From the NCBI RefSeq assembly GCF_017355785.1, contig NZ_JAFEWE010000002.1, positions 1-64,000 on the forward strand: a DNA stretch of 64,000 nucleotides, in the 5' to 3' direction. Of the stretch, positions 1 to 64,000 are shown one piece after another. This DNA comes from Desertivirga arenae. GTDB lineage: Bacteria > Bacteroidota > Bacteroidia > Sphingobacteriales > Sphingobacteriaceae. The notes beneath the pieces were generated by a model, which saw nothing but the letters and a program-made list of their open reading frames with translations, ran no database searches and was not told the origin of the DNA. How positions within the stretch are numbered: position 1 is the first letter of the stretch; each line of letters begins with the position of its first letter. The translations under genes and the position numbers were made by a program.

Positions 1-2109
1 TCTGCTTTACTTGCAGTAGTAGTAACCTCTAAAACTGATGTTACCGTTAAAGGTGCATCAACAGGGGCTATTGATATCACTATTAGCGGTGGAACTGGGC
101 CTTATACTTTTGCATGGAGCAATGGTGCTACTACAGAAAATCTTACCGGTCTTGCTGCAGGTACGTATACACTAACCGTTACTGATAAAAATGGTATAAC
201 CACTACAGCTTCGGCTACTATCACTGAGCCTTCCGCTCTATTAGCCGCTGTAGTAACTTCTAAAACGGATGTCACTGTTAAAGGTGCTTCAACCGGGGCT
301 ATTGATATCTCTGTATCTGGTGGTACTTCTCCTTATTCTTATGCATGGAGTAATGGTGCTACTACAGAAGATCTTACCGGTCTTGCAGCTGGTACTTACT
401 CAGTTACTGTTACTGATAAAAACGGAATAACTACAACTGCTTCAGCAACTATCACTGAGCCTTCTGCTTTACTTGCAGCAGTAGTCACTTCTAAAACTGA
501 TATAACCGTTAAAGGTGCATCAACTGGAGCAATTAATATCACTGTAAGTGGTGGAACTGCCCCTTACACTTATTCTTGGAGCAACGGTGCCACTACAGAA
601 GATCTTACTGGTCTTGCTGTTGGTACTTATACCCTGACGGTTACTGATAAAAACGGAATAACAGAAACTGCTACCGTTACTATTAATGAGCCTTCTGCTC
701 TACTTGCTGCAGTAGTAACTTCTAAAACCGATGTTACGGTTACAGGTGCTTCAACTGGAGCTATTGACATTACTGTGACTGGTGGAACTGGGCCTTATAC
801 TTATGCATGGAATAATGGTGCTACTACACAGGACCTTAATGGTCTTGCTGCTGGAACATACACACTTACTATTACTGATAAAAATGGCGTAACCACCACT
901 GCCTCTGTCACTATCGCTCAGCCGTCTGCGATTCTTGCAGTAAACGTGGTTAACAAAACAGATATAATCACTTTCGGTGCTTCTACTGGTGCGGTAACTG
1001 TATCTGGTGCGGGTGGTACTGGTCCTTACGAGTACAAACTGAGTAATGGAGCTTACCAGTCAAACGGAAGCTTCTCTGGTCTTGCAGCCGGTACTTATAC
1101 TGTTACAATCAAAGATGCTAACGGTATTACGGCCACTACTTCTGTCACTATCGCTCAGCCTTCTGCAGCCCTTTCAGTTAACCTAGTAACGAAAACTGAT
1201 GTAACTACATTCGGTGCTTCTACAGGTGCAGTAACCGTTGCCGGGTCTGGTGGTACTGGTCCTTATCAGTACAAATTGGGTAATGGAGCTTACCAAACAA
1301 ACGGAAGCTTCTCTGGTCTTGCTGCCGGAACGTATCCTGTAACTATCAAAGATAACAACGGTATTACGGCTACCACTACTATAACTATTGCACAGCCTTC
1401 TGCAGCCCTTTCAGTTAACCTAGTTAACAAAACTGATGTAACTACATTCGGTGCTTCTACAGGTGCAGTAACCGTTTCCGGGTCTGGTGGTACTGGTCCT
1501 TACGAATACAAACTCGGTAATGGAGCTTATCAGGCAAGCGGAAGCTTCTCTGGTCTTACAGCCGGTGCATATACTGTAACTATCAAAGATGCCAATGGCG
1601 TTATCAGCACTACTACGGTAACTATTAATCAGCCTTCTACAGGTTTAAGCTTAGCTGTTTCAACAAAAGCTAACGTAAATATTTACAATACAGCAACGGG
1701 ATCGGTAACACTGGTTGCAGCCGGAGGAACCGCACCGTATGAGTATAAGCTCGATGCAGGATCCTTCCAGCAATCTGCAGTGTTCAATAACCTAAGGGCG
1801 AAAACCTACACAGGTACAGTGAAAGATGCTAATGGCATCAGCGCTACCGTAACCTTTACTATTGAGCAACCAGCAGCACTAACATTAATACTGGTTTCTA
1901 AGCGAGATGTGATGCTAGGTGAAACAAATGCCGGTACCATTAAAGTAAAGGCTGAAGGCGGAGTTGGTCCCTACACCTTTAAGCTTGCTAACGGCAACTA
2001 TCAGGCCTCTGAATCTTTTGAAAATCTCCTTGCCGGCACTTATCATGTAAGCGTAAAAGACGCAAATGGGGCAACTCAGGAAATTGAGGTAACCATCAAT
2101 GGAGTTAGC
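1..2109 (+). repeat. Nine tandem SprB repeats in two length classes
   Basis: Units begin near 1, 232, 463 and 694 with a period of 231 bases (77 aa, core WSNGATTEDLTGL), and then near 925, 1162, 1399, 1636 and 1873 with a period of 237 bases (79 aa, core EYKLGNGAYQ). Both classes share the ASTGA, GGTGPY, AAGTYT and a DKNG or DANG segment. Units at 1162 and 1399 are nearly identical, while those at 1636 and 1873 are more diverged. The array continues upstream of the window. Confidence 0.92.
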
Positions 2110-2358
2110 GTATCAAATGTGTTTACTCCTAATGGAGATGGGATGAATGACACTTTTGAAATTGTTGGACTTGAGAACTATGATAGTGCCGACCTCACCA
2201 TTTTTAATAGATGGGGTAATGAGGTTTATCGGGATAGTAAATATAAAAATACCTGGGACGGGACGGGTTTGAATGCAGGCACGTATTTCTTCATCCTTAA
2301 GCTTAACAAAACGGGCAAACAGGAAACGAGAAAAGGATGGGTATTAATACAACGGTAA
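1..2358 (+). CDS. SprB-repeat adhesin with T9SS type B sorting domain (5' partial)
   Basis: The frame is open from base 1, so the N-terminus lies outside the window. The visible 785 residues are nine tandem SprB-type repeats followed by a C-terminal domain of about 80 residues containing FTPNGDGMNDTF, FNRWGNEVY and TWDGT. That is the gliding-motility-associated (CHU_C) domain used as the type B signal for T9SS export. Proteins of this kind are long adhesins placed on the cell surface and moved by gliding machinery or used for attachment. The next two genes encode a PorP/SprF-like protein and a PorE-like OmpA protein, the usual companions. The first in-frame start codon inside the window (GTG 775) lies within a repeat and is not a real start. 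The family call is secure; whether the protein serves gliding or adhesion is unknown. Confidence 0.93.
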   Translation, partial: SALLAVVVTSKTDVTVKGASTGAIDITISGGTGPYTFAWSNGATTENLTGLAAGTYTLTVTDKNGITTTASATITEPSALLAAVVTSKTDVTVKGASTGAIDISVSGGTSPYSYAWSNGATTEDLTGLAAGTYSVTVTDKNGITTTASATITEPSALLAAVVTSKTDITVKGASTGAINITVSGGTAPYTYSWSNGATTEDLTGLAVGTYTLTVTDKNGITETATVTINEPSALLAAVVTSKTDVTVTGASTGAIDITVTGGTGPYTYAWNNGATTQDLNGLAAGTYTLTITDKNGVTTTASVTIAQPSAILAVNVVNKTDIITFGASTGAVTVSGAGGTGPYEYKLSNGAYQSNGSFSGLAAGTYTVTIKDANGITATTSVTIAQPSAALSVNLVTKTDVTTFGASTGAVTVAGSGGTGPYQYKLGNGAYQTNGSFSGLAAGTYPVTIKDNNGITATTTITIAQPSAALSVNLVNKTDVTTFGASTGAVTVSGSGGTGPYEYKLGNGAYQASGSFSGLTAGAYTVTIKDANGVISTTTVTINQPSTGLSLAVSTKANVNIYNTATGSVTLVAAGGTAPYEYKLDAGSFQQSAVFNNLRAKTYTGTVKDANGISATVTFTIEQPAALTLILVSKRDVMLGETNAGTIKVKAEGGVGPYTFKLANGNYQASESFENLLAGTYHVSVKDANGATQEIEVTINGVSVSNVFTPNGDGMNDTFEIVGLENYDSADLTIFNRWGNEVYRDSKYKNTWDGTGLNAGTYFFILKLNKTGKQETRKGWVLIQR

Positions 2359-2366
2359 CATCTGAA

Positions 2367-3401
2367 ATGAAAACTTTTTATACCACTAGAATGGCAAAAT
2401 TTAACAGCGGCAAATTATTAATGGGACTACTCCTGCTTATTTCAGGAATAGCCCCTGCCCTGGCTCAACAAAACGTACAGTTCACGCAGTACATCTTTAA
2501 CTCTTTAAGTGTAAACCCTGCTTATGCGGGCTACAAAGAAGAATGGTTTGCTCAAATGGCACTGCGTAAGCAATGGTCAGGGATAAAAGATGCTCCGCAA
2601 ACTGGTCAGGTTTCAATTGATGGGATCCTGGATCCCGAGAAGAAGAGAATGGGATTAGGTTTACAGCTGGCAGCAGATAAACTAGGTCCTCAGTTGTCCA
2701 ATTCGGCATACCTTAATTATGCATATCGCCTTCAGCTTAATAGTGATGATACCAAAAGATTATCCTTTGGACTTGGTGCCGGAGTTACGCAAAACTCAGT
2801 TGATCCCTCTAAATTAAGTGCAATAAACGGTTCTGACCAATATCTACCGAAAGGAGGAACTACTGATATTGTTCCTGATATCCGTTTCGGTGCCTACTAC
2901 TATTCTCCAAAATTCTATATGGGCTTATCCTTAATGGATGCTCTTAGCAGCGCTTCTAATGTTTCTGCAACAAGTGATCCAAATACGATCCAACCCGTGA
3001 AGCATATGCGTCACTTATATTTGATATCCGGCCTATTATTTAATCTGGAAAATCAAATCAAGTTGCGTCCAAGCATCTTGTATAAGGAAGATTTTAAAGG
3101 CCCCTCTAGTGTCGATTTGAATGCTATGCTTATTTTCAACGATCGTTTCTGGATTGGCGCTGGTTATAGAACAGGAGCAAAGCTTTGGAAAAAAGACTAC
3201 CAGGAGGGCCAGGGTATCACCAGTGTAAACTCTATTTCGGGAATAGCCCAGTTCTACATCAATAACAACTTACGTCTTGGCTATTCCTACGATTACTCCA
3301 CTAGCAGCCTTCGGGAGATAGAAAGCGGGTCTCATGAAATTACACTGGGACTAACTATTCCGCCTAAAGCCTACCGTATTCTAAGTCCAAGGTTTTTTTA
3401 A
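2367..3401 (+). CDS. PorP/SprF family T9SS-associated membrane protein
   Basis: Outer-membrane beta-barrel-like protein of the PorP/SprF family. Such proteins are encoded next to type B sorted adhesins and are needed to export or anchor them. A Sec signal peptide (hydrophobic GLLLLISG, cleavage near ALAQQ) is followed by the family motif QFTQYIFNSLSVNPAYAG and alternating amphipathic strands to the C-terminus. The frame extends back to 2337, which would overlap the adhesin gene by 22 bases. I prefer ATG 2367, 8 bases after the adhesin stop; ATG 2391 is also possible. It almost certainly forms an operon with the genes on either side. Confidence 0.9.
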   Translation: MKTFYTTRMAKFNSGKLLMGLLLLISGIAPALAQQNVQFTQYIFNSLSVNPAYAGYKEEWFAQMALRKQWSGIKDAPQTGQVSIDGILDPEKKRMGLGLQLAADKLGPQLSNSAYLNYAYRLQLNSDDTKRLSFGLGAGVTQNSVDPSKLSAINGSDQYLPKGGTTDIVPDIRFGAYYYSPKFYMGLSLMDALSSASNVSATSDPNTIQPVKHMRHLYLISGLLFNLENQIKLRPSILYKEDFKGPSSVDLNAMLIFNDRFWIGAGYRTGAKLWKKDYQEGQGITSVNSISGIAQFYINNNLRLGYSYDYSTSSLREIESGSHEITLGLTIPPKAYRILSPRFF

Positions 3402-3436
3402 TCAGAACCAAAATTTAAAACACAAGAAGCAATTAA

Positions 3437-5380
3437 ATGAAGAGCAGCTTTTGTATGAAAAAGAAAATGATAGGTCTTCTTTTCTCCGTATTTTTTGGAA
3501 CAAACCTTTATGCTCAGGAGCAACAAGGAATACGAGAGAAAGCTGATTTACTTTATAATAAATACGAATACGCCAAAGCCGTTGTCCTCTATGAGAAGAT
3601 AGCAAAGAAGGATGCTGACCTGACGGTGATGCAAAATCTTGCTAATTCCTATCTTAAGATGAAGAGGTATGACGAGGCTGGTAAGTGGTATGGGCAGGTG
3701 ATCGACGATAGAAAGAGGACCATTGCTGATCTTTTAGCTTATGCTCGCGTTTTAAAATTAAACGGAAAATACAAAGAAGCGAAAGGGGCTTTTAATGCTT
3801 ACGAAGTAGCATCAGGAAAATCTGCAAAAATCGAACGGGCTGGATGTGATTCTGCGTTAAAATGGCTAGCTTCTCCAACCACTCATATCCTGCAAAATGA
3901 GAAAATACTGAATTCTTCTCTTTCCAATTATAGTGTTACCATTATTAAAGACTCTGTTTACTTTGTGGCTGAGCCCGAGGAAAAGTATACAGATAAGTAT
4001 GGCTGGACAGGAAACAGTTATAGCAGGATCTTTGCAGCGGCTAAAAAAGATGGAATGATCTCCGCTCCTGGCATTGCTGCAGCAAGTTTTAATAAGGGGA
4101 CTTTACATATTGGACCTTTTTGTGCTGATAAAAACGGAAACACATTGTTTGTCACCAAAACTAATTCAGGGTCGGAAGCATTACTGCAAAGGCAGAGTTC
4201 TGAAAAATTCCACTCGAAGGTGCTGGAGATCTATATTTATTCAAAGGATGCTTACGGAAGCTGGAAAGGAACGCCATTCAAGTACAACAATGTAAAAGCT
4301 TGGTCAGTAGGACATCCTGCCTTAAGTCCGGATGAAAACATTCTCTACTTTGTCTCTGATATGCCAGGAGGTTTAGGAGGTACAGATGTTTGGTACACTG
4401 TTAAGGGCAGGGATGGTTCCTGGTCTGATCCACAGAATTGTGGGCCTAATATTAATACAGAAGGAAATGAGTTATTCCCTGTCATGAAGGAAAATGGCAC
4501 CTTATTTTTTTCCAGTGATACAAGGGCAGGGATGGGTGGCCTTGATATTTTCAGCAGCACAGGGTCAGCAAACAAATGGTCTGAAGCACAAAATCTTAAA
4601 TACCCAATAAACTCATCAGCCGACGACTTTAGCTTCGTGGAGATCAGTAATAAAACTGGCAGTACGGGATACCTTTCCTCAAACCGTGCAGGAGGAATAG
4701 GTGCTGATGACATTTACTCTTTTTCCTATACAACTCCTGTTAAAATTATCCTTGCTGTAAAAGGAACAGTGATGAACAAGAAGTATAAAAGCTCGGTTTC
4801 CGATGCTTCAATCACACTGTACTCTGAAAATAAAAAGATAGCAGACAAAAAAAGCAGTAATGTTAAAGGAGGGTTCTATTTTGAATTAAACAAAGATTCA
4901 AAGTATGCACTAAAAGCAAGAAAGCCCGGATTCCTTCCGGATTCTTTGTCCTTTACTACAAACGAAATCAAGGTTTCAGATACCTTAGAGTTTACCATGA
5001 ACCTGGATCCTTTAGAGAAAGGGAAAACCATTCAACTTGACAATATTTTTTATGACTTGGGAAAAGACAACATTAGATCTGATGCTGCTTTAATCCTGAA
5101 CGGACTTGAACTGCTAATGCGTGAGAATCCGAAGTTAAAAATAGAACTCTCCTCTCACACCGATAGCAGGGGTAAAGATGCTTACAATCTTAGCCTTTCG
5201 CAACGTAGGGCTCAATCCGCCGTGAATTATCTAATAAGCAGGGGAATTGCTAAGGAGCGTATGATTGCCAAAGGCTATGGGGAAACAAAGCTGATTAACA
5301 AATGTGGGAACACTGCAACCTGTACAGAAGAAGAGCATCAAAAGAACAGGAGGACAGAGTTTACCATCCTTTCTAATTAA
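3437..5380 (+). CDS. PorE-like OmpA family protein (TPR, PD40, Cna-like fold, OmpA)
   Basis: Signal peptide ending at LYAQ, then TPR-like helices (about residues 28-130), beta-propeller PD40 motifs (HPALSPDENILYF near 292, GNELFPVMKENGTLFF near 342, GYLSSNRAGGIGADD near 405), a carboxypeptidase-regulatory-like domain (about 440-510) and a C-terminal OmpA peptidoglycan-binding domain (from about 535). The OmpA part shows HTDSRG, LSQRRAQSAVNYL and a final KNRRTEF motif. This domain order matches PorE-type proteins that tie the T9SS to the cell wall. It sits 35 bases after the PorP/SprF gene, completing an adhesin export module. Start choice: ATG 3437, with ATG 3455 (MKKKMIG) an alternative that gives a more standard signal peptide. 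Confidence 0.9.
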   Translation: MKSSFCMKKKMIGLLFSVFFGTNLYAQEQQGIREKADLLYNKYEYAKAVVLYEKIAKKDADLTVMQNLANSYLKMKRYDEAGKWYGQVIDDRKRTIADLLAYARVLKLNGKYKEAKGAFNAYEVASGKSAKIERAGCDSALKWLASPTTHILQNEKILNSSLSNYSVTIIKDSVYFVAEPEEKYTDKYGWTGNSYSRIFAAAKKDGMISAPGIAAASFNKGTLHIGPFCADKNGNTLFVTKTNSGSEALLQRQSSEKFHSKVLEIYIYSKDAYGSWKGTPFKYNNVKAWSVGHPALSPDENILYFVSDMPGGLGGTDVWYTVKGRDGSWSDPQNCGPNINTEGNELFPVMKENGTLFFSSDTRAGMGGLDIFSSTGSANKWSEAQNLKYPINSSADDFSFVEISNKTGSTGYLSSNRAGGIGADDIYSFSYTTPVKIILAVKGTVMNKKYKSSVSDASITLYSENKKIADKKSSNVKGGFYFELNKDSKYALKARKPGFLPDSLSFTTNEIKVSDTLEFTMNLDPLEKGKTIQLDNIFYDLGKDNIRSDAALILNGLELLMRENPKLKIELSSHTDSRGKDAYNLSLSQRRAQSAVNYLISRGIAKERMIAKGYGETKLINKCGNTATCTEEEHQKNRRTEFTILSN

Positions 5381-5406
5381 TGAAAAGATCGGTTCTAGGG
5401 ATATAA

Positions 5407-5439
5407 AAGACCTGCCACAAAGATTATGGGGCAGGTCTT
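5407..5439. terminator. Bidirectional terminator hairpin between convergent genes
   Basis: Perfect 10-base stem AAGACCTGCC / GGCAGGTCTT (5407-5416 and 5430-5439) with a 13-base loop, placed 26 bases after the OmpA gene and 6 bases after the stop of the facing BON-SH3 gene. The T-run is weak. Confidence 0.7.
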
Positions 5440-5445
5440 CTAATG

Positions 5446-5895
5446 TTAAACTTGTTCTAAATAATTCTTTGCGCAGAAACCCTCTACTCCTGCATCGGTC
5501 TTTACATAATACCAATCATTATACATTCGTTTGATTAGTTGTACAGAGGAATTGTGAGCGGCCTTTCCAATAATTTCATACTCGGTACCTGGTCCTTTCC
5601 TGATGTTAAGGTTTGACTCTTTTGTTACAACTTTCATTTTAATGTTCTTCGCAGTAAGATCCTCCATCTCTAATAGATTGGTGATTTGTGTAACTCCTTG
5701 CTGGGTCTTCAAGGTGGCCACAACCTTTTCAGCTGTAGCCATATCAGGTACAGTTCCTGCAACTGTTAAATTCCCGTTTACGTTTGCCACCTTCAGATCG
5801 TGAACAGTCAGTCCCGCTTTCTGTAAAATGGCATTATAGTCGTTTACCTGCTGCTGATTTGCAACGGCTTTGTTCACATTATCAAATAGTCCCAT
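5446..5895 (-). CDS. Small BON domain plus SH3 domain protein
   Basis: 149 residues without a clear signal peptide. An N-terminal BON-like domain (about residues 20-75, with VNGNLTVAGTVPDMATAEKV) is followed by a bacterial SH3 domain (about 85-147, with NIRKGPGTEYEIIGKA and WYYVKTDAGVEGF). BON domains are usually found in envelope-stress proteins that bind membranes. Bacterial SH3 domains often bind cell wall. The two-domain layout resembles YgaU-type proteins with the LysM module replaced by SH3. It is downstream of a lipoprotein gene in the same direction with a 5-base gap, so the two are likely co-transcribed. The exact role is not known. Confidence 0.8.
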   Translation of the reverse strand: MGLFDNVNKAVANQQQVNDYNAILQKAGLTVHDLKVANVNGNLTVAGTVPDMATAEKVVATLKTQQGVTQITNLLEMEDLTAKNIKMKVVTKESNLNIRKGPGTEYEIIGKAAHNSSVQLIKRMYNDWYYVKTDAGVEGFCAKNYLEQV

Positions 5896-5900
5896 AGTTA

Positions 5901-6281
5901 TTATTTTTGAGCGGTAAGGCTTACTGTATTACCATTATTCTTTAATACCAGTTCCTCATCAGACAATTTCTCAATCGTATAAACCGAGTTACTTTTACCA
6001 GCCTGAGAAATTGTGGAAAGATTTTTACCCTCTTTATCCAGACTGAAGGTTCCCTGATCTGCGCCGATACCCCCTGAGGAAGTATAATGTCCGTCTTTGG
6101 TAAATACCATTTGTGATCCGGACAGCATTTGAGACTTTATAGAGTCAGGTAGCTCTGTTGCTGTTTCAATATCGGTTACCTGCCATGTTTTCGCCAGCTT
6201 TTTAACTGGATCTTTTCCGCATGACGCAAGCATAAAGCCCATCACTGCAAAAAATAAAGTGGTTTTTCTCAATGTTTTCAT
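5901..6281 (-). CDS. Lipocalin-like lipoprotein
   Basis: 126 residues with a lipoprotein signal and lipobox LASC (Cys21), then a small beta-rich domain with TWQVTDIETA, a central MVFTKDGHYTSSG segment and LSDEELVLKNNGN. The pattern fits the lipocalin-like lipoproteins common in Bacteroidota, which test a model value against a threshold-like barrel fold; no ligand is known. It heads a two-gene unit with the BON-SH3 gene. I see the lipobox directly; the fold call is by motif resemblance only. Confidence 0.75.
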   Translation of the reverse strand: MKTLRKTTLFFAVMGFMLASCGKDPVKKLAKTWQVTDIETATELPDSIKSQMLSGSQMVFTKDGHYTSSGGIGADQGTFSLDKEGKNLSTISQAGKSNSVYTIEKLSDEELVLKNNGNTVSLTAQK

Positions 6282-6301
6282 AGTTAAATTTATTCTTGCT
6301 T

Positions 6302-6321
6302 AACACCTTTTCAAAGGTGTT
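6302..6321. promoter_or_regulatory. Perfect inverted repeat in divergent intergenic region
   Basis: AACACCTTT-TC-AAAGGTGTT, a perfect 9+9 inverted repeat 20 bases upstream of the lipoprotein start and about 95 bases upstream of the DUF937-like gene. It could be a repressor site or a 5' leader hairpin. The region between the two genes holds no other clear signal. Confidence 0.35.
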
Positions 6322-6416
6322 GTTTCTTTGAGTATCCGATCTGTTAAGGCATTATAATTGGAACCATTTTTGAAGAACATACCAAAACAGATCATTTACC
6401 TAAGAATAGAAAAACA

Positions 6417-6839
6417 ATGTTTGATCAGATTTTAGATCTTGTAAAAGATCAGATAGGCGGAAATCCGCAGGTGGCAAATGCTATCCCTGCAGAAAGAAAA
6501 GATGAAGTAAATCATGAGGTGGCAACACAGCTGGATCATAATCTAAAACAACAGGCAGCAAGTCAGGGTGGCATAGGAGGACTTCTCTCACAACTGTCTA
6601 ACAGTATGACCTCCGGTAGCCCTGTTACAAATGCTATTCAAGGTGGAGTTGTTGGTGCACTAGCAAGCAAATTAGGATTACCTCCGGCTGCTACTGGAGC
6701 AATTGCAGCTGCCTTGCCTGGTATTCTACAGAAGTTTGCTCATAAAGCAAATGACCCAAATGATTCAAGTATCACCCCTGAGGGATTGTCCAGATCTTTA
6801 GGGGTTGATTTAGGTGGATTAGGAGGCTTATTTAAGTAA
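6417..6839 (+). CDS. DUF937-like protein
   Basis: 140 residues, Gly/Ala/Leu-rich, no signal peptide. MFDQILDLVKDQIG at the N-terminus, a middle GGLLSQLSNSMTSG segment and SLGVDLGGLGGLFK at the C-terminus fit the DUF937 (YidB-like) group of small helical proteins of unknown function. It is transcribed alone, away from the lipoprotein pair, and is followed by a long hairpin at 6883-6939. I recognise the family resemblance but cannot assign a role. Confidence 0.65.
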   Translation: MFDQILDLVKDQIGGNPQVANAIPAERKDEVNHEVATQLDHNLKQQAASQGGIGGLLSQLSNSMTSGSPVTNAIQGGVVGALASKLGLPPAATGAIAAALPGILQKFAHKANDPNDSSITPEGLSRSLGVDLGGLGGLFK

Positions 6840-6882
6840 GGTCGAATATTCAGGAACCCTTTAATCAGGCCTCTTAACAGCT

Positions 6883-6939
6883 ACAGGAAGAAGAGACTTT
6901 GAGATTAGATCTATATCTCTCAAATTCCCTTCTTCCTGT
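6883..6939 (+). terminator. Long hairpin after the DUF937-like gene
   Basis: Outer perfect 11-base stem ACAGGAAGAAG (6883-6893) with CTTCTTCCTGT (6929-6939) and an inner GAGA/TCTC pairing around a short loop. It lies 44 bases after the stop codon. There is no strong T-run, so terminator function is likely but not certain. Confidence 0.55.
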
Positions 6940-7031
6940 TATAATTATTAAAACCTAAACCAGGCCTCTTCGGTTTAAAGAAATAACTTTCTGTTAAACT
7001 CTACTTAATATTACTGGCGAAATTTAGCAGG

Positions 7032-7925
7032 ATGTTTAAAATTATCTTCCCTGCTCTCCTTGCAGGCCTTATTGTAGTTGGATTCAAGTCTGTAGAAACA
7101 TTGGACGTAAAAGTAGAATGGCCAGGGTTTAGTAGAGAGGCGCATCGCGGAGGACGGGGACTTGCTCCTGAAAATACTATTCCTGCGATGATTGATGCTC
7201 TTGACAGAAACATCACTACTCTGGAGATGGACTGCCAGATAACTGCCGATGGTGAAGTGATTGTTAGTCACGATTCTAAGATAAATACTCAGTTCAGCCT
7301 ATCAGGATCAGGGAAAGAGATTGGAAAGGAGGAGGCAGAAAAACTGATATTGTTTCAGATGAGCTATGAGGAGATCAGGAAGTTTGATGTAGGCTCGAAA
7401 GCTTATCTTAAGTTCCCGAGACAAAAAAAGATCAATACATACATTCCCAAACTTGGTGATTTGATTGACTCTGTACAAGAAAACATAAGAATCAATAAGC
7501 GGAAACAGGTATTTTATAATATAGAGACAAAAATAAGTCCGGAGGGGGACAACAAATTACATCCTGAACCTGAGAAATTCGTAGAACTTCTGATGAATGT
7601 TATTAATCAAAAACGCATTTCGCCTTGGGTGATCATTCAATCGTTTGATCCTCGCACTTTAGAAATCATTCATCGCAACTATCCTGAAGTTAAAACCTCA
7701 TTCTTAGTAGCGGCAGGCGACTTTAATACGAATTTAAAAAAACTCAGCTTTAAACCTGATGTATACAGTCCAATGTTCTCGTTGGTAAATAAGGAACTTA
7801 TAGCCGAAGTTCATGAGAAAAACATTAAAATAATTCCGTGGACAGTTAACGAGGGAGAAAAAATAGATGAGCTAAAAAAAATGGGAACGGATGGAATTAT
7901 CAGCGATTACCCCGACCTTTTCTAA
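7032..7925 (+). CDS. Glycerophosphodiester phosphodiesterase family protein
   Basis: 297 residues with an N-terminal hydrophobic segment (about 3-20) that suggests membrane anchoring or export. GDPD TIM-barrel motifs are complete: AHRGGRG with His38-Arg39, PENT, the metal-binding pair Glu65-Met-Asp67 in LEMDCQI, and His80 in IVSHD. Further family segments are NIETK, IIQSFDPRTL, and WTVN near the end. The family hydrolyses glycerophosphodiesters to glycerol-3-phosphate and an alcohol. No operon partner: 106 bases separate it from the next gene. Confidence 0.88.
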   Translation: MFKIIFPALLAGLIVVGFKSVETLDVKVEWPGFSREAHRGGRGLAPENTIPAMIDALDRNITTLEMDCQITADGEVIVSHDSKINTQFSLSGSGKEIGKEEAEKLILFQMSYEEIRKFDVGSKAYLKFPRQKKINTYIPKLGDLIDSVQENIRINKRKQVFYNIETKISPEGDNKLHPEPEKFVELLMNVINQKRISPWVIIQSFDPRTLEIIHRNYPEVKTSFLVAAGDFNTNLKKLSFKPDVYSPMFSLVNKELIAEVHEKNIKIIPWTVNEGEKIDELKKMGTDGIISDYPDLF

Positions 7926-8032
7926 ATAACACAAGACTAAAAGATCTATCAGGGATACATAAACTTTAAGACTTCATTACAAAACAAGCAGAGATACTGA
8001 ACAGTTGTACAAGGGTAACAATTAGAAAGCAC

Positions 8033-8842
8033 TTGTATTTACAAAAAAATTCACCCTACATACGATTAATTGCAAAGGCAGGGCTCTTTGCCAAAGGTGT
8101 TGTATATTGTCTCATTGGGTCTTTTGCTATTATGGCAGCCTTCCATATTAATGGACATTCTTCAAAGAATAGTGATAGAACTGGAGTAATACAGAATCTA
8201 TTAAGTCAACCTTTTGGAAGAGTAGCGTTGCTTCTGATTTCAGTTGGATTACTCTGTTATAGCGTTTGGCGTATCCTTCAAAGTTTTTTAGATCTTTCTA
8301 ATAAAGGTAATAAGGCAAAAGGGATAGGTCAACGGTTTACTTATTTTTTCAGTGGTTTAACATACCTGTCAATTGCATTTTTTGCTGCAAAAGCATTTTT
8401 TGAACAGAGGGCAGAGTCGGATGGGGATTCCTACTCCGATCTCTCACAGAAATTGCTGGGTGCCCCAGGCGGAGCATGGTTACTGATCATTGCCTCTTTG
8501 ATACTAGCAGGAATTGGGATTTACCAAATCTGGTACGGTATTAAAGAAAAGCACCGAAAGCACATAGACCTTCAGTCGCTCGATTCCAGGGCGGCGGCTA
8601 CCCTGTTAAGAGCAGGGAAAGTAGGATATATTTCCAGAGGAATAGTTTGGCTAATTATTGCTTTTCTATTTGTCAAGGCAGCTTCCCACCGGAATCCTTC
8701 AGAAGCAGGAGATACCGGAGAAGCACTCAGTTTCATCCAACATGGTCCTTTCGGATCTTATATTCTGGTTATGATTGCCCTCGGGCTAATTTGCTACGGT
8801 GTTACTAATTTTTTAAGAGCCTTCTTTGAAAGGATTGCTTAA
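8033..8842 (+). CDS. DUF1206 membrane protein
   Basis: 269 residues with six predicted membrane spans arranged as three repeats of a two-helix unit. Each repeat shows the AKAG or RAGKVGY / FAKGVVYCLIG pattern (near residues 15, 100 and 195) typical of DUF1206 proteins. Their function is unknown. The only start that keeps the first repeat whole is TTG 8033; the next in-frame ATG is at about residue 34, inside the first membrane span. It is followed by two hairpins that separate it from the convergent transporter gene. Confidence 0.75.
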   Translation: MYLQKNSPYIRLIAKAGLFAKGVVYCLIGSFAIMAAFHINGHSSKNSDRTGVIQNLLSQPFGRVALLLISVGLLCYSVWRILQSFLDLSNKGNKAKGIGQRFTYFFSGLTYLSIAFFAAKAFFEQRAESDGDSYSDLSQKLLGAPGGAWLLIIASLILAGIGIYQIWYGIKEKHRKHIDLQSLDSRAAATLLRAGKVGYISRGIVWLIIAFLFVKAASHRNPSEAGDTGEALSFIQHGPFGSYILVMIALGLICYGVTNFLRAFFERIA

Positions 8843-8947
8843 AACGGTCCTACAAGTATTTAGCCTTTCAGTGCTTTAATTAACCTGCAAACCCCAATCC
8901 TGATTTTCAGATTACATTTATTCCAGTTTTATCTACTAATTTGCTCC

Positions 8948-8993
8948 CCATTACTAAAAGGTGGAACATTTGTTGCCGCCTTTTCAGTAGTGG
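8948..8993. terminator. Strong 17-bp hairpin between convergent genes
   Basis: CCATTACTAAAAGGTGG (8948-8964) pairs with 8976-8993 over 17 positions with a single bulge (C8985) and two wobble pairs; loop of 11 bases. It lies between the DUF1206 gene and the facing transporter gene. Confidence 0.5.
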
Positions 8994-9003
8994 AAAAGGG
9001 ATT

Positions 9004-9035
9004 GCCCTGACGCTCTCATAGCTCGGGGCTTTTTT
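9004..9035 (+). terminator. Intrinsic terminator
   Basis: Stem GCCCTGA (9004-9010) with TCGGGGC (9023-9029, one G-T wobble) followed at once by six T (9030-9035). It reads as a standard rho-independent terminator for the plus strand and lies 12 bases beyond the stop of the opposing transporter gene. Confidence 0.7.
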
Positions 9036-9047
9036 ATGTCTTAAAGA

Positions 9048-9827
9048 TCAGACTTCTTCCCTGTTTAGGTAATTATAGAAAGCTCCCATCATTAGTGTTC
9101 CTCCAAGTATATTTCCAAGGGTTACCGGGATAAGATTATGAATTACACCATCTACAGAAATAGTCCCGGGATGATCTAGAACAAGGGCAATTGCAAAAGT
9201 ACACATGTTAGCTACACTATGCTCATAGCCGGAAATAAAGAAACAAAACACAAAAAGTACCATTGTAAACAGCTTCGGCCCATCTCCCTTCAACGCCATA
9301 GGAATAAAAAATGCCATACAAACCAGCCAATTGCATAATATCCCTCTAAAGAACAGCTCTCCTGTCGGTATGTGCATTTTGTGACTAACCAGGTTGAGTA
9401 AAAAGCTATTCACCGTACTTTCTTTATAAAGCCCCGTTCCCAGGATCAGTAAGGCAAAAACGCAAGCTCGCAAAATGTTGCCCAGGTAACTTAAAGCCCA
9501 CATCTTTAGAACTGTCTTCCATGAAAGTTCCTTTTGTAGGGCCGCGTAAGTAAAATAAAAGGTATTCCCTGTAAATAGGTCTCCTCCCCCATAGGCAATC
9601 AAAATAATGGCCGAACCAAAAGTAAAGGCAGCCATCGGATAAGCGAATGGTGAATGTGTCAGGTAAAAATAATTACCGGTTTTAAAGGCTACTATTACAC
9701 CGAAGCCGATGAACATACTAGCCATCATAGAGCGTAGTATAAATTTCATACGGCTCTGCTTAAATACTTTGTACTTTTTCAAAGCCAGGTGTACCACGTT
9801 CTTTAATGGTTCTTCTTCCATTGCCAT
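9048..9827 (-). CDS. Formate/nitrite transporter (FNT) family protein
   Basis: 259 residues with six membrane spans. FNT family motifs are present: GGGDLFTGN, ILCNWLVCM, GYEHSVANM with the central pore histidine, and TLGNILGG near the C-terminus. The family forms pentameric channels for formate, nitrite or related small anions in the inner membrane. Substrate cannot be read from the sequence. Nitrite is attractive because a nitric oxide reductase gene lies about 3 kb away, but the two are not in one operon. Start ATG 9827 (MAMEEE); ATG 9821 is an alternative. Confidence 0.88.
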   Translation of the reverse strand: MAMEEEPLKNVVHLALKKYKVFKQSRMKFILRSMMASMFIGFGVIVAFKTGNYFYLTHSPFAYPMAAFTFGSAIILIAYGGGDLFTGNTFYFTYAALQKELSWKTVLKMWALSYLGNILRACVFALLILGTGLYKESTVNSFLLNLVSHKMHIPTGELFFRGILCNWLVCMAFFIPMALKGDGPKLFTMVLFVFCFFISGYEHSVANMCTFAIALVLDHPGTISVDGVIHNLIPVTLGNILGGTLMMGAFYNYLNREEV

Positions 9828-9892
9828 AATTATCCTATTACAGTATGATTCTTTTTATGTTTTAAATCCATCCAGGCTAATTTTTAGAATCC

Positions 9893-9980
9893 CAATGATC
9901 GCAAATTTCATTTCCCTACCTTTGCACCAATGATCAATGCTATTTTGAATAATCAAATATCACCGCCTTGAGCAATGATC
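9893..9980 (+). promoter_or_regulatory. SulP upstream region: TAnnTTTG box and three CAATGATC repeats
   Basis: TACCTTTG at 9917-9924 matches the Bacteroidota -7 consensus TAnnTTTG exactly; I see no good -33 element. The octamer CAATGATC occurs three times in direct orientation at 9893, 9928 and 9973, flanking this box. The SulP gene begins at 10053, giving a leader of about 120 bases. Confidence 0.5.
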
Positions 9981-10052
9981 CATCCCTTCGGATTGATTCA
10001 TCTACTGCAAAAGCTAATTTAATCATCAAAATTTCCAATTTAACACTTGAGG

Positions 10053-11588
10053 ATGAAACCTTACGTACGTCTTTTTGACTTTTCCAAACAAGTTAATTAT
10101 AAAAACGAAGTTCTCGCCGGTCTCACCGTTGCAATGACAATGATGCCGGAATCCCTTTCATTTGCCATTCTTGCAGGCTTCCCCCCATTAGTAGGGCTAT
10201 ATGCCGCTTTCATTATGGGTCTTATCACCTCCATTTTCGGGGGACGACCAGGATTAATATCAGGAGGGGCGGGAGCCACAGTAGTGGTCTTGATAGCTCT
10301 GATGAAATCGCATGGACTCGAATATGTTTTCGCCACTGTTGCCCTGGCTGGCCTGATTCAAATATTAGTTGGATTATTTAAGCTGGGCAAATTTGTTCGA
10401 CTGGTACCACAACCGGTAATGTATGGTTTTGTTAACGGACTTGCAGTGATCATATTTACAGCTCAATTCGAACAGTTTAAAATTGTTGTAGATGGACAGG
10501 TCAGCTGGATGAGTGGACAGCCTCTGATAATTATGGGGAGCCTGGTAGCAGCCACTATTGCTCTGGTGATCTTTATACCCAGGATCACTAAGGCTATTCC
10601 ACCTTCCCTTGGAGCTATTATCGTTATTTTTCTTGTTGTACTTGGCTTCAATATTGACACCCGGACCGTAAAAGATATTGCATCAGTAAGCGGCGGTTTC
10701 CCTCCTTTTCACATCCCAAATATTCCTCTTTCTTTAGAAACCTTAAAACTCATTTTCCCCTATGCTGTGGTTATGGCAGGTGTAGGATTAACCGAAGGGC
10801 TTTTAACCCTTAACCTTGTTGACGAAATTACCTCCAGTAGAGGAAACACAAACAGAGAGTGCATTGCGCAAGGTGGAGCAAATATTTTGAACGGATTCTT
10901 CTTTGGGATGGGCGGATGTCCCATGATTGCACAAACCCTGGTTAATCTTTCTGCAGGTTCACGTGCGCGACTTGCCGGTATCATCGCCTCTCTCACTATC
11001 TTGTTGATCATTCTATTTGGCGCGCCTGTCATCGAAAGGGTTCCAATGGCAGCTCTAACAGGGGTCATGATCATGGTGGCTATTGGCACCTTTGAGTGGC
11101 TTAGCTTCAGGATCATTAATAAAATGCCAAAACAGGATGTAATTGTGATGATAGCAGTTACAGCAATCACCATTTGGCTTCATAACCTTGCTCTTGCTGT
11201 TCTTATCGGTGTTATTATTTCCGCCCTTGTTTTTGCATGGGATAGTGCTACCCGGATAAGGGCAAGAAAATACGTAGACACTACAGGGGTTAAGCACTAT
11301 GAAATTTACGGACCTCTATTTTTCGGTTCTGTAGCTAATTTCATTGAAAAGTTTGATGTAGAAAATGACCCCGTGGAAGTTATCATCGATTTTAAGGATA
11401 GCCGGGTGGCAGACATGTCGGGCATTGAGGCCTTGAATAAATTGACCGGACGGTATCAAAAGGAGGGCAAGAAATTACATTTGAAGCATTTAAGCGAAGA
11501 TTGCCGCCTTTTGCTAAAGAATGCTTCATCGGTTATCGATGTGAATATATTGGAGGACCCACACTATCATGTGGCAGCCGATAAGTAG
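10053..11588 (+). CDS. SulP family inorganic anion transporter with STAS domain
   Basis: 511 residues from ATG 10053. A TTG six bases upstream is also in frame, but ATG is preferred. The transmembrane part has the SulP signature region (GLTVAMTMMPESLSFAILAG and PPLVGLYAAF), the mid-protein GGCPMIAQT segment, and about a dozen hydrophobic spans. The C-terminal STAS domain (about residues 415-505) has the DMSGIEAL motif near residue 452, where the Ser aligns with the phosphorylatable residue of anti-sigma antagonists. SulP proteins move sulfate, bicarbonate or other anions; the substrate here is not decided by sequence. It is flanked by unrelated genes and looks monocistronic. Confidence 0.9.
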   Translation: MKPYVRLFDFSKQVNYKNEVLAGLTVAMTMMPESLSFAILAGFPPLVGLYAAFIMGLITSIFGGRPGLISGGAGATVVVLIALMKSHGLEYVFATVALAGLIQILVGLFKLGKFVRLVPQPVMYGFVNGLAVIIFTAQFEQFKIVVDGQVSWMSGQPLIIMGSLVAATIALVIFIPRITKAIPPSLGAIIVIFLVVLGFNIDTRTVKDIASVSGGFPPFHIPNIPLSLETLKLIFPYAVVMAGVGLTEGLLTLNLVDEITSSRGNTNRECIAQGGANILNGFFFGMGGCPMIAQTLVNLSAGSRARLAGIIASLTILLIILFGAPVIERVPMAALTGVMIMVAIGTFEWLSFRIINKMPKQDVIVMIAVTAITIWLHNLALAVLIGVIISALVFAWDSATRIRARKYVDTTGVKHYEIYGPLFFGSVANFIEKFDVENDPVEVIIDFKDSRVADMSGIEALNKLTGRYQKEGKKLHLKHLSEDCRLLLKNASSVIDVNILEDPHYHVAADK

Positions 11589-11727
11589 GATATGAAAGGG
11601 CCAGATCTGGTAATGGAAGCCTGACGGAATGTGAAAGCATTAGCACAAACTGTTACGCAAGTATACAATTTGGTTTTTCTAATAGCGGGTTGAATCCTTC
11701 TTCCTATCTTCAACTAAAATCATTCCT

Positions 11728-12513
11728 ATGAATCCATTAGTTGAAAAGGTAGCAGATCTGATCCCGGATAAGGTAAGAGCATCGATTAAAAAACGGACAC
11801 AGGACTCTCTTTTTTCAGCCTTATCGAAGGTTTCAGGAGGCAGGCACAAAGCCTTATTGTGGACCTACAGTAACTTTGAGATGAATGCTTACAGCATTTT
11901 ACTCAGGGGTTACTTCCAGGGTCTCATACCCCTTCCGAATATGTCCAATGGGCAATTTGTTGAATGGCATGATCCGGAATACCGCGGTATTGTTCCTATT
12001 GAAGATTTCAGGGCAAGAGGAGATTTGATGCGAGTGCTGAAGAAGAATCAGAGCTTGACCGATGAAAAGAGATTTATAGTAAAGATAAATACAGACTTTA
12101 AGAAAACGATTGAAAGTTGTGCCAAGCCCAGAAAGAGAACAAAACGGACTTGGTTGACACCCGCATTTATTGAGGCCGCAATGCAGTTACATGATATGGG
12201 TATTGCTCACAGTATTGAGACATATCAGAACGGAGAGTTAGTTGGCGGCGTTATTGGCTTTGCTATTAATGGCTATTTCGGAGATATAACCCTTTTCCAT
12301 TTTGTTGACAACGCAAGCAAGGTGGCCTACTATCACTTGTTGTTAAAATTGAAAGAAAGCGGTTTTACCTTGCATGATTCAGGCTGGGGTAACACCTGGT
12401 TCAGCCAATTCAATTTGATCAATATGCACCGGGAAGAATTTAAACGGAATCTTACCCAGGCCATGATCACCCACGTGAAAATGAATGATGTTGTTCCAAA
12501 GCTTTACTTCTAG
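11728..12513 (+). CDS. Aat-family (leucyl/phenylalanyl-tRNA-protein transferase-like) protein
   Basis: 261 residues. Similarity to Aat is clear in the C-terminal half: CAKPR, TWLTPAFIEAA, AHSIETY, GELVGGVIGFA, NASKVAYYHLL and SGFTLHDS. Canonical Aat attaches Leu or Phe to N-terminal basic residues of proteins in the N-end rule pathway. Two differences stand out. The catalytic LLDCQ motif of the E. coli enzyme reads LHDSG here, so the Gln is replaced by Gly. The GESMFS motif reads GDITLF. The protein is also longer than the roughly 215-235 residues usual for the family. No clp genes are adjacent. It may be a divergent aminoacyl or peptidyl transferase and not a true N-end rule enzyme. Confidence 0.75.
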   Translation: MNPLVEKVADLIPDKVRASIKKRTQDSLFSALSKVSGGRHKALLWTYSNFEMNAYSILLRGYFQGLIPLPNMSNGQFVEWHDPEYRGIVPIEDFRARGDLMRVLKKNQSLTDEKRFIVKINTDFKKTIESCAKPRKRTKRTWLTPAFIEAAMQLHDMGIAHSIETYQNGELVGGVIGFAINGYFGDITLFHFVDNASKVAYYHLLLKLKESGFTLHDSGWGNTWFSQFNLINMHREEFKRNLTQAMITHVKMNDVVPKLYF

Positions 12514-12600
12514 CCACCTAACACCCTCTGAGAAGTACGCAGCCATTCCCTGAACTTACAGCTTCCCTATCATCCTTAACCGCAACTAAAGCAGTAAAAT

Positions 12601-12626
12601 AATAAAAGATAAATTTGTCTTTTATT
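12601..12626. promoter_or_regulatory. 26-bp palindromic operator upstream of nitric oxide reductase
   Basis: AATAAAAGATAAA (12601-12613) is followed directly by its reverse complement with 12 of 13 positions matching (12614-12626). It overlaps the -33 element of the promoter at 12614-12646, a position typical of a repressor site. A nitric-oxide-responsive regulator such as an NsrR/Rrf2-type or Crp/Fnr-type protein is the natural candidate, but none is encoded in the window. Confidence 0.6.
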
Positions 12627-12646
12627 AAACGAATACCCTACCTTTG
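12614..12646 (+). promoter_or_regulatory. Bacteroidota-type promoter of the nitric oxide reductase gene
   Basis: TTTG (12614-12617) and TACCTTTG (12639-12646), separated by 21 bases, match the primary sigma consensus of this phylum. The -33 element lies in the centre of the palindrome. Start codon is 50 bases after the -7 box. Confidence 0.65.
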
Positions 12647-12696
12647 TTATGTTCGATAACCATAGGTTTATCAGCCAATAACACAATACAAACAAT

Positions 12697-14952
12697 ATGA
12701 AAAGTACACGAAAACTCTGGCTGCTTTTTTCACTTGTAGTGGGACTATCTTTTGCCACCCTTGGCTATTACGGAATCAAAATCTACCAGAAAGCTCCCCC
12801 AATACCTGAGAAAATTATATCAGGCAATACCACTCTTTTCACAGGAGAAGATATTCAGGACGGACAAAATGTATGGCAGAGTATCGGAGGTCAGGAAGTT
12901 GGCTCTATATGGGGACATGGTGCATATGTAGCACCGGACTGGACTGCCGACTGGATTCATCGCGAGGCGGTGTTCATTCTTAATGTCTGGTCACAGAAGG
13001 ATTTCGGAAAAGCGTACGAACAACTGGATGACGAGAAAAAAGCACAGCTGCGGTCTCGCCTTCAAAAAGAGATCAGGAAAAATTCCTTTAATGAAGAGAG
13101 CAGTACGCTGGAACTTTCCCCGGTAAGGGCACAGGCTTTCGTCTACCTCCAGAAGTATTACTCCTCCTTATTTTCCGATGATCCAAAGTTTAATAAACTA
13201 AGAGAGGCATATGCAATTCCTCAGAACTCTATTAAAGATCCGGAACGTCTTAGAAAGATCAATACATTTTTCTTCTGGGCGAGTTGGGCATGTGTAACGA
13301 ATCGACCTAAAGAAGATGTGTCTTACACCCATAACTGGCCTTCTGAACCTTTAGTAGGAAATACAGCCACGGGAGATTTAATGCTTTGGACAGGCTTCAG
13401 TGTTATTATGCTTCTGCTGGGTATTGGGCTGTTAGTTTTTTATAATGCTAAAAACCACGAAGAAGAGGTTTCTGATGAAATCCCGGGAGAAGACCCGTTA
13501 TTGAACATCAATGCAACCCCTTCCATGAAGGCCACACTGAAATATTTCTGGATCGTTACGGCCTTAATCCTTGTCCAGGTGATAATGGGAGTTGTCACTG
13601 CTCACTTTGGTGTTGAAGGTAGCGCCTTCTATGGAATTCCATTGGATAAAGTTCTCCCCTATTCACTCAGCAGAACATGGCATATACAAATAGCTATCTT
13701 TTGGATCGCTACTTCCTGGCTTGCAACAGGATTATATATTGCTCCTGCGGTTTCAGGTTACGAGCCCAAATTTCAGAAAGCAGGTGTTAATTTTCTATTC
13801 ATCGCTTTGCTGATAATTGTGGCCGGTTCTATGATCGGGCAGTGGTACGCAATAATGCAAAGGCTTGGCTTTATAGAAAACTTTTGGTTTGGGCACCAGG
13901 GATACGAGTATGTCGATCTTGGCAGGTTCTGGCAGATCTTCCTACTGATAGGATTATTCCTTTGGCTGGGTTTAATGGTTCGGGCTCTATGGCCGGCACT
14001 CACCCAAAAATCCTCCAGCAGGCATCTTCTTATTATGTTTATTATTTCCTCTGTAGCTATTGCCATGTTCTATGGAGCGGGCTTAATGTGGGGAAGAAGA
14101 ACTAATCTGGCAATAGCGGAATACTGGCGCTGGTGGGTGGTTCATCTGTGGGTTGAAGGCTTCTTTGAAGTTTTTGCAACAGTAGTAGCAGCCTTCCTGT
14201 TTACCCGTATGAAACTTCTGAATGAAAAGTCGGCTACCTTGAATGTGCTCTTCTCTACGATCATATTTCTTTCAGGAGGTATAATTGGAACATTCCATCA
14301 TTTATACTTTTCAGGAACACCTACGGCAGTTCTCGCTTTAGGATCCACATTCAGTGCCCTGGAAGTAGTTCCATTGGTTATCATAGGTACAGAAGCCTGG
14401 CATAATTACCAGATCAGTAAGTTAAAACCCTGGGTGCAGGCCTATAAATGGCCGATCTATTGTCTTGTGGCTGTTGCATTCTGGAACTTCCTGGGTGCAG
14501 GTATCTTCGGCTTTATCATCAATCCTCCAATTGCACTTTACTACATGCAAGGATTGAACACAACCCCTGTGCATGGCCATACCGCTTTGTTCGGTGTATA
14601 CGGAATCCTTGGAATTGGCTTGATGCTTTTTGTATTGAAAGGATTATACAGACAAAACGTATGGAAGGATAAACTGATCGGGTTCTCTTTCTGGTCTATC
14701 AATATCGGACTTCTGTTAATGGTATTAATAAGTGTCTTACCTATTGGTATGTTGCAAACAGTGGCAAGCGTTAACCATGGAATGTGGTATGCCCGATCTG
14801 CCGAATTTATGCAGCAACCATTAATGAACACGCTTAGATGGTTAAGAGTGATCGGAGACACTATCTTTGCTTTCGGTACAGTAGGACTAGCATTGTTTGT
14901 GATCGGGCTAAAAGTTGGCTGGAGTTACGAAAAAGACAAGTACGACCTCTAG
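12697..14952 (+). CDS. norB: Quinol-dependent nitric oxide reductase (qNor), large single subunit
   Basis: 751 residues, the length expected for single-subunit quinol-type NO reductase, which reduces two NO to N2O at the inner membrane. The N-terminal extension (first membrane helix, then periplasmic domain with GQNVWQSIGGQEVGSIWGHG and APDWTADW) replaces the cytochrome c subunit of cNor. The heme-copper oxidase-like core shows SRTWHIQIAIFWIATSW, the VVHLWVEGFFEVFA segment with conserved His and Glu, the FHHLYFSG pair for the non-heme iron, and VHGHTALFGVYG with heme ligands. A palindromic operator lies in its promoter. It stands alone, so the likely role is NO detoxification and not full denitrification. 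Confidence 0.93.
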   Translation: MKSTRKLWLLFSLVVGLSFATLGYYGIKIYQKAPPIPEKIISGNTTLFTGEDIQDGQNVWQSIGGQEVGSIWGHGAYVAPDWTADWIHREAVFILNVWSQKDFGKAYEQLDDEKKAQLRSRLQKEIRKNSFNEESSTLELSPVRAQAFVYLQKYYSSLFSDDPKFNKLREAYAIPQNSIKDPERLRKINTFFFWASWACVTNRPKEDVSYTHNWPSEPLVGNTATGDLMLWTGFSVIMLLLGIGLLVFYNAKNHEEEVSDEIPGEDPLLNINATPSMKATLKYFWIVTALILVQVIMGVVTAHFGVEGSAFYGIPLDKVLPYSLSRTWHIQIAIFWIATSWLATGLYIAPAVSGYEPKFQKAGVNFLFIALLIIVAGSMIGQWYAIMQRLGFIENFWFGHQGYEYVDLGRFWQIFLLIGLFLWLGLMVRALWPALTQKSSSRHLLIMFIISSVAIAMFYGAGLMWGRRTNLAIAEYWRWWVVHLWVEGFFEVFATVVAAFLFTRMKLLNEKSATLNVLFSTIIFLSGGIIGTFHHLYFSGTPTAVLALGSTFSALEVVPLVIIGTEAWHNYQISKLKPWVQAYKWPIYCLVAVAFWNFLGAGIFGFIINPPIALYYMQGLNTTPVHGHTALFGVYGILGIGLMLFVLKGLYRQNVWKDKLIGFSFWSINIGLLLMVLISVLPIGMLQTVASVNHGMWYARSAEFMQQPLMNTLRWLRVIGDTIFAFGTVGLALFVIGLKVGWSYEKDKYDL

Positions 14953-14974
14953 TTTTAGTTTTCATATCTGACAT

Positions 14975-14994
14975 TAGCCGGCCTCGTCCGGCTA
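14975..14994 (+). terminator. Hairpin after nitric oxide reductase
   Basis: Perfect 7-base stem TAGCCGG (14975-14981) with CCGGCTA (14988-14994), loop of six bases, 23 bases after the stop codon. No strong T-run follows. Confidence 0.5.
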
Positions 14995-15052
14995 TTGCCG
15001 CTTTCAGGAGTTTCTATTTTTTTAAAGAGAGACAAGATTCAGTTCAGAACGC

Positions 15053-15060
15053 TACTTTTG
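15053..15060 (+). promoter_or_regulatory. -7 promoter box of the DEAD-box helicase gene
   Basis: TACTTTTG matches TAnnTTTG exactly. No convincing -33 element is visible 17-23 bases upstream. The predicted leader is about 65 bases and contains the short ORF at 15081-15122. Confidence 0.45.
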
Positions 15061-15080
15061 TATTTAAAGTGGAAAGGTTT

Positions 15081-15122
15081 ATGATCTACAGTAAATTCTT
15101 AAACTTTATCGGAACCTACTAA
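15081..15122 (+). CDS. Possible 13-codon leader ORF
   Basis: ATG to TAA reading MIYSKFLNFIGTY, ending 10 bases before the helicase start codon and lying wholly within the predicted leader. It could couple translation to the helicase gene or be chance. There is no independent evidence that it is translated. Confidence 0.25.
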   Translation: MIYSKFLNFIGTY

Positions 15123-15132
15123 AAACGTTGCT

Positions 15133-16395
15133 ATGGTCGATACTTCCTTTGAAGATCTGAATCTCAGTCCCTGTATAATTAAAGCCTTGAAGGAAGAAGG
15201 CTATAAAAGTCCAACAGCTATTCAACAGGCTGCAATACCTCTCATTCTCAGGAAAAGAGATTTGATAGGGTGTGCACAAACGGGAACGGGAAAAACGGCA
15301 GCCTTTGCCTTGCCAGTCTTACACTTGCTGGTAAATAAGAAAGTAACAGAAATAGACGACAATAAGCCAGGAGCTCTGGTGTTATGTCCAACGCGTGAGC
15401 TGGCTCTCCAGATAGGTGAAAGCTTTTCAAATTATGGCCAATTCAGCAGTTTAAGCCATGCGGTGGTATATGGAGGAGTTCCTATTGAAGATCAGATAGA
15501 AATTCTCCGCTCTGGAATTAATATCCTCATTGCAACTCCTGGACGACTTCTGGATCTTCATAAACAGGGCTACTTAACCTTAACTGACATTGAGATCCTG
15601 GTGTTGGATGAAGCGGATCGAATGTTGGATATGGGTTTTCGGGAAGACTTGACAAGTATCTTAAAGGTAATACCACAATCCAGACAAACCTTACTTTTTT
15701 CTGCTACTATCTCTTCCGCAGTTAAGGATCTCGCATCAGTAGTTCTAAATGAACCGGAAACAGTAGAAGTAAATGCAGGATCATATGTGATTGAAAATAT
15801 TAATCAGTCGGTCTACTTTGTCGAAAAGAAAGATAAACCTGCATTACTAAATCATGTTCTGAAGAACAAAGGCATTAAAAACGTGCTGGTATTTACCCGC
15901 ACAAAAACAAGTGCAGATGAACTTGCTAAGGCATTAGAGAAAGCGAAAATAAAGGTAGCCACTATTCACGGCAGCAAAAGCCAGGAGTCGCGGCAGCGGG
16001 CCCTGGAGAACTTCAAAGACGGGTCAGTCAGGGTGTTGGTTGCCACAGATGTAGCAGCTAGAGGTATTGATATCGAAGAACTAAAACATGTAATAAACTA
16101 TGAACTCCCCATTCAACCTGAGACGTATGTTCACCGGATAGGCAGAACAGGAAGAGCCGGAACTGAGGGTGCGGCATTATCCTTCTGTGAACCTGAGGAA
16201 TTGCAATTCCTAAAGGACATCAAAGAAACAATAGGTGTTGATATTCCCTTCGCTGATCATCCCTATCAGCTTTCGGTAAAAAGCTATACTAAGTCTGAAT
16301 TTATCTCAGTAGCGGCACTTCCTAAAAAAGCTGTGTTAACGAAGAAGTCTCAGGGAAAAAATAAGAGTAAAAAAAGAGGCTTTTCAAAGACTTAA
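15133..16395 (+). CDS. DEAD-box ATP-dependent RNA helicase (RhlE-like)
   Basis: 420 residues with the full set of DEAD-box motifs: Q motif in PTAIQQAAIP, motif I AQTGTGKT (48-55), Ia PTRELALQ, Ib TPGRLLD, II LDEADRMLD (near 160), III SATIS, IV VFTRT, V ATDVAARGIDIE and VI HRIGRTGRAG. A short Lys-rich tail (KKSQGKNKSKKRG) resembles the RNA-binding tail of RhlE-type helicases. These cytoplasmic enzymes remodel RNA duplexes in ribosome assembly, mRNA decay or cold adaptation. It is transcribed from its own promoter and faces the GH43 gene. Confidence 0.92.
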   Translation: MVDTSFEDLNLSPCIIKALKEEGYKSPTAIQQAAIPLILRKRDLIGCAQTGTGKTAAFALPVLHLLVNKKVTEIDDNKPGALVLCPTRELALQIGESFSNYGQFSSLSHAVVYGGVPIEDQIEILRSGINILIATPGRLLDLHKQGYLTLTDIEILVLDEADRMLDMGFREDLTSILKVIPQSRQTLLFSATISSAVKDLASVVLNEPETVEVNAGSYVIENINQSVYFVEKKDKPALLNHVLKNKGIKNVLVFTRTKTSADELAKALEKAKIKVATIHGSKSQESRQRALENFKDGSVRVLVATDVAARGIDIEELKHVINYELPIQPETYVHRIGRTGRAGTEGAALSFCEPEELQFLKDIKETIGVDIPFADHPYQLSVKSYTKSEFISVAALPKKAVLTKKSQGKNKSKKRGFSKT

Positions 16396-16426
16396 GCCTT
16401 ATTCTTACTACCGAAGTTGAAATGCC

Positions 16427-16462
16427 AGAATGTAAATATCCCTGGCCGGATATCTACATTCT
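16427..16462. terminator. Bidirectional terminator hairpin
   Basis: AGAATGTA (16427-16434) pairs with TACATTCT (16455-16462) and ATATCC with GGATAT inside it, with one A/C mismatch and a six-base loop. It sits between the convergent helicase and GH43 genes. Confidence 0.65.
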
Positions 16463-16484
16463 AAGAGAGCCAAAAGAAGCACTT

Positions 16485-17504
16485 CTACCTTTTTGCAAAC
16501 CGTGCTACACCTTTTGGTTGTATAACTTTAATGTTTTGATCCTTATCAAAGTTCAGGCTGTCAATACACAACTGGCGTAATACATATTTCTCTTTTTGAG
16601 GATAGATCCTGTGATAAAGAATATAATCCTGCCCTTTTTCGTTAAATACCGTGTGATGGCCGGGACCGTAAGTCGTGCTATCTTTTGAAGTGAACAAAAC
16701 GGGACTATTTACCCCCTTAACAAAGGGTCCCATTGGAGTTTCTCCAACTGCATAACCTACCCTGTATGTTGCGTCAATCGCTTTACCTTCTGAAAACATC
16801 AGGTAATATTTACCAAACCTCTTAATCATATTCGGTCCCTCAAAATAACCGGGAGGAGTAACCTCGTGCGGAGTTCCATCAAAAGAGACCATGTCTTTTT
16901 TCAACTTAACAGCCATACATCTTCCATTAATCCATTTGAATCCGGAACCCCAGTACAAGTAAGCCTGGCCGTCATCGTCGATAAAACAATCAGCATCAAT
17001 ATTATGGGTCGGCTTAAAATCTGTGTACTTAACTAATGGAGAGTTGTCTGACTTAGCATTTTTCCATGGTCCCAGAGGTGTATTTGCTACCCCAGCCCAT
17101 ATTTCTCCTCCAACAGCAACGTACATATAGTATTTACCATCTTGGGCTTTGCGGACGGAAGGAGCCCAAACCATGGCATCACCAGAAGTAGGACTTGTGC
17201 AAGCTTTTTTAGTAGGCCAGTTTAGATGACGGCGCTCAAACTTCTTAAAGTCTTTTGTTTCAAGTACCGCAAGCTCCTCTCCACCCCAGGGATCGATGGT
17301 TGCATAAATGAAATAGGTATCTCCCTCTTTAACAATACAAGGATCGGCAAAATAACCATCAATAATAGGATTACTTATAAAGCTGCGCGAAGTTCCTCGT
17401 AGATTGCCAGAGGTCTTACAGGCACCAGAGATGAAGATTGAAAGACAGCAAACAGCGCCAAACCTTGCTATGGCGGATAGTTTTTTCTTGAAAAGATTTA
17501 ACAT
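16485..17504 (-). CDS. Glycoside hydrolase family 43-like lipoprotein
   Basis: 339 residues with a lipoprotein signal; lipobox Cys29 in ISGAC. The five-bladed beta-propeller of GH43 shows the catalytic base in FADPC (Asp54), the pKa-modulating Asp in NIDADCFID (near 171), the general acid Glu in YFEGPNM (near 220) and the GPGHHTVF histidine segment. GH43 enzymes typically remove arabinose, xylose or galactose from side chains. It lies 87 bases downstream of the sigma factor gene in the same direction and is separated from the large glycan locus by two terminators, so it may or may not belong to that locus. Specificity cannot be read from sequence. Confidence 0.85.
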   Translation of the reverse strand: MLNLFKKKLSAIARFGAVCCLSIFISGACKTSGNLRGTSRSFISNPIIDGYFADPCIVKEGDTYFIYATIDPWGGEELAVLETKDFKKFERRHLNWPTKKACTSPTSGDAMVWAPSVRKAQDGKYYMYVAVGGEIWAGVANTPLGPWKNAKSDNSPLVKYTDFKPTHNIDADCFIDDDGQAYLYWGSGFKWINGRCMAVKLKKDMVSFDGTPHEVTPPGYFEGPNMIKRFGKYYLMFSEGKAIDATYRVGYAVGETPMGPFVKGVNSPVLFTSKDSTTYGPGHHTVFNEKGQDYILYHRIYPQKEKYVLRQLCIDSLNFDKDQNIKVIQPKGVARFAKR

Positions 17505-17591
17505 TGGTTGAAATGGATAAATAGCTCCAATTATACAAAATTATAATGGACTTAACATAATGCTCATGAGGAGCCATAATCAGCAATAGAA

Positions 17592-18218
17592 TCAGGAAGT
17601 AATAAAGTTAAACAGGAAAAGCATAATGACAGAAAGCCCGCTAAAGAAAGGCACATTGCTTTCCTTGTTATAGGGTTGCATTACTGTATTTAACTTTTTC
17701 ATAGCCCTGTAAAGCTGGGTATGAACTGTTTTGGGAGAAACATTTAGAATTTCAGCTACCTCTTTATATTTTAAACCATCTTCTTTAACCAGCCTGAATA
17801 TTATTTTGCATTGTTGTGGAAGTGATTCAATAGCCTGATCCATCAGAAAGATCAACTCGCGTCTTTCAACTTCCTTCTGAGGGCACCAGGGATCAACAAA
17901 CTCCAGTTCCGAATCATCAAGACTCACCAAATGAATATTCGAGTACTTTTTGATGTAGTTTAGTGACTGGTTCTTTACTGCTATGTAGAGATATGATTCA
18001 ACATTCTGTACATGCGCAAGTTTTTTTCTATTGATCCAAAGATTTGTAAACACATCTGATACAATTTCTTCAGCTGCCTCCTGATTATGCAGATAAAAGA
18101 CAGAGAACTTTATCAAACGGGAACTTAATTGAAAAAAGAATAACTCAAACGCTTTAGAATCGTCATTCTCTCTTATCTTAAGCCAAATAGATCCAATTTC
18201 TTTTCTTTCAATTGCCAA
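17592..18218 (-). CDS. ECF-type RNA polymerase sigma factor (Bacteroides expansion family)
   Basis: 208 residues. Region 2 (about 28-95) has FSVFYLHNQEAAEEIVSDVF and LWINRKKL; region 4 (about 128-180) has LPQQCKIIFRLVKEDGLKYKEVAEILNVSPKTV with a clear helix-turn-helix. A hydrophobic C-terminal tail (about 188-206) is typical of the sigma-70 subfamily in Bacteroidota that pairs with FecR anti-sigma factors and SusC receptors. No anti-sigma gene is adjacent. The only FecR in the window starts at 47564, at the other end of the glycan locus, and lacks a sigma gene of its own. Pairing of the two is an inference. Confidence 0.9.
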   Translation of the reverse strand: MAIERKEIGSIWLKIRENDDSKAFELFFFQLSSRLIKFSVFYLHNQEAAEEIVSDVFTNLWINRKKLAHVQNVESYLYIAVKNQSLNYIKKYSNIHLVSLDDSELEFVDPWCPQKEVERRELIFLMDQAIESLPQQCKIIFRLVKEDGLKYKEVAEILNVSPKTVHTQLYRAMKKLNTVMQPYNKESNVPFFSGLSVIMLFLFNFITS

Positions 18219-18467
18219 GTTCGTACGATTTTAGAAATGGTAACAAATATTTTATATAAAAGTAACCTATTAGTACCTGAAAAACAAAAATACTATACAA
18301 AAACAGCCATTTTTTTTAATTTTTTTCAGAAAAAGCTAAAAAAAGATGCAAATATCAGAAAAACACTTAGGATAAATACACAATCTTAAGCATAGTTATT
18401 CCAATGCATTTTGGCCTTTAACAAATTCTATTAAATATTTCTCTAAGGATTCTAGGTTATAATCGGT
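18219..18467. other. AT-rich non-coding leader region of the sigma factor gene
   Basis: About 250 bases rich in A and T runs with no ORF of note. On the minus strand TATTTTTG (complement of 18285-18292) matches the TAnnTTTG box and is the best candidate promoter for the sigma gene, but no -33 element is evident at the right spacing. Confidence 0.35.
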
Positions 18468-18492
18468 AAAAAAGAAAAAGCACGAAGGTGCC
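18468..18492 (-). terminator. Intrinsic terminator downstream of the glycan operon
   Basis: On the minus strand, GCAC-CTTC-GTGC (18491-18480) is followed by a T-rich run (complement of 18479-18468). It is the second terminator after the GH3 gene and insulates the sigma factor gene from read-through. Confidence 0.6.
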
Positions 18493-18532
18493 CTTTCATA
18501 GCGTTAAGTTACACTATTGCTTCGTAATTACA

Positions 18533-18582
18533 AAATCTTTTTGACAGAAATTTCAGAGGGATAATTTCCGTCAAAAAGATTT
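18533..18582 (-). terminator. Long terminator hairpin of the glycan operon
   Basis: Perfect 13-base stem AAATCTTTTTGAC (18533-18545) with GTCAAAAAGATTT (18570-18582), extended by GAAAT/ATTTC after one mismatch. It begins 14 bases after the GH3 stop codon, as expected for the end of the polycistronic unit. Confidence 0.75.
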
Positions 18583-18595
18583 ATTAAAATACCTG

Positions 18596-21058
18596 TTAAG
18601 GCGTGATAAAATGTGTACCCTTGACTTGTATGCGGGTACTTAATGGTAAGTTGTCAGAGCTACCCCCGGTCATTAAGGTAAATGAGCCTGGCTCAACAAC
18701 CTGTTTCAGGGTACGATTATATAGGGCAAGGTCTGCGGCATCAAGTAAAAATTCAACTAACTTCTCTTCACCCGGCATAAAATGCACCCTATTAAATTTC
18801 GCAAGTTGCTTATCTGCGCTTACTACAGAGCTAATATCGTCCCTAAAATACAGCTGAACCACTTCATCTCCTTCCCTTTCGCTATTGTTCTTTACTCTTA
18901 CTCTTACTTTTACGATCAGTTTATTTTCTGTTTCCTCAACGTTGGCGGACAGCTCTGAATATTTGAAAGATGAAAAGCTTAATCCATAGCCAAAACTATA
19001 AAGGGGCTTAGAAGATCCCTCAACATAATTATGCTTTCCAGGGCTCTTATAATTATAATATACAGGTAACTGACCCACAGAAACAGGTACAGAAATGGGA
19101 AGCCGGCCTGCGGGATTATAGTCGCCAAATAATACATCGGCAATTGCATTTCCACCTTCCTGTCCCGGGTACCACGCAGTTAATATAGCATCTGCCTGCT
19201 CTTCAGCAAGGTTCAGATTTAAGGGTCTCCCCTCTATCATCACCACAGCAACAGGTTTGCCCGTCGCTAAAACGGCTTTTAACAGCTCAGTTTGTTTACC
19301 CAAAAGATCCAGGCTCATACGGTCAAATCCTTCACCGCTTTCCATATCTGGAATTGCACCCTGCTTTTCTTCTGAAACTTTAGCTGCTCCTGTACTGATG
19401 TACTCCGTTTTAAAGTCACGGGCGCTGGATCCGCCTAATACAAGGATGGTGATATCTGAATTCCTGCTCAGTCGAACAGCCTCTGCTATATTAGATGAGC
19501 TTGTATCTCTGACGGCACAGCCTTTAACGTAATCAACACTTATCCCTTTACCAGCTCTTGCGCGAATACCTTCCAGTACAGTCACCACTGATTCATCTCT
19601 CTGTGGAGCCGTATAATCGCCCAATTGATTATAGAGATTATCTGCATTAGGTCCGATGACGGCAATCTTTTTAAAATCACTCTTTAAGGGAAGGACGTTA
19701 TTTTTGTTCTTCAAAAGCACTATAGACTCTCTAGCTACCTGCCTTGCCAGTTTAATGTGCTCCGGTGTACCGACAGTAGTTTTTGCGAGGCTAGCGTCTA
19801 CATAAGGTTTTTCAAATAATCCCATCTTGAATTTCAGCCGCAACAGATTCGCTACTGCAGAATCCAAACGCGCCTCGCTTACCCTGCCTTGTTTTACCGA
19901 TTCAATTAACCCTTTATTGAATCCATTTCCTCCGAGATCTGCATCAAGTCCGGAATTCATAGCTAAAGCAGCGGCCTCTGCAGGATTTGCAGCCACGCGG
20001 TGGGTCATGAAAACTCCTTCTATACTTCCAAGGTCAGATACCGTGAAGCCATTAAATCCCCACTGATTCCTTAAAACATCTTTTAACAGGAAAGGATTGG
20101 CAGAACAAGGAACACCGTCGACAGAATTATAAGCAGTCATAACAGACTGGGCACCTGCTTTAACGGCAGATCTGAAAGGCGATAAATACGACTGGTAAAG
20201 CTCTCTTGGACCCGAATTGACACTTCCCCCATTATGTCCCCCTTCCGGAACTCCGTAAGCAGTGAAATGCTTTAAGGTAGAAATGATATTAGCTCCACTT
20301 TTCAGATCAGAGCCTTGGAAACCCTGTACCATTGCTATCCCCATTTCTCCGTTAAGGATTGGATCTTCGCCGTAGGTCTCTTCCACTCTCGACCAACGCG
20401 GTTCGCGTGCAAGGTCAAGAACCGGACCGTAGCCTATATGGGCACCCTGAACACGGGCTTCCCGGGCAATTGCAGAAGCCATTTTCTTTATTAGATCAGG
20501 GTTCCAGGTACTTCCCTGACCGATAGAGGTAGGAAAAACAGTAGTTCCAATAGCCATATGACCATGAGGACACTCTTCGGCAATAAATAAAGGGATCCCT
20601 AAACGGGTATTTTCCAGGGTGTATTTTTGAAGAGCATTAGTTGCGAGTGCAGATTCATAAGGAGACAAGCCGTTACTTAATGTTTTTTTTGTCCATGGAT
20701 CTGCTCTCAAAGTAGCCCATAACATTCCGATATGCCTTTCTTTAATGGCCTGTCTGAATTTTGCTGACACCCCGATCTTAGCTCCGCCCTTTTCATACAT
20801 TTCCCAACCAAGGAGGGCAGAAATTTGTCCTACCTTCTCCTCAAGGGTCATGCGCCCCAGCAGATCTTTCACTCGCTGCTCCAAATCTGCTTTGGGATTT
20901 TTATATACTGGAGTTTCCTTAAAAAGAATCTTTTGAGATACTCCCGGTTCAGTCTTTTCTTTTACCTGAAAGCCTTTTTTGCCCCCTGTCGAAAAGACTG
21001 GAAAAGCAAAATGCAATAAGACAGCAGTAATAAGTAAGTGTATTTTTTTATGAAGCAT
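18596..21058 (-). CDS. Glycoside hydrolase family 3 (beta-glucosidase/xylosidase-like)
   Basis: 820 residues from ATG 21058. A start at 21079 is open but overlaps cutC and spoils the signal peptide that begins MLHKKIHLLITA. The order is the N-terminal TIM barrel (IAEECPHGH, GYGPVLDLAREPRWSR, LKHFTAYGVPEGG), the nucleophile Asp in VSDLGS (near 340; the family norm is SDW), a second alpha/beta domain (VLPLKSDFKKIAVIGPNAD) and a C-terminal fibronectin III-like domain. The family usually removes beta-linked glucose or xylose from the non-reducing end; some members remove GlcNAc. It is the last gene of the 12-gene run, 10 bases after cutC, and is followed by two terminators. Confidence 0.9.
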   Translation of the reverse strand: MLHKKIHLLITAVLLHFAFPVFSTGGKKGFQVKEKTEPGVSQKILFKETPVYKNPKADLEQRVKDLLGRMTLEEKVGQISALLGWEMYEKGGAKIGVSAKFRQAIKERHIGMLWATLRADPWTKKTLSNGLSPYESALATNALQKYTLENTRLGIPLFIAEECPHGHMAIGTTVFPTSIGQGSTWNPDLIKKMASAIAREARVQGAHIGYGPVLDLAREPRWSRVEETYGEDPILNGEMGIAMVQGFQGSDLKSGANIISTLKHFTAYGVPEGGHNGGSVNSGPRELYQSYLSPFRSAVKAGAQSVMTAYNSVDGVPCSANPFLLKDVLRNQWGFNGFTVSDLGSIEGVFMTHRVAANPAEAAALAMNSGLDADLGGNGFNKGLIESVKQGRVSEARLDSAVANLLRLKFKMGLFEKPYVDASLAKTTVGTPEHIKLARQVARESIVLLKNKNNVLPLKSDFKKIAVIGPNADNLYNQLGDYTAPQRDESVVTVLEGIRARAGKGISVDYVKGCAVRDTSSSNIAEAVRLSRNSDITILVLGGSSARDFKTEYISTGAAKVSEEKQGAIPDMESGEGFDRMSLDLLGKQTELLKAVLATGKPVAVVMIEGRPLNLNLAEEQADAILTAWYPGQEGGNAIADVLFGDYNPAGRLPISVPVSVGQLPVYYNYKSPGKHNYVEGSSKPLYSFGYGLSFSSFKYSELSANVEETENKLIVKVRVRVKNNSEREGDEVVQLYFRDDISSVVSADKQLAKFNRVHFMPGEEKLVEFLLDAADLALYNRTLKQVVEPGSFTLMTGGSSDNLPLSTRIQVKGTHFITP

Positions 21059-21068
21059 ATCTCTAAAA

Positions 21069-21809
21069 TTAAAAAGCATTTGTACCGGCAGTAATTAAGC
21101 GGCGTACCTTAGCGGCGTCTGTCACTTCGAGTTCCGATTGAAAGATGTGAGTAGAAGAAATTTGAGGGTTTACAAAATGGCTTCTGTCTTCAAGCACCCG
21201 GGCAGATGCATGGTACTCCTGCGCTCCTGTAATCCTGATCAACTCACTAATATTATTTTCATTGATCCCGCTACCAGGCATTATGACTATCCGGTTGTCT
21301 GATAGTTCTACCAGTTCTCTTAATCTACTTGCCCCTACTAAGGCTGTGGGAGCAGCACCCGAGCTGAGGATCCGGTCAAATCCCAGGTCAATAATTTCCG
21401 TTAACGCTTGCTTTTGATCCTTGCACACATCAAAAGCCCGATGAAAAGTTGCAGTGATCCCCCGTTTGCGGGCATAAGAAAGAAGTTTATAATTACGATC
21501 AAGATCAATCGTGCCATCCTTATTTAAAATTCCAAACACCACTCCTTTACATCCGGCATTCGCACTAGCTTCGAGGTCCATTTCCATCTCCTCCAATTCC
21601 AGGCTGGAATAACAGAAATCGCCCCCACGGGGTCTGATAAGAACATAAACAGGAATTTGGAGATATTTAACACAAAGACTTATCTGGGCGTAAGACGGTG
21701 TAGTCCCTCCTTCCGTTAAATTGCTGCAAAGCTCTATCCGGGACGCTCCTCCGGATTGAGCTGCCAGTGCCGAACGAACTGAATTAGCGCATACTTCCAG
21801 CTTAAACAT
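21069..21809 (-). CDS. cutC: CutC family protein
   Basis: 246 residues forming a TIM-barrel-type CutC protein: FKLEVCANS, GGASRIELCSNL, EGGTTPS, PVYVLIRPRGGDF, ATFHRAFD, RILSSGAAPTA and GSGINENNI. The family was named for copper homeostasis, but the biochemical role is unsettled. Here the gene lies between glycosylasparaginase and GH3 in a glycan operon, with its ATG overlapping the upstream stop codon by one base, so translation is probably coupled. No copper-related gene is near. A sugar or amino-sugar role is a reasonable inference. Confidence 0.9.
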   Translation of the reverse strand: MFKLEVCANSVRSALAAQSGGASRIELCSNLTEGGTTPSYAQISLCVKYLQIPVYVLIRPRGGDFCYSSLELEEMEMDLEASANAGCKGVVFGILNKDGTIDLDRNYKLLSYARKRGITATFHRAFDVCKDQKQALTEIIDLGFDRILSSGAAPTALVGASRLRELVELSDNRIVIMPGSGINENNISELIRITGAQEYHASARVLEDRSHFVNPQISSTHIFQSELEVTDAAKVRRLITAGTNAF

Positions 21810-22819
21810 TAGTAATGACTTTTACTTGCAAATAATCCTTCCTGATTTTCGCTGGTACATACTGCATAAGAAAATCCTTTCTGGATGGCATAAGCTCCAT
21901 ATTCCCCGTTCTTATTCAACGCAAGAAATCCAACCTGAAGACTTTTAGCCCTTTCTGGTTTCTTTTTAATGATCCGGTTCACTGCTTCCCTGCAAGCTTC
22001 ATAAGGAGTATAGCCGTTACGCATCAGTTCGACAACAAGAAAACTTCCTACATTTCTGATCACCTCTTCACCAACTCCTGTAGATGTAGCACCCCCGATT
22101 TCATTATCAACATATAAACCGGCTCCAATAATCGGACTGTCTCCGACACGCCCATGTAACTTGAAGGCCATGCCGCTGGTGGTACAGGCACCTGAAAGAT
22201 TGCCCTTCTCATCCAAAGCTAACATACCAATGGTATCATGATTAAACTGGTTCCCTGGAAGCTTATCCGGCCTGTAAAGTTGGTTTTCCACATTGATCAC
22301 GGGGTTGTACTTAGCTGTCTTCAACCATTCTTTCCAGGCTTTCTCTGATTCTGGCGTAAGCAGTTTCTGTTCTTTAAACCCCATCTCCAAGGCGAATTGC
22401 TTCGCACCATCTCCCACCAGCATAACGTGAGGTGTTTTTTCCATTACCAGGCGCGCAACCGAAATAGGGTGATCGATATCTTCCAATGCCGCTACCGAGC
22501 CGCAGTTACCGAACTCGTCCATGATACAGGCATCCAGCGTCACTATCCCATCCCTGTCGGGGTAGCCTGCCCTTCCCACACTATGATTATTCAGATCTGC
22601 TTCGGGTATCCTAACGCCAGCCTCAACTGCATCCAGAGCCCTGCCTCCTTTTGAAAGGATACGCCATGCTTCCTTATTGGCAGGGATCCCGAAATCCCAG
22701 GTAGAGATCACTACAGGATATCTTTTTTCGTTAGTAAGGATGTCCGCCGCTTTAACCGGAATAGCCAAAGTGGAAGCTGCGAGAGTTGAAACCTTAATAA
22801 ATTTTCTTCTGCTATACAT
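21809..22819 (-). CDS. N4-(beta-N-acetylglucosaminyl)-L-asparaginase (glycosylasparaginase)
   Basis: 336 residues from ATG 22819. The frame runs back to 23038, but that part overlaps the transporter gene and lacks a signal sequence. The N-terminus has a twin-arginine motif, SRRKFIK, then a hydrophobic stretch. The Ntn-hydrolase core has the autoproteolysis and nucleophile site HDT, with Thr196 as the catalytic residue, followed by GMLALDEKGNLSG, TSGMAFKLHGRVGDSPIIGAG and GATSTGVGE. The enzyme cuts the GlcNAc-Asn amide bond, the last link between an N-glycan and its asparagine. It needs a free Asn (no flanking peptide). It lies 5 bases after the sugar transporter gene. In this operon it is the key that points to N-glycoproteins as substrate. 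Confidence 0.9.
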   Translation of the reverse strand: MYSRRKFIKVSTLAASTLAIPVKAADILTNEKRYPVVISTWDFGIPANKEAWRILSKGGRALDAVEAGVRIPEADLNNHSVGRAGYPDRDGIVTLDACIMDEFGNCGSVAALEDIDHPISVARLVMEKTPHVMLVGDGAKQFALEMGFKEQKLLTPESEKAWKEWLKTAKYNPVINVENQLYRPDKLPGNQFNHDTIGMLALDEKGNLSGACTTSGMAFKLHGRVGDSPIIGAGLYVDNEIGGATSTGVGEEVIRNVGSFLVVELMRNGYTPYEACREAVNRIIKKKPERAKSLQVGFLALNKNGEYGAYAIQKGFSYAVCTSENQEGLFASKSHY

Positions 22820-22824
22820 AAGCG

Positions 22825-24120
22825 CTAGTTCTTGCCACTTCTGCGGGAAGCTGCCAGTCCGTAATAGAAAATAAAAATATAACAGGGCACCATGATCCAA
22901 TAGGCAACCTGAAGATCGTATAGATCCGCCAGACGTCCATAGATCAAAGGAATAACTGCCCCCCCGGCTATCGCCATGATAAGCAAGGAGGACCCAAATT
23001 TCGTGAACCTCCCCAAACCTCTTAGCGCCAGTGGCCATATAGCCGGAAATACAAGAGAGTTAGCAAAACCAAGTAATGCGATAAACAAAACAGAAATGTA
23101 ACCCGAAGTAAATATGGCAGCGACCGTAAAAACAACACCAATAAGAGCAAATCCTTTCAGCGCATTTTCCTGACTTAGATATTTAGGAATAAATATTACG
23201 CCCACGATATATCCCAGGATCATACCTACCAGGGTACATGTAGTGAAGAATTTCGCCGTAGAAAGAGGGATGCCATGATAAGCCCCATAGCCAATTACTG
23301 TATCTCCTGCCATCACTTCTACACCCACATAAAGGAACATTGCTATAACGCCCATTATCAGAAAGGGAAACTGCAGGATACTTGTCTTTCCATTATTTGC
23401 CAATGCGGTGTCCTCGTCCTCCTTGTCTGTATCGATCTCCGGCAGTGCGGAAAAATAAATCAGGACTGCTAGTACCAGGAGTACTGCCAGAATTATCAGA
23501 TAGGGAACAATTACGCGCGCTGCTAGAGCATCTAATTCGGCCGTCTTTTGAGCCAGGCTCATGGAGGCTAGCCGTGCTGTTAATCCGTCAGCATTTTTTA
23601 AAGTAACTGCTCCCAGTGCGATAGGGGCAATAGAACCGGCCAGCTTGTTACAAATACCCATGATGCTAATCCTCTTTGCTGCACTTTCTGCAGGGCCAAG
23701 AATAGTGATATAAGGATTTGCAGCGGCTTGCAAAATCGTTAACCCTGCCCCTTGTATGAATAAACCTATTAGAAAGAGCAGGTAGGTTCGACTCAATGCA
23801 GCTGGAATAAAAAGTAGAGCTCCTACTCCCATTACTACTAAGCCAGCTGACATACCCTTTTTAAAGCCTGTGAGTTTTAATACCCCGGCTGCGGGTATGG
23901 CCATAACCAGGTACGAAATATAGAAAGCAAAGGCCACCATGTACGACTGACTGTTACTTAGCTCGCAGGCAATTTTAAGGTAAGGAATAAGGACTGAATT
24001 CAGCCAGGTGACGAATCCGAAAATAAAAAATAGAGCTCCTATTATAACGATCGGCTTTACTGCCGGCGCTTTAGCTTTCATTGCGTTTTCAACCACTTCT
24101 TCTGTGTATGCTGTTGACAT
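22825..24120 (-). CDS. Sugar MFS transporter (FucP/GluP/NagP type)
   Basis: 431 residues with 12 membrane spans. Family features include FFIFGFVTWLNSVLIPYLK, GLFIQGAGLTILQAAANPY, RISIMGICNKLAG and a central cytoplasmic loop. These inner-membrane proteins are proton symporters for fucose, glucose/galactose or GlcNAc. Genomic context (nagB immediately upstream in the operon, glycosylasparaginase immediately downstream) favours GlcNAc, as for NagP proteins, but fucose or galactose are equally compatible with the sequence. The spacing to neighbours is 11 and 5 bases. Confidence 0.85.
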   Translation of the reverse strand: MSTAYTEEVVENAMKAKAPAVKPIVIIGALFFIFGFVTWLNSVLIPYLKIACELSNSQSYMVAFAFYISYLVMAIPAAGVLKLTGFKKGMSAGLVVMGVGALLFIPAALSRTYLLFLIGLFIQGAGLTILQAAANPYITILGPAESAAKRISIMGICNKLAGSIAPIALGAVTLKNADGLTARLASMSLAQKTAELDALAARVIVPYLIILAVLLVLAVLIYFSALPEIDTDKEDEDTALANNGKTSILQFPFLIMGVIAMFLYVGVEVMAGDTVIGYGAYHGIPLSTAKFFTTCTLVGMILGYIVGVIFIPKYLSQENALKGFALIGVVFTVAAIFTSGYISVLFIALLGFANSLVFPAIWPLALRGLGRFTKFGSSLLIMAIAGGAVIPLIYGRLADLYDLQVAYWIMVPCYIFIFYYGLAASRRSGKN

Positions 24121-24131
24121 AAGCTCTTATC

Positions 24132-26051
24132 TTAAAAGGAATATCTTACAAATGCTTCGATTGCTTCATATTCAGCCAATCCAAGCTGATTGTAAGCTCT
24201 GGCTGTTTCCCGGGTGCGGTCTTCTGCTCTTACCCAGAATTCCCTTGAATCGTCTCCTGGGAATACGGCTCTGTCTTTTTGCGATTGATGCTTGAAGATT
24301 GCCATGCGCTTGCGCTCTACTTCCTGTGGCGAAAGTGGAACTGCCATTTCTATTTCATGGATTTCAAACTCATGCCATGCTCCACGGTACAACCACAACC
24401 AGCAGTCTGCAATCCAATCCTCTGTTGCCTTCAGCCTTTGTAAAGCTTCATGGATAATATTAAAGCAGATCTTATGGGTACCGTGCGGGTCGGCAAAATC
24501 ACCGGCGGCATACACCTGATGGGGCTTTACCTCTTTTAACAGCTCCATCGTTTGAAGGATATCATCTTCGTAACTTACCTTTTTCTGCTTCTTGGCCCTG
24601 TCGTAAAATGGAAGGTCCATGAAATGAATATGATCATCAGGAAGACCTGCATAACGGGCTCCGGCAATTGCTTCTCCCTTACGGATCAAACCTTTCACCC
24701 GCTGGATCTCTTTCAGATCCTCCTGATTGGGAGTCTTCTCGTCAAAGAAACCTTTCATTTCAACATATAACGCTTTAAGGTCCGTTGTATCCTGTCCTTG
24801 TGCTGCTCCAAAATCTATAGCAAACTCTACAAAGCGCAGTACATCATCATCCCATACGGCTGTATTTCCTGAAGTTTGATAAGCAACATGAACATCGTGA
24901 CCATGATCAGCCAGGCGGATGAAGGTACCTCCCATAGAGATCACATCATCATCCGGATGAGGAGAGAACAACAGCACCCTTTTCTTTGCCGGATCCCTTC
25001 TCTCTGGCCGTTGTGAATCATCTGCATTGGGCTTTCCTCCCGGCCATCCGGTAATGGTATGCTGTACGGCGTTAAAGATCCTGATATTGATATCGTAAAC
25101 GGGCCCCTGTTCAGTTGCCAGCTGAGCCATACCATTATTATTATAATCCTCTTCTGTAAGTTTCAAGATGGGTTTATTTACCGCCTTAGCCAGCCAGATC
25201 ACCGCTTTCCTGATGTTCTTCTCATCCCAAACCATGTCTTTCACTAACCATGGCGTATTGAAGCGGGTCAAATCAGCAGCTGCATCCTGATCCAAAACGA
25301 ATTCTACATTGTCGGATAGCTGAAGATAAGTTGCCGGGACATCAGAAGATATTTCCCCTTCTACTGCTTTTCTGATGATCGGAGCTTTCTTTCCGCTCCA
25401 GGCCATCAGGATAATTTCTCTTGCTTTGAAAATCGTTCCCACTCCCATGGTGATCGCCTTTACCGGAACGTTTTCCTTTCCTCCAAAATCATGAGCCGCA
25501 TCACGACGGGTAAGATCGTGAAGGGTTACTACACGGGTACCCGAATTAGGTGCAGAACCAGGTTCGTTAAAACCGATGTGACCGGTACGACCGATTCCCA
25601 GGATTTGCACATCCAGTCCACCCAAGTCGGAAATCTTTTTTTCGTACTGAAGGCAGAACTCGTTCCTTTCCTCAGGACTCAAGGTTCCATTCGGAATATT
25701 CACATTGGCAGGATCGATATCAATATGGTCAAACAAGTTCTCGTGCATGAACCTTACATAGCTCTGTTCAGCACCAGGTTGCATGGGATAATATTCATCG
25801 AGATTGAAAGTAATAACGTTTTTAAAGCTAAGACCTTCCTCCTTATGCAAACGGATCAGCTCGGCATACACCTGCAAAGGTGTTACCCCTGTTGCCAGTC
25901 CAAGAATTGCATGTTCAGACTTTTCCTGCTTTACTCTGATAATACCCGCTATCCGCGCGGCTACAGCTTTAGATGCAGTTTCTTTATCAGCAAAAATAGA
26001 TACAGGTAGTTTTTCAAATCTGGTTTCTTCTAAGAGATTTAATCTTGCCAT
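24132..26051 (-). CDS. nagB: Glucosamine-6-phosphate deaminase fused to PIG-L (LmbE) deacetylase domain
   Basis: 639 residues, more than twice the length of E. coli NagB. The N-terminal domain (about 1-270) has the deaminase motifs GLATGVTPLQVY, FNLDEYY and GIGRTGHIGFNEPGS. The C-terminal domain (about 360-639) is a PIG-L-type deacetylase with the zinc motif SPHPDDD (near 368) and a second metal site in FADPHGTHK (near 520). The deaminase converts glucosamine-6-phosphate to fructose-6-phosphate and ammonia. The PIG-L domain could supply the preceding deacetylation of GlcNAc-6-phosphate; no nagA is in the window. This long form is common in Bacteroidota. It lies 1 base after the GH2 stop and 11 bases before the transporter gene. 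Confidence 0.9.
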   Translation of the reverse strand: MARLNLLEETRFEKLPVSIFADKETASKAVAARIAGIIRVKQEKSEHAILGLATGVTPLQVYAELIRLHKEEGLSFKNVITFNLDEYYPMQPGAEQSYVRFMHENLFDHIDIDPANVNIPNGTLSPEERNEFCLQYEKKISDLGGLDVQILGIGRTGHIGFNEPGSAPNSGTRVVTLHDLTRRDAAHDFGGKENVPVKAITMGVGTIFKAREIILMAWSGKKAPIIRKAVEGEISSDVPATYLQLSDNVEFVLDQDAAADLTRFNTPWLVKDMVWDEKNIRKAVIWLAKAVNKPILKLTEEDYNNNGMAQLATEQGPVYDINIRIFNAVQHTITGWPGGKPNADDSQRPERRDPAKKRVLLFSPHPDDDVISMGGTFIRLADHGHDVHVAYQTSGNTAVWDDDVLRFVEFAIDFGAAQGQDTTDLKALYVEMKGFFDEKTPNQEDLKEIQRVKGLIRKGEAIAGARYAGLPDDHIHFMDLPFYDRAKKQKKVSYEDDILQTMELLKEVKPHQVYAAGDFADPHGTHKICFNIIHEALQRLKATEDWIADCWLWLYRGAWHEFEIHEIEMAVPLSPQEVERKRMAIFKHQSQKDRAVFPGDDSREFWVRAEDRTRETARAYNQLGLAEYEAIEAFVRYSF

Positions 26052-26052
26052 A

Positions 26053-28713
26053 TTATGGATTCGGAATTATAAATTGTTCGGACGTATTCCATCCGTTTAT
26101 TGAAATAATAGGAGCTACATTATCATTAGGCTCCGGATACTCAACGACTAAGGACCTGCTTTCCCCAGGAATCACTGAGATGTAGTTATCGGAATAAAAA
26201 GCAGGTAGAATTCTTTGGCGCGTTTGAGGATGAACGACAGATACCCGGTTAAAGAAGGAAACAGCACCACCGTTTGCAGGGCAGGAAACTGTGACCTGAA
26301 TTTTGCCTGCATCTAACTTTTTAGCTGTCACTACTGGTTTAACCTTTTTCAGGCTATTCAATCCAGAGTAACGTCCGTTCTTATCCGCCAGCCAGTAGAA
26401 ATTGTCACTTATTGTCTCTTTGTTTTCGTCAAGAAGTTTCACAGATAGGAACATGCCTTTATCTGCAGCCATTTTATCTACGAAGTCTTTTACAGGCAAA
26501 AACTTCTTGGTTCCGCCCGCTTCCAATCCCATAAAAACCTGGGTTATAAGCGAATCTTTTCCCTCCATAGAATATGCTTTAATTTGAAGCATCAGGTTCT
26601 TATAGGTTTTAAGGGAGTTATTTATTCCCGTAACCATTCCGTCCACAGGATTATAAGCAACATGAACAGCTTCGCTACCCTTCCTTAAGCCGTACAAACA
26701 GGCATTCGGATCCAGATAATAATCGTACATCTGGCCTCGCATTGCGGTCCACGGGTTCTGTGTTTTCCAAATAATAACTCCCGTATACCAATCGTTCATG
26801 TGCGAGCTGAAGCCTTCCATCAAGGCCCTATACTGGTCGTAGTTGACAAGCTGCGCTTTCTTGGCAAAATCCCTTGCGTCTAAAGCTGTTCCATAGGGCT
26901 CTATAAAACCTTCATAACCCACTCCTTTATATTTATGGTAGTCCCACACGGAATCTACAATCTCTTCAGCTTTGGGATTTTTTGTCGTTGCAGGTATGTA
27001 TTTAGGGGCAATCATATTCTTTTCAGGAATAAAACGCTCCAGGGATTCATAATCGCCAACCCCTACGGAACCCACTTCAGAGTTGAAAGGATAAGTGCGG
27101 TAGTCCCAGAATTTACTTATGGGTTGTATCGTGTAAGGTCCGTCACCGTTACCCCAAATCGTATTTCTCGACATGGAATCCGAGTTCGAATAATCGACAA
27201 ACCATCTGGTGCCATCCAGTGAAGGAAGCAAAGAATCTCTGAGTGGAACAAGAATATCATCCGGGGGAGTCATCTCATTACCACCGCACCACATTGCCAG
27301 GGATGGATGATTACGAACCATTTTAATCATATCTGCAGCCGATTCAAGGAAAAGGTTATGATCATCAGGATACTTTCTCCTGGTCCACTGATCTTCCTTT
27401 TTAAGTGGATCCAGCCAACGGCCATTGCAATCGCCCGACATCCAGAAATCCTGAAAAACAAGCAAACCGTACTTATCGCAAGCCTGGTAAAATTCAGGTC
27501 TCTCAATCAAAGCACCGCCCCAGATACGGATGAGGTTAAGGTTCATATCCCGGTGGTGTCGTATTTCTGCGTCATATCGTTCATTACTGAACCGCAGCAT
27601 CGCGTCTGAAATGATCCAGTTCCCCCCTTTGATAAAGATCTTTTGTCCGTTGACAAAAACCTGGCGACTTTCAGTTTTCGTGTTAAAGCTAGTCTGGATC
27701 TCACGAACACCGAAGCTGATGTTTTCGAAATCAGACTCTTGCTTATCTCTTGTTACGAAACGGAGTTTAAAATTGTAAAGTTCCTGGCGACCGTACATAT
27801 GCGGCCACCATAGCCTGGGATTTTCTATTGTAAAATCAGGAAGAGAGACCTCATGATTTCCTGGTTTAAGCTCTACCTGTTTTGAAACCAGCTTCCCATT
27901 AAGCTCATACTCCAAAGCGCCTTTCACTGGAACGGAACCTGAATTTTCGAGGGTAGCACTAAGTTTTAGGGTAGCAGGTTTCTGCGGTCCCTCGGGCTGA
28001 CGTACACCAGGAACCAGTGTGACAAGATGCGGATCCTTGATATTAACCGAACCTGTCTTCTCAATATAAACCTTATCCCATATCCCGGTATTCCTATCAC
28101 GGATGGGCTGGATCCAGTCCCAACCCGCCACATACTGATGCGAGACATTCCTTGCAATAACTCCATCACCTCCCTGGCCGCCATTTGGATTACCCACCGG
28201 ATCGGGCGGATATACGATCACTGCCAACCGGTTTTTTCCATCAGCTGCCAGCAAGGAGCTTATATTGTAAGTTTTGCGCAGAAACATCCCTTTATGCTCA
28301 GAGCTATTCAACTTCTTACCATTAAGGAAGACATCGCAACTATAATTGATCCCTCTGAAACTAAGCCAGAATTGTTGTCCCCTCTCCTGCTTTTGTTCAA
28401 AATCCTTTACAAACCAATAGGTATAATAATCTCTGCCCGTCTTATAAATATCCGGGATCCTTTCATTATTCATCCCATAGAAAGGATCAGGGATCAGCTT
28501 ATTATGTAAAAGGCTGGTAAGTACAGTACCGGGAACGACCGCAGGCATCCAACCGGAGAGTGTTGTTGCTGTTTGAGATAAACTGCTACCATTGTCTTTA
28601 ACCTTTCCCGCCTGCTGACAAAGCCAGCCGGTGTTTAACTCCACTTTATTCTGGGCTATAGAGGAAGTCAGAGTCAGAAAGCCCAGAAAAAGTGTTACTA
28701 AATATTTCTTCAT
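26053..28713 (-). CDS. Glycoside hydrolase family 2, beta-mannosidase-like
   Basis: 886 residues with signal peptide (cleavage near SIAQ). GH2 domains follow in order: sugar-binding jelly roll (about 25-220), immunoglobulin-like domain (about 225-335), TIM barrel (about 340-660) and C-terminal Ig-like domains. The acid/base Glu lies in WCGGNE (near 479) and the nucleophile Glu in FNSEVGS (near 545). The GGNE form resembles plant endo-beta-mannosidases and bacterial homologues that act on the Man-beta-1,4-GlcNAc link of N-glycans. Exo-glucosaminidases of GH2 have a different acid/base motif. Substrate assignment is inference from this motif and from the neighbouring GH92 and glycosylasparaginase genes. 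Confidence 0.85.
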   Translation of the reverse strand: MKKYLVTLFLGFLTLTSSIAQNKVELNTGWLCQQAGKVKDNGSSLSQTATTLSGWMPAVVPGTVLTSLLHNKLIPDPFYGMNNERIPDIYKTGRDYYTYWFVKDFEQKQERGQQFWLSFRGINYSCDVFLNGKKLNSSEHKGMFLRKTYNISSLLAADGKNRLAVIVYPPDPVGNPNGGQGGDGVIARNVSHQYVAGWDWIQPIRDRNTGIWDKVYIEKTGSVNIKDPHLVTLVPGVRQPEGPQKPATLKLSATLENSGSVPVKGALEYELNGKLVSKQVELKPGNHEVSLPDFTIENPRLWWPHMYGRQELYNFKLRFVTRDKQESDFENISFGVREIQTSFNTKTESRQVFVNGQKIFIKGGNWIISDAMLRFSNERYDAEIRHHRDMNLNLIRIWGGALIERPEFYQACDKYGLLVFQDFWMSGDCNGRWLDPLKKEDQWTRRKYPDDHNLFLESAADMIKMVRNHPSLAMWCGGNEMTPPDDILVPLRDSLLPSLDGTRWFVDYSNSDSMSRNTIWGNGDGPYTIQPISKFWDYRTYPFNSEVGSVGVGDYESLERFIPEKNMIAPKYIPATTKNPKAEEIVDSVWDYHKYKGVGYEGFIEPYGTALDARDFAKKAQLVNYDQYRALMEGFSSHMNDWYTGVIIWKTQNPWTAMRGQMYDYYLDPNACLYGLRKGSEAVHVAYNPVDGMVTGINNSLKTYKNLMLQIKAYSMEGKDSLITQVFMGLEAGGTKKFLPVKDFVDKMAADKGMFLSVKLLDENKETISDNFYWLADKNGRYSGLNSLKKVKPVVTAKKLDAGKIQVTVSCPANGGAVSFFNRVSVVHPQTRQRILPAFYSDNYISVIPGESRSLVVEYPEPNDNVAPIISINGWNTSEQFIIPNP

Positions 28714-28734
28714 GTGTGCGTATTAAATGTCCTA

Positions 28735-31032
28735 CTAGTTATACTCAGACCGTGGGCGGTCTGACTTTTTCTGTCCAAACGTGCGGGAAGGCTCTGCTCC
28801 CATTTCTATCTGAAGCGTTCCTCCTTGCATAAGATCACTATGCATGATATAAGCCTTTGTGTAGGGCTTAGAATTGAAGAGAATTTTTTGGATATACTTG
28901 TTCTGCTTTGAGTTATTCAGCACCTGGATTTTCAAGGTCTTATCGTTTGCTACCTTCAATTCTGCAGAATTCACAAGGGGACTTCCAAACACATAGGCCC
29001 CTGAAGTTGGGTTTACAGGATAAAATCCAAGCGACGAAAAGATATACCAGGCCGACATCTGTCCCACATCTTCATTACCACACAAACCATCGTTCTTATC
29101 GGTATAGAGATTGTCCATAATATATCTCACTTTCTCCGCAGTTTTCCACTGCTGTCCCGCATAGGCGTATAAGTAAGGGATATGATGTCCCGGCTCATTG
29201 CCTTGAGCATAAGATCCGATCAGTCCTGTAATATCGTTCGAGGCTTTTGCTCCCATGTCGCCTTTGATGAAGAATAAGGAGTCCAGCTTATTCAGAAACG
29301 GCTTCTCGCCCCCAAGCATAGAGATCATCCCCTCAACATCATGCGGAATTAACCAGGTATACTGCCACGCATTTCCCTCTGTAAAATCCCCCTTCTCGTG
29401 GATCGACTCAAAAGGACTAAATGGAGATCTCCAGGTCTTTTCTGACAAGCGTCCGCGCATGAATCCCGCTTTTGGATCGTAATAGTTCAAATAATACCCT
29501 GCTCTCTTTTTGAAGTACTGAAAGTCGTCCTTTTTATTCAGCTTCTTTGCTACCTGCGCGGCACTCCAATCAGCAACAGCATATTCAAGACCGATGGAAA
29601 CAGACTCAGCCATACTATCTGCAGGAATAAATCCGTACTTCTTCACATAATAAAGTCCCCTTTCATCCAGCATGGAAGAATTTTTAATTGCTTCAAAAGC
29701 CAGGTTCTGATCGAATCCTTTATAGCCTTTCAGTATAGCCTCAGAAAGAACAGGAATAGCTGGATTACCCACCATACAATTGGTTTCATTTCCGTGAAGA
29801 TGCCACACGGGAAGTTTCCCTTGTTGTTTGTAAATCGCAAGCATCGTGTTAGCCATGTCACTTACCTTTTCAGGATGAAGGATAGTATAAAGAGGCTGTG
29901 CCGCTCTGTAAGTATCCCATAGCGAGAAAGTGGTGAGGTTATTGAAAGAAGCTTTGTTATAGATCTTTTTATCTGTCCCTCTGTAATCCTTATTATGATC
30001 ATTAAATAAAGAAGGGGCAATCATGGTATGATAAAGGGCTGTGTAAAACACTCTCATTTGCGCGGGATCGGCAGTAGTGATCTTCACTTTCCCGAGTTCA
30101 TCCGACCACTTCTCGTCAGCCTTCCTCATGACGGATTCAAAATTCCATCCTGGCGCTTCTGCCTTTATATTTGCAAGTGCATTATCTGTACTAACAGGCG
30201 ATATTCCCACTTTAACTAAGATCTCTGTATTTGATGGGTCGAAAGTCAGGATGGCTTTGAGCCTTCTTCCTTTTTGTTCAGCTCCGTTCTTTACTGAAAT
30301 ACTGTCGTACACTGAAAATCCTTTGATTTTATCTGAGAACACTGCAGTAAAAAATATTCGCTGATCTACTGCCCAACCAGAAGAAAACCGGTAACCAACG
30401 ATAGTTGAATCATTAACCTTCCTGACATAGTTCTCAGCCGAACCATCCCATCCAATACCTTGTTCAAGGTCAATGACCATTTTAGGCGTAGTTCCTTTTG
30501 GGTAGGAATAACGATGCATCCCAACCCTTTCTGTGGCAGTCAGTTCTGCCTTGATATTATACTTTTTGAGCTTAACCGAGTAGTAACCAACTTTGGCAAT
30601 TTCATCATTATGAGAAAAAGGAGAATAATAACCAGATGCCGGATTTCCAGGCCTGCCTTTCGAAGGTTTCACCTCTCCTGTTACCGGCATAAAAAGAATA
30701 TCTCCCAGATCACCTATGCCCGTACCACTTAAATGCGTATGTGCAAAACCGATAATAAGCGAATCAGAATAGTGATACCCTGAACACCAGTCCCAGCCTT
30801 CCGACATATTGGTAGGGCCTAATTGAACTGCACCAAAGGGAACATTTACCCCCATAAAAACGTGCCCATGAAAGCCCGTACCGATATATGGGTCAACATA
30901 AGAGCTAAGGGGCCCCAAAGGCTTGGTTCCTCCTGCCGCTATTGTTTGGGCAGAAAGTTGAGATGCCAGTCCCATGCAGCACATAGTAAACAGGAAATGG
31001 ATTTTGGTAATTAAAGATCTTTTAGTATTCAT
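28735..31032 (-). CDS. Glycoside hydrolase family 92 alpha-mannosidase
   Basis: 765 residues from ATG 31032; an upstream ATG at 31068 would overlap the preceding gene and add 12 residues before the signal peptide (MNTKRSLITKI, ending LSAQ). GH92 motifs are abundant: VDPYIGTGFHGHVFMG, PFGAVQLGPTN, GFAHTHLSGTG, GNEPGHHIPYLYA with the catalytic Glu region, and CGNEDVGQMSAWYIFSSLG. The family consists of calcium-dependent exo-alpha-mannosidases that strip mannose from high-mannose and trimmed N-glycans in the periplasm. Gaps to neighbours are 10 and 21 bases. Linkage preference (1,2, 1,3, 1,4 or 1,6) cannot be read. Confidence 0.92.
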   Translation of the reverse strand: MNTKRSLITKIHFLFTMCCMGLASQLSAQTIAAGGTKPLGPLSSYVDPYIGTGFHGHVFMGVNVPFGAVQLGPTNMSEGWDWCSGYHYSDSLIIGFAHTHLSGTGIGDLGDILFMPVTGEVKPSKGRPGNPASGYYSPFSHNDEIAKVGYYSVKLKKYNIKAELTATERVGMHRYSYPKGTTPKMVIDLEQGIGWDGSAENYVRKVNDSTIVGYRFSSGWAVDQRIFFTAVFSDKIKGFSVYDSISVKNGAEQKGRRLKAILTFDPSNTEILVKVGISPVSTDNALANIKAEAPGWNFESVMRKADEKWSDELGKVKITTADPAQMRVFYTALYHTMIAPSLFNDHNKDYRGTDKKIYNKASFNNLTTFSLWDTYRAAQPLYTILHPEKVSDMANTMLAIYKQQGKLPVWHLHGNETNCMVGNPAIPVLSEAILKGYKGFDQNLAFEAIKNSSMLDERGLYYVKKYGFIPADSMAESVSIGLEYAVADWSAAQVAKKLNKKDDFQYFKKRAGYYLNYYDPKAGFMRGRLSEKTWRSPFSPFESIHEKGDFTEGNAWQYTWLIPHDVEGMISMLGGEKPFLNKLDSLFFIKGDMGAKASNDITGLIGSYAQGNEPGHHIPYLYAYAGQQWKTAEKVRYIMDNLYTDKNDGLCGNEDVGQMSAWYIFSSLGFYPVNPTSGAYVFGSPLVNSAELKVANDKTLKIQVLNNSKQNKYIQKILFNSKPYTKAYIMHSDLMQGGTLQIEMGAEPSRTFGQKKSDRPRSEYN

Positions 31033-31042
31033 ATAATTTGGT

Positions 31043-32146
31043 CTAAGTGTGTTTTTTAAACTTTTCAAGGCTTTTCAGCACGTCTTCCGTTACATCGCCA
31101 AAAAGCGAGATCCCTCCGGCACCCTTATCCAGGGCAACCTTTATTCCGGCTTCAAGTTCCTCTTTATTTTTAAAATCAGGCAGAAAAACACCTGCATAAA
31201 GAGGAAAGCGTCCGTTGAGTGCTTTTACCCCTTCATTAACAGCGTCACCTATCCAGCTCACCGGTTCCTTATAAAAGCCATGATAGATCATTGGACATAT
31301 CCCCGTAAGGTTCCAATTCACCCAATCCTGACGCACATTTCTTTTGGCAACTTCTGGCGTGGGAAACACTGCAGCGGTTATTGATTTCTTCTTTGAAGCT
31401 GCAACTGCCGCGAGCTGATTAACGATACCAGTAATAGCATTATAACGGAACAATCTCCAGGAAAGACTGGCTTCGGGATATTCCAGCTGATCGACATCCT
31501 GTCCGTATTGTTCCTTAAACTTCCTTTTACAATCGCTGCAATAGCAATAATCGTATTCCGGAAGTTCGCTGGTCTGAACGATCTTATAATTCTTCCAGAG
31601 GTTTACAGGAAGGATTATATCACAAAAACGAACATAGTCAAGGTGAATACCATCCACATAATCCTTATTGAGATTATGCTCCACATCCTTTTTCAGATAA
31701 GCCAGGGTTTCGGGCTTGCTGGGGCATAACCAGCGGTAGTAGTCTACATAAGGAGGCTTGTCAACACAGGACTCCCCTTTACGATTTATGGCAAATATTT
31801 CAGGATTGGCTTCCCGAAGGCTTTTCTCGCCCCTGTTCATCGTCCAGATCCAGCGATGAGCTTCGAGGTTGCAAGCTTTAGCTGTCCGGAAATGAACTTC
31901 GCTGTCTCCTTCGAAGAAGATGCCACGAATCCCAGCACTGTAATAACGAGAGTACCTCTGCTTCAATTCCTTTTCACTCTCACCATGCTTCGGGTTTATC
32001 CATACCCAGTGTTTAATAACCGGAGTATTTGCAATGGTACTCTTAAGTTCAGTTGCTGTAAGGGTTGAGAGTCCGCTAAAATTAGCGGCAGCTATTCCCG
32101 TTCCTGCTACAATGCTTTTTTTTAGAAAATTCCGTCTATTACTCAT
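31043..32146 (-). CDS. GHL10-like putative glycoside hydrolase with Tat signal
   Basis: 367 residues starting with a twin-arginine signal, SNRRNFLKKS, and a hydrophobic segment. The body looks like a TIM barrel of the GHL10 / family 10-like group: HWVWINPKHGES, VDGIHLDYVRFCD with an acidic pair, and a Cys-rich CYCSDCKRKFKEQYG insertion characteristic of these proteins. I do not know a defined substrate. It is 2 bases after the CBM9-like gene and 10 bases before the GH92 gene, so it belongs to the operon. The second Tat signal in the operon is notable because the other enzymes use Sec signals. Confidence 0.7.
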   Translation of the reverse strand: MSNRRNFLKKSIVAGTGIAAANFSGLSTLTATELKSTIANTPVIKHWVWINPKHGESEKELKQRYSRYYSAGIRGIFFEGDSEVHFRTAKACNLEAHRWIWTMNRGEKSLREANPEIFAINRKGESCVDKPPYVDYYRWLCPSKPETLAYLKKDVEHNLNKDYVDGIHLDYVRFCDIILPVNLWKNYKIVQTSELPEYDYCYCSDCKRKFKEQYGQDVDQLEYPEASLSWRLFRYNAITGIVNQLAAVAASKKKSITAAVFPTPEVAKRNVRQDWVNWNLTGICPMIYHGFYKEPVSWIGDAVNEGVKALNGRFPLYAGVFLPDFKNKEELEAGIKVALDKGAGGISLFGDVTEDVLKSLEKFKKHT

Positions 32147-32148
32147 AC

Positions 32149-33270
32149 CTACAAAGCTTGTATCAAACCTTCATCGTTTATACTCCAGGAACTTTTACCA
32201 GCACTGATAACTACGTTAAACTGCCGGGTCCCGGCTTCCATGTTCAAGCTGTTAAGCTTACCGGAAATGGAGAAAGAAGCTGCTGGAAAACCAAGGGTAG
32301 CTATATTGGAAGCATAGCGGCCATGCTTCGAATGATATTCCTTTTGCCGGTAGTAAAGCAGCCATAGATATTGTTTCTGTTGCTCAGAATAAGGAAGCAC
32401 AAAAGAACCGGGCTCTTCTTTACTACTGAATTGCAGATACCCCCAACGCTCCGGCAGATGCATGTTAATCACGCCTTGGGGGGACCAAACCCAATTATTT
32501 TCCGGTAATACTTTCCCATTCTTGTCCTTCAGTTTTTCATACTTGCTTCCCGTCCCTTTAGTATCCCACTCAACTCTTGAAAAATTTATGCGCCAGAGAC
32601 TTCCATCCTTAGGGATCACCGGATCATTGCCGATGGAAATGCAAGAGAAAGGGATAGCCATTTCAACAGTCCAGCCCTTGTCCTGATCACTGGCGTCATT
32701 AATGCTTCCTAAAACTTTTACTGCCGACTTCATCCCCTTTGCGTCCCAGGAGATCAAAGCTCCGGAGTTGTTACGGTAAGGTTTTGAAAGGAAAAGATCA
32801 AAAACGGTATTCAGAGCATTTAGCTCTATTTCAAAATACTGGTGTGTATTATTATCGGGATCTATAAAAACTTCAAAGTCGTTATCATAGAAGATCACTT
32901 CATCGTGTTTGGTAATATTAGCCCAGACACCAGGTTCTTCCATTTCTGCAGCGATATATAAACAGTTTTTATCCCAAAGCATTTTTGCCCTGGTGTTATG
33001 CCGGGGTTTTGGTTTCAGATCCCCTTCAATATCTGAAAAGCTTTCTGTCCACAACGCCCTTTCCCATACTTTATCTCCGTAAACATCTCCGTCTATTTCC
33101 GGGGCGACCTTCGCATATCCGGCAACATAAGCTAAAGGAGGAGTAAAAAGGTGTTTAAAATCTGCTGCTTTTGCCGGTGCAGGAGCTTGAGCAAGAGCCG
33201 CACTGCCTCCACCAAACAAGAACAAAGACAAAACACAGCAGAAAGAATATTTTATTAATTTATGAGTCAT
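32149..33270 (-). CDS. Carbohydrate-binding family 9-like secreted protein
   Basis: 373 residues with a Sec signal peptide (ending ALAQ). The region from about residue 45 to 270 matches the CBM9-like domain: EIDGDVYGDKVWERALW, LYIAAEMEEPGVWANI, DNDFEVFIDPDNNTHQYFEIELNA and WRINFSRVEWDTKG. Such domains bind sugars at reducing ends or act as accessory modules; no catalytic domain is present. It is 7 bases after the GH35 gene and 2 bases before the GHL10-like gene. The C-terminal 80 residues contain a long helical stretch (QQKQYLWLLYYRQKEYH) of unknown role. Confidence 0.75.
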   Translation of the reverse strand: MTHKLIKYSFCCVLSLFLFGGGSAALAQAPAPAKAADFKHLFTPPLAYVAGYAKVAPEIDGDVYGDKVWERALWTESFSDIEGDLKPKPRHNTRAKMLWDKNCLYIAAEMEEPGVWANITKHDEVIFYDNDFEVFIDPDNNTHQYFEIELNALNTVFDLFLSKPYRNNSGALISWDAKGMKSAVKVLGSINDASDQDKGWTVEMAIPFSCISIGNDPVIPKDGSLWRINFSRVEWDTKGTGSKYEKLKDKNGKVLPENNWVWSPQGVINMHLPERWGYLQFSSKEEPGSFVLPYSEQQKQYLWLLYYRQKEYHSKHGRYASNIATLGFPAASFSISGKLNSLNMEAGTRQFNVVISAGKSSWSINDEGLIQAL

Positions 33271-33277
33271 TTAGAAC

Positions 33278-35158
33278 TTAGGGTGTTGAGATTAACTGTT
33301 CAAGAATAAGCTTTTCTATTCCCGTGATGCTCTCTTTTATGGTATCATTCAGCTGCTCGAAAACAGCAATTTCATTTTTACCTTTATTTAACCAGCAACT
33401 GGGAACATAAAGCGTTTGCTGGGGACCAACATTCCAATACCTCCCCAGATTGTGACCATTAACAAAAACAATCCCTTTTCCCCAGCCCTGCATATCAAGG
33501 AAAGTATCTCCTGTTTTTTGAAGGTCGAAACTTGCGTAATACATCGCAGGCTGACCTTGTTTATTACGGTTATTGAAATTCTCCATATTTGGAACAGTTT
33601 CGAACGGCATTTTGTACATTTCCCAACCTCCCGAGATCTCGAAATCATTGATCTTAACGGGACTTATTATCCCCTTTCTATTATTCACGATCTCTTCGCC
33701 GTAATTGATCCTGCCCATATTCTCAACAAGCAGCTCCAGGGTACTATTGAAAGGAATGTTAACCTCCAGTTCATACTGGTTAAGCATACGGTTTAACACC
33801 CCCACTCTCATTCCATTTACGTAAACGGTTGCATAATCACGCAATCCTTCAACTTTCAGCTTCCCTTGTACAGGTTGGTTAAAACGTTTACTGTACAGCA
33901 CGTACCCATGACCCTGGTTTAAATCCTCAAAACTCAAAGGCTGAACATTAGAAACAGGCCTTATCGGCTTCTTTAGGTCTGAAAGCACTACGGTTTTGGA
34001 AAAGCGCAGGGGACCGAGTGAAATAACAGGCAAGGCAGGAGGCACTTCAGGAAGTTTCCCCTTGGTATACTTTGCCAGAAGTTCCCTTATTGCGGTATAT
34101 TTTGGCGTAACCCAGCCTGGTTCTGAAACGAGAGCATCATAATCGTAACTGGTAATATCCGGTTGAATATCATGTTCATTATTATAATTAGCGCCGGAAG
34201 TAAAACCGAAGTTTGTTCCCCCATGAACCATATAATAGTTGAAGCTGATTCCCGCTTTCAGATAAGTTTCTGTTTGCTTAGCTACTTCCTCCGCGGAAAT
34301 CCTGACGAAGGGTTCGCCCCAATGATCCAGCCAGCCAGGATAAAATTCAGCTACCATGTATGGCCCCTTATTTCCATTATACTTGTCGACGGCCTTTTTT
34401 AGATTATCAATATTGTTTTCTCCGTTCGCAGTGGGTAAAACCCCGGCAAGAGCGCCGCCCTCAAAAAGCCATGATCCATCACTTGTAAAAAATGGTCCTT
34501 CGAAACCAGATTTTAAAAGCATCCCTTTAATTGCCTCGTTGTACTTTTTATGTTCGGCAAGTGGAATATCCTTTCTTTGATTTACGTAGGATCCAAATTC
34601 GTTCTCAACCTGAACCATAATAACAGGTCCGCCTTTGCTTACCTGAAAACCTTTCACCTCTGCCGCTAAACGCTGGATATATTGGTTACAGGAATCGAGG
34701 AAGGGTTTGTTATAAGAGCGGATCACCAGATCCTTCTCCTTTTGTAACCACCAGGGATAACCACCGAACTCCCATTCTGCACATGCGTACGGGCCTGGTC
34801 GAAGGATTACAAACAATCCTTCCTCCTGCGCAATCTTCAGATATTCTCTGATGTCTTTGTTGCCCGAGCGAAAATCCCATACTCCCGGAGCGGTATTATG
34901 ATAGTTCCAGAAAACATAGGTGGCAACAGTATTAAGGCCCAATGCCCTTAACATTTTCATCCTGTGCCGCCAGTATTCTTTAGGGATGCGCGCGTAGTGC
35001 ATCTCTCCTGAGCGTACCTGTACTGGCTTGGAATCGTATAGGAACTGGCCCTCCTTAATCTCGAACGAGTGCTTCTTTTGAGCGAAAAGGCTGCTATCCA
35101 TTCCGAGCAGCAAGAGCAACAAGAGAGCTATCCTGTTTATAGCCTTAAAATTCAACAT
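33278..35158 (-). CDS. Glycoside hydrolase family 35 beta-galactosidase
   Basis: 626 residues with signal peptide (ending LFAQ). GH35 TIM barrel motifs: RSGEMHYARIPKEYW, LNTVATYVFWNYHN, LRPGPYACAEWEFGGYPWWL, acid/base Glu in VQVENEFGSY (near 187), nucleophile Glu in VAEFYPGWLDHWGE (near 272), then MVHGGTNFGFTSGA. C-terminal beta-sandwich domains (about 400-626) follow. The family removes terminal beta-linked galactose, as on complex N-glycan antennae. It sits in the operon with 20- and 7-base gaps to GH20 and the CBM9-like gene. Confidence 0.92.
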   Translation of the reverse strand: MLNFKAINRIALLLLLLLGMDSSLFAQKKHSFEIKEGQFLYDSKPVQVRSGEMHYARIPKEYWRHRMKMLRALGLNTVATYVFWNYHNTAPGVWDFRSGNKDIREYLKIAQEEGLFVILRPGPYACAEWEFGGYPWWLQKEKDLVIRSYNKPFLDSCNQYIQRLAAEVKGFQVSKGGPVIMVQVENEFGSYVNQRKDIPLAEHKKYNEAIKGMLLKSGFEGPFFTSDGSWLFEGGALAGVLPTANGENNIDNLKKAVDKYNGNKGPYMVAEFYPGWLDHWGEPFVRISAEEVAKQTETYLKAGISFNYYMVHGGTNFGFTSGANYNNEHDIQPDITSYDYDALVSEPGWVTPKYTAIRELLAKYTKGKLPEVPPALPVISLGPLRFSKTVVLSDLKKPIRPVSNVQPLSFEDLNQGHGYVLYSKRFNQPVQGKLKVEGLRDYATVYVNGMRVGVLNRMLNQYELEVNIPFNSTLELLVENMGRINYGEEIVNNRKGIISPVKINDFEISGGWEMYKMPFETVPNMENFNNRNKQGQPAMYYASFDLQKTGDTFLDMQGWGKGIVFVNGHNLGRYWNVGPQQTLYVPSCWLNKGKNEIAVFEQLNDTIKESITGIEKLILEQLISTP

Positions 35159-35178
35159 TGGCCTGTCTTTGAATTGAT

Positions 35179-36786
35179 CTATTTTTCTTTCTTAACCGTC
35201 GACAGAGGATCGAAAAATGCCCTGCTATAGTTTACCTTCCACAAGTCGTACCTTGAGAACTGAACTTTCAAGCGTTTCTCAAAATCGCTCCAGTCGCGAC
35301 TCTCTTTCAGACTCCACAACACTTCGCTTAATGCACTCATCCTTGGGAAGATCTGATATTCCACTTTTGCAGGATTGGTAATATATTCAGTCCAGACATT
35401 AGCCTGGGCTCCAAGGATATACTTATGCGATGCCACAGGTAGTGCTGCTGGCAGTGGCTCGTAGCTATAGACTTTCTGAACTGTTGTAAAGCCCCCGAAT
35501 GTAAGTGAATCCTCTCTCGCACTTTGAGAATGGTCGAAGTACATATAGCCACCCGGCGTCATCATTACATAGTGATTCTGCTTTGCAGCCTCAATTCCTC
35601 CTTCTTCCCCACGCCAGCTCATTACAACGGCATTAGGTGCAAGGCCTCCTTCAAGGATTTCGTCCCAACCGACAATCGTTTTTCCCTTAGCGTTTACATA
35701 TTTCTCCATGCGCTGGATAAAATAGCTCTGCAACTCATGCTCATCCTTAAGCTTATGATCCTTTATGCGCTGCTGGCATTTCGGGCACTTCTTCCAACTG
35801 GTCTTAGGACATTCGTCGCCGCCGATATGGATATACTTAGAAGGGAAAAGAGGGGCAACTTCATCAATAACATCCTGTAAAAAAGTAAACACTTTATCAT
35901 TACCAGCACAGAAAACATCATCAAAAACACCCCATGTTTCCTGAACTTTATAAGGCCCGCCTGTACAACCAAGGTAAGGGTAAGCTGTAAGAGCAGCAGA
36001 GGCATGACCAGGCATCTCTATTTCAGGAACCACTGTTATATACCTGTCGGCGGCATATTTAACCACCTCCTTAATCTGCTCCTGGGTATAAAATCCTCCA
36101 TGCGGCGTGTTGTCGTTCCCCGTGCCCGGGTAATGTCCTATTATCGTTCCCTTACGAACAGACCCAACTTCCGTTAGCTTAGGGTATTTCTTTATTTCAA
36201 TCCTCCAACCCTGGTCGTCTGTAAGGTGCCAGTGGAAGTAATTCATCTTATGTAGGGCAAGATAATCTATGTATTTTTTTACAAAAGAAACGGGAAAGAA
36301 ATGCCGGCTTACATCAAGATGCATTCCGCGGTAATCGAAACGAGGTTTATCTTTAATAGTTAAAAACGGGATATCGAGACTTTTCTTTGCCGGATCCAGG
36401 GTTTGTATCAGCGACTGAACACCATAGAAGATACCCGTCTCTGTTCCTGCATTGATAAAAACGCCCTCCTTCTTAACGGTTAAAGAATATGAATTATCAG
36501 CTGTTCCAGACTTTTTGTCAAGGTTCAGATAAACACCCTTTGATGTTTGCTTGGGGTTCTCCTGAAGGTTCAGGTTATAGAAATCCTGCAAATAGGTTTT
36601 CAAAAAACCGGCTGATTTTTTCAAGCCCTGTTGCTTGTAAACAATCGGGGTACCTGTGCTAAGCGTAAAACTGCCTTTCGATTGGGAAAGGCTCATTTCT
36701 GCCGGACGGGGAATAATACTTACCTGCGCCCGAAGTTCCCTTCCAAGCGATAAAGCCACTAATAAGCCAACCAGGATCTTTTTCAT
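35179..36786 (-). CDS. Glycoside hydrolase family 20 beta-N-acetylhexosaminidase
   Basis: 535 residues from ATG 36786 (MKKILVGLLVALS, signal peptide ending RAQ). The frame opens at 36840, but that start overlaps the fucosidase gene. An N-terminal GH20b domain (about 22-140) precedes the catalytic barrel with GMHLDVSRHFFPVSFVKKYID, MNYFHWHLTDDQGWRIEI, PEIEMPGHASAAL and the catalytic Asp-Glu pair in HIGGDECPKTSW (near 322). The enzyme removes terminal beta-GlcNAc or GalNAc by substrate-assisted catalysis. In this context it would remove GlcNAc from N-glycan antennae after GH35 has removed galactose. Confidence 0.93.
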   Translation of the reverse strand: MKKILVGLLVALSLGRELRAQVSIIPRPAEMSLSQSKGSFTLSTGTPIVYKQQGLKKSAGFLKTYLQDFYNLNLQENPKQTSKGVYLNLDKKSGTADNSYSLTVKKEGVFINAGTETGIFYGVQSLIQTLDPAKKSLDIPFLTIKDKPRFDYRGMHLDVSRHFFPVSFVKKYIDYLALHKMNYFHWHLTDDQGWRIEIKKYPKLTEVGSVRKGTIIGHYPGTGNDNTPHGGFYTQEQIKEVVKYAADRYITVVPEIEMPGHASAALTAYPYLGCTGGPYKVQETWGVFDDVFCAGNDKVFTFLQDVIDEVAPLFPSKYIHIGGDECPKTSWKKCPKCQQRIKDHKLKDEHELQSYFIQRMEKYVNAKGKTIVGWDEILEGGLAPNAVVMSWRGEEGGIEAAKQNHYVMMTPGGYMYFDHSQSAREDSLTFGGFTTVQKVYSYEPLPAALPVASHKYILGAQANVWTEYITNPAKVEYQIFPRMSALSEVLWSLKESRDWSDFEKRLKVQFSRYDLWKVNYSRAFFDPLSTVKKEK

Positions 36787-36808
36787 TTTTGGTGTGTGTT
36801 TGATTGTA

Positions 36809-38332
36809 TTAATAAGATTGCTTGTATAAACCGATCTCACTTAAAACCGGGTTCCTTCTTGATGAATGGATATTTATTCTAAACTCTTTCCCTTTAACTG
36901 CAGGAAATTTACACAGTCGTTTATAGCCTACTGTGGTCCCCTGCGCCAGGAGCTTCCACTCTCCATTGCTCTTATACTCCAGACTGAAAGCCTCAACTCT
37001 CTGCCCCTTCATAATATTCTCCTGAACGGAAAGGATATCTATTTCCTGTGGTTCTTTTAAAGTAATATTGATAGTGGCTGTTGAATCTTTTCCTTTGGTG
37101 GTCCAATCAGTGGAATAAACATTATCGGTTAGCGTTTTTATTTGTTGCTTATTGCTACTGGTCTTTCCTTCAGATGCATAGTTCCTAGAAAAGGTTTTAT
37201 TAAGTATTGATCGAAAACCTTTAAGGCTGGTCACGTCACTGTTGCTAATCAAACCCCTTGTATCAGGAGGAATATTTAGGAGGAGAACACCATTTTTTCC
37301 TACCGAGTGGAAATAGATGTCTGTTAACTTCTCTGGACTTTTTACCTGGGTATCCTCCTCCGGATGATAAAACCATCCCGGTCGTATAGATACGTCTATT
37401 TCTGAAGGATACCACACCAAAGCCTTCGCCTTCAAAATCTTCTCCCGGCTACCCAGATCATCTTCCATCCTGTTTTTTGGAGCGAAGGAAACTTCTTTCT
37501 GGGAACCATCTGCAACACTTTCCTGATTCTGCAGGTCGACTGGCACTACACTCCATTCCGTTTCCCTTCCATATCCGGTTTCAGTACCTACCCATCTTAC
37601 ATCCGGCCCCATCACAGCAATTACAGCCTGCGGTTGCAACTTACGGATCAACCTATACCACTTGTCAAAGTCATAGTCCTGTTTCTTGCCTCCCGGTCCC
37701 TCTCCATTAGCTCCATCAAACCAAACTTCGTCAACCTGTCCGTAATTCGAAAGCAGTTCTGTTAACTGGTTCATGAAGTAATCGTTATAAGCCTGATTAT
37801 TACCGAACAATTTGGAATTCCTGTCCCATGGAGAGAGATAAATACCGAAGCCTATTCCATATTTCCGGCAAGCCTCTACAGTCTCTTTTACAACATCGCC
37901 CATTCCAGCCTTCCAGGGACTGCTTTTAACGGAGTAATCTGTATAAGCGCTGGGCCAGAGACAAAAGCCATCATGATGTTTCGCCGTTAGGATAACCTGT
38001 TTAATCCCAGCTTCTTTACAAATCCTCACCCATTGTTCTGCGTCTAAAGCTGTGGGATTGAACTTTGACGGACTATCAGTTCCATCTCCCCATTCTTTAC
38101 CCGTGAAGGTGTTCATTCCAAAGTGTATAAAACCTGTCATTTCCAATTGCTGCCAGCGCAATTGACGTGGAGCGGGAACTACAAAACTGGCCTTCTGTAT
38201 AATCTGACTATACGTATCCGTACTCTCAATAATTACCGAATTTTTCTCTTCGGTCTGCTGAGCAAAGGAATTAGTAATCCCTGAAAAAAACAGAAAAGCA
38301 CTAAGACAGTAAATATGGAATTTGGGATTCAT
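36809..38332 (-). CDS. GH29 alpha-L-fucosidase with C-terminal discoidin-like domain
   Basis: 507 residues with signal peptide (ending SFAQ). GH29 barrel motifs: MTGFIHFGMNTFTGKEWGDG, KQVILTAKHHDGFCLWPS, GIGFGIYLSPWD and the nucleophile Asp in VWFDGANGEG (near 204). The C-terminal 130 residues resemble a CBM32/F5-8C-type module. The compact WFDGANGEG form and the extra domain fit the GH29-B type that prefers alpha-1,3/4 fucose, but this is by resemblance. It is the first gene of the tight 12-gene run, preceded by a 131-base gap with a hairpin. Confidence 0.9.
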   Translation of the reverse strand: MNPKFHIYCLSAFLFFSGITNSFAQQTEEKNSVIIESTDTYSQIIQKASFVVPAPRQLRWQQLEMTGFIHFGMNTFTGKEWGDGTDSPSKFNPTALDAEQWVRICKEAGIKQVILTAKHHDGFCLWPSAYTDYSVKSSPWKAGMGDVVKETVEACRKYGIGFGIYLSPWDRNSKLFGNNQAYNDYFMNQLTELLSNYGQVDEVWFDGANGEGPGGKKQDYDFDKWYRLIRKLQPQAVIAVMGPDVRWVGTETGYGRETEWSVVPVDLQNQESVADGSQKEVSFAPKNRMEDDLGSREKILKAKALVWYPSEIDVSIRPGWFYHPEEDTQVKSPEKLTDIYFHSVGKNGVLLLNIPPDTRGLISNSDVTSLKGFRSILNKTFSRNYASEGKTSSNKQQIKTLTDNVYSTDWTTKGKDSTATINITLKEPQEIDILSVQENIMKGQRVEAFSLEYKSNGEWKLLAQGTTVGYKRLCKFPAVKGKEFRINIHSSRRNPVLSEIGLYKQSY

Positions 38333-38366
38333 AGCTTATTTTGATCTTATCAGCATCCGCTTTGTG

Positions 38367-38391
38367 TAGAGTGCGGCTAAGCCGCACTTTA
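38367..38391. terminator. Hairpin between serine hydrolase and GH29 genes
   Basis: AGTGCGGC (38370-38377) pairs perfectly with GCCGCACT (38381-38388) across a three-base TAA gap, flanked by TAG and TTA. It lies in the largest gap between operon genes and may limit read-through from the SusCD part into the 12-gene run. The outer arms TAGAGTGC and GCACTTTA recur in the hairpin at 49598-49626. Confidence 0.5.
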
Positions 38392-38463
38392 ACACTTCGA
38401 ACACTAACAATCAATATGTTTAATAAGGACAATTTTCAGATGAAAACTGCTTACAGGAGAAAC

Positions 38464-40974
38464 TTAATCCTGACTAATTTTTTGCCCTTTTTCCAGGCTC
38501 CAATCGTTACCATAATAACCAGCCTGCTTAATTGCAGAACTTCCCTTCTCGAGAAGGTCGGATTTAAAGATCATATAGTCAGCAAATCCGCTGCCTCCGG
38601 CGAAATACTGGTTTGCATCAGCAGCTCTCATACCCAGTAATCCACTACCTCCAACTACTGCAACCGACGCTTTTTTACTATCACTTCTAGGCCAAACGAA
38701 ATAAGCTGCAAGATCATCACCTCTGTACTTTTGATTTCCCGCGGTTACTACCCCCTTGTCTATTTTGATCGGGCAATTTTTCAATAATTTATTATAAGCC
38801 GAATTGGTACTTGCATTACCGTAAATTATTACACCACGCTCGGCATACTTTGAGGGACTAAATTCCTTGTCAGCAACAACATCCACACTTCCATTGCCTC
38901 TGTAATACCATGATTCAGCGTCGTATCTTGCTTTGCTATAGGCCCAGGCTTTTTCTGCTGCAGATCCTGAAGTACCATAAACAAAGACCATTCTGTTATT
39001 GAATGCTTCTTTAATCGTACCATTCCTTACGGTACCTTTTTCTGTTTCGGATAGAGCATTTCCAATCGTCCATTGGCTATTATTCCTTCTCAAGAACACC
39101 TTGTCTGAACCAGACTTTGTACTGTACTTTATCTCACTACCATCCAAGGCAATCTTAACAGGAGTACCCGCCGAAAGGCCACTTAGATCGAATGAGACAA
39201 CAGAGGCATTTTCCGTTGTACCGCTAATTGTTTTTAAATCATTCGAACGGGATAAACGGATGCGGCTATATTTCAGTGACTCCTGCTGTTGAAGAATAGA
39301 AGCCCAGTGGAAGGAAGAGGAAATAGCGGGATTAGCCGTTGTAAAATCAACATCTTTCACCGCTGTATCAGCAGGTATCGTGTGCCATTTGAAATATTCG
39401 AAAAGAGGAGCCCAATCAACGCTTTCATCTCCGAACCAGTGAGTCCCCCCAGGATATTCGTAATAACTCATATCCTTTTGAAATCCAGCAAGTACCTGGT
39501 GCATCTGGCGTGCAAAATTAACAGTAACCACTTCGTCACTGTCTCCATGGTGCACATACACACCTCCCGCCTTATAATTTTTAGCAAGCTGAAAAACATC
39601 ACTTTGATTGCTTGCCTGCAAGATCAGTTTCTCCACAGCTGGCTTTCCCGAAATATCCGGAATTTTTCCGTCAGCAGAGCCATAACCTGCCAATGTTGGA
39701 TACCCCGCACAGGGAGCGATGGCAGCCCACATACCAGGATACGTGGCTCCAAGGTACCAGGTACCATGACCTCCCATGGAGTGTCCTGTTAGATATATGC
39801 GTTTAGGATCTGGTTTAAATTCCTTTTTCGCTATCCCTAATACCTCCAATGCATCAATCCTTCCCCAGTCTTCCCAGTTAAATCCCCTTGGACGGCGGTT
39901 CGTTGCTGCTACCAGTACTCCTTCTTCCTTGCTTTTGTAAGCCCGGGCTTGATTGATGGCCTCTACTCCAGCTCCGTGAACTGAAAGGAATAGATCAGGG
40001 GTAGATTTTCCTCCTTGCTTCTGAGGACTTACACTGAAGTATTGAGTACTTCCATCGACATTGCTGACAAAAGTCCTGCTATAATCCTCGGTTTCCGTTA
40101 CTGCCTCAATCCGGATATTTTGTACGTCGAGAGTTGAGGATCCCTTCAGGAGACTAAGAGAACAATCGTACATGCCTTTAGCAGAAATAGCCGAAGGATC
40201 AATGTTAAATGGAACCTTCCGTACCGACATTGCAGGGATGGAAGGAACGTTTAAAGTCGCTGTTTTTCCTTCAAGCTTACTGTTGATCTTAAGTCCGCTT
40301 AATATCTTGTCTGTATTATTTACTATTACCACTGCACCAGAAAGTACGTTCTTATCCTTCCCAGCGATGATAATAGGTAAAGTCGGATCTTTTATATTCA
40401 GGAATGTTAATTTCTGATCAAATAGAAGTTCTGCAGCTATCCCCTCTTCTGAGGAAAAACTGCTTCCTCTAACATAAAACTCGTTCAGGCCTTTTTTTAG
40501 CTGGACCGGTAAATAAAGATAGCCGTATGCATACAAGTCTCCCGCTCTAGGTTCTCCGTTTACATAAACCATGTTATTACCGCTTACATGTAAGATGGCC
40601 TTTTGCTCCTTATCTGACTGGTAAGTAAGATACAGGTAGCCGTTGCTTAGCGACCTATCTTTAAATTTTTTATCTGTGTTTACAGCCAATGATCTCCAGG
40701 AAATATTCTCACCCTTATCATTGGTTAAAAGGTCGGCATTTTCAAATGGTGTTTTTATTGCACCCTTGTAATAATTAAGGGCGAAAAAATCTTTATATAA
40801 TGCCTCGCGACCGTAACGATGTACAGATGGTGCCACAAGGCCTTTTGTGAAATTATAGTTTTGTTGAGCAGTAGCAGCAGAAAAAAGTAAAAGGCTAAGG
40901 GGAATTGATAACCCGAAAACAGTCTTCAACTTCTGCGCTCCTGATTTAAGTGTGTATTTAGCAGTGTGGATCAT
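38464..40974 (-). CDS. Secreted alpha/beta serine hydrolase (prolyl oligopeptidase/esterase type)
   Basis: 836 residues with signal peptide (ending ATAQ). The N-terminal 320 residues are beta-rich and contain a jelly-roll-like segment (VYVNGEPRAGDLYAYGYLYLPV). The alpha/beta hydrolase core has a nucleophile Ser in GHSMGGHG (near 398), the Asp in HHGDSDEVV (near 475) and the His in YPGGTHWFG (near 500). About 300 further residues follow, some with glycine-rich folds. It could be a carbohydrate esterase removing acetyl groups or a peptidase acting on glycopeptides. Its place after susD suits processing of imported glycopeptide. No closer assignment is possible from sequence. Confidence 0.75.
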   Translation of the reverse strand: MIHTAKYTLKSGAQKLKTVFGLSIPLSLLLFSAATAQQNYNFTKGLVAPSVHRYGREALYKDFFALNYYKGAIKTPFENADLLTNDKGENISWRSLAVNTDKKFKDRSLSNGYLYLTYQSDKEQKAILHVSGNNMVYVNGEPRAGDLYAYGYLYLPVQLKKGLNEFYVRGSSFSSEEGIAAELLFDQKLTFLNIKDPTLPIIIAGKDKNVLSGAVVIVNNTDKILSGLKINSKLEGKTATLNVPSIPAMSVRKVPFNIDPSAISAKGMYDCSLSLLKGSSTLDVQNIRIEAVTETEDYSRTFVSNVDGSTQYFSVSPQKQGGKSTPDLFLSVHGAGVEAINQARAYKSKEEGVLVAATNRRPRGFNWEDWGRIDALEVLGIAKKEFKPDPKRIYLTGHSMGGHGTWYLGATYPGMWAAIAPCAGYPTLAGYGSADGKIPDISGKPAVEKLILQASNQSDVFQLAKNYKAGGVYVHHGDSDEVVTVNFARQMHQVLAGFQKDMSYYEYPGGTHWFGDESVDWAPLFEYFKWHTIPADTAVKDVDFTTANPAISSSFHWASILQQQESLKYSRIRLSRSNDLKTISGTTENASVVSFDLSGLSAGTPVKIALDGSEIKYSTKSGSDKVFLRRNNSQWTIGNALSETEKGTVRNGTIKEAFNNRMVFVYGTSGSAAEKAWAYSKARYDAESWYYRGNGSVDVVADKEFSPSKYAERGVIIYGNASTNSAYNKLLKNCPIKIDKGVVTAGNQKYRGDDLAAYFVWPRSDSKKASVAVVGGSGLLGMRAADANQYFAGGSGFADYMIFKSDLLEKGSSAIKQAGYYGNDWSLEKGQKISQD

Positions 40975-40997
40975 AAAAATTTAGACATAAGAAAGCC

Positions 40998-41059
40998 TTA
41001 ACACACATAATGTGCGTTAAAAGGGGAATAAATGTCAGGCTGCGGTATGCAACCTGACA
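40998..41059 (-). terminator. Two hairpins downstream of susD
   Basis: On the minus strand the first hairpin has a 7-base perfect stem TGTCAGG/CCTGACA (41059-41053 and 41039-41033), followed by TTTATT. The second is a 10-base stem in 41020-40998 with one G-U wobble in RNA and a three-base loop. Both lie between the susD stop (41073) and the serine hydrolase start (40974). They probably reduce expression of downstream genes relative to susCD. Confidence 0.55.
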
Positions 41060-41072
41060 AGAATGAAGGGAG

Positions 41073-42659
41073 TTAGTTAACGTCCCAGAAAATTTTAGTT
41101 GTTCTGGTATCTTCTGCCCTTACTGCGTCGTAGTTAGGGTTAAAGGTTTTCTCCTCTGAAGGATAAACAAGCCGTGTAGGCGGATTTTGATAATTTACCA
41201 GAGTTTGTACAGGGAAAGTTAATGAAGGAGTATTAGTCCTGCGATATTCAGACCATGCTTGTATTGATTGAAGGAATCCAAAATGTAGCCACTTTTGTGT
41301 ATATATCTTTGACAATTTCTGAGCATCCGTTCCAGTATAGCTGGCTGAAGAGTTATTTACAAATGCATCGATTACACTGGTGGCTGGAGTAGCCTCGGTT
41401 TTAAGCGTAGTATTAAGATGATTTAAAAAATAATAGAAGGTTACTGACTGTCTCAAAGCAAGATCATATGCAGCTTTTGCGTCGCCTCCACCCCATCTTT
41501 GATAAGCCTCAGCTTTTATAAAATTAACTTCAGGAGCGGTTATCACAATTCCGGGCATGTTCCGGTTCTGCAGGAAAGTCGCCGAATCTAATATAGCGTA
41601 ATCAGCCAAAGTACTAGCTTGTTGTTCAGAAGTAAATGAAACAGGCTGAGCCCTCCAGGTAGGATTTGGAACAAAAACATTATTTGTTGTTCTGCCATAC
41701 TTATCAAACATTACCGGAATTCTCGGATCGTTCGCAGGAAGCATAACAGTGTTAAGCATATAATCAGGTGCCGAATAAGACCCGATTTCCGTTAAAGCGG
41801 AATTAAGATTGTCTGTATTAGTTGTTAATGGACGTAGTAATATATCTGAGCTAGCAGGGTTGTATGCAGCAACATTTCCGCCATCTACCAATGGGTACTG
41901 AGTCGGACTAGCCAGCATTTTAAGGATTTCCGTTTTAGCAGTATTTTCCTCTGCATTGGACATTCTCATTAACAAGCGAAGGCGTATCGAATTTGCATAT
42001 CTTCTCCATTTGTCGACATTTCCCGATAACAAAATATCATATCTGGAGAAAGTGGCATTTGTTGTAGCTGTACTAAAATAAGTCGAGGCTGCATCCAGGC
42101 CAGAAATGATTGTACTGTAAAGTTCTTTCTGATCATCAAACTTACCGTAAGTAATAGTACTGTTGGAATGTAAACTTCCTGCTTCCGAGAAAGGAATATC
42201 ACCCCACAAATCCACCATTTTTGAAGCCTCATCGTACAAAACTACCATTGCCGCTTTCATAATAACTTCATTCGTTTTCTGCTGGTCTGCAGGCATGGCA
42301 GAATAAGCATTTTCCATTTCCCTATAAAGGCTCAATGGACCTCCGCCATTACTTGTGGGCGCATAAAAGTCATTCCAATAGCCCTGAGCATAATTCTCAT
42401 TTTGCTGGTAGGCCGTATTTCCATTGGTAAATGAAGCCGTTTGACTATATACAGCTGCATGAGGAAGTAAAAATGTTCTCACATTCCAATAGGAAGGGCG
42501 TACTCGGTCATTGTTGAGCATTGCAGAAAATAATCCAGGAACATCTGCTGTTGTTGATTTATCAGGGTTGAAATATTTTTCCTCAAGTTGATCTTTACAA
42601 CCTGATAACATTGTAGCAGAACCTGCTAACAAACATATAGCGATTAATATCTTTTTCAT
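41073..42659 (-). CDS. SusD/RagB-like outer-membrane lipoprotein
   Basis: 528 residues with lipobox LSGC (Cys21). A helical TPR-like SusD architecture is visible: YWNDFYAPTSNGGG, MVDLWGDIPFSEAG, KWRRYANSIRLRLLMRMSN, and the C-terminal FIKAEAYQRWGGGDAKAAYD and QKWLHFGFLQSIQAWSEYRRT segments. SusD lids bind oligosaccharides and hand them to the partner SusC pore on the outer membrane. It is 72 bases after susC. Sugar specificity cannot be read. Confidence 0.92.
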   Translation of the reverse strand: MKKILIAICLLAGSATMLSGCKDQLEEKYFNPDKSTTADVPGLFSAMLNNDRVRPSYWNVRTFLLPHAAVYSQTASFTNGNTAYQQNENYAQGYWNDFYAPTSNGGGPLSLYREMENAYSAMPADQQKTNEVIMKAAMVVLYDEASKMVDLWGDIPFSEAGSLHSNSTITYGKFDDQKELYSTIISGLDAASTYFSTATTNATFSRYDILLSGNVDKWRRYANSIRLRLLMRMSNAEENTAKTEILKMLASPTQYPLVDGGNVAAYNPASSDILLRPLTTNTDNLNSALTEIGSYSAPDYMLNTVMLPANDPRIPVMFDKYGRTTNNVFVPNPTWRAQPVSFTSEQQASTLADYAILDSATFLQNRNMPGIVITAPEVNFIKAEAYQRWGGGDAKAAYDLALRQSVTFYYFLNHLNTTLKTEATPATSVIDAFVNNSSASYTGTDAQKLSKIYTQKWLHFGFLQSIQAWSEYRRTNTPSLTFPVQTLVNYQNPPTRLVYPSEEKTFNPNYDAVRAEDTRTTKIFWDVN

Positions 42660-42731
42660 TGGATCTTTATTTACCAGACGTGATGACGATCAAATAATCA
42701 ATGATCTGATGATCGACGCTTCTGTTTCTGA

Positions 42732-45700
42732 CTAAAATTGAGCGTTAAGGGTGAAACCAAAACTTCTTGTAGCGGCGGTTGAACCAACATCGTACCCTTG
42801 AGAATACCACCTATTACCAATAACAGCTTCCGGATCAAGGTTATCCAGCGTTTTCCATAAGTAAAATAGGTTACGACCAATTAGCGCAATCCTTAAGTTC
42901 CTTACATGCATTTTATTAGACACGGAAGCAGGAAGAGTATAACCTAAAACTGCCTCTCTCATTTTGATAAAGCTGTTGTCAAAAACGGACCCCTCTTCAT
43001 TTAATGCATCTCCTCCCCAACCGAATGTAGTTAGATAGTAATCTGCAGCGCTTAAGATTGCCGTATTTGCAGCACCTGTTTTCTGATTCACACCTTTCAA
43101 AAGGACTCCGTCATTGTAGGTAACTCCGTTAACAGTATACTGTAATCCTCCATGCTCTGCATCACGGTACTGAAGGGTATTTTCAAACATACCCGCACCC
43201 ATCATATACTTAGTATTATTGGAAATCATTTGTCCTCCCAGTCGATAGTCAACAGTGAAATCTAAATTAAACCTCTTAAAATTAAAGGAGTTAGTTAACC
43301 CACCTGTAGCCTTGGGCATAATATTTCCAACTTTAATATACCTGGATTTATCCATTACATAGTATCCTTCATCACTGATAAGGTAATTGCCATTTCCATC
43401 AGTTGCTCGAGGATACACAAGAATATCTCCTAATATCCCCCCCCTCTTAGCCACCATAAGTAATGAAGATTGCTCAGTATTTTTAAAAGTCAATTGATCA
43501 GATTGCCCATCAATATCGTGTAAGCGAGTTCTAACTGATGAAAAGTTTAAACGAGTATTCCATTTCAAAGCACCGGATACTGGAGTTCCAAACAATGATA
43601 GTTCAACACCTTTGCTACCGATCTTTCCTATATTAACAATTTGCCCGGTAGCTCCTACACTTGTAGATGTTTGTAGTTGAAGAATTTGATTCTTGATAGT
43701 ATTATCGTAATAACTGATATCAAATCCAACCCGATTCTTTAGGAATCTTGTCTCCATACCAAACTCTGTCTCATACTTCTTTTCCGGCTCCAAAGTTCTG
43801 TTACCATAAACGCCAGACATAGTAAGAACTGGTACAGATCCATTCTCTGTCTGTATAGACTTTTGAGTATAAGCCACGTTTCCTTCATACATTGGAGGTC
43901 CGTTACCTACTACCCCATAAGAAGCTCTCAACTTACCAAAACTGATAAAGGAAGGCATTTTAAATGCATCAGAGAATACGAATCCAGAGTTGATCGAAGA
44001 GTAAAAATAGTCATTGTACCCCGGTGCCAAAGACGAAACGTACTCTTTCCGGGCGGTTCCCTCCAGGTATAGATAATCCTTGAAGCTTACGTTTGCAATA
44101 CCAATACCTGCATATTGTAGCAATTCTTTGTTAGTAGCAGTAGTAGTTGCTTGTGCGTAAGAGTTCGATATTGAGAACCAATTTTCTGTTACAAGTCCGC
44201 TAGCCGTATTAGTCCCCTGATCTTTATAGTTCTCAGTTCTTGATTGAAATCCCCCTGTAACAGAGAAATCTATGTCTTTTCCAGCTTTATTTGCATAGGT
44301 TAAGAGGGCGTCTCCATAAAGAATAGAATAATACCCTTTAGAGATATTGTAGCCACCAGTACTTGATGTTGGTTGGTTATAAGCTGTAGGAACTTCATTA
44401 TATTGCCTGTTCTCAATATTTAAAGCAGTATAATCATTTCCTATTCTTCCTCTAAGTTTCAAATGTTTTGCCACATCCCAGTTAGCCGTTATGCTAGACA
44501 GCAATCTATTTTCTGTCTCATCATAACTGTTGCGATACTGATTCCAGTAAAAATCTAATAGATTAGTAGCACGAATATTATAAATGAAGGCTTCAGGTGA
44601 CTGTGATGCATTTGCTAACTGAACGTATTTGTAACCCTGACTAGTTTGGAACTTTTCTTTCATTAAGCTCATGTCTTCCGTGCGGCTAAAAAAGCCTCCA
44701 AATGAACCAAGCACCTGTCCTAACTGATAGGGCCTGTTATGAGTTAAGGTATTTATATAGCCTACAACTACGTCTGTACTTAACTTATTACTTAACTTTA
44801 AAGTACTGTTTAAATTAAACGTATTCTTCTCCTGTTTGCTGCCTGGATTTGTTCCCTTGTAATCTAAACGGGTTGCAGAAAGACGGTAGTTTAACTTATC
44901 ACTTTGATTGGACAACGAAAGGTTAAAGTTTGAGCTATAGCCATTGTCAAATACATCTTTGTAATTATCAGGTTGAGCTGAATACGAACGAATAGAGCCA
45001 TCCCACCATTTGACCTGTTGTCCTTCCATCTTGGGACCAAATTGTCCATAAGCTCGGAAGTAGGGGCGATACCCGCTGGGAGATGTTGCATCAGGGATCC
45101 AGCCTTCTGCTGTTCCTCCCGCCGAAACGTTTGTAGCTCTATCGTAACCAGGTCCATAGATATTTTGAAACTTGGGTAAAAAGGCTGCATTCTCAAGACT
45201 TCCTGCATAGTTAAAATCAACCCCTAAGCCACGGTCTTTCGATCCCTTTTTTGTTGTAATAACAATTACACCACTAGCTGCGTCTGAACCATAAAGAGCA
45301 GTGGCACTTGCTCCCTTAAGGATCGTCATGCTTTCTACATCAGCAGGATTGATATCCAGAATTCCATTTCCTCTAATCCTTTGATCATCCCAATAGTTAT
45401 CATTGTTTGCACCTGCTGCGCCGTTTTGATTATCGTTACGGATCATGATTCCGTCAACCACATAGAGCGGCTGCTTATTGTAATTTAATGAATTAATACC
45501 ACGGATCTGTACATTAACAGCGCTACTAGCACCTCCAGGAGCTGTTGTAACAGTAACACCTGGAGCTTTACCATACAGAGCTGAAGCAACGTTTGTATTT
45601 GCTGCCTCTGTTAAGTCCTTTGAATTAAAGGTGCTAACAGAATATCCCAGCGCCTTCTGCTCCCGTTTGATACCTAATGACGTTACCACAATTTCTTTCA

Positions 45701-46310
45701 GATTATTTGCAGCAGGATCAAGGCGAACCGTTATAGATGATTGTCCGTTTACAGGAACTTCTTTAGTGATATATCCAATATAGGAGATCACTAATACTGC
45801 ATTATCAGCAGCATTTACGCTGAAGTTACCGTTAACATCAGTAGAAGTGCCTACACCTCCACCTTTCACCTTTACTGCCGCTCCAATTAATGGCTGACCT
45901 GTTTCATCAATTACGCGGCCTTTAATAACAGCCTGAGCAAGGTTTTCTTTTGGAACAATCACGATAAGATTGCTCTCAAGAATGTTATAAGTAAAACTTG
46001 AGTTTTGTAATACCTGATTAAGAACTTTTGATACCTCTGCATCCTTAACACGTACATCCACTTTCTGCTCAGCTGGAATATTCCTGTTGCTGAATACAAA
46101 ACGGTAAACCGTTTTAGCTTCAATCTCTGACAACAGGTCCTGAAAACCAACAGATTTAAGGTTTAATGTAACCTTGGTCTGCGAGAAGGCACCCGCCAAA
46201 GCGTGAAAATTAAATACCAGCAATAATCCTAGGGTTAATTTCATCAAAAAAAGACACTTTAAAAGTCCATAGGGGACCCTGACGCCTTGACGACGTGTAA
46301 AAAATTCCAT
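42732..46310 (-). CDS. SusC/RagA TonB-linked outer-membrane transporter with STN domain
   Basis: 1192 residues. An extended N-terminal signal is followed by an STN domain (about residues 48-118; LLSEIEAKTVYRFVFSN, VSKVLNQVLQNSSFTYNI), a carboxypeptidase-like domain (GRVIDETGQPLIGAAVKV), the TonB plug (REQKALGYSVSTFNS, GINSLNYNKQPLYVVDGI) and the SusC barrel. The STN domain is the part that contacts FecR anti-sigma proteins, so import of ligand can signal to a sigma factor. It lies 132 bases after fecR and 72 before susD. The leader region carries a candidate antisense RNA on the opposite strand. Confidence 0.95.
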   Translation of the reverse strand: MEFFTRRQGVRVPYGLLKCLFLMKLTLGLLLVFNFHALAGAFSQTKVTLNLKSVGFQDLLSEIEAKTVYRFVFSNRNIPAEQKVDVRVKDAEVSKVLNQVLQNSSFTYNILESNLIVIVPKENLAQAVIKGRVIDETGQPLIGAAVKVKGGGVGTSTDVNGNFSVNAADNAVLVISYIGYITKEVPVNGQSSITVRLDPAANNLKEIVVTSLGIKREQKALGYSVSTFNSKDLTEAANTNVASALYGKAPGVTVTTAPGGASSAVNVQIRGINSLNYNKQPLYVVDGIMIRNDNQNGAAGANNDNYWDDQRIRGNGILDINPADVESMTILKGASATALYGSDAASGVIVITTKKGSKDRGLGVDFNYAGSLENAAFLPKFQNIYGPGYDRATNVSAGGTAEGWIPDATSPSGYRPYFRAYGQFGPKMEGQQVKWWDGSIRSYSAQPDNYKDVFDNGYSSNFNLSLSNQSDKLNYRLSATRLDYKGTNPGSKQEKNTFNLNSTLKLSNKLSTDVVVGYINTLTHNRPYQLGQVLGSFGGFFSRTEDMSLMKEKFQTSQGYKYVQLANASQSPEAFIYNIRATNLLDFYWNQYRNSYDETENRLLSSITANWDVAKHLKLRGRIGNDYTALNIENRQYNEVPTAYNQPTSSTGGYNISKGYYSILYGDALLTYANKAGKDIDFSVTGGFQSRTENYKDQGTNTASGLVTENWFSISNSYAQATTTATNKELLQYAGIGIANVSFKDYLYLEGTARKEYVSSLAPGYNDYFYSSINSGFVFSDAFKMPSFISFGKLRASYGVVGNGPPMYEGNVAYTQKSIQTENGSVPVLTMSGVYGNRTLEPEKKYETEFGMETRFLKNRVGFDISYYDNTIKNQILQLQTSTSVGATGQIVNIGKIGSKGVELSLFGTPVSGALKWNTRLNFSSVRTRLHDIDGQSDQLTFKNTEQSSLLMVAKRGGILGDILVYPRATDGNGNYLISDEGYYVMDKSRYIKVGNIMPKATGGLTNSFNFKRFNLDFTVDYRLGGQMISNNTKYMMGAGMFENTLQYRDAEHGGLQYTVNGVTYNDGVLLKGVNQKTGAANTAILSAADYYLTTFGWGGDALNEEGSVFDNSFIKMREAVLGYTLPASVSNKMHVRNLRIALIGRNLFYLWKTLDNLDPEAVIGNRWYSQGYDVGSTAATRSFGFTLNAQF

Positions 46311-46317
46311 ATTTTTA
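46287..46317 (+). promoter_or_regulatory. Candidate promoter of an antisense RNA
   Basis: TTG at 46287-46289 and TATTTTTA at 46310-46317 are separated by 20 bases. The -7 box deviates from TAnnTTTG in its last base. It overlaps the susC start codon and faces the fecR gene. Confidence 0.35.
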
Positions 46318-46323
46318 CTTGAT

Positions 46324-46407
46324 TTTAGTTTATTATTCGCTTCTGGCAGGAAGCAATGATTACACTTTTCAGCCGGAAATTACTCCAATAGTTTCCGGTT
46401 TCTTTTT
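46324..46407 (+). ncRNA. Candidate cis-antisense small RNA over the susC leader
   Basis: From a predicted start near 46324 the plus strand holds two stem-loops: GCTTC/GAAGC (46339-46354) and CCGGAAA/TTTCCGG (46373-46398). The second is followed directly by TTTCTTTTT, a standard intrinsic terminator. No plus-strand gene is present that would need such a terminator. The RNA, about 80 bases, would be fully complementary to the susC 5' untranslated region. Cis-encoded antisense RNAs at susC genes are known in Bacteroides glycan loci, such as DonS of the N-glycan-related Don locus. The structure is seen; transcription is inferred. Confidence 0.5.
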
Positions 46408-46442
46408 GGTAGCATTTTTACTTCATATTCAATAATTAGAGG

Positions 46443-47564
46443 TTAATAAATTGTTACTGTCGACTTTTCTATCTTATATTTGAAACTAAAGCCTTCTGTC
46501 ATTTGAAGTGTTTTTAAAGCCTCGTCTAAAGTTTCCTGTTCGTACGCTCCCGTAAATTTCAGGCCCTTAACATTTTCCTTCTGAAACTTCACGTCAACAT
46601 TATACCAGCGCTCCATCTTTCGGGCAACAGACTCAAAGTCTTCCTGCTTGAATATCAGCTTATTTTCCACCCAGGAAGTCTCTATGGCAGTAGTATCACT
46701 ATCCTTAAAATAGGTGATGGTTGTAAGCTTTGATATTTTATTAGTTTCTCCTTTTTGCGATAGTTTATTTTCAGCACTCGATATATCCCTGCTGTTCATG
46801 ATCACTAGTTTCTGTGATGGTTTTAATACAACCCGCTCATCGGGATGATCATTCATTGAAACTGCGATAGAACCTCTTATAAGCGTGGCTTCAGAGGTTT
46901 TATCTCCCTTGTATGATTTAACATTAAATGCAGTCCCGAGAACCTTAATATTCATCTCGTCAGCATGGATGATAAAAGGATGCTTCTTGTCCTCCCTCAC
47001 ATCGAAAAAACCTTCTCCGGTAAAATAGACCTCCCGGGTTTTGCCATCAAATTCCTTTGGATATTCCAGTTTACTTCCGGCGTTTAAGATTATGCGGGTA
47101 CCATCAGGCAAAATAAACGAAGACTTAACTCCACGCGGCGTAACTTTTACCAGCCAATTCTCACCTCTCTTACTTGTATTTTCGTCATTTACATAATTAT
47201 AGGTAAGCATTGAAAGGACTGCAATTGAAACTGTAGCCGCTATTTTTAACCCAGCAGTGAACCAACGATTCAAAAATGGGCCTTTTACCTTGCTTTCTTC
47301 AAAAACTTCAGGCTCTTCAAAGAACGAAACTGAAGGCTCTTCTAAACTCTCCCGCTCCTTTATCTTTCCCAGAACTTTACTAAAAACGGCTTGGCTATCT
47401 ATCTTTTTCTCATAACTTCTCCCCCAGTACATCCGGTATAGCTCAGCTTCCTTGCGGTATGATTCATCCTCTCCCATCAGATAAGACAACTCCTGCCTTT
47501 CCTGATCGGAGATTTCTCCTGCGAGGTCCTTTGTAAGAAGTTCTATAAATCTTTCTTTAATCAT
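46443..47564 (-). CDS. FecR family anti-sigma factor
   Basis: 373 residues. A cytoplasmic N-terminal region (about 1-100; FIELLTKDLAGEISDQER, typical of these proteins) is followed by a membrane span (about 108-127; GLKIAATVSIAVLSML), the FecR domain (about 140-250; PDGTRIILNAGSKLEYPKEF, EVYFTGEGFFDV, VLGTAFNVKSY) and the C-terminal DUF4974 domain (about 300-373; LIFKQEDFESVARKMERWYNV). It transmits the occupancy of SusC across the inner membrane to an ECF sigma factor. The usual partner gene immediately upstream is missing; a GH29 gene is there instead. The likely partner is the sigma factor at 17592-18218. Confidence 0.93.
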   Translation of the reverse strand: MIKERFIELLTKDLAGEISDQERQELSYLMGEDESYRKEAELYRMYWGRSYEKKIDSQAVFSKVLGKIKERESLEEPSVSFFEEPEVFEESKVKGPFLNRWFTAGLKIAATVSIAVLSMLTYNYVNDENTSKRGENWLVKVTPRGVKSSFILPDGTRIILNAGSKLEYPKEFDGKTREVYFTGEGFFDVREDKKHPFIIHADEMNIKVLGTAFNVKSYKGDKTSEATLIRGSIAVSMNDHPDERVVLKPSQKLVIMNSRDISSAENKLSQKGETNKISKLTTITYFKDSDTTAIETSWVENKLIFKQEDFESVARKMERWYNVDVKFQKENVKGLKFTGAYEQETLDEALKTLQMTEGFSFKYKIEKSTVTIY

Positions 47565-47691
47565 TTGTAAACGTGAAACACCTCCGTTTAATAGAAGGAC
47601 AATAATTTCTTAATATATGCTTACAACAATATTATTTTTTTTTGAATTTCTAAACGAACTGCCCAATTAGCATTGAGTTGGGTTGACAAAG

Positions 47692-49152
47692 CTATTTTGC
47701 CGTATTAAAAGAAATAGCAATGGCGGCCCTGAAAAGAGCATCTTTATCTTTAAGCGAAGTTGGCAAGTAAACTTTCGTCGACCCGTTCTCCTTAGTCCAA
47801 CGTAAAGTTTCACCTGTACTTAAGAGCTTCATTTTAGATCCTGCACGAGGCGCATTACCGTTCCATGAAATATATTCAGGCATAGATTGACTTGCAGGAG
47901 CATAAAGGGCATAAAGAGTTTTTGAATCCTTGCTCCTGGTAAACCAAACATCACCCTGCTTATAGTTATCAACTGCTCTGGTATTGTAGATCGCTGAACC
48001 GTTCCACTTCATCCATTTCCCGATATCTTCCAGTCGCTCAACGACAGCTTCTGGCAAAGTGCCATCAGCGCGAGGCCCGACTCCCAGTAATAAACTTCCG
48101 CCCTTTGCTACTATCTCTATCAAAGACCGGACAACTGTTGCTGCGTCTTTATACTGATCATTTGGAACATATCCCCAGGCACCGCCTAGTGTCATACAAC
48201 TCTCCCATGGGTTATCGATTTTATGATCAGGAATCCTTTGCTCAGGTGTTTGATAGTTCTCATATGGACCATGCACGGTTCTGTCAACTACAAGTAAACC
48301 TGGTTGCGCTTGCCTTGCCATTGCAGCAATACGGGGAATATCAATTTCCTGATTTCCTTCCGGAATTTTGGCACCCCAACTTCTTACCTCGTCATTAACG
48401 GTTGAAAGGGGCCTTACCCAGCCCCCGTCAAGCCAAAGGATATCAACCGAACCATAGTTATGCATTAGTTCAGAGATCTGGTTGTAACTGAACTGCTTGA
48501 ACTTATTCCAGCGCCAGGAATACTTACGGATATCATAGTTTGCATTTCGATCCGCCGTCGCATATTTGGGCCACCAGAAATATTCAGAATGCCAATCGGG
48601 TTTCGAGAAATACGCCCCGATCATAAAGTCTTGCTTCCTGAAGGCATCAAAAACATGACGGGCAACATCGGCACGGGGATTTGAAGCGAAAGGGCCGGCA
48701 GATATTTTAAAGTCGCTTTCTTTTGTATCGAACATAGAAAATCCATCATGATGCTTAGTAGTAAATACCAGGTACTTCATACCCGCATCCTTTCCCGCTT
48801 TTGCCCATTGCTCCGGATTAAATTTTACCGGATTGAATAGTTTACTCTGTCCCCAGTACCAGTTTTTATAATCCTCATAAGCAATAGTGCTATCACGCTC
48901 AATCCAGTCTTCAGAACAAATGGACCATGATTCTATAATCCCAGGAACAGCATAAAGTCCCCAGTGGATGATCATTCCAAACTTTTGATCCTGCCATTTG
49001 TCCAATTTCTTCTTTACCAGCGGATCTGTAGGCCATTCGTATAATTTCGATTGCTGGTGTACACCCTGCTCTTGTGCAGTTACGGCACAATAGGACAGTG
49101 TGGTCAATAAAAAAGCTAATATTTTTTTCTTAGGAAAATTTCGATTCATCAT
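47692..49152 (-). CDS. GH29 alpha-L-fucosidase
   Basis: 486 residues with signal peptide (ending VTAQ). GH29 motifs: WQDQKFGMIIHWGLYAVPG, MKYLVFTTKHHDGFSMFDT, MIGAYFSKPDWHS and the nucleophile Asp in DILWLDGGW (near 237). This is a different subtype from the other GH29 in the locus and looks more like the broad GH29-A enzymes. It heads the minus-strand series and lies 127 bases upstream of fecR, in the place where a sigma factor gene is normally found. Confidence 0.9.
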   Translation of the reverse strand: MMNRNFPKKKILAFLLTTLSYCAVTAQEQGVHQQSKLYEWPTDPLVKKKLDKWQDQKFGMIIHWGLYAVPGIIESWSICSEDWIERDSTIAYEDYKNWYWGQSKLFNPVKFNPEQWAKAGKDAGMKYLVFTTKHHDGFSMFDTKESDFKISAGPFASNPRADVARHVFDAFRKQDFMIGAYFSKPDWHSEYFWWPKYATADRNANYDIRKYSWRWNKFKQFSYNQISELMHNYGSVDILWLDGGWVRPLSTVNDEVRSWGAKIPEGNQEIDIPRIAAMARQAQPGLLVVDRTVHGPYENYQTPEQRIPDHKIDNPWESCMTLGGAWGYVPNDQYKDAATVVRSLIEIVAKGGSLLLGVGPRADGTLPEAVVERLEDIGKWMKWNGSAIYNTRAVDNYKQGDVWFTRSKDSKTLYALYAPASQSMPEYISWNGNAPRAGSKMKLLSTGETLRWTKENGSTKVYLPTSLKDKDALFRAAIAISFNTAK

Positions 49153-49597
49153 TATCTATGCAAAAGGTACCCGATGATAAAGACAGCGCATTTATAGAAA
49201 ATGCTTACATCGTAAAAAATTAATCTTAAACCTGCGTTTCCTAAGTTGATGTAGTTCTGTAGAAAAAGAACCTCATTCAAGTAAAATCAAGAGCAAAGAA
49301 TTCCACAGATAAATTTTTCCAATACTGAACAAAAAAGCCAATAAGTCAATTATTAAAATTTTCTTTTTAGACTTTTATAGTTAACTAATGTGAATTAAAA
49401 TTACCTTAAAGCACCTCTCGCTTTTAATAATCTTGCTTTTACTTATTAAAAACCTCGCAGCTGAAATGAAACCAAAATAATTGGAAAAAAAATTGCACCA
49501 AATGAATTGAGTTTAGGAAAGTATTTCACACTTAACCTTTAACAAATTAACGCTCTCGACTTATTCACATAAGTGAATTAGATTTTATTAACGCTAA
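49153..49597. other. Divergent AT-rich intergenic region
   Basis: About 450 bases between the minus-strand fucosidase and the plus-strand T9SS protein gene. I see no ORF and no exact TAnnTTTG box. A perfect inverted repeat ATTCAC-ATAA-GTGAAT lies at 49563-49578, and a shorter CCAA-AATAA-TTGG repeat near 49481. Both could be regulator sites for either gene. Confidence 0.35.
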
Positions 49598-49626
49598 AGT
49601 GCATTCTGCCAATGGCAGGATGCACT
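49598..49626. promoter_or_regulatory. Strong leader hairpin upstream of the giant T9SS protein gene
   Basis: AGTGCATTCTGC (49598-49609) pairs with GCAGGATGCACT (49615-49626) over 12 positions including one T-G wobble, with a five-base loop. It ends 15 bases before the preferred start codon (49642) and would cover the alternative ATG at 49612, so it may affect translation or be a terminator for antisense transcription. Confidence 0.5.
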
Positions 49627-49641
49627 CTAAAATCTAAGTTG

Positions 49642-52600
49642 ATGGGTTTCTCTCTCAAAAAATTAATGTTGTGCGCAGCGGCAAGTATTATCTTATTGCC
49701 CTTAAAAAGCGCTTTTGCTCAAACCTCTGGTGATTACAGGACCAGAACAACAGGAAACTGGAATACGGTGAGTACCTGGGAACGGTACGACGGTAGCAAT
49801 TGGATTGCCTCCCCTTCACAAGGCACTCCTACAAACGCAATGGGAGCGATTACAATTCAAGCTTCTCATACCGTAACGATTACTGCTAATGTAAGTGTTG
49901 ACCAGGTAACTGTTGCTACAGGCGCACAAATGATCCTGAACAGCGGTGTTACTCTTACTATACCAAATGGCGCAGGCACTGACCTTACAGTCGCAGGAAC
50001 ATTTCGAAGTGCAGGAACAATCAACAGAACAGGTACCATTGTGATCAATAATGGAGGGAAATACCAACATAACTTCACAACCACAGCGGGATCGATTCCT
50101 ACAGCCACCTGGAGCACAGGATCCACCTGTGAAATAATCGGATACACCACTTTAGCCACTTTAGGGAATGCTGGCTTCGGCCAGAGTTTCTATAACTTCA
50201 CATGGAACTGTCCCGGACAAACTAATACATTAAGCATGGCAGGGGGACTTACAACAGTAACCGGAAATTTTTCAATTGCCTCTACCGGAACCGGTGTTCT
50301 TCAACTTGCAAACACATTAGCGGCTAACAGAACGTTAAATGTTGGCTCGTACTCGCAAAGTGGCGGAACATTAACTTTGTTAGGCACTAACGGTTCCTAT
50401 TATTCTTACTTAAATGTAAAAGGCAATTTTTCAATTTCTGGCGGTATCCTCCAAAAAGGAAACGGAAACGGACGTATCTATTTTACCGGAACGTCAGAGC
50501 AGACGTATACTAAAACAGGAGGAGCCTTTTCTGGTGCAATCCCCATTACTATTAATAATGGGGCGATAGTTAATTTTGGCAACTCAGTTATGGATGGCTC
50601 TTCGGGTCCATTCTCTCTGGGAAGTGGTGCAACAATCATCACATCTCATCCAAACGGACTGGGAGCAAGCGGTACAATTCAAACGACAGGCACGAAGAGC
50701 TTTAGCAGTGGTGCAAACTACCAATTTCGTGGTGCTTCTACGGGTGCATTTACAACTACAACCGCTAACACCATAAATAATCTAACAATTAATAGTGTTG
50801 GAACCACTCTTGGCCAGAACCTCACAGTAAATGGTTCACTTACGCTTACTGCGGGATCATTAATATTAGGCAATAACAACCTAACAATTGCGTCAGCCGG
50901 ATCAATAAGTGGATATAAGTCGACTTCTTATATTAAAACTGATGGTACAGGTCAGTTAAAAAGAACTGTTTCCAATACAGCTGTACTCTTCCCGGTCGGT
51001 AACTCAAGCTACAACCCTATAACCTTTACTAATTCCGGAACTTCAGACATTTTTGGCGTAAGAGTAATAGACGGAATTATTCCTGCAACAATTGCAAGTG
51101 CCAGTCAAACTGTTAACCGTCGATGGGCGGTCACTGAAACTACAGCTAATGGGAGTAATTTATCAGTTGTAGCCCAATACAATTCAGGTGAAGAGGGAGG
51201 CAGTTTCGTAAGCGCTACTTATAACTTCATCGGTTTTTATAATGGTACTTATTGGACTCAGAATACCGCTAACAAAGCCGGAAACAATCCTTATACTTTC
51301 TCATCATCCACTAGCTTCAATACCCTGGGTGATTTAAGTACCGGGACCAAGTATTTTGCAATAGGTCGCGATAACGGGTTTATCGCACCAACAAAGCTGG
51401 TCATAACTTCCATTTCTCCCTCAACGCCTGTTTCTGGCACCCCATTCAGTGTTACAGTTCAGGCACAAGACGCAAATAATCAACCCGCAATGGTTGCAAC
51501 GAACACAGCCTTCAACCTTACCAGCAGTGGGACTGCCGGAGCTTTGTCCGGAACAATTTCCGGAACGATTTCCTCCGGTACAAACTCCGCTACGATTAGT
51601 GGTACAAAATACAATTCGTTCGGAACAGGAACACTTACTGCAACACGGACGTCTGGTCTAAGTCTCATTGCCGGTTCAAGTTCCCAATTTAATGTTCTTG
51701 CCTCTGAACCAGAAACACAAGCTTCAGCTATTACATTTTCTGATGTAGATGGCGGAGCGATGACCATTAATTGGACGCCTGCTCCTGGTACTAACAGTAT
51801 CGTATTTATAAAATCAACGGGAGTAGTCAACTTTATTCCTGTTGATGGGATTTCGTATCCTACAAATACAACTTATGGTTCCGGAAGTGCATCAGGCAGT
51901 GGCAATTATGCCATTTATAGTGGTTCAGGAAATAATGTAAGAGTTAGCGGACTTGCCGCGGGTACTACCTACTATGTTGCCATATATTCCTATAACGGTT
52001 CCTCCTCCTTTACAAATTATTTATCAACTGATCCTGCCACAGAAAACCAGCGCTCCCTTGCTATTGGGGATTACAGGAGCAAAGGTAACGGCGACTGGGG
52101 CACTATCAGCACATGGGAGCGTTGGGGTGGGAGTACCTGGGCGACACCAACTACAGCACCTACCAATTCAAACGGAGTAATTACTGTCCGGGGCGGACAC
52201 ACGGTAAATGTAGCGACAAGCCTAACAGTTGATCAACTTGTAATTGAAACAGGCGGAACAGTGATAGTAAACAGCAACCGGACACTAACATTAAACAACA
52301 TAGCTGGGACTAATGTAGACGCAGAAGTTAATGGAAGTTTAAATATTCTTGGAACGTTAGAGAATGCCAATGGGACGGCCACGTTATGGATCAATGGAGG
52401 ATCTCTTAAAAACGCGGGCTCAGCCAACCTTCCAACAATAAACTATCTTTTCGACAATGCCGCCCTTTATGAGCATGCCAGAAACGGTGGTACGATTCCC
52501 AATGCCATTTGGGGCGAAGAAACGACTTGCCTTGTTACTGGTATTACCAGTGCAACTACCCTCACAGGCCTGACAGGCGAAACCTTCTATAATTTCACAT

Positions 52601-55600
52601 GGAATTGCCCCTCTCAAACTTCAGCTTTGGTAATGGGAGTAGCTACCATGGGTGTTAGTGGTAATTTCAAGATTGCCTCCACAGGTACAGGCTCAATGAT
52701 GTTAAATAACACCACGGCAGCGTTAACAATTTCCGGAGATTATATTCACACTGCAGGGATTTTCAATGTGGTTTCAGCAGGCACCGGTACAGTTAATATT
52801 GGAGGGAACTTCTCTCATACGGGCGGCACGCTCAGCGCTGCAACAGGTGGAACAGCAAAAATAATTTTCAACAAAGCGGGTAACCAGACTTTCACTGCTT
52901 CTAATAACACTATAGGCTCAGTTGTTGACTTCGCTGTAAACAGTGGCTCTACCCTTTCACTGGGAACAAGCGTTGTGACTGGCCGAAGTTTCACCCTTTC
53001 TTCAGGTGCTACTTTAGAGACCGCTCATCCTGCTGGAATTTCTTCCTCCGGAAATACGGGTGCAATTCAAACAAGTTCCCGCATTTTTAATACTGGTGCC
53101 GATTATATCTTCAATGGCACTGTTGCTCAGATCACCGGCAACGGGTTACCTGCAACCATCAGTGATTTAACCATAAATAATCCTGCAGGTGTTGTGCTCT
53201 CCTCTAATTGCACAGTTAGCGGAGCACTTAGTCTCAAAACAGGCTTGTTTAATGTTAACACCTCTACCCTGACCTTAAACTCTGATATAAACAAAACGGA
53301 GGGCAGTTTGGGTAGTGCATCCGCGGGAACTGTAATTTACAATAAGCAGAGCGATGGACAAACAGTAATTAGTGGCACTTATGGGAACCTTAGTTTCTCA
53401 AATTATAATAAAGTTTTTGAGAGTGCCCCATATAAAACTGACGGCACTCTTGATGTGGCAAATATTTTTATTGCAGGAGTACTAAGCCCTGGTACAGCTA
53501 TTGGGCACAACACAGCTGAAAGTATTATTTCTTTCAATGGAAATAGCAATCAGGAAGTTCCGGCAAGTATGGAATATTTCAGTCTTTATCTGGCAGGAAC
53601 AGGAACAAAAACTATAAAAGCAAGCAGTGAAGGACAGCTACGTATCAACTGGAACCTGGACGTAAACGCTGCTGTAGCTTTTACTAATATTTCTTCGATA
53701 TACGTTGTAAAGAATGTCTGGGGTAGCCAGGCCCTCTTTACAGGCGCTATTCCTGTCACGATAGGCGGCGACTGGAAAAATTCAAGTACAGGAACTACCG
53801 TCACTGGTTTGTACACCTATAATGGGGAATCTTCAACAGTTCAGGAGGTGGGTGCTCTAAACTATAAAGATCTGACAATTACTGCCAGTAGAGGTGAATC
53901 TTTTCCTGTTACGGCCAATCTCGCAAGAGGACCTGTTACCGTAGCCCGCACCCTTACCGTAGGTCCAGGTTGTGAACTAGCCTCGAATGGAAACCTTACG
54001 CTTCTTGCTGCAGAAAACTCAAATGCAAATGTTGCACCGCTAATTGGCGACGCTACCATAACCGGCGATGTAAACGTTCAATCCTTTATAAAGGGTGGAG
54101 CATCTACTTTAAGAGGAACCCGGGCCATGAGTGCACCAATCAGCAGTACTAATATTTATGAGCAGCTACAAGCATTTATGCTAGTAACGGGCCCCACAGG
54201 TGTAGCCGGAGGATTCGATGCCGGTGGAAAAGGTCAGCCTTATGCTGTTACGATCACCAACTACAATGAAGCTGCCGGAGCTTCTCAATCAGCATTCATT
54301 CCAATTGAAACCCTTGATGATGCAGCTAATCCTCCTGGAATGGGCTTCATGCTATTCTTTCGCGGAAATCGTACAAATCCATCTACGAAATTAAACTCTC
54401 CATTCGCTCTTCCTGAAAGTGTCACAGTGATATACAAAGGACCGTTGAACCAGGGAGATATTGAGATTCCGGTACCGAATAGCAGCAATCCGGGGGATCC
54501 GTATAACGGATATTTGTTAGCAGGGAATCCCTATGCATCAACGATAGACATTCAGGAAGTGAGAGATGCATCCACTGGGATAAATCCTGTTATCACCATT
54601 GTTAAAGCCGGCCAGGCAGCTGCAACTTACCATACAGTTCTTAATGTATCTGTTAATTCAGGATCAAGATATATTCAGCCTGGACAGGCATTTTACGTTA
54701 GCGCAATTGAAGGAGGTGGCATATTGCGATTTAATGAAAGTGTTAAGAAAAACGGTGACGACATTATTCCGGGTAGACTTTTAAACCGGCCTGAAGAAGC
54801 AATTTCAAATAAGTCACTTAAGCTTAACTCTGCTTCTCTAACCACTTCAATCAATTCGAACGCCGCTAAGATCCTTAGGATGAGTTTGGCAGACGAGAAA
54901 AACACAGAAGAAGCTTTGATTGCATTCAGGGATGACTTCTCCAAAGCCGCAGACGAAAATGATGCAACTTATTTTTCAGGTACATCTGTGAACTTGTCAT
55001 CGCTCTCCTCTGATAATATCTCTCTGGCCATAAACACGCTACCCTGGGAGGACCTGAAGGAGATCCCTCTTAACGTGAATGCTTCGTCCTCAGGTCAATT
55101 AACGTTGCACTTTACAGAAGTCCCTCAGAGCTCTCTTTACGAACTAGCTTTAAAAGACAAGCTTCTGGGTACAATAACACCAGTGGTTAGCAACAGTGAT
55201 TATAATTTTCAAATTGACGCAAGTAATTCGAGTACTTACGGTGCAGATCGACTTTCATTATTGATCAACCCGGCAAAAACTCTGGCGGTAAATTTTAAAG
55301 ACTTTAGGGTATCAAGGACCTCTACAGGGGCGGCTTTAAACTGGACTACCGCTCAGGAAATCAATAGCAAAAGTTTCGAAATAGAAAGATCAACAGATGG
55401 TAGAACGTTCAGTACCATTGCCTCCATTACTGCAGCAGGTAATTCTTCAACAGCTCAAACATACTCCTTTGTCGACAACGATCCCGTGATTGGGATAAAC
55501 TATTACAGAATAAGGGAGGTCAGCCTTAGTGATAATACCTACTCTGAAATTACGAGTATAACCTGGCAATTAAGTAAAGACTTAGAAGTTTCAGTTTACC

Positions 55601-55812
55601 CTAATCCTGTCGAAAAGGTACTTTTCGTAAAGGCTAGTGCTTACGAGGGGGAATTAGAACTCGCCGTATTTGATTTACAAGGCAGGAGACTACAGTCCGT
55701 CGAAGGGGACCAGGTGAACGTGGGGAACTTACTGAGTGGGACTTACCTCCTTAAGATTAAGGACCGCAGGCATGGGAATGTAATAGGAACTAAAAAATTT
55801 GTTAAGAAATAA
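49642..55812 (+). CDS. Giant T9SS type A secreted surface protein with duplicated modules
   Basis: 2056 residues from ATG 49642, chosen because MGFSLKKLMLCAAAS begins a clean signal peptide ending FAQ; ATG 49612 is also open. Two copies of a module start with GDYRTRTTGNWNTVSTWER and GDYRSKGNGDWGTISTWER. Each has a beta-helix-like, Gly/Thr/Asn-rich stretch containing FYNFTWNCP and GNFSIASTGTG or GNFKIASTGTG. A fibronectin-like region separates them (DGGAMTINWTPAPGTN, LAAGTTYYVAIYSYNG). Near the C-terminus come INWTTAQEINSKSFEIERSTDG-type segments and the type A sorting signal with VYPNPVEKVLFV and the final KFVKK. It is exported by T9SS and probably attached to the cell surface. Function is unknown; adhesion is likely from its composition. 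Confidence 0.88.
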   Translation: MGFSLKKLMLCAAASIILLPLKSAFAQTSGDYRTRTTGNWNTVSTWERYDGSNWIASPSQGTPTNAMGAITIQASHTVTITANVSVDQVTVATGAQMILNSGVTLTIPNGAGTDLTVAGTFRSAGTINRTGTIVINNGGKYQHNFTTTAGSIPTATWSTGSTCEIIGYTTLATLGNAGFGQSFYNFTWNCPGQTNTLSMAGGLTTVTGNFSIASTGTGVLQLANTLAANRTLNVGSYSQSGGTLTLLGTNGSYYSYLNVKGNFSISGGILQKGNGNGRIYFTGTSEQTYTKTGGAFSGAIPITINNGAIVNFGNSVMDGSSGPFSLGSGATIITSHPNGLGASGTIQTTGTKSFSSGANYQFRGASTGAFTTTTANTINNLTINSVGTTLGQNLTVNGSLTLTAGSLILGNNNLTIASAGSISGYKSTSYIKTDGTGQLKRTVSNTAVLFPVGNSSYNPITFTNSGTSDIFGVRVIDGIIPATIASASQTVNRRWAVTETTANGSNLSVVAQYNSGEEGGSFVSATYNFIGFYNGTYWTQNTANKAGNNPYTFSSSTSFNTLGDLSTGTKYFAIGRDNGFIAPTKLVITSISPSTPVSGTPFSVTVQAQDANNQPAMVATNTAFNLTSSGTAGALSGTISGTISSGTNSATISGTKYNSFGTGTLTATRTSGLSLIAGSSSQFNVLASEPETQASAITFSDVDGGAMTINWTPAPGTNSIVFIKSTGVVNFIPVDGISYPTNTTYGSGSASGSGNYAIYSGSGNNVRVSGLAAGTTYYVAIYSYNGSSSFTNYLSTDPATENQRSLAIGDYRSKGNGDWGTISTWERWGGSTWATPTTAPTNSNGVITVRGGHTVNVATSLTVDQLVIETGGTVIVNSNRTLTLNNIAGTNVDAEVNGSLNILGTLENANGTATLWINGGSLKNAGSANLPTINYLFDNAALYEHARNGGTIPNAIWGEETTCLVTGITSATTLTGLTGETFYNFTWNCPSQTSALVMGVATMGVSGNFKIASTGTGSMMLNNTTAALTISGDYIHTAGIFNVVSAGTGTVNIGGNFSHTGGTLSAATGGTAKIIFNKAGNQTFTASNNTIGSVVDFAVNSGSTLSLGTSVVTGRSFTLSSGATLETAHPAGISSSGNTGAIQTSSRIFNTGADYIFNGTVAQITGNGLPATISDLTINNPAGVVLSSNCTVSGALSLKTGLFNVNTSTLTLNSDINKTEGSLGSASAGTVIYNKQSDGQTVISGTYGNLSFSNYNKVFESAPYKTDGTLDVANIFIAGVLSPGTAIGHNTAESIISFNGNSNQEVPASMEYFSLYLAGTGTKTIKASSEGQLRINWNLDVNAAVAFTNISSIYVVKNVWGSQALFTGAIPVTIGGDWKNSSTGTTVTGLYTYNGESSTVQEVGALNYKDLTITASRGESFPVTANLARGPVTVARTLTVGPGCELASNGNLTLLAAENSNANVAPLIGDATITGDVNVQSFIKGGASTLRGTRAMSAPISSTNIYEQLQAFMLVTGPTGVAGGFDAGGKGQPYAVTITNYNEAAGASQSAFIPIETLDDAANPPGMGFMLFFRGNRTNPSTKLNSPFALPESVTVIYKGPLNQGDIEIPVPNSSNPGDPYNGYLLAGNPYASTIDIQEVRDASTGINPVITIVKAGQAAATYHTVLNVSVNSGSRYIQPGQAFYVSAIEGGGILRFNESVKKNGDDIIPGRLLNRPEEAISNKSLKLNSASLTTSINSNAAKILRMSLADEKNTEEALIAFRDDFSKAADENDATYFSGTSVNLSSLSSDNISLAINTLPWEDLKEIPLNVNASSSGQLTLHFTEVPQSSLYELALKDKLLGTITPVVSNSDYNFQIDASNSSTYGADRLSLLINPAKTLAVNFKDFRVSRTSTGAALNWTTAQEINSKSFEIERSTDGRTFSTIASITAAGNSSTAQTYSFVDNDPVIGINYYRIREVSLSDNTYSEITSITWQLSKDLEVSVYPNPVEKVLFVKASAYEGELELAVFDLQGRRLQSVEGDQVNVGNLLSGTYLLKIKDRRHGNVIGTKKFVKK

Positions 55813-55821
55813 TCTCCTAAC

Positions 55822-56037
55822 GTGAACTCTCTCAAAATATTTTTATTAGCAGCTTTATTATTAGCTACATACACAAAAACGTTAGCCGATGAATGCGATA
55901 ATAAGCTTGACCCTTTCGCAGAATGTCCCGATACGGATGAAGCTAGCCCTCTTGATAGTGGTGTTTGGTTCTTACTGATTGCAGCCGGTCTTTACGGAGC
56001 CAAAACAATACAAAGACAAGTAAACAGTGCAGAATAG
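55822..56037 (+). CDS. Small secreted protein with sorting-tail-like C-terminus
   Basis: 71 residues from GTG 55822, only 9 bases after the T9SS gene stop. It has an N-terminal signal peptide (LKIFLLAALLLATYTKTLA), a short acidic region with two Cys, the motif PLDSGVWF, a hydrophobic segment (LLIAAGLYGA) and a basic end (KTIQRQ). This three-part tail resembles the PID-CTERM-type sorting tails described in small Bacteroidota proteins, though I cannot confirm family membership. No sorting enzyme is visible nearby. Translation from GTG is plausible because of coupling to the upstream stop. Confidence 0.6.
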   Translation: MNSLKIFLLAALLLATYTKTLADECDNKLDPFAECPDTDEASPLDSGVWFLLIAAGLYGAKTIQRQVNSAE

Positions 56038-56040
56038 TAA

Positions 56041-56312
56041 TCGTATACTCCAGCGGGATATCCGGGATACTTCCTCACCATTATTGGAATATGGAAGATA
56101 TTGGGAGTAATCGCTGTACTCATTCCCCGGCTCCCACTATTAAAAGAATGGGCATATGCAGGCTTTTTTTTATCATGACAGGGGCAATTTTTTCTCATGC
56201 AGCGATGGGAGATCCTTTAATAGAATTCTTCGGTCCCGCACTATTAACCGTGCTGACAATAGTGTCCTGGTATCTGAGACCCAGTGATAGGAAATTAATA
56301 GGTGGTAGTTGA
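56041..56312 (+). pseudogene. DoxX-like family remnant with truncation and frameshift
   Basis: Right after tandem stops (TAG TAA) the same frame reads GYPGYFLTIIGIWKILG, then LIPRLPLLKEWAYAG, a sequence typical of DoxX-like membrane proteins. No start codon precedes it, so the N-terminal 40 or so residues are missing. At a run of eight T (56164-56171) the protein frame shifts: the coding text continues in another frame as FFIMTGAIFSHAAMGDPL and on to SWYLRPSDRKL. Nine T would restore one frame. The gene is therefore broken twice. A base-calling error could explain the homopolymer but not the missing 5' end. Confidence 0.75.
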
Positions 56313-56362
56313 AACAACAGAAGATCCTTCCGTAAGCATTTACCATATTACCTGGTAAATCA

Positions 56363-56397
56363 AAAAGAGCCTGAATTCAGGGAACTCAGGCTCTTTT
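56363..56397. terminator. Bidirectional terminator
   Basis: Perfect 12-base stem AAAAGAGCCTGA (56363-56374) with TCAGGCTCTTTT (56386-56397). It serves the plus-strand DoxX-like remnant and the convergent SdiA-regulated-type gene ending at 56418. Confidence 0.85.
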
Positions 56398-56417
56398 CAG
56401 ATAATTTTCTTGTTGCT

Positions 56418-57344
56418 CTACAAAGCTTCAATTTCAAGAATATTTCCAGGAGTTTTTGTTCCCTCATTGGAAACAAACAAACTTGCATCTGGCCTGAAGA
56501 TAATGCCTTCAGGCTGATTAAAGTCAGACTTATTTAACTTTCTGAGATCTTTAATATTACCATTCTTATCCATTATAAGAAGTTTCGGCTTAGTGCCTTC
56601 GGTGATGTAAATGTCACCCGTTTGAGGATGGATAGCAATGGCTGAAGGAGCAATAACGGATTCCTGCTTCTTCGCTTTCACTTTTTCAAAAACAGGATGG
56701 TCAAAATTGATTTTATAGGTTGGTTCCTTAGCCATCTTAAAGCTTTTTAGATCGAAACTATAAATACCCTTATAGCCAACATCACTTCCTTCAGACCCTT
56801 TTACCGCTACTAATAGGCGATTATTCTTACTATCATAACACATTGCTTCGGTATCGTGCTTTACTGTAAGATGGGTTTTGTGAAGTACAGTCTCCGGCTT
56901 TCCCGACAAATAATTTTTGACTTCGAATATCTGTCCGTCCGCTCTCAACACATAGGCTGTTTGATTAACGATCGCCAAACCTTCATAATCACCTGTCCCT
57001 GCAAAAGGAATTTCTTTTTCTACTTTCTTTGTTGAAGTATTGTAAATGAAGATCTTGCCTATTTCATCCTGAACGCATCCAAACCTATCTCTATCAATAT
57101 AGGTAAGCGCTGATATTTCCTTTAAAACATCTGGCATATCCCATTTTTGCCTTATAACAATACCTTCAGAGGGCTCATCGTCTTTGCTCTTGTCTTTCTT
57201 TTTCTTTTTGTCCTTTTTGCTTTCTTTCCCCTCTTCGGTCTGAGCTGACACCGAACTTCCAGAAAAGGCTCCCATACTTCGTACAACGAATGCGCCGATT
57301 ACTACTGTTATAATAAATGCTGATATAATAAATGCTTGTTTCAT
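56418..57344 (-). CDS. SdiA-regulated family beta-propeller protein
   Basis: 308 residues with an N-terminal signal or anchor helix (about 5-28) and a Lys-rich, highly charged linker (KESKKDKKKKKDKSKDDE, about 40-57). The rest matches the SdiA-regulated (YjiK-like) beta-propeller: LKEISALTYIDRDRFGCVQDEIG, GTGDYEGLAIVNQTAYVLRADG, KHDTEAMCYDSKNNRLLVAVKG, SAIAIHPQTGDIYITEG and FNQPEGIIFRPDASLFVSNEG. These exported proteins resemble phytase-like or esterase-like propellers; no activity is established. The gene stands alone, divergent from the AraC regulator. Confidence 0.8.
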   Translation of the reverse strand: MKQAFIISAFIITVVIGAFVVRSMGAFSGSSVSAQTEEGKESKKDKKKKKDKSKDDEPSEGIVIRQKWDMPDVLKEISALTYIDRDRFGCVQDEIGKIFIYNTSTKKVEKEIPFAGTGDYEGLAIVNQTAYVLRADGQIFEVKNYLSGKPETVLHKTHLTVKHDTEAMCYDSKNNRLLVAVKGSEGSDVGYKGIYSFDLKSFKMAKEPTYKINFDHPVFEKVKAKKQESVIAPSAIAIHPQTGDIYITEGTKPKLLIMDKNGNIKDLRKLNKSDFNQPEGIIFRPDASLFVSNEGTKTPGNILEIEAL

Positions 57345-57463
57345 AATTTTAAATCCTGCTTATCCCTAAAGAATAAGATCCTATAAAATAACTCAGTTTC
57401 AGGTCTCAGGTTTTCTCTTTTTTGGGATAACTCACACCTCTTCAATTTATATCTTTACAAATT

Positions 57464-58246
57464 ATGCATCTTCAAGTCCATAAAATCTTTCCCGAACTTC
57501 AGCAATATATTAAACTAATATGTTCAATGGAGTGCGAAGGAGATGCAGACAATCAAGGCATCCTTGTACTTCCGGACGCATGTGTGGAACTTTTTATCAA
57601 TTACACCAGTACCCCTATTGCAATAATAGATCGGAAGGTTTTTAATTCCAGTATTGTTAACTCACGCATGAGTAAGCCTAATAATGTAAAGATGCGCAAA
57701 GGCTCGGGCTGTATTGCTGTTTGCTTTTATCCAGGAATGGCCTATAAGTTTTTCCATCTGCCTATGCATACGATAACTGATCAAACAGTAGAATTATCAG
57801 AGCTTTGGAAACATCACATGAATGAGCTGGAAGATCAACTTCTGAATCAGATTAACAATGAAGACCGAGCTACAGTAATTCAAGAATTCCTATTAAAGGA
57901 ACTGGAGAAATGTGAAGGAGATAATCATATTGATCTATCCTTAATATTAAATGTAGCCTCCACTCAACTGCTGTCTGTAAAGCAAGTAAGCGAAGCGATG
58001 GGTATTACACAACGTCATTTATCGAGAAAATTTCAGGAAATTATAGGCTTATCTCCAAAAGAATACTTCCGCGTCAACAGGTTTCTCTACTCTTTGCACT
58101 ATTATAAACAGTATCCTTCAAATCAACTTACAAGAGTAGCGCACGAAAGCGGTTATTACGATCAATCGCACTTCATACGAGATTGCAAAGAGTTTAGCGG
58201 AGTATCACCAAAGGAACTATTTTCCTCTTCCCATATATTATATTAA
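57464..58246 (+). CDS. AraC family transcriptional regulator
   Basis: 260 residues. The N-terminal region (about 1-150) is a sensor-like beta domain with VLPDACVELFINY and GSGCIAVCFYPGMAY, as in the DUF6597 type of AraC regulators. The C-terminal domain (about 165-255) has both helix-turn-helix units: LSVKQVSEAMGITQRHLSRKFQEIIG and LTRVAHESGYYDQSHFIRDCKEFSGVSP. TATCTTTA (57450-57457), close to the -7 consensus, lies just 6 bases before the start codon, so the transcript may be nearly leaderless. It probably regulates itself or the genes that follow (reductase and DinB). Confidence 0.9.
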   Translation: MHLQVHKIFPELQQYIKLICSMECEGDADNQGILVLPDACVELFINYTSTPIAIIDRKVFNSSIVNSRMSKPNNVKMRKGSGCIAVCFYPGMAYKFFHLPMHTITDQTVELSELWKHHMNELEDQLLNQINNEDRATVIQEFLLKELEKCEGDNHIDLSLILNVASTQLLSVKQVSEAMGITQRHLSRKFQEIIGLSPKEYFRVNRFLYSLHYYKQYPSNQLTRVAHESGYYDQSHFIRDCKEFSGVSPKELFSSSHILY

Positions 58247-58280
58247 TGTCCGTTTTATACAATTCAAATTTGTTGGAGCT

Positions 58281-58293
58281 ATGCAAATTGCAT
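58281..58293. promoter_or_regulatory. Inverted repeat upstream of the reductase gene
   Basis: ATGCAA-A-TTGCAT, a perfect 13-base inverted repeat ending 14 bases before the start of the DHFR-like gene and 35 bases after the AraC gene. A candidate regulator site. Confidence 0.35.
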
Positions 58294-58307
58294 GAAAATT
58301 AATACAA

Positions 58308-58841
58308 ATGAGAAAAGTAATTTTAGGATTAGCAGTTAGCCTTGACGGCTATATAGAAGGGCCTAATGGTGAATATGACTGGTGCTTTACAGACCAGGAT
58401 TATGGACTTGACGAATTTTTTGCAGGAATCGATGCCCTCTTCATGGGTAGGAAAAGTTATGAAATGGCTCTGCAATATGCGGAAGCAAACGGAGGAGAGT
58501 TAGTTCCAGGGATGCCTCCTGTAAAGGAGTATATTTTTTCAAACACCTTACAAAGTGTGAAAAAGGGAGCAGTGCTTATATCAGGAGATAGTATAAAAGA
58601 AATTCAAAAAATAAAAGAACAGCCGGGTAAAGACATTTGGCTTTTCGGCGGAGCATCGCTTACGGATTGGCTAATGCAGGGAGGTCTGATAGATGAACTT
58701 TGGCTTTCTATTCATCCTATCCTTCTCGGTAGTGGCAAATTATTGTTCCGGGAGCTGGATCAGCGTATTCACCTCACTCTACTGGAAAGTAAAACATATG
58801 AGACCGGGCTCGTATCATTAAAATATAGTATCAGCAAATAA
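58308..58841 (+). CDS. Dihydrofolate reductase/RibD C-terminal family protein
   Basis: 177 residues with the family fold: VILGLAVSLDGYIEGPNGEYDW, FFAGIDALFMGRKSYEMA, PVKEYIFSNTLQ, IWLFGGASLTDWLMQGGLIDELWLSIHPILLGSGKLLF. The NADPH-binding GG motif is intact. Many stand-alone members of the group are of unknown substrate; this one resembles the YyaP type. It lies 61 bases after the AraC gene and is followed by the DinB gene. Confidence 0.88.
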   Translation: MRKVILGLAVSLDGYIEGPNGEYDWCFTDQDYGLDEFFAGIDALFMGRKSYEMALQYAEANGGELVPGMPPVKEYIFSNTLQSVKKGAVLISGDSIKEIQKIKEQPGKDIWLFGGASLTDWLMQGGLIDELWLSIHPILLGSGKLLFRELDQRIHLTLLESKTYETGLVSLKYSISK

Positions 58842-58946
58842 ATGATAAATGAATGGTCCATCTTGATTATTCAAGCAGCCTGTCTTACTAGCGAACGGGA
58901 AACTTTTCAGACTTCCAGAGGTTTTTATATCTTAAAAAAACACGTC

Positions 58947-59453
58947 ATGATACTACAATCTTTGATTGCTGAATTTGAACATGAAGTAAACAGCACAAGA
59001 AAGTTGCTGCAGGCTATTCCAGAAAAAAATGTTGATTTTAAACCCTCGGAGATTTCGTGGACCATGGGTGAATTAGCACAGCATATCGCCACCATTTACT
59101 ACTGGTATGTTGGTACCCTCACCCAGGATGTCTATGATATTGCTGCTGATGATCTGGAACGAGCAGATCCAGGAAACATTCAAGCTACGCTCGACCTTTT
59201 TGAAAGCAACGTAGCGAAAGCCCGGACTGCCCTGCAAGCCACAACAGAAGAAAGCCTGCAATCAATGTGGACAATGAAAGTCGGTGACCGAACTGTTCTG
59301 GGACCAATGCCGAGGGGCGCGGTAGCACGTGGCTTCCTGTTCAATCACCTTTATCATCACCGGGGAGAAATGATCGTTTACCTTCGGGCAAGTGGAAATA
59401 AAGCTCCCGGTCTTTATGGTCCTACCTACGAGGAATCAGTTGGCAAATTTTAA
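58947..59453 (+). CDS. DinB family protein
   Basis: 168 residues from ATG 58947. The frame is open to 58842, but the extra 35 residues look non-coding and start directly at the preceding stop. A four-helix DinB fold is indicated by LIAEFEHEVNSTRKLLQAI, TMGELAQHIATIYYWY with the first metal His, and FNHLYHHRGEMIVYLRASG with the H-x3-H pair. DinB proteins are metal-binding and often work as thiol-dependent transferases or stress enzymes. The last codons and the stop are part of a 30-base palindrome. Confidence 0.85.
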   Translation: MILQSLIAEFEHEVNSTRKLLQAIPEKNVDFKPSEISWTMGELAQHIATIYYWYVGTLTQDVYDIAADDLERADPGNIQATLDLFESNVAKARTALQATTEESLQSMWTMKVGDRTVLGPMPRGAVARGFLFNHLYHHRGEMIVYLRASGNKAPGLYGPTYEESVGKF

Positions 59454-59466
59454 AATTTGCCAACTG
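59437..59466. terminator. Perfect 30-bp palindrome overlapping the DinB stop codon
   Basis: The left half CAGTTGGCAAATTTT (59437-59451) is followed directly by its exact reverse complement (59452-59466). The DinB codons GGC AAA TTT TAA lie in it. It is 4 bases from the stop of the convergent tolC-like gene (59470) and has T- and A-runs in the middle, so it can act as a two-way terminator. Confidence 0.75.
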
Positions 59467-59469
59467 CGC

Positions 59470-60876
59470 TTACTCAGTTACGTCAAGATCATTCACCAAC
59501 CATTTGAGACTTTGGATCACCTTTATACGTTTACTGTATAGGTCATACAGTTTCTCCTGAGTTTCCAGCACTTTTTGCTCGCGACTGTTTATCATGAAGA
59601 TGGAACTGTCGCCATACCTGAATTTCATTTCTTCACCTTGTAAAAGCTGCTGATTACTTTTCTGTATCGTCGTATTAGATGCAAGCAGGTTATTAAGCGT
59701 CGAGTATTCGTTTACGTAGTTATTCCATTTAACAGCAACTGTGTTCTGCTTATCAGAAAGAGAGTACTCAGCTTCCCGAATCTTTAATCTGCTTAAACTA
59801 TAAGCAGCTCTCTGCTTCGTGAAAGTTAAAGGCAAAGCTACAGTGAAGCCAATTTTCTGATTATTGGCAAAGTAGTCGGGATCCAGATTACTAACAGGAT
59901 TAAAACCCTTATTCAACACACCTAGATTTACATTTAATTCCGGCTTCACCTCTTCCAGTTTCAACCTCCGTTCTATATCCAGCTGTTCGATCTTCAATCT
60001 TGACAATTGTACGTCCAGGCTCCTTTGAAGCACCTGATTCACCTCCCTGCGAAGGAGATCCTCAGGTGCCTTCTCATAAATAAGTGCGGTATCAGGATAG
60101 ACTGCCAGCTTTTGCGGATCTACAGGAGCAAGGTTTTCTACCCATAAATAGGAAGCTAATTCATTATGCTTATTGGCCAGTGCCAAAGTGTACTCTGCGA
60201 GCTTTTGCTCCCTTGATTGCAGCAGAACAGAGGCCTCAATAGTATCGATGGCAGGTTTATCACCATTCTTAAACAACGTTTTTGTTCCTTCCAGTCTTAC
60301 TTGTGCAAGCTTAACTGCCTCCTCATACACCCTCCTGTTCAGCCAGGCATTCATCCATTCAGTATAGACCTGAGATGCAGAAATAAATAAATTATTCAGA
60401 ATCTGCTGCTGCTCAGCCTTCGCTTGTTTACCAAATACAGCTGCCTGCTTTAAAGCTGCGCGGCGTTCGTCAAGGAACAGACCCTTACCAAGGGGAACAG
60501 ATAACCCAAAATAACTTAATCCTTCCTCGGGCACCTTATTTTCCGGGTTCACATAATTCCCTTTATATTGAGTATGGTTTGCTTTTAAATCAATACCATA
60601 CCAAAGAGGCAGCTTCACCTCAGGGATTACATAATTATAATATTCCTTACCATCGTATGTTTTCTGGCCACCGTTGACCTCTATTTTCGGATCGAAACCT
60701 CCCAGGGCCTGACGCCTTTGCAAAAAAGCGCGTTGGGTATTTAATCCAGCCTGCAGTGCCACGGGGTGATATTCTTTTATCAGGCTAAGATACTCGGTCA
60801 TCGAAAGTTTTCGTTCCTGCCCCTGTAAAAGCTTCCCGAAAGAACAAATCAAAATAATTAAAGCGATCTTTTTCAT
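59470..60876 (-). CDS. TolC family outer-membrane efflux protein
   Basis: 468 residues with a signal peptide (ending LQGQ). Two long coiled-coil repeats typical of TolC are visible (about 170-290 and 380-465), with family segments SLIKEYHPVALQAGLN, GGFDPKIEVNGG, VEKLAQ-type helices and LQGEEMKFRYGDSSIFMINSREQKVLETQEKL. It forms a trimeric channel through the outer membrane. It is 2 bases after the HlyD-like gene, so all three genes of the cassette are co-transcribed. Confidence 0.88.
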   Translation of the reverse strand: MKKIALIILICSFGKLLQGQERKLSMTEYLSLIKEYHPVALQAGLNTQRAFLQRRQALGGFDPKIEVNGGQKTYDGKEYYNYVIPEVKLPLWYGIDLKANHTQYKGNYVNPENKVPEEGLSYFGLSVPLGKGLFLDERRAALKQAAVFGKQAKAEQQQILNNLFISASQVYTEWMNAWLNRRVYEEAVKLAQVRLEGTKTLFKNGDKPAIDTIEASVLLQSREQKLAEYTLALANKHNELASYLWVENLAPVDPQKLAVYPDTALIYEKAPEDLLRREVNQVLQRSLDVQLSRLKIEQLDIERRLKLEEVKPELNVNLGVLNKGFNPVSNLDPDYFANNQKIGFTVALPLTFTKQRAAYSLSRLKIREAEYSLSDKQNTVAVKWNNYVNEYSTLNNLLASNTTIQKSNQQLLQGEEMKFRYGDSSIFMINSREQKVLETQEKLYDLYSKRIKVIQSLKWLVNDLDVTE

Positions 60877-60878
60877 CT

Positions 60879-62216
60879 CTACTTTTTTGAATCCTTCTTA
60901 GGCTTTTCAACTTTATAGAAATCTGCAGGGAATCCATTCAACTGCCGCCATAGCTCGTACCAAACAGGAACATTATTTAAAAGGGCTATGGCCTGACAGC
61001 CAGTTCCAAACTGTAGATTCTTTGGCCAGGGCTTTTCGCCTTCCATCTGACTTATCCAAACCCGGAACTTTCCATTTTCTCCTATACTATTATCAACCGC
61101 AGCAATTTCACCGGAGAAAACTCCATAAGAGGCCTGTGGCCATCCTGAAAACACTATTGCCGGAAACCCGTCAAACTGGATCCTGACTAGCTGTCCTTTT
61201 GATAAAAGCGGAAGATCATTAGGACTTACATACATCTCTACTGCACGATCAAAGTTTTGAGGAACAATACTTAAAAGTTTTTCTCCGTCTTTCACAATCT
61301 CGCCGATCCCTGCCTTAACGTTCTGTACTACCTGGCCACTCTGAGGAGCTAATATGTAGTGAAATCCCCGACGGGTCCTGTAATTGTGCAGCTGATTCTG
61401 AAGCTTTGATACTTCTGCTTGTCCGGTAGCAGCCTGAGATAAAGCTGAAAACTTTTCACCGGAAACCTTCGACATCTTCTCGGCGTAATCCTGTTTCACG
61501 GAAGAAAGCTCAAGCTGGATATTCAAAAGTTCGTTCCGACTGTTGTAATACTTATTTTCAGCACTCATTTTCTTTGCCAGGGCATCCTGGTAATACTGCT
61601 GGCGTTGCTCGTATTCAGTAAGCGATTTCAACCCTGCAGTATAAAGCTCTTTCTGCCTCTTAAGCTGCTCATCAGAAATCTTTAACTGGCTATTTGCAGC
61701 AATCATTGCCATACTATCTGTCTTAACTTGCAAGGTATATTGCTTCAACTTATTTCTCAACTGCTCCGTCTTCAGCGAGAGGGCTTGTTGTAAAGCCGTC
61801 ATTTGCGATTCTGTAGTTCCAGCCTTTCCACTATAGTACTTCATAGCTTCTGTCTTGGCTTGCAGCTGTTCGGCAGTACGATCAGCTAACTGAGGATCCA
61901 GGTAATCGTCTTTTACTTCTGCTAATTGCAGCAGTGTATCACCTTCTTTTACCATAGCTCCATCTCTTACATACCATTTCAGGATCCGGCCCGGAATAAT
62001 GGTATTAACTTCCTGTGTACGCTGTTGCGGATCAATCGAAGATACCTCTCCCCTGGATTTAATGTTCTGCGTCCACGGCAGGAACAGGGCCAGAATAAGA
62101 ATAATGACAATAATAATTGGCCATTTTTTATTAGAATGATGTTTACCCAGCATTGCCTTCCGGAACGACTCGTACTGCATCAGTTTCTTGTTGTCTATAT
62201 TTTTCTCTAAGAACAT
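60879..62216 (-). CDS. HlyD family periplasmic adaptor
   Basis: 445 residues with a cytoplasmic N-terminus, one membrane span (about 30-50; PIIIVIILILALFLPW), a biotinyl-lipoyl-like half-motif (IIPGRILKWYVRDGAMVKEGDTLLQL), a long alpha-helical hairpin (about 115-290) and a second lipoyl half (HYILAPQSGQVVQNVKAGIGEIVKDGEKLL). It links the inner-membrane ABC component to the TolC channel. It lies 13 bases after the ABC gene and 2 bases before the tolC-like gene. Confidence 0.9.
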   Translation of the reverse strand: MFLEKNIDNKKLMQYESFRKAMLGKHHSNKKWPIIIVIILILALFLPWTQNIKSRGEVSSIDPQQRTQEVNTIIPGRILKWYVRDGAMVKEGDTLLQLAEVKDDYLDPQLADRTAEQLQAKTEAMKYYSGKAGTTESQMTALQQALSLKTEQLRNKLKQYTLQVKTDSMAMIAANSQLKISDEQLKRQKELYTAGLKSLTEYEQRQQYYQDALAKKMSAENKYYNSRNELLNIQLELSSVKQDYAEKMSKVSGEKFSALSQAATGQAEVSKLQNQLHNYRTRRGFHYILAPQSGQVVQNVKAGIGEIVKDGEKLLSIVPQNFDRAVEMYVSPNDLPLLSKGQLVRIQFDGFPAIVFSGWPQASYGVFSGEIAAVDNSIGENGKFRVWISQMEGEKPWPKNLQFGTGCQAIALLNNVPVWYELWRQLNGFPADFYKVEKPKKDSKK

Positions 62217-62229
62217 CGCTTTCCTTTAT

Positions 62230-63882
62230 CTAATTAAGAGATATCACCTTATCACACTTCGAACAAAGCTCCTCATTTTCTGTCACCACCAGCAGGCTAA
62301 AGCTCTTGTCGTCAATTAACTTATTAATGATTTTAGTCCTGTATTCCGGTTCAATACTTTGCCAGCCATTTTCAAGGATAAGCAAAGAAGGCCTGTTTAA
62401 AAAACAACGAGCCATCAGGATCTTGGACACGATGCTGTTTGAAAGCCTTTGCCCCATGGGGTCTAACTGCACCTGATAACCGTCTTTATGACTTTCTACA
62501 AATTCCCTCAATCCTACCAGTTCACAAACTTCTACAATTTGAGGCAAAGAGATGTCTGCATTACCAATGGTTAAGTTATCAATCAGGGTTCCACCAAACA
62601 GTTCTTCCTGGGCAAAGAAAACAGCCACTCTCTTCCTCCAATGCTCTACCGGAATATTTTTAAGAGGAATACCATTCACAATGATGGATCCGGTAAACTC
62701 AGGATATAAGCCTGCCAGGATCCTTAAAAGAGTAGTTTTACCTACCCCCTGCTTTCCTGCAACCCGCACTTTTTCACCTGGGGCAATATCAAAAGACAGA
62801 TTATCGAAAATTGGATTGGAGCCTGGATATGCGAAACGGAGATTACGCACAGCAACGTTTAAAGGTTTACCAAGAATACTGTCTAGTCCCTGTTCCAATT
62901 CACGCTCCTGTTCATGTGGCTTTTGCAAAACCTTATCCAGCTTTTCGATAGAGGTTAAAATATCATATACCGTTTCAAGGCTAACTATTAGTTTCTCAAC
63001 GGAGTTCAGTATCACAATGATAATGATCTCGGCTGCTACAAACTGCCCCAGGTTTATTTGCTGTTGGGTTAAAAGGAATGCCCCCATAATAAGCATTGAG
63101 GCTGTTATAAGAACCTTAAAGGCTATTAAAACCTTGTATTGCATTAAAAGTATTTTGAAATGAGCCGTTCTGGCATCAAGGTAACCTGCTGTTAACTTAT
63201 CCGTTCTCCGAAGGTGTAATTCGCTATGGGAGAACTTAAAAGTTTTAATAGTTCTGGATATCTCCTCCAGCCAATGAGCTACCTCATATTTATAATCGCT
63301 CTCCTGCAAGCTTGTTTTAAAGCCTCTGCCACTACTAAAATAAAATAACAGATAGACGATCAGGATTAAAATAAGACCAAAGGCAATAAAGATGGGATGA
63401 TAAAAACTTAGTAATGTTAAGCCAAAAACGATCTGAATAGTGGCGGCAGGAAAATCTAGTAAAAGCTTAGACAAGCCTTTCTGTAAGCTTGCCGTATCAA
63501 AGAAACGGTTAACTAGTTCGGGAAGGTAATAGCTGTCTACACTAAGCAAATCAATTTTCGGTATCCGGTTCGCATAGGCAAAAGTTAAACGGGCAAAGAT
63601 GCGTTGCTGGATACTCTCAGTTACCCTCATCTGAAAAATCTGAAACACTCCTGCGAGTAAAACACCCCCTACAACAAATGATATCAACACTACTAAAGAA
63701 GCTGTGATAATACCCCCAAAAAGCAAACCGATGATTGCCTGGATGCCGAGGGGCAAAGACAATTGAATAAGTCCCCCTAATGTTGCAAATAAATAGATCC
63801 TGCTAACTTCTTTTCTTTCAAGGCTGATAAGCTGAAGTAACTTCGCGCCTGCAGCTCTTATAGATATATTCTGTTCTGCCAT
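62230..63882 (-). CDS. ABC exporter (permease-ATPase fusion) with degenerate ATPase motifs
   Basis: 550 residues. An N-terminal exporter-type membrane domain (about 20-310, six spans) is joined to a nucleotide-binding domain. There is no peptidase domain. Walker A is intact (AGKQGVGKTTLL, near 380) and a Q-loop Gln is present (VFFAQEEL). Three later motifs are unusual: the signature reads LSNSIV in place of LSGGQ, Walker B reads LLILEN where LLILDE is normal, and the switch His position reads VTEN. The ATPase may be weak, or it may need a partner. With HlyD and TolC it forms a type I-like exporter. The cargo is unknown. Confidence 0.85.
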   Translation of the reverse strand: MAEQNISIRAAGAKLLQLISLERKEVSRIYLFATLGGLIQLSLPLGIQAIIGLLFGGIITASLVVLISFVVGGVLLAGVFQIFQMRVTESIQQRIFARLTFAYANRIPKIDLLSVDSYYLPELVNRFFDTASLQKGLSKLLLDFPAATIQIVFGLTLLSFYHPIFIAFGLILILIVYLLFYFSSGRGFKTSLQESDYKYEVAHWLEEISRTIKTFKFSHSELHLRRTDKLTAGYLDARTAHFKILLMQYKVLIAFKVLITASMLIMGAFLLTQQQINLGQFVAAEIIIIVILNSVEKLIVSLETVYDILTSIEKLDKVLQKPHEQERELEQGLDSILGKPLNVAVRNLRFAYPGSNPIFDNLSFDIAPGEKVRVAGKQGVGKTTLLRILAGLYPEFTGSIIVNGIPLKNIPVEHWRKRVAVFFAQEELFGGTLIDNLTIGNADISLPQIVEVCELVGLREFVESHKDGYQVQLDPMGQRLSNSIVSKILMARCFLNRPSLLILENGWQSIEPEYRTKIINKLIDDKSFSLLVVTENEELCSKCDKVISLN

Positions 63883-63904
63883 TAATAAACTACACTTTTA
63901 ATAG

Positions 63905-63916
63905 GGTAAATTTACC
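63905..63916. promoter_or_regulatory. Palindrome in the intergenic region between ABC exporter and LysR-like genes
   Basis: GGTAAATTTACC, a perfect 12-base palindrome, 23 bases upstream of the ABC gene start and 57 bases upstream of the divergent LysR-like gene. It is flanked by ATAG and, four bases off, CTAT. It could be the operator of the divergent regulator. Confidence 0.4.
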
Positions 63917-63972
63917 AGTGCTATCTCATTTGTTTTTATTTATATTCGCTATGCTATCCATAAAAAGTATTT

Positions 63973-64000
63973 ATGAAGTACACATTACATCAGCTCCAGG
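63973..64000 (+). CDS. Probable LysR family regulator (3' partial, only 9 codons)
   Basis: ATG 63973 begins MKYTLHQLQ, which matches the N-terminal start of LysR-type regulators in Bacteroidota, just before the helix-turn-helix. Only 28 bases are in the window. The divergent position next to the export cassette fits a LysR regulator of that cassette. This rests on nine residues. Confidence 0.45.

Follow-up and report, generated by a model that had tools for sequence, protein, structure and literature searches.

In lysosomal N-glycan catabolism a fucosidase, a glycosylasparaginase (AGA) and exo-glycosidases act after proteolysis. Among bacteria, Xanthomonas reportedly carries an N-glycan cluster, nix, attributed to Dupoiron in 2015. 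A review (PMC10154615) describes this cluster as processing plant N-glycans sequentially, with GH92 and GH29 enzymes. According to an excerpt of PMC9522356, Bacteroides massiliensis degrades plant N-glycans with the products of several loci, a PNGase releasing the glycan and a GH2 enzyme serving as galactosidase, and an excerpt of PMC6960285 describes an intracellular glycosylasparaginase for the alf-2 genes of Lactobacillus casei, which use a trimmed glycoamino acid, fucosyl-GlcNAc-Asn.

The locus described here lies in a 64,000-nt window (the whole stretch of DNA analysed; all coordinates are positions in it). It resembles lysosomal catabolism in joining a fucosidase, AGA and exo-glycosidases, though the lysosome is a eukaryotic organelle without a SusC/D or CutC operon, and it resembles nix, by description only, in its GH92 and GH29 enzymes and in plausibly processing plant N-glycans. 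With the associated loci of B. massiliensis, as excerpted in PMC9522356, it has in common GH29 proteins, here candidates for removing antenna and core fucose, a GH3 that would correspond to the β-xylosidase, GH20 and SusC/D, and the B. massiliensis structure 7ZGM is joint closest solved relative of its GH92, but it is a single operon that also encodes AGA, CutC, GH35 and a CBM9-GHL10 pair. Like alf-2 (excerpt of PMC6960285) it combines an α-fucosidase, an MFS carrier and a glycosylasparaginase; it differs in its full exo-glycosidase set and in an AGA N-terminus, MYSRRKFIKVSTLAAS, that reads by eye as a Tat export signal and not as the start of an intracellular enzyme.

Locus organisation

All twelve minus-strand open reading frames reported between 18596 and 38332 are present (Table 1), and Pfam and NCBIfam place them in the families originally named: GH29, GH20, GH35, CBM9-like, GHL10, GH92, GH2, NagB-PIG-L, MFS, Asparaginase_2, CutC and GH3. 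Their spacing is operon-like, as the reported gaps of 1-22 bases and single overlap had implied, but the mechanically called frames overlap more than this because some first start codons sit too far upstream. The long AGA frame (21809-23038) runs into the MFS gene, alignments of most AGA relatives begin only at about its residue 70, and MYSRRKFIK, a start of the Tat type, is found at residue 74 (about 22819). The run is not free-standing, as the initial annotation had it, but the tail of a larger SusC/D locus: Pfam identifies same-strand genes continuing upstream (esterase, SusD-like, SusC-like, FecR and a second GH29) and downstream (ECF sigma factor and GH43). This arrangement, a SusC/SusD pair beside CAZyme genes together with FecR/ECF sigma regulators, is that of a Bacteroidota polysaccharide utilisation locus. 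The SusC/SusD, FecR, ECF sigma factor, esterase and second GH29 genes did not figure in the earlier description.

Table 1. Features of the locus, with positions in the window
Feature	Position	Strand	Basis
GH43, locus edge, membership uncertain	16485..17504	-	PF04616 160 bits
ECF sigma factor, likely regulator together with FecR	17592..18218	-	Pfam
GH3, β-xylosidase/β-glucosidase type, candidate core-xylose remover	18596..21079	-	Pfam; NCBIfam matches all below cut-off
CutC, cytoplasmic TIM barrel, proposed amino-sugar enzyme	21069..21809	-	PF03932 235 bits; AGA co-occurrence and adjacency; model; fold neighbours
Glycosylasparaginase (AGA), Tat-type signal, nucleophile Thr in NHDTIGM	21809..22819	-	Closest solved relatives are glycosylasparaginases
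MFS sugar importer, GluP/NagP-like	22825..24120	-	TIGR01272 312 bits, over cut-off
NagB-PIG-L fusion, cytoplasmic amino-sugar deaminase-like protein	24132..26051	-	NF002557 1031 bits
GH2 with Ig_GlcNase domain; candidate β-mannosidase, exo-β-glucosaminidase or endo-β-mannosidase	26053..28713	-	Pfam; closest solved relatives
GH92 α-mannosidase	28735..31068	-	PF07971 580 bits; closest solved 6f8z and 7zgm, tied
GHL10 protein, Tat-like N-terminus, candidate hidden endo-/amino-sugar hydrolase	31043..32146	-	PF02638 33.9 bits, gathering cut-off 27.9
CBM9-like exported protein, conserved GHL10 partner	32149..33270	-	PF06452 55 bits
GH35 β-galactosidase	33278..35158	-	PF01301 346 bits
GH20 exo-β-N-acetylhexosaminidase	35179..36840	-	PF00728 417 bits; closest solved 6q63
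GH29a with F5/8C domain, probably α-1,3/4-fucosidase type (antenna fucose, Lewis-type)	36809..38332	-	Pfam; closest solved 4zrx, then 3ues
Exported esterase/peptidase-like α/β hydrolase	38464..40974	-	PF00756 32 bits, PF00326 28 bits
SusD-like surface glycan-binding lipoprotein	41073..42659	-	SusD-like_2 206 bits
SusC-like TonB-dependent outer-membrane importer	42732..46310	-	Plug, CarbopepD_reg_2, STN
FecR-type anti-sigma regulator	46443..47564	-	Pfam FecR, FecR_C
GH29b α-L-fucosidase, exported, candidate core-fucose remover	47692..49152	-	PF01120 330 bits; closest solved 6gn6; N-terminus

Glycan-degrading enzymes and substrate

Judged by sequence, the combination of an N-glycan-type set of exo-glycosidases with a genuine glycosylasparaginase in one operon is supported. 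The predicted AGA identity (EC 3.5.1.26) has two grounds, the catalytic Thr of the autoproteolysis site and known AGAs as nearest relatives: the protein matches solved glycosylasparaginases at E 1e-121 and isoaspartyl peptidases at about 1e-35, and Thr269 (long-frame numbering) aligns with residue 1 of AGA β chains. The second-best solved relative of GH29a, 3ues, is an α-1,3/4-fucosidase. The proposed β-mannosidase role of GH2 is unclear, as the protein has an Ig_GlcNase domain, an exo-β-D-glucosaminidase as best solved relative with β-mannosidases second, and, by Pfam, no Mannosidase_ig or Ig_mannosidase C-terminal domain; in other genomes, the GH2 adjoining CutC or one frame away was of the β-mannosidase type, with such domains, in six of six checked. 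An N-glycan is the likely substrate, and a plant-type N-glycan is plausible because GH92 ties with 7ZGM, a plant N-glycan α-1,3-mannosidase, as closest solved relative.

In the pathway we propose, SusC/D would bring in glycopeptides, and periplasmic GH29a, GH35, GH20, GH92, GH2, GH3 and GH29b, assigned by family and with predicted specificities, would trim the glycan to GlcNAc-Asn, the CBM9-GHL10 pair perhaps cutting an amino-sugar bond in the same compartment. Tat-exported AGA, if active as its family indicates, would split GlcNAc-Asn into aspartate and 1-amino-GlcNAc/GlcNAc, and the NagP-like MFS carrier (372 bits against the NCBIfam NagP model, under its cut-off of 625) would take the sugar into the cytoplasm. 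There it would be processed by NagB-PIG-L, whose N-terminus shows no signal peptide by eye, and CutC; no other enzyme of the twelve-gene run is predicted to be cytoplasmic. We think it fairly probable that this Bacteroidota SusC/D locus serves the use of N-glycans from glycoproteins or glycopeptides, plausibly those of plant type, with CutC most likely an amino-sugar catabolic enzyme downstream of AGA. Were it instead directed at a plant or algal cell-wall polysaccharide containing fucose, galactose and xylose, such as xyloglucan, the GH43 at its edge would be at home, and GH29, GH35, GH3, GH43 and GH2 are also found in hemicellulose loci. However, GH92, GH20, AGA, NagB-PIG-L and a NagP-like carrier would be unexpected for xyloglucan, no endo-glucanase family is present among the locus proteins scanned, and we consider a cell-wall target quite improbable.

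Exo-degradation of glycoasparagines had been put forward as a strategy distinct from endoglycosidase release. The exo-glycosidase set and AGA agree with such a strategy; its distinctness is tempered by precedents, namely L. casei alf-2 and the proximity of AGA to GH92, the two lying no more than 8 kb apart in at least 17 of the 83 Bacteroidota genomes that carry AGA, one of which is the genome of this window (distances were taken between the GH92 matches displayed and selected AGA matches, hence 17 is a lower bound).

The CBM9-GHL10 pair

The accompanying claim that no endo-β-N-acetylglucosaminidase is present stands in so far as Pfam finds no GH18, GH85 or PNGase among the locus proteins scanned, but is made uncertain by the resemblance of the GHL10 model to Cwp19 and PgaB. 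Elsewhere in the genome there is no GH85 match (the control genome, L. lactis, did match) and one to GH18, which we rejected as an N-glycan endoglycosidase, its best NCBIfam model being a chitinase, below cut-off, with a faint match (28 bits) to an Endo H model; a search with the PNGase F C-domain (PF09113) matched neither this genome nor the control genomes.

The GHL10 protein scores above the gathering cut-off of its family, and its model (pLDDT 84) is closest in fold to Cwp19 (Z 25.6, rmsd 2.6, 273 aligned) and to PgaB (Z 24.4), which we take to be a poly-glucosamine hydrolase. Cwp19 is itself a GHL10 lytic transglycosylase in which Asp196 is proposed as catalytic and Asp195 described as largely buried. 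The pair may thus hide an endo-acting step, the model resembling amino-sugar-cutting TIM barrels, and the neighbourhoods are suggestive: in 54 of 56 loci the gene directly upstream of GHL10 is a same-strand CBM9, and 19 of the 56 contain a GH92 relative. Yet other TIM-barrel hydrolases follow closely (GH42, Z 23.5), and the alignment with Cwp19 is weak (E 0.018), placing an invariant Asp170 on Asp195 and, on the proposed catalytic Asp196, Tyr171, a position where all 20 relatives compared have Tyr. Neither AGA nor CutC was seen in any of the 56 loci, whose genes were identified solely by kinship to proteins of the window, so there is no general link between the two modules. GH20 may moreover already cleave chitobiose, as the GH20 enzyme BT0459 does (excerpt of PMC9522356). 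That the pair is a cryptic endo-acting enzyme on the chitobiose core or another amino-sugar bond, making release not purely exo, seems to us unlikely, if worth keeping in mind.

CutC

CutC, which the earlier list names without comment, is the most informative gene of the run. The family spans E. coli to human, and its members are labelled as copper proteins in bacterial as well as human records. Our searches, which were not aimed directly at an enzymatic reaction of CutC, found none in the literature, and in mostly open-access literature we found no report linking it with asparaginase or nagA.

In the family sample a match counted as AGA when its E value was 1e-113 or lower, as in 109 of the 129 genomes that had a match at all; those at E 1e-41 and above were treated as other Asparaginase_2 members. 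CutC is present in 108 of these 109 genomes and within 2 kb of AGA in 80 of the 108, in all 80 cases downstream and on the same strand. Six genera contain genomes with both genes and genomes with neither (same AGA cut; 149 of 151 genomes). In the phylum sample (178 Bacteroidota genomes, AGA at E up to 1e-60), 52 of 53 CutC carriers have AGA, at most 2 kb away in 27 of the 52, across eight families and with four pairs on opposite strands; 31 of 83 AGA genomes lack CutC.

CutC could instead be a copper-homeostasis protein whose adjacency to AGA reflects conserved gene order without a shared pathway, in keeping with its historical annotation, with the RND efflux genes that, beside ATP synthase genes, neighbour cutC in Parabacteroides, and with a weak co-occurrence with CopD (odds ratio 3.8, p 0.00025; CopD was counted in the 44 genomes with a match at E up to 0.001, 30 of them above the family's cut-off). 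In the same 178 genomes, however, the odds ratio with AGA is 158, and even the unrelated control MIP reaches 5.5 (p 1.5e-6) in these statistics, which ignore phylogeny; neither the CopD nor the MIP association comes near that of AGA, and we rejected the copper reading. The differing relative orientations of the pair also speak against it, as do Alphaproteobacteria, in which CutC lies in amino-sugar clusters without AGA in the stretch read, and the MicL sRNA within the E. coli cutC region may be an alternative source of cutC phenotypes.

Plasmids extend this association. There are 60 plasmid records with CutC; from the 40 listed, 21 were hand-picked, near relatives included (two Sinorhizobium, several rhizobia) and all listed Enterobacteriaceae, Proteus and Aeromonas matches and eight others left out; nagA, nagB, a GlcNAc kinase, murQ, GH20 or AGA lie within about 8 kb of CutC in 14 of the 21, and GlcNAc-related genes do so in 13 of 18 outside Bacteroidota. 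Two stretches taken from these plasmids as controls have no such gene among their 37 and 43 annotated genes, the one 'asparaginase' there belonging to another family. Frame maps (at least 90 or 110 aa, nested frames removed) missed CutC in three of ten plasmid loci, where tblastn was used.

Most CutC copies far from AGA have no glycan neighbour, which favours the copper reading: in 20 of 21 readable loci of the phylum sample (two of which have a GH92 at a distance of seven genes) and in 13 of 19 from the family sample, the flanking genes are not related to those of this locus, kinship to proteins of the window being the sole criterion; of 20 neighbours run against Pfam, most have no evident tie to glycans. 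The maps did not show CutC in one of 20 family and two of 40 phylum loci, one of the latter being the sole CutC-without-AGA genome of that sample. The E. coli neighbours are yecM and torY, those in Cetobacterium are unrelated, and nothing beyond a weak ROK match turns up beside the Embleya gene. Weighing all this, we regard a copper role with incidental adjacency as improbable.

The CutC model superimposes on human CutC (3iwp; Z 37.7, rmsd 1.6, 242 aligned), and its best fold neighbours outside the CutC family are MJ1099 (Z 22.3), hexulose-phosphate synthases (20.8, 19.0), phosphoribosylanthranilate isomerase (19.0) and a Rubisco (19.0), then many tied TIM barrels, which suggests, in general terms, phosphorylated-sugar chemistry. 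CutC is probably a cytoplasmic amino-sugar enzyme, most likely working downstream of AGA in amino-sugar catabolism rather than as a copper protein. We lean slightly towards a catabolic enzyme whose substrate in Bacteroidota would be the AGA products (GlcNAc, 1-amino-GlcNAc or their phosphates), its human homologue doing related chemistry on N-glycan breakdown products; a more specific version, a glycosylamine hydrolase or isomerase, is a long shot.

Our analysis suggests a real glycoprotein-sugar operon built of mostly known parts, whose surroundings point to CutC as a sugar-breakdown enzyme. A single operon would here lead from N-glycopeptide towards central metabolism, and CBM9-GHL10 is a conserved gene pair awaiting characterisation. 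The link between CutC and AGA, near-exclusive in one phylum, and the GlcNAc genes beside many plasmid copies in another, give CutC a concrete pathway and substrates to test.

Organisation of the locus

ORF calling and domain searches confirm the twelve ORFs of the initial annotation, with domains as named; its interpretation, exo-degradation of an N-glycan down to the Asn link with no endoglycosidase, is partly supported. The run is the distal part of a longer locus on one strand, with GH29b, FecR, SusC, SusD and an esterase encoded upstream and an ECF sigma factor and GH43 downstream, and these same-strand neighbours, SusC and SusD included, make it a SusC/D utilisation locus. Judged by eye, the N-termini point to export of the glycosidases, of the CBM9 and GHL10 proteins and of the glycosylasparaginase (AGA), the signals of AGA and GHL10 being of twin-arginine type; this would leave CutC and NagB-PIG-L as the sole cytoplasmic enzymes of the run.

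Features of the locus and of its genome
Feature	Coordinates	Strand	Remark
Twelve-ORF run	18596-38332	minus	distal part of the locus
CBM9-GHL10 pair	31043-33270	minus	in the run
GH29a	36809-38332	minus	fucosidase family, in the run
GH29b	47692-49152	minus	fucosidase family, upstream
NorB-like gene	12697-14952		nitric oxide reductase subunit B-like; NorB cytochrome c-like domain + COX1
2066-aa protein	49612-55812		type IX secretion tail; otherwise marginal domain match only
Second Asparaginase_2 gene	C38:40401-41216		elsewhere in the genome; probably not an AGA

Glycosidases and AGA

Judged by its sequence, AGA is a genuine glycosylasparaginase, matching solved glycosylasparaginases, presumably structures of the Elizabethkingia enzyme, at E 1e-121 and isoaspartyl peptidases at about 1e-35; its Thr269 coincides in the alignment with residue 1 of the catalytic beta chain. 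The nearest solved relative of GH20 is 6q63, which we take to be BT0459, and those of GH29a are 4zrx followed by 3ues, an alpha-1,3/4-fucosidase. GH2 had been assigned the removal of beta-mannose, which is unproven because exo-beta-D-glucosaminidases are its nearest solved relatives, ahead of beta-mannosidases, and it carries an Ig_GlcNase domain; plant endo-beta-mannosidase is a further candidate identity. Every NCBIfam match of GH3 fell under the cut-off. GH92 is tied between 6f8z (622.6 bits) and 7zgm (622.5 bits), the latter described as a B. massiliensis alpha-1,3-mannosidase for plant N-glycan (PMC9522356). The genome holds 17 GH92 matches, 16 above cut-off, and one GH18, which is chitinase-like; a genome-wide family search found no GH85.

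Exo-trimming followed by AGA is plausible, and not new in kind, since there are precedents: fucosyl-GlcNAc-Asn use in L. casei is described as relying on a fucosidase, an MFS permease and a glycosylasparaginase (PMC6960285), bacterial N-glycan loci, those of B. massiliensis and Xanthomonas among them, are reviewed in PMC10154615, and of our sample of 178 Bacteroidota genomes (the phylum sample) 83 carry AGA, at least 17 of them, counting that of the window, with GH92 <=8 kb away from it.

The CBM9-GHL10 module

A scan with the GHL10 protein returned 56 loci in named genomes (L028-L083). In 54 of them the gene directly upstream, in the same orientation, encodes a CBM9 protein, so that the two genes form a nearly invariant module. 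A GH92 relative is present in 19 of these loci, GH2 in 8, GH29b in 7 and GH3 in 3; AGA and CutC occur in 0/56 within the stretches examined, some ended by contig ends, and among the loci scanned we found no characterised member of the module. The GHL10 structure model (pLDDT 84) is nearest to Cwp19 (Z 25.6, rmsd 2.6, 273 aligned), followed by the hydrolase domain of PgaB (Z 24.4, rmsd 3.1, 294 aligned); GH42 enzymes begin at Z 23.5. Cwp19 is described as a lytic transglycosylase of GHL10 type (PMC5765458). Speaking against a mechanism common to the two, the proposed catalytic Asp196 of Cwp19 falls on GHL10 Tyr171, a Tyr in 20/20 relatives, and the invariant GHL10 Asp170 on the buried Cwp19 Asp195. 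The profile alignment behind this is weak (E 0.018), and a shift by one residue would alter both assignments. On the model, the module could possibly provide a hidden step, endo-acting or amino-sugar-cleaving.

Linkage of CutC to AGA

Among 151 genomes of the window's family (the family sample) AGA is found in 109, counted at E 1e-113 or better with weak Asparaginase_2 matches excluded, CutC in 115 and both in 108, leaving seven genomes with CutC only and one with AGA only. The two genes lie <=2 kb apart in 80/108, and each of these 80 pairs shares a strand and has CutC as the downstream gene. Six genera mix genomes having both with genomes having neither; one of the six is the window's own genus, whose two other genomes lack both. 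Across the phylum sample AGA occurs in 83, CutC in 53 and both in 52 genomes; 27 of these 52 pairs, spread over eight families, lie within 2 kb (23 same strand, four opposite), and two more lie 5-10 kb apart. The co-occurrence odds ratio is 158, against 5.5 for the unrelated family MIP and 3.8 for the copper family CopD in the same genomes; phylogeny is not accounted for in these tests, and the p of 1.5e-6 reached by MIP shows how far significance is inflated by this. AGA is often without CutC (31/83), but CutC almost never without AGA, an asymmetry that fits CutC acting downstream of AGA.

In L094 and L096, loci of the window's family, AGA-CutC sits within other clusters with GH35, GH29 and SusC genes. 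The L096 SusC and SusD are 62-63 percent identical to those of the window, so the locus appears to be reshuffled from genome to genome.

CutC away from AGA

Where CutC is unlinked to AGA the picture is mixed. GH92 and/or GH2 flank it in 6/19 readable loci of the family sample, two of them from a genus in which no AGA was found, and GH2 in only 1/21 of the phylum sample, where two more loci have GH92 at seven genes' distance. All six checked GH2 proteins adjoining or one ORF from CutC have beta-mannosidase Ig domains. A Pfam scan of 20 neighbour proteins found the majority apparently without glycan relation, and E. coli cutC is not in any amino-sugar gene cluster.

Nine loci from two genera of the family (L106-L110, L116-L119) share a conserved neighbourhood around unlinked CutC, the one protein scanned there (L107) being a small outer-membrane beta-barrel protein. 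A 455-aa protein adjoins CutC in three genomes from a single family (L128, L132, L141); that of L128, the one scanned, is an M20 peptidase by Pfam, and L. casei pepV, linked to the glycosylasparaginase gene, is likewise annotated M20 (PMC6960285).

CutC is encoded in 60 plasmid records, of which we examined 21, Enterobacteriaceae excluded. By the records' own annotation and tblastn, nagA, nagB, GlcNAc kinase, murQ, GH20 or AGA lies <=about 8 kb from CutC in 14 (L167-L170, L172, L176-L180, L183-L186); Bacteroidota account for three of the 21 (L173, L176, L182), and the remaining phyla score 13/18. Partial cases are L171 (BadF-type kinase, GH2/GH3), L175 (ROK, M81), L182 (GH92) and L187 (ROK, weak Asparaginase_2 match); L173 and L174 show nothing relevant near CutC, nor does L181 apart from a weak ROK match. 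As controls, two 49-kb stretches of these plasmids were read, with 37 and 43 annotated genes; no such gene is among them, and their lone 'asparaginase' belongs to PF00710, outside the AGA family. A block of GH20 - M81 peptidase - MFS - CutC, with RidA nearby, recurs on five Rhizobiales/Rhodobacterales plasmids (L168, L172, L178, L180, L186); its substrate is possibly muropeptide-like.

The copper annotation of CutC and a proposed amino-sugar role

CutC is annotated for copper homeostasis. Residues conserved in 15 Bacteroidota CutC proteins are, compared by eye, mostly kept in the human and Shigella proteins (Shigella has one Thr of EGGTTPS changed), so a common chemistry is plausible. The predicted fold is nearest to solved CutC, then to phosphosugar TIM barrels. 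The E. coli cutC region is described as encoding the small RNA MicL (PMC8216713), which would weaken copper claims based on cutC deletions.

We regard the locus as a new variation on N-glycan utilisation loci that have already been described. It is valuable chiefly as a pointer to an amino-sugar function of CutC, a proposal open to direct testing.
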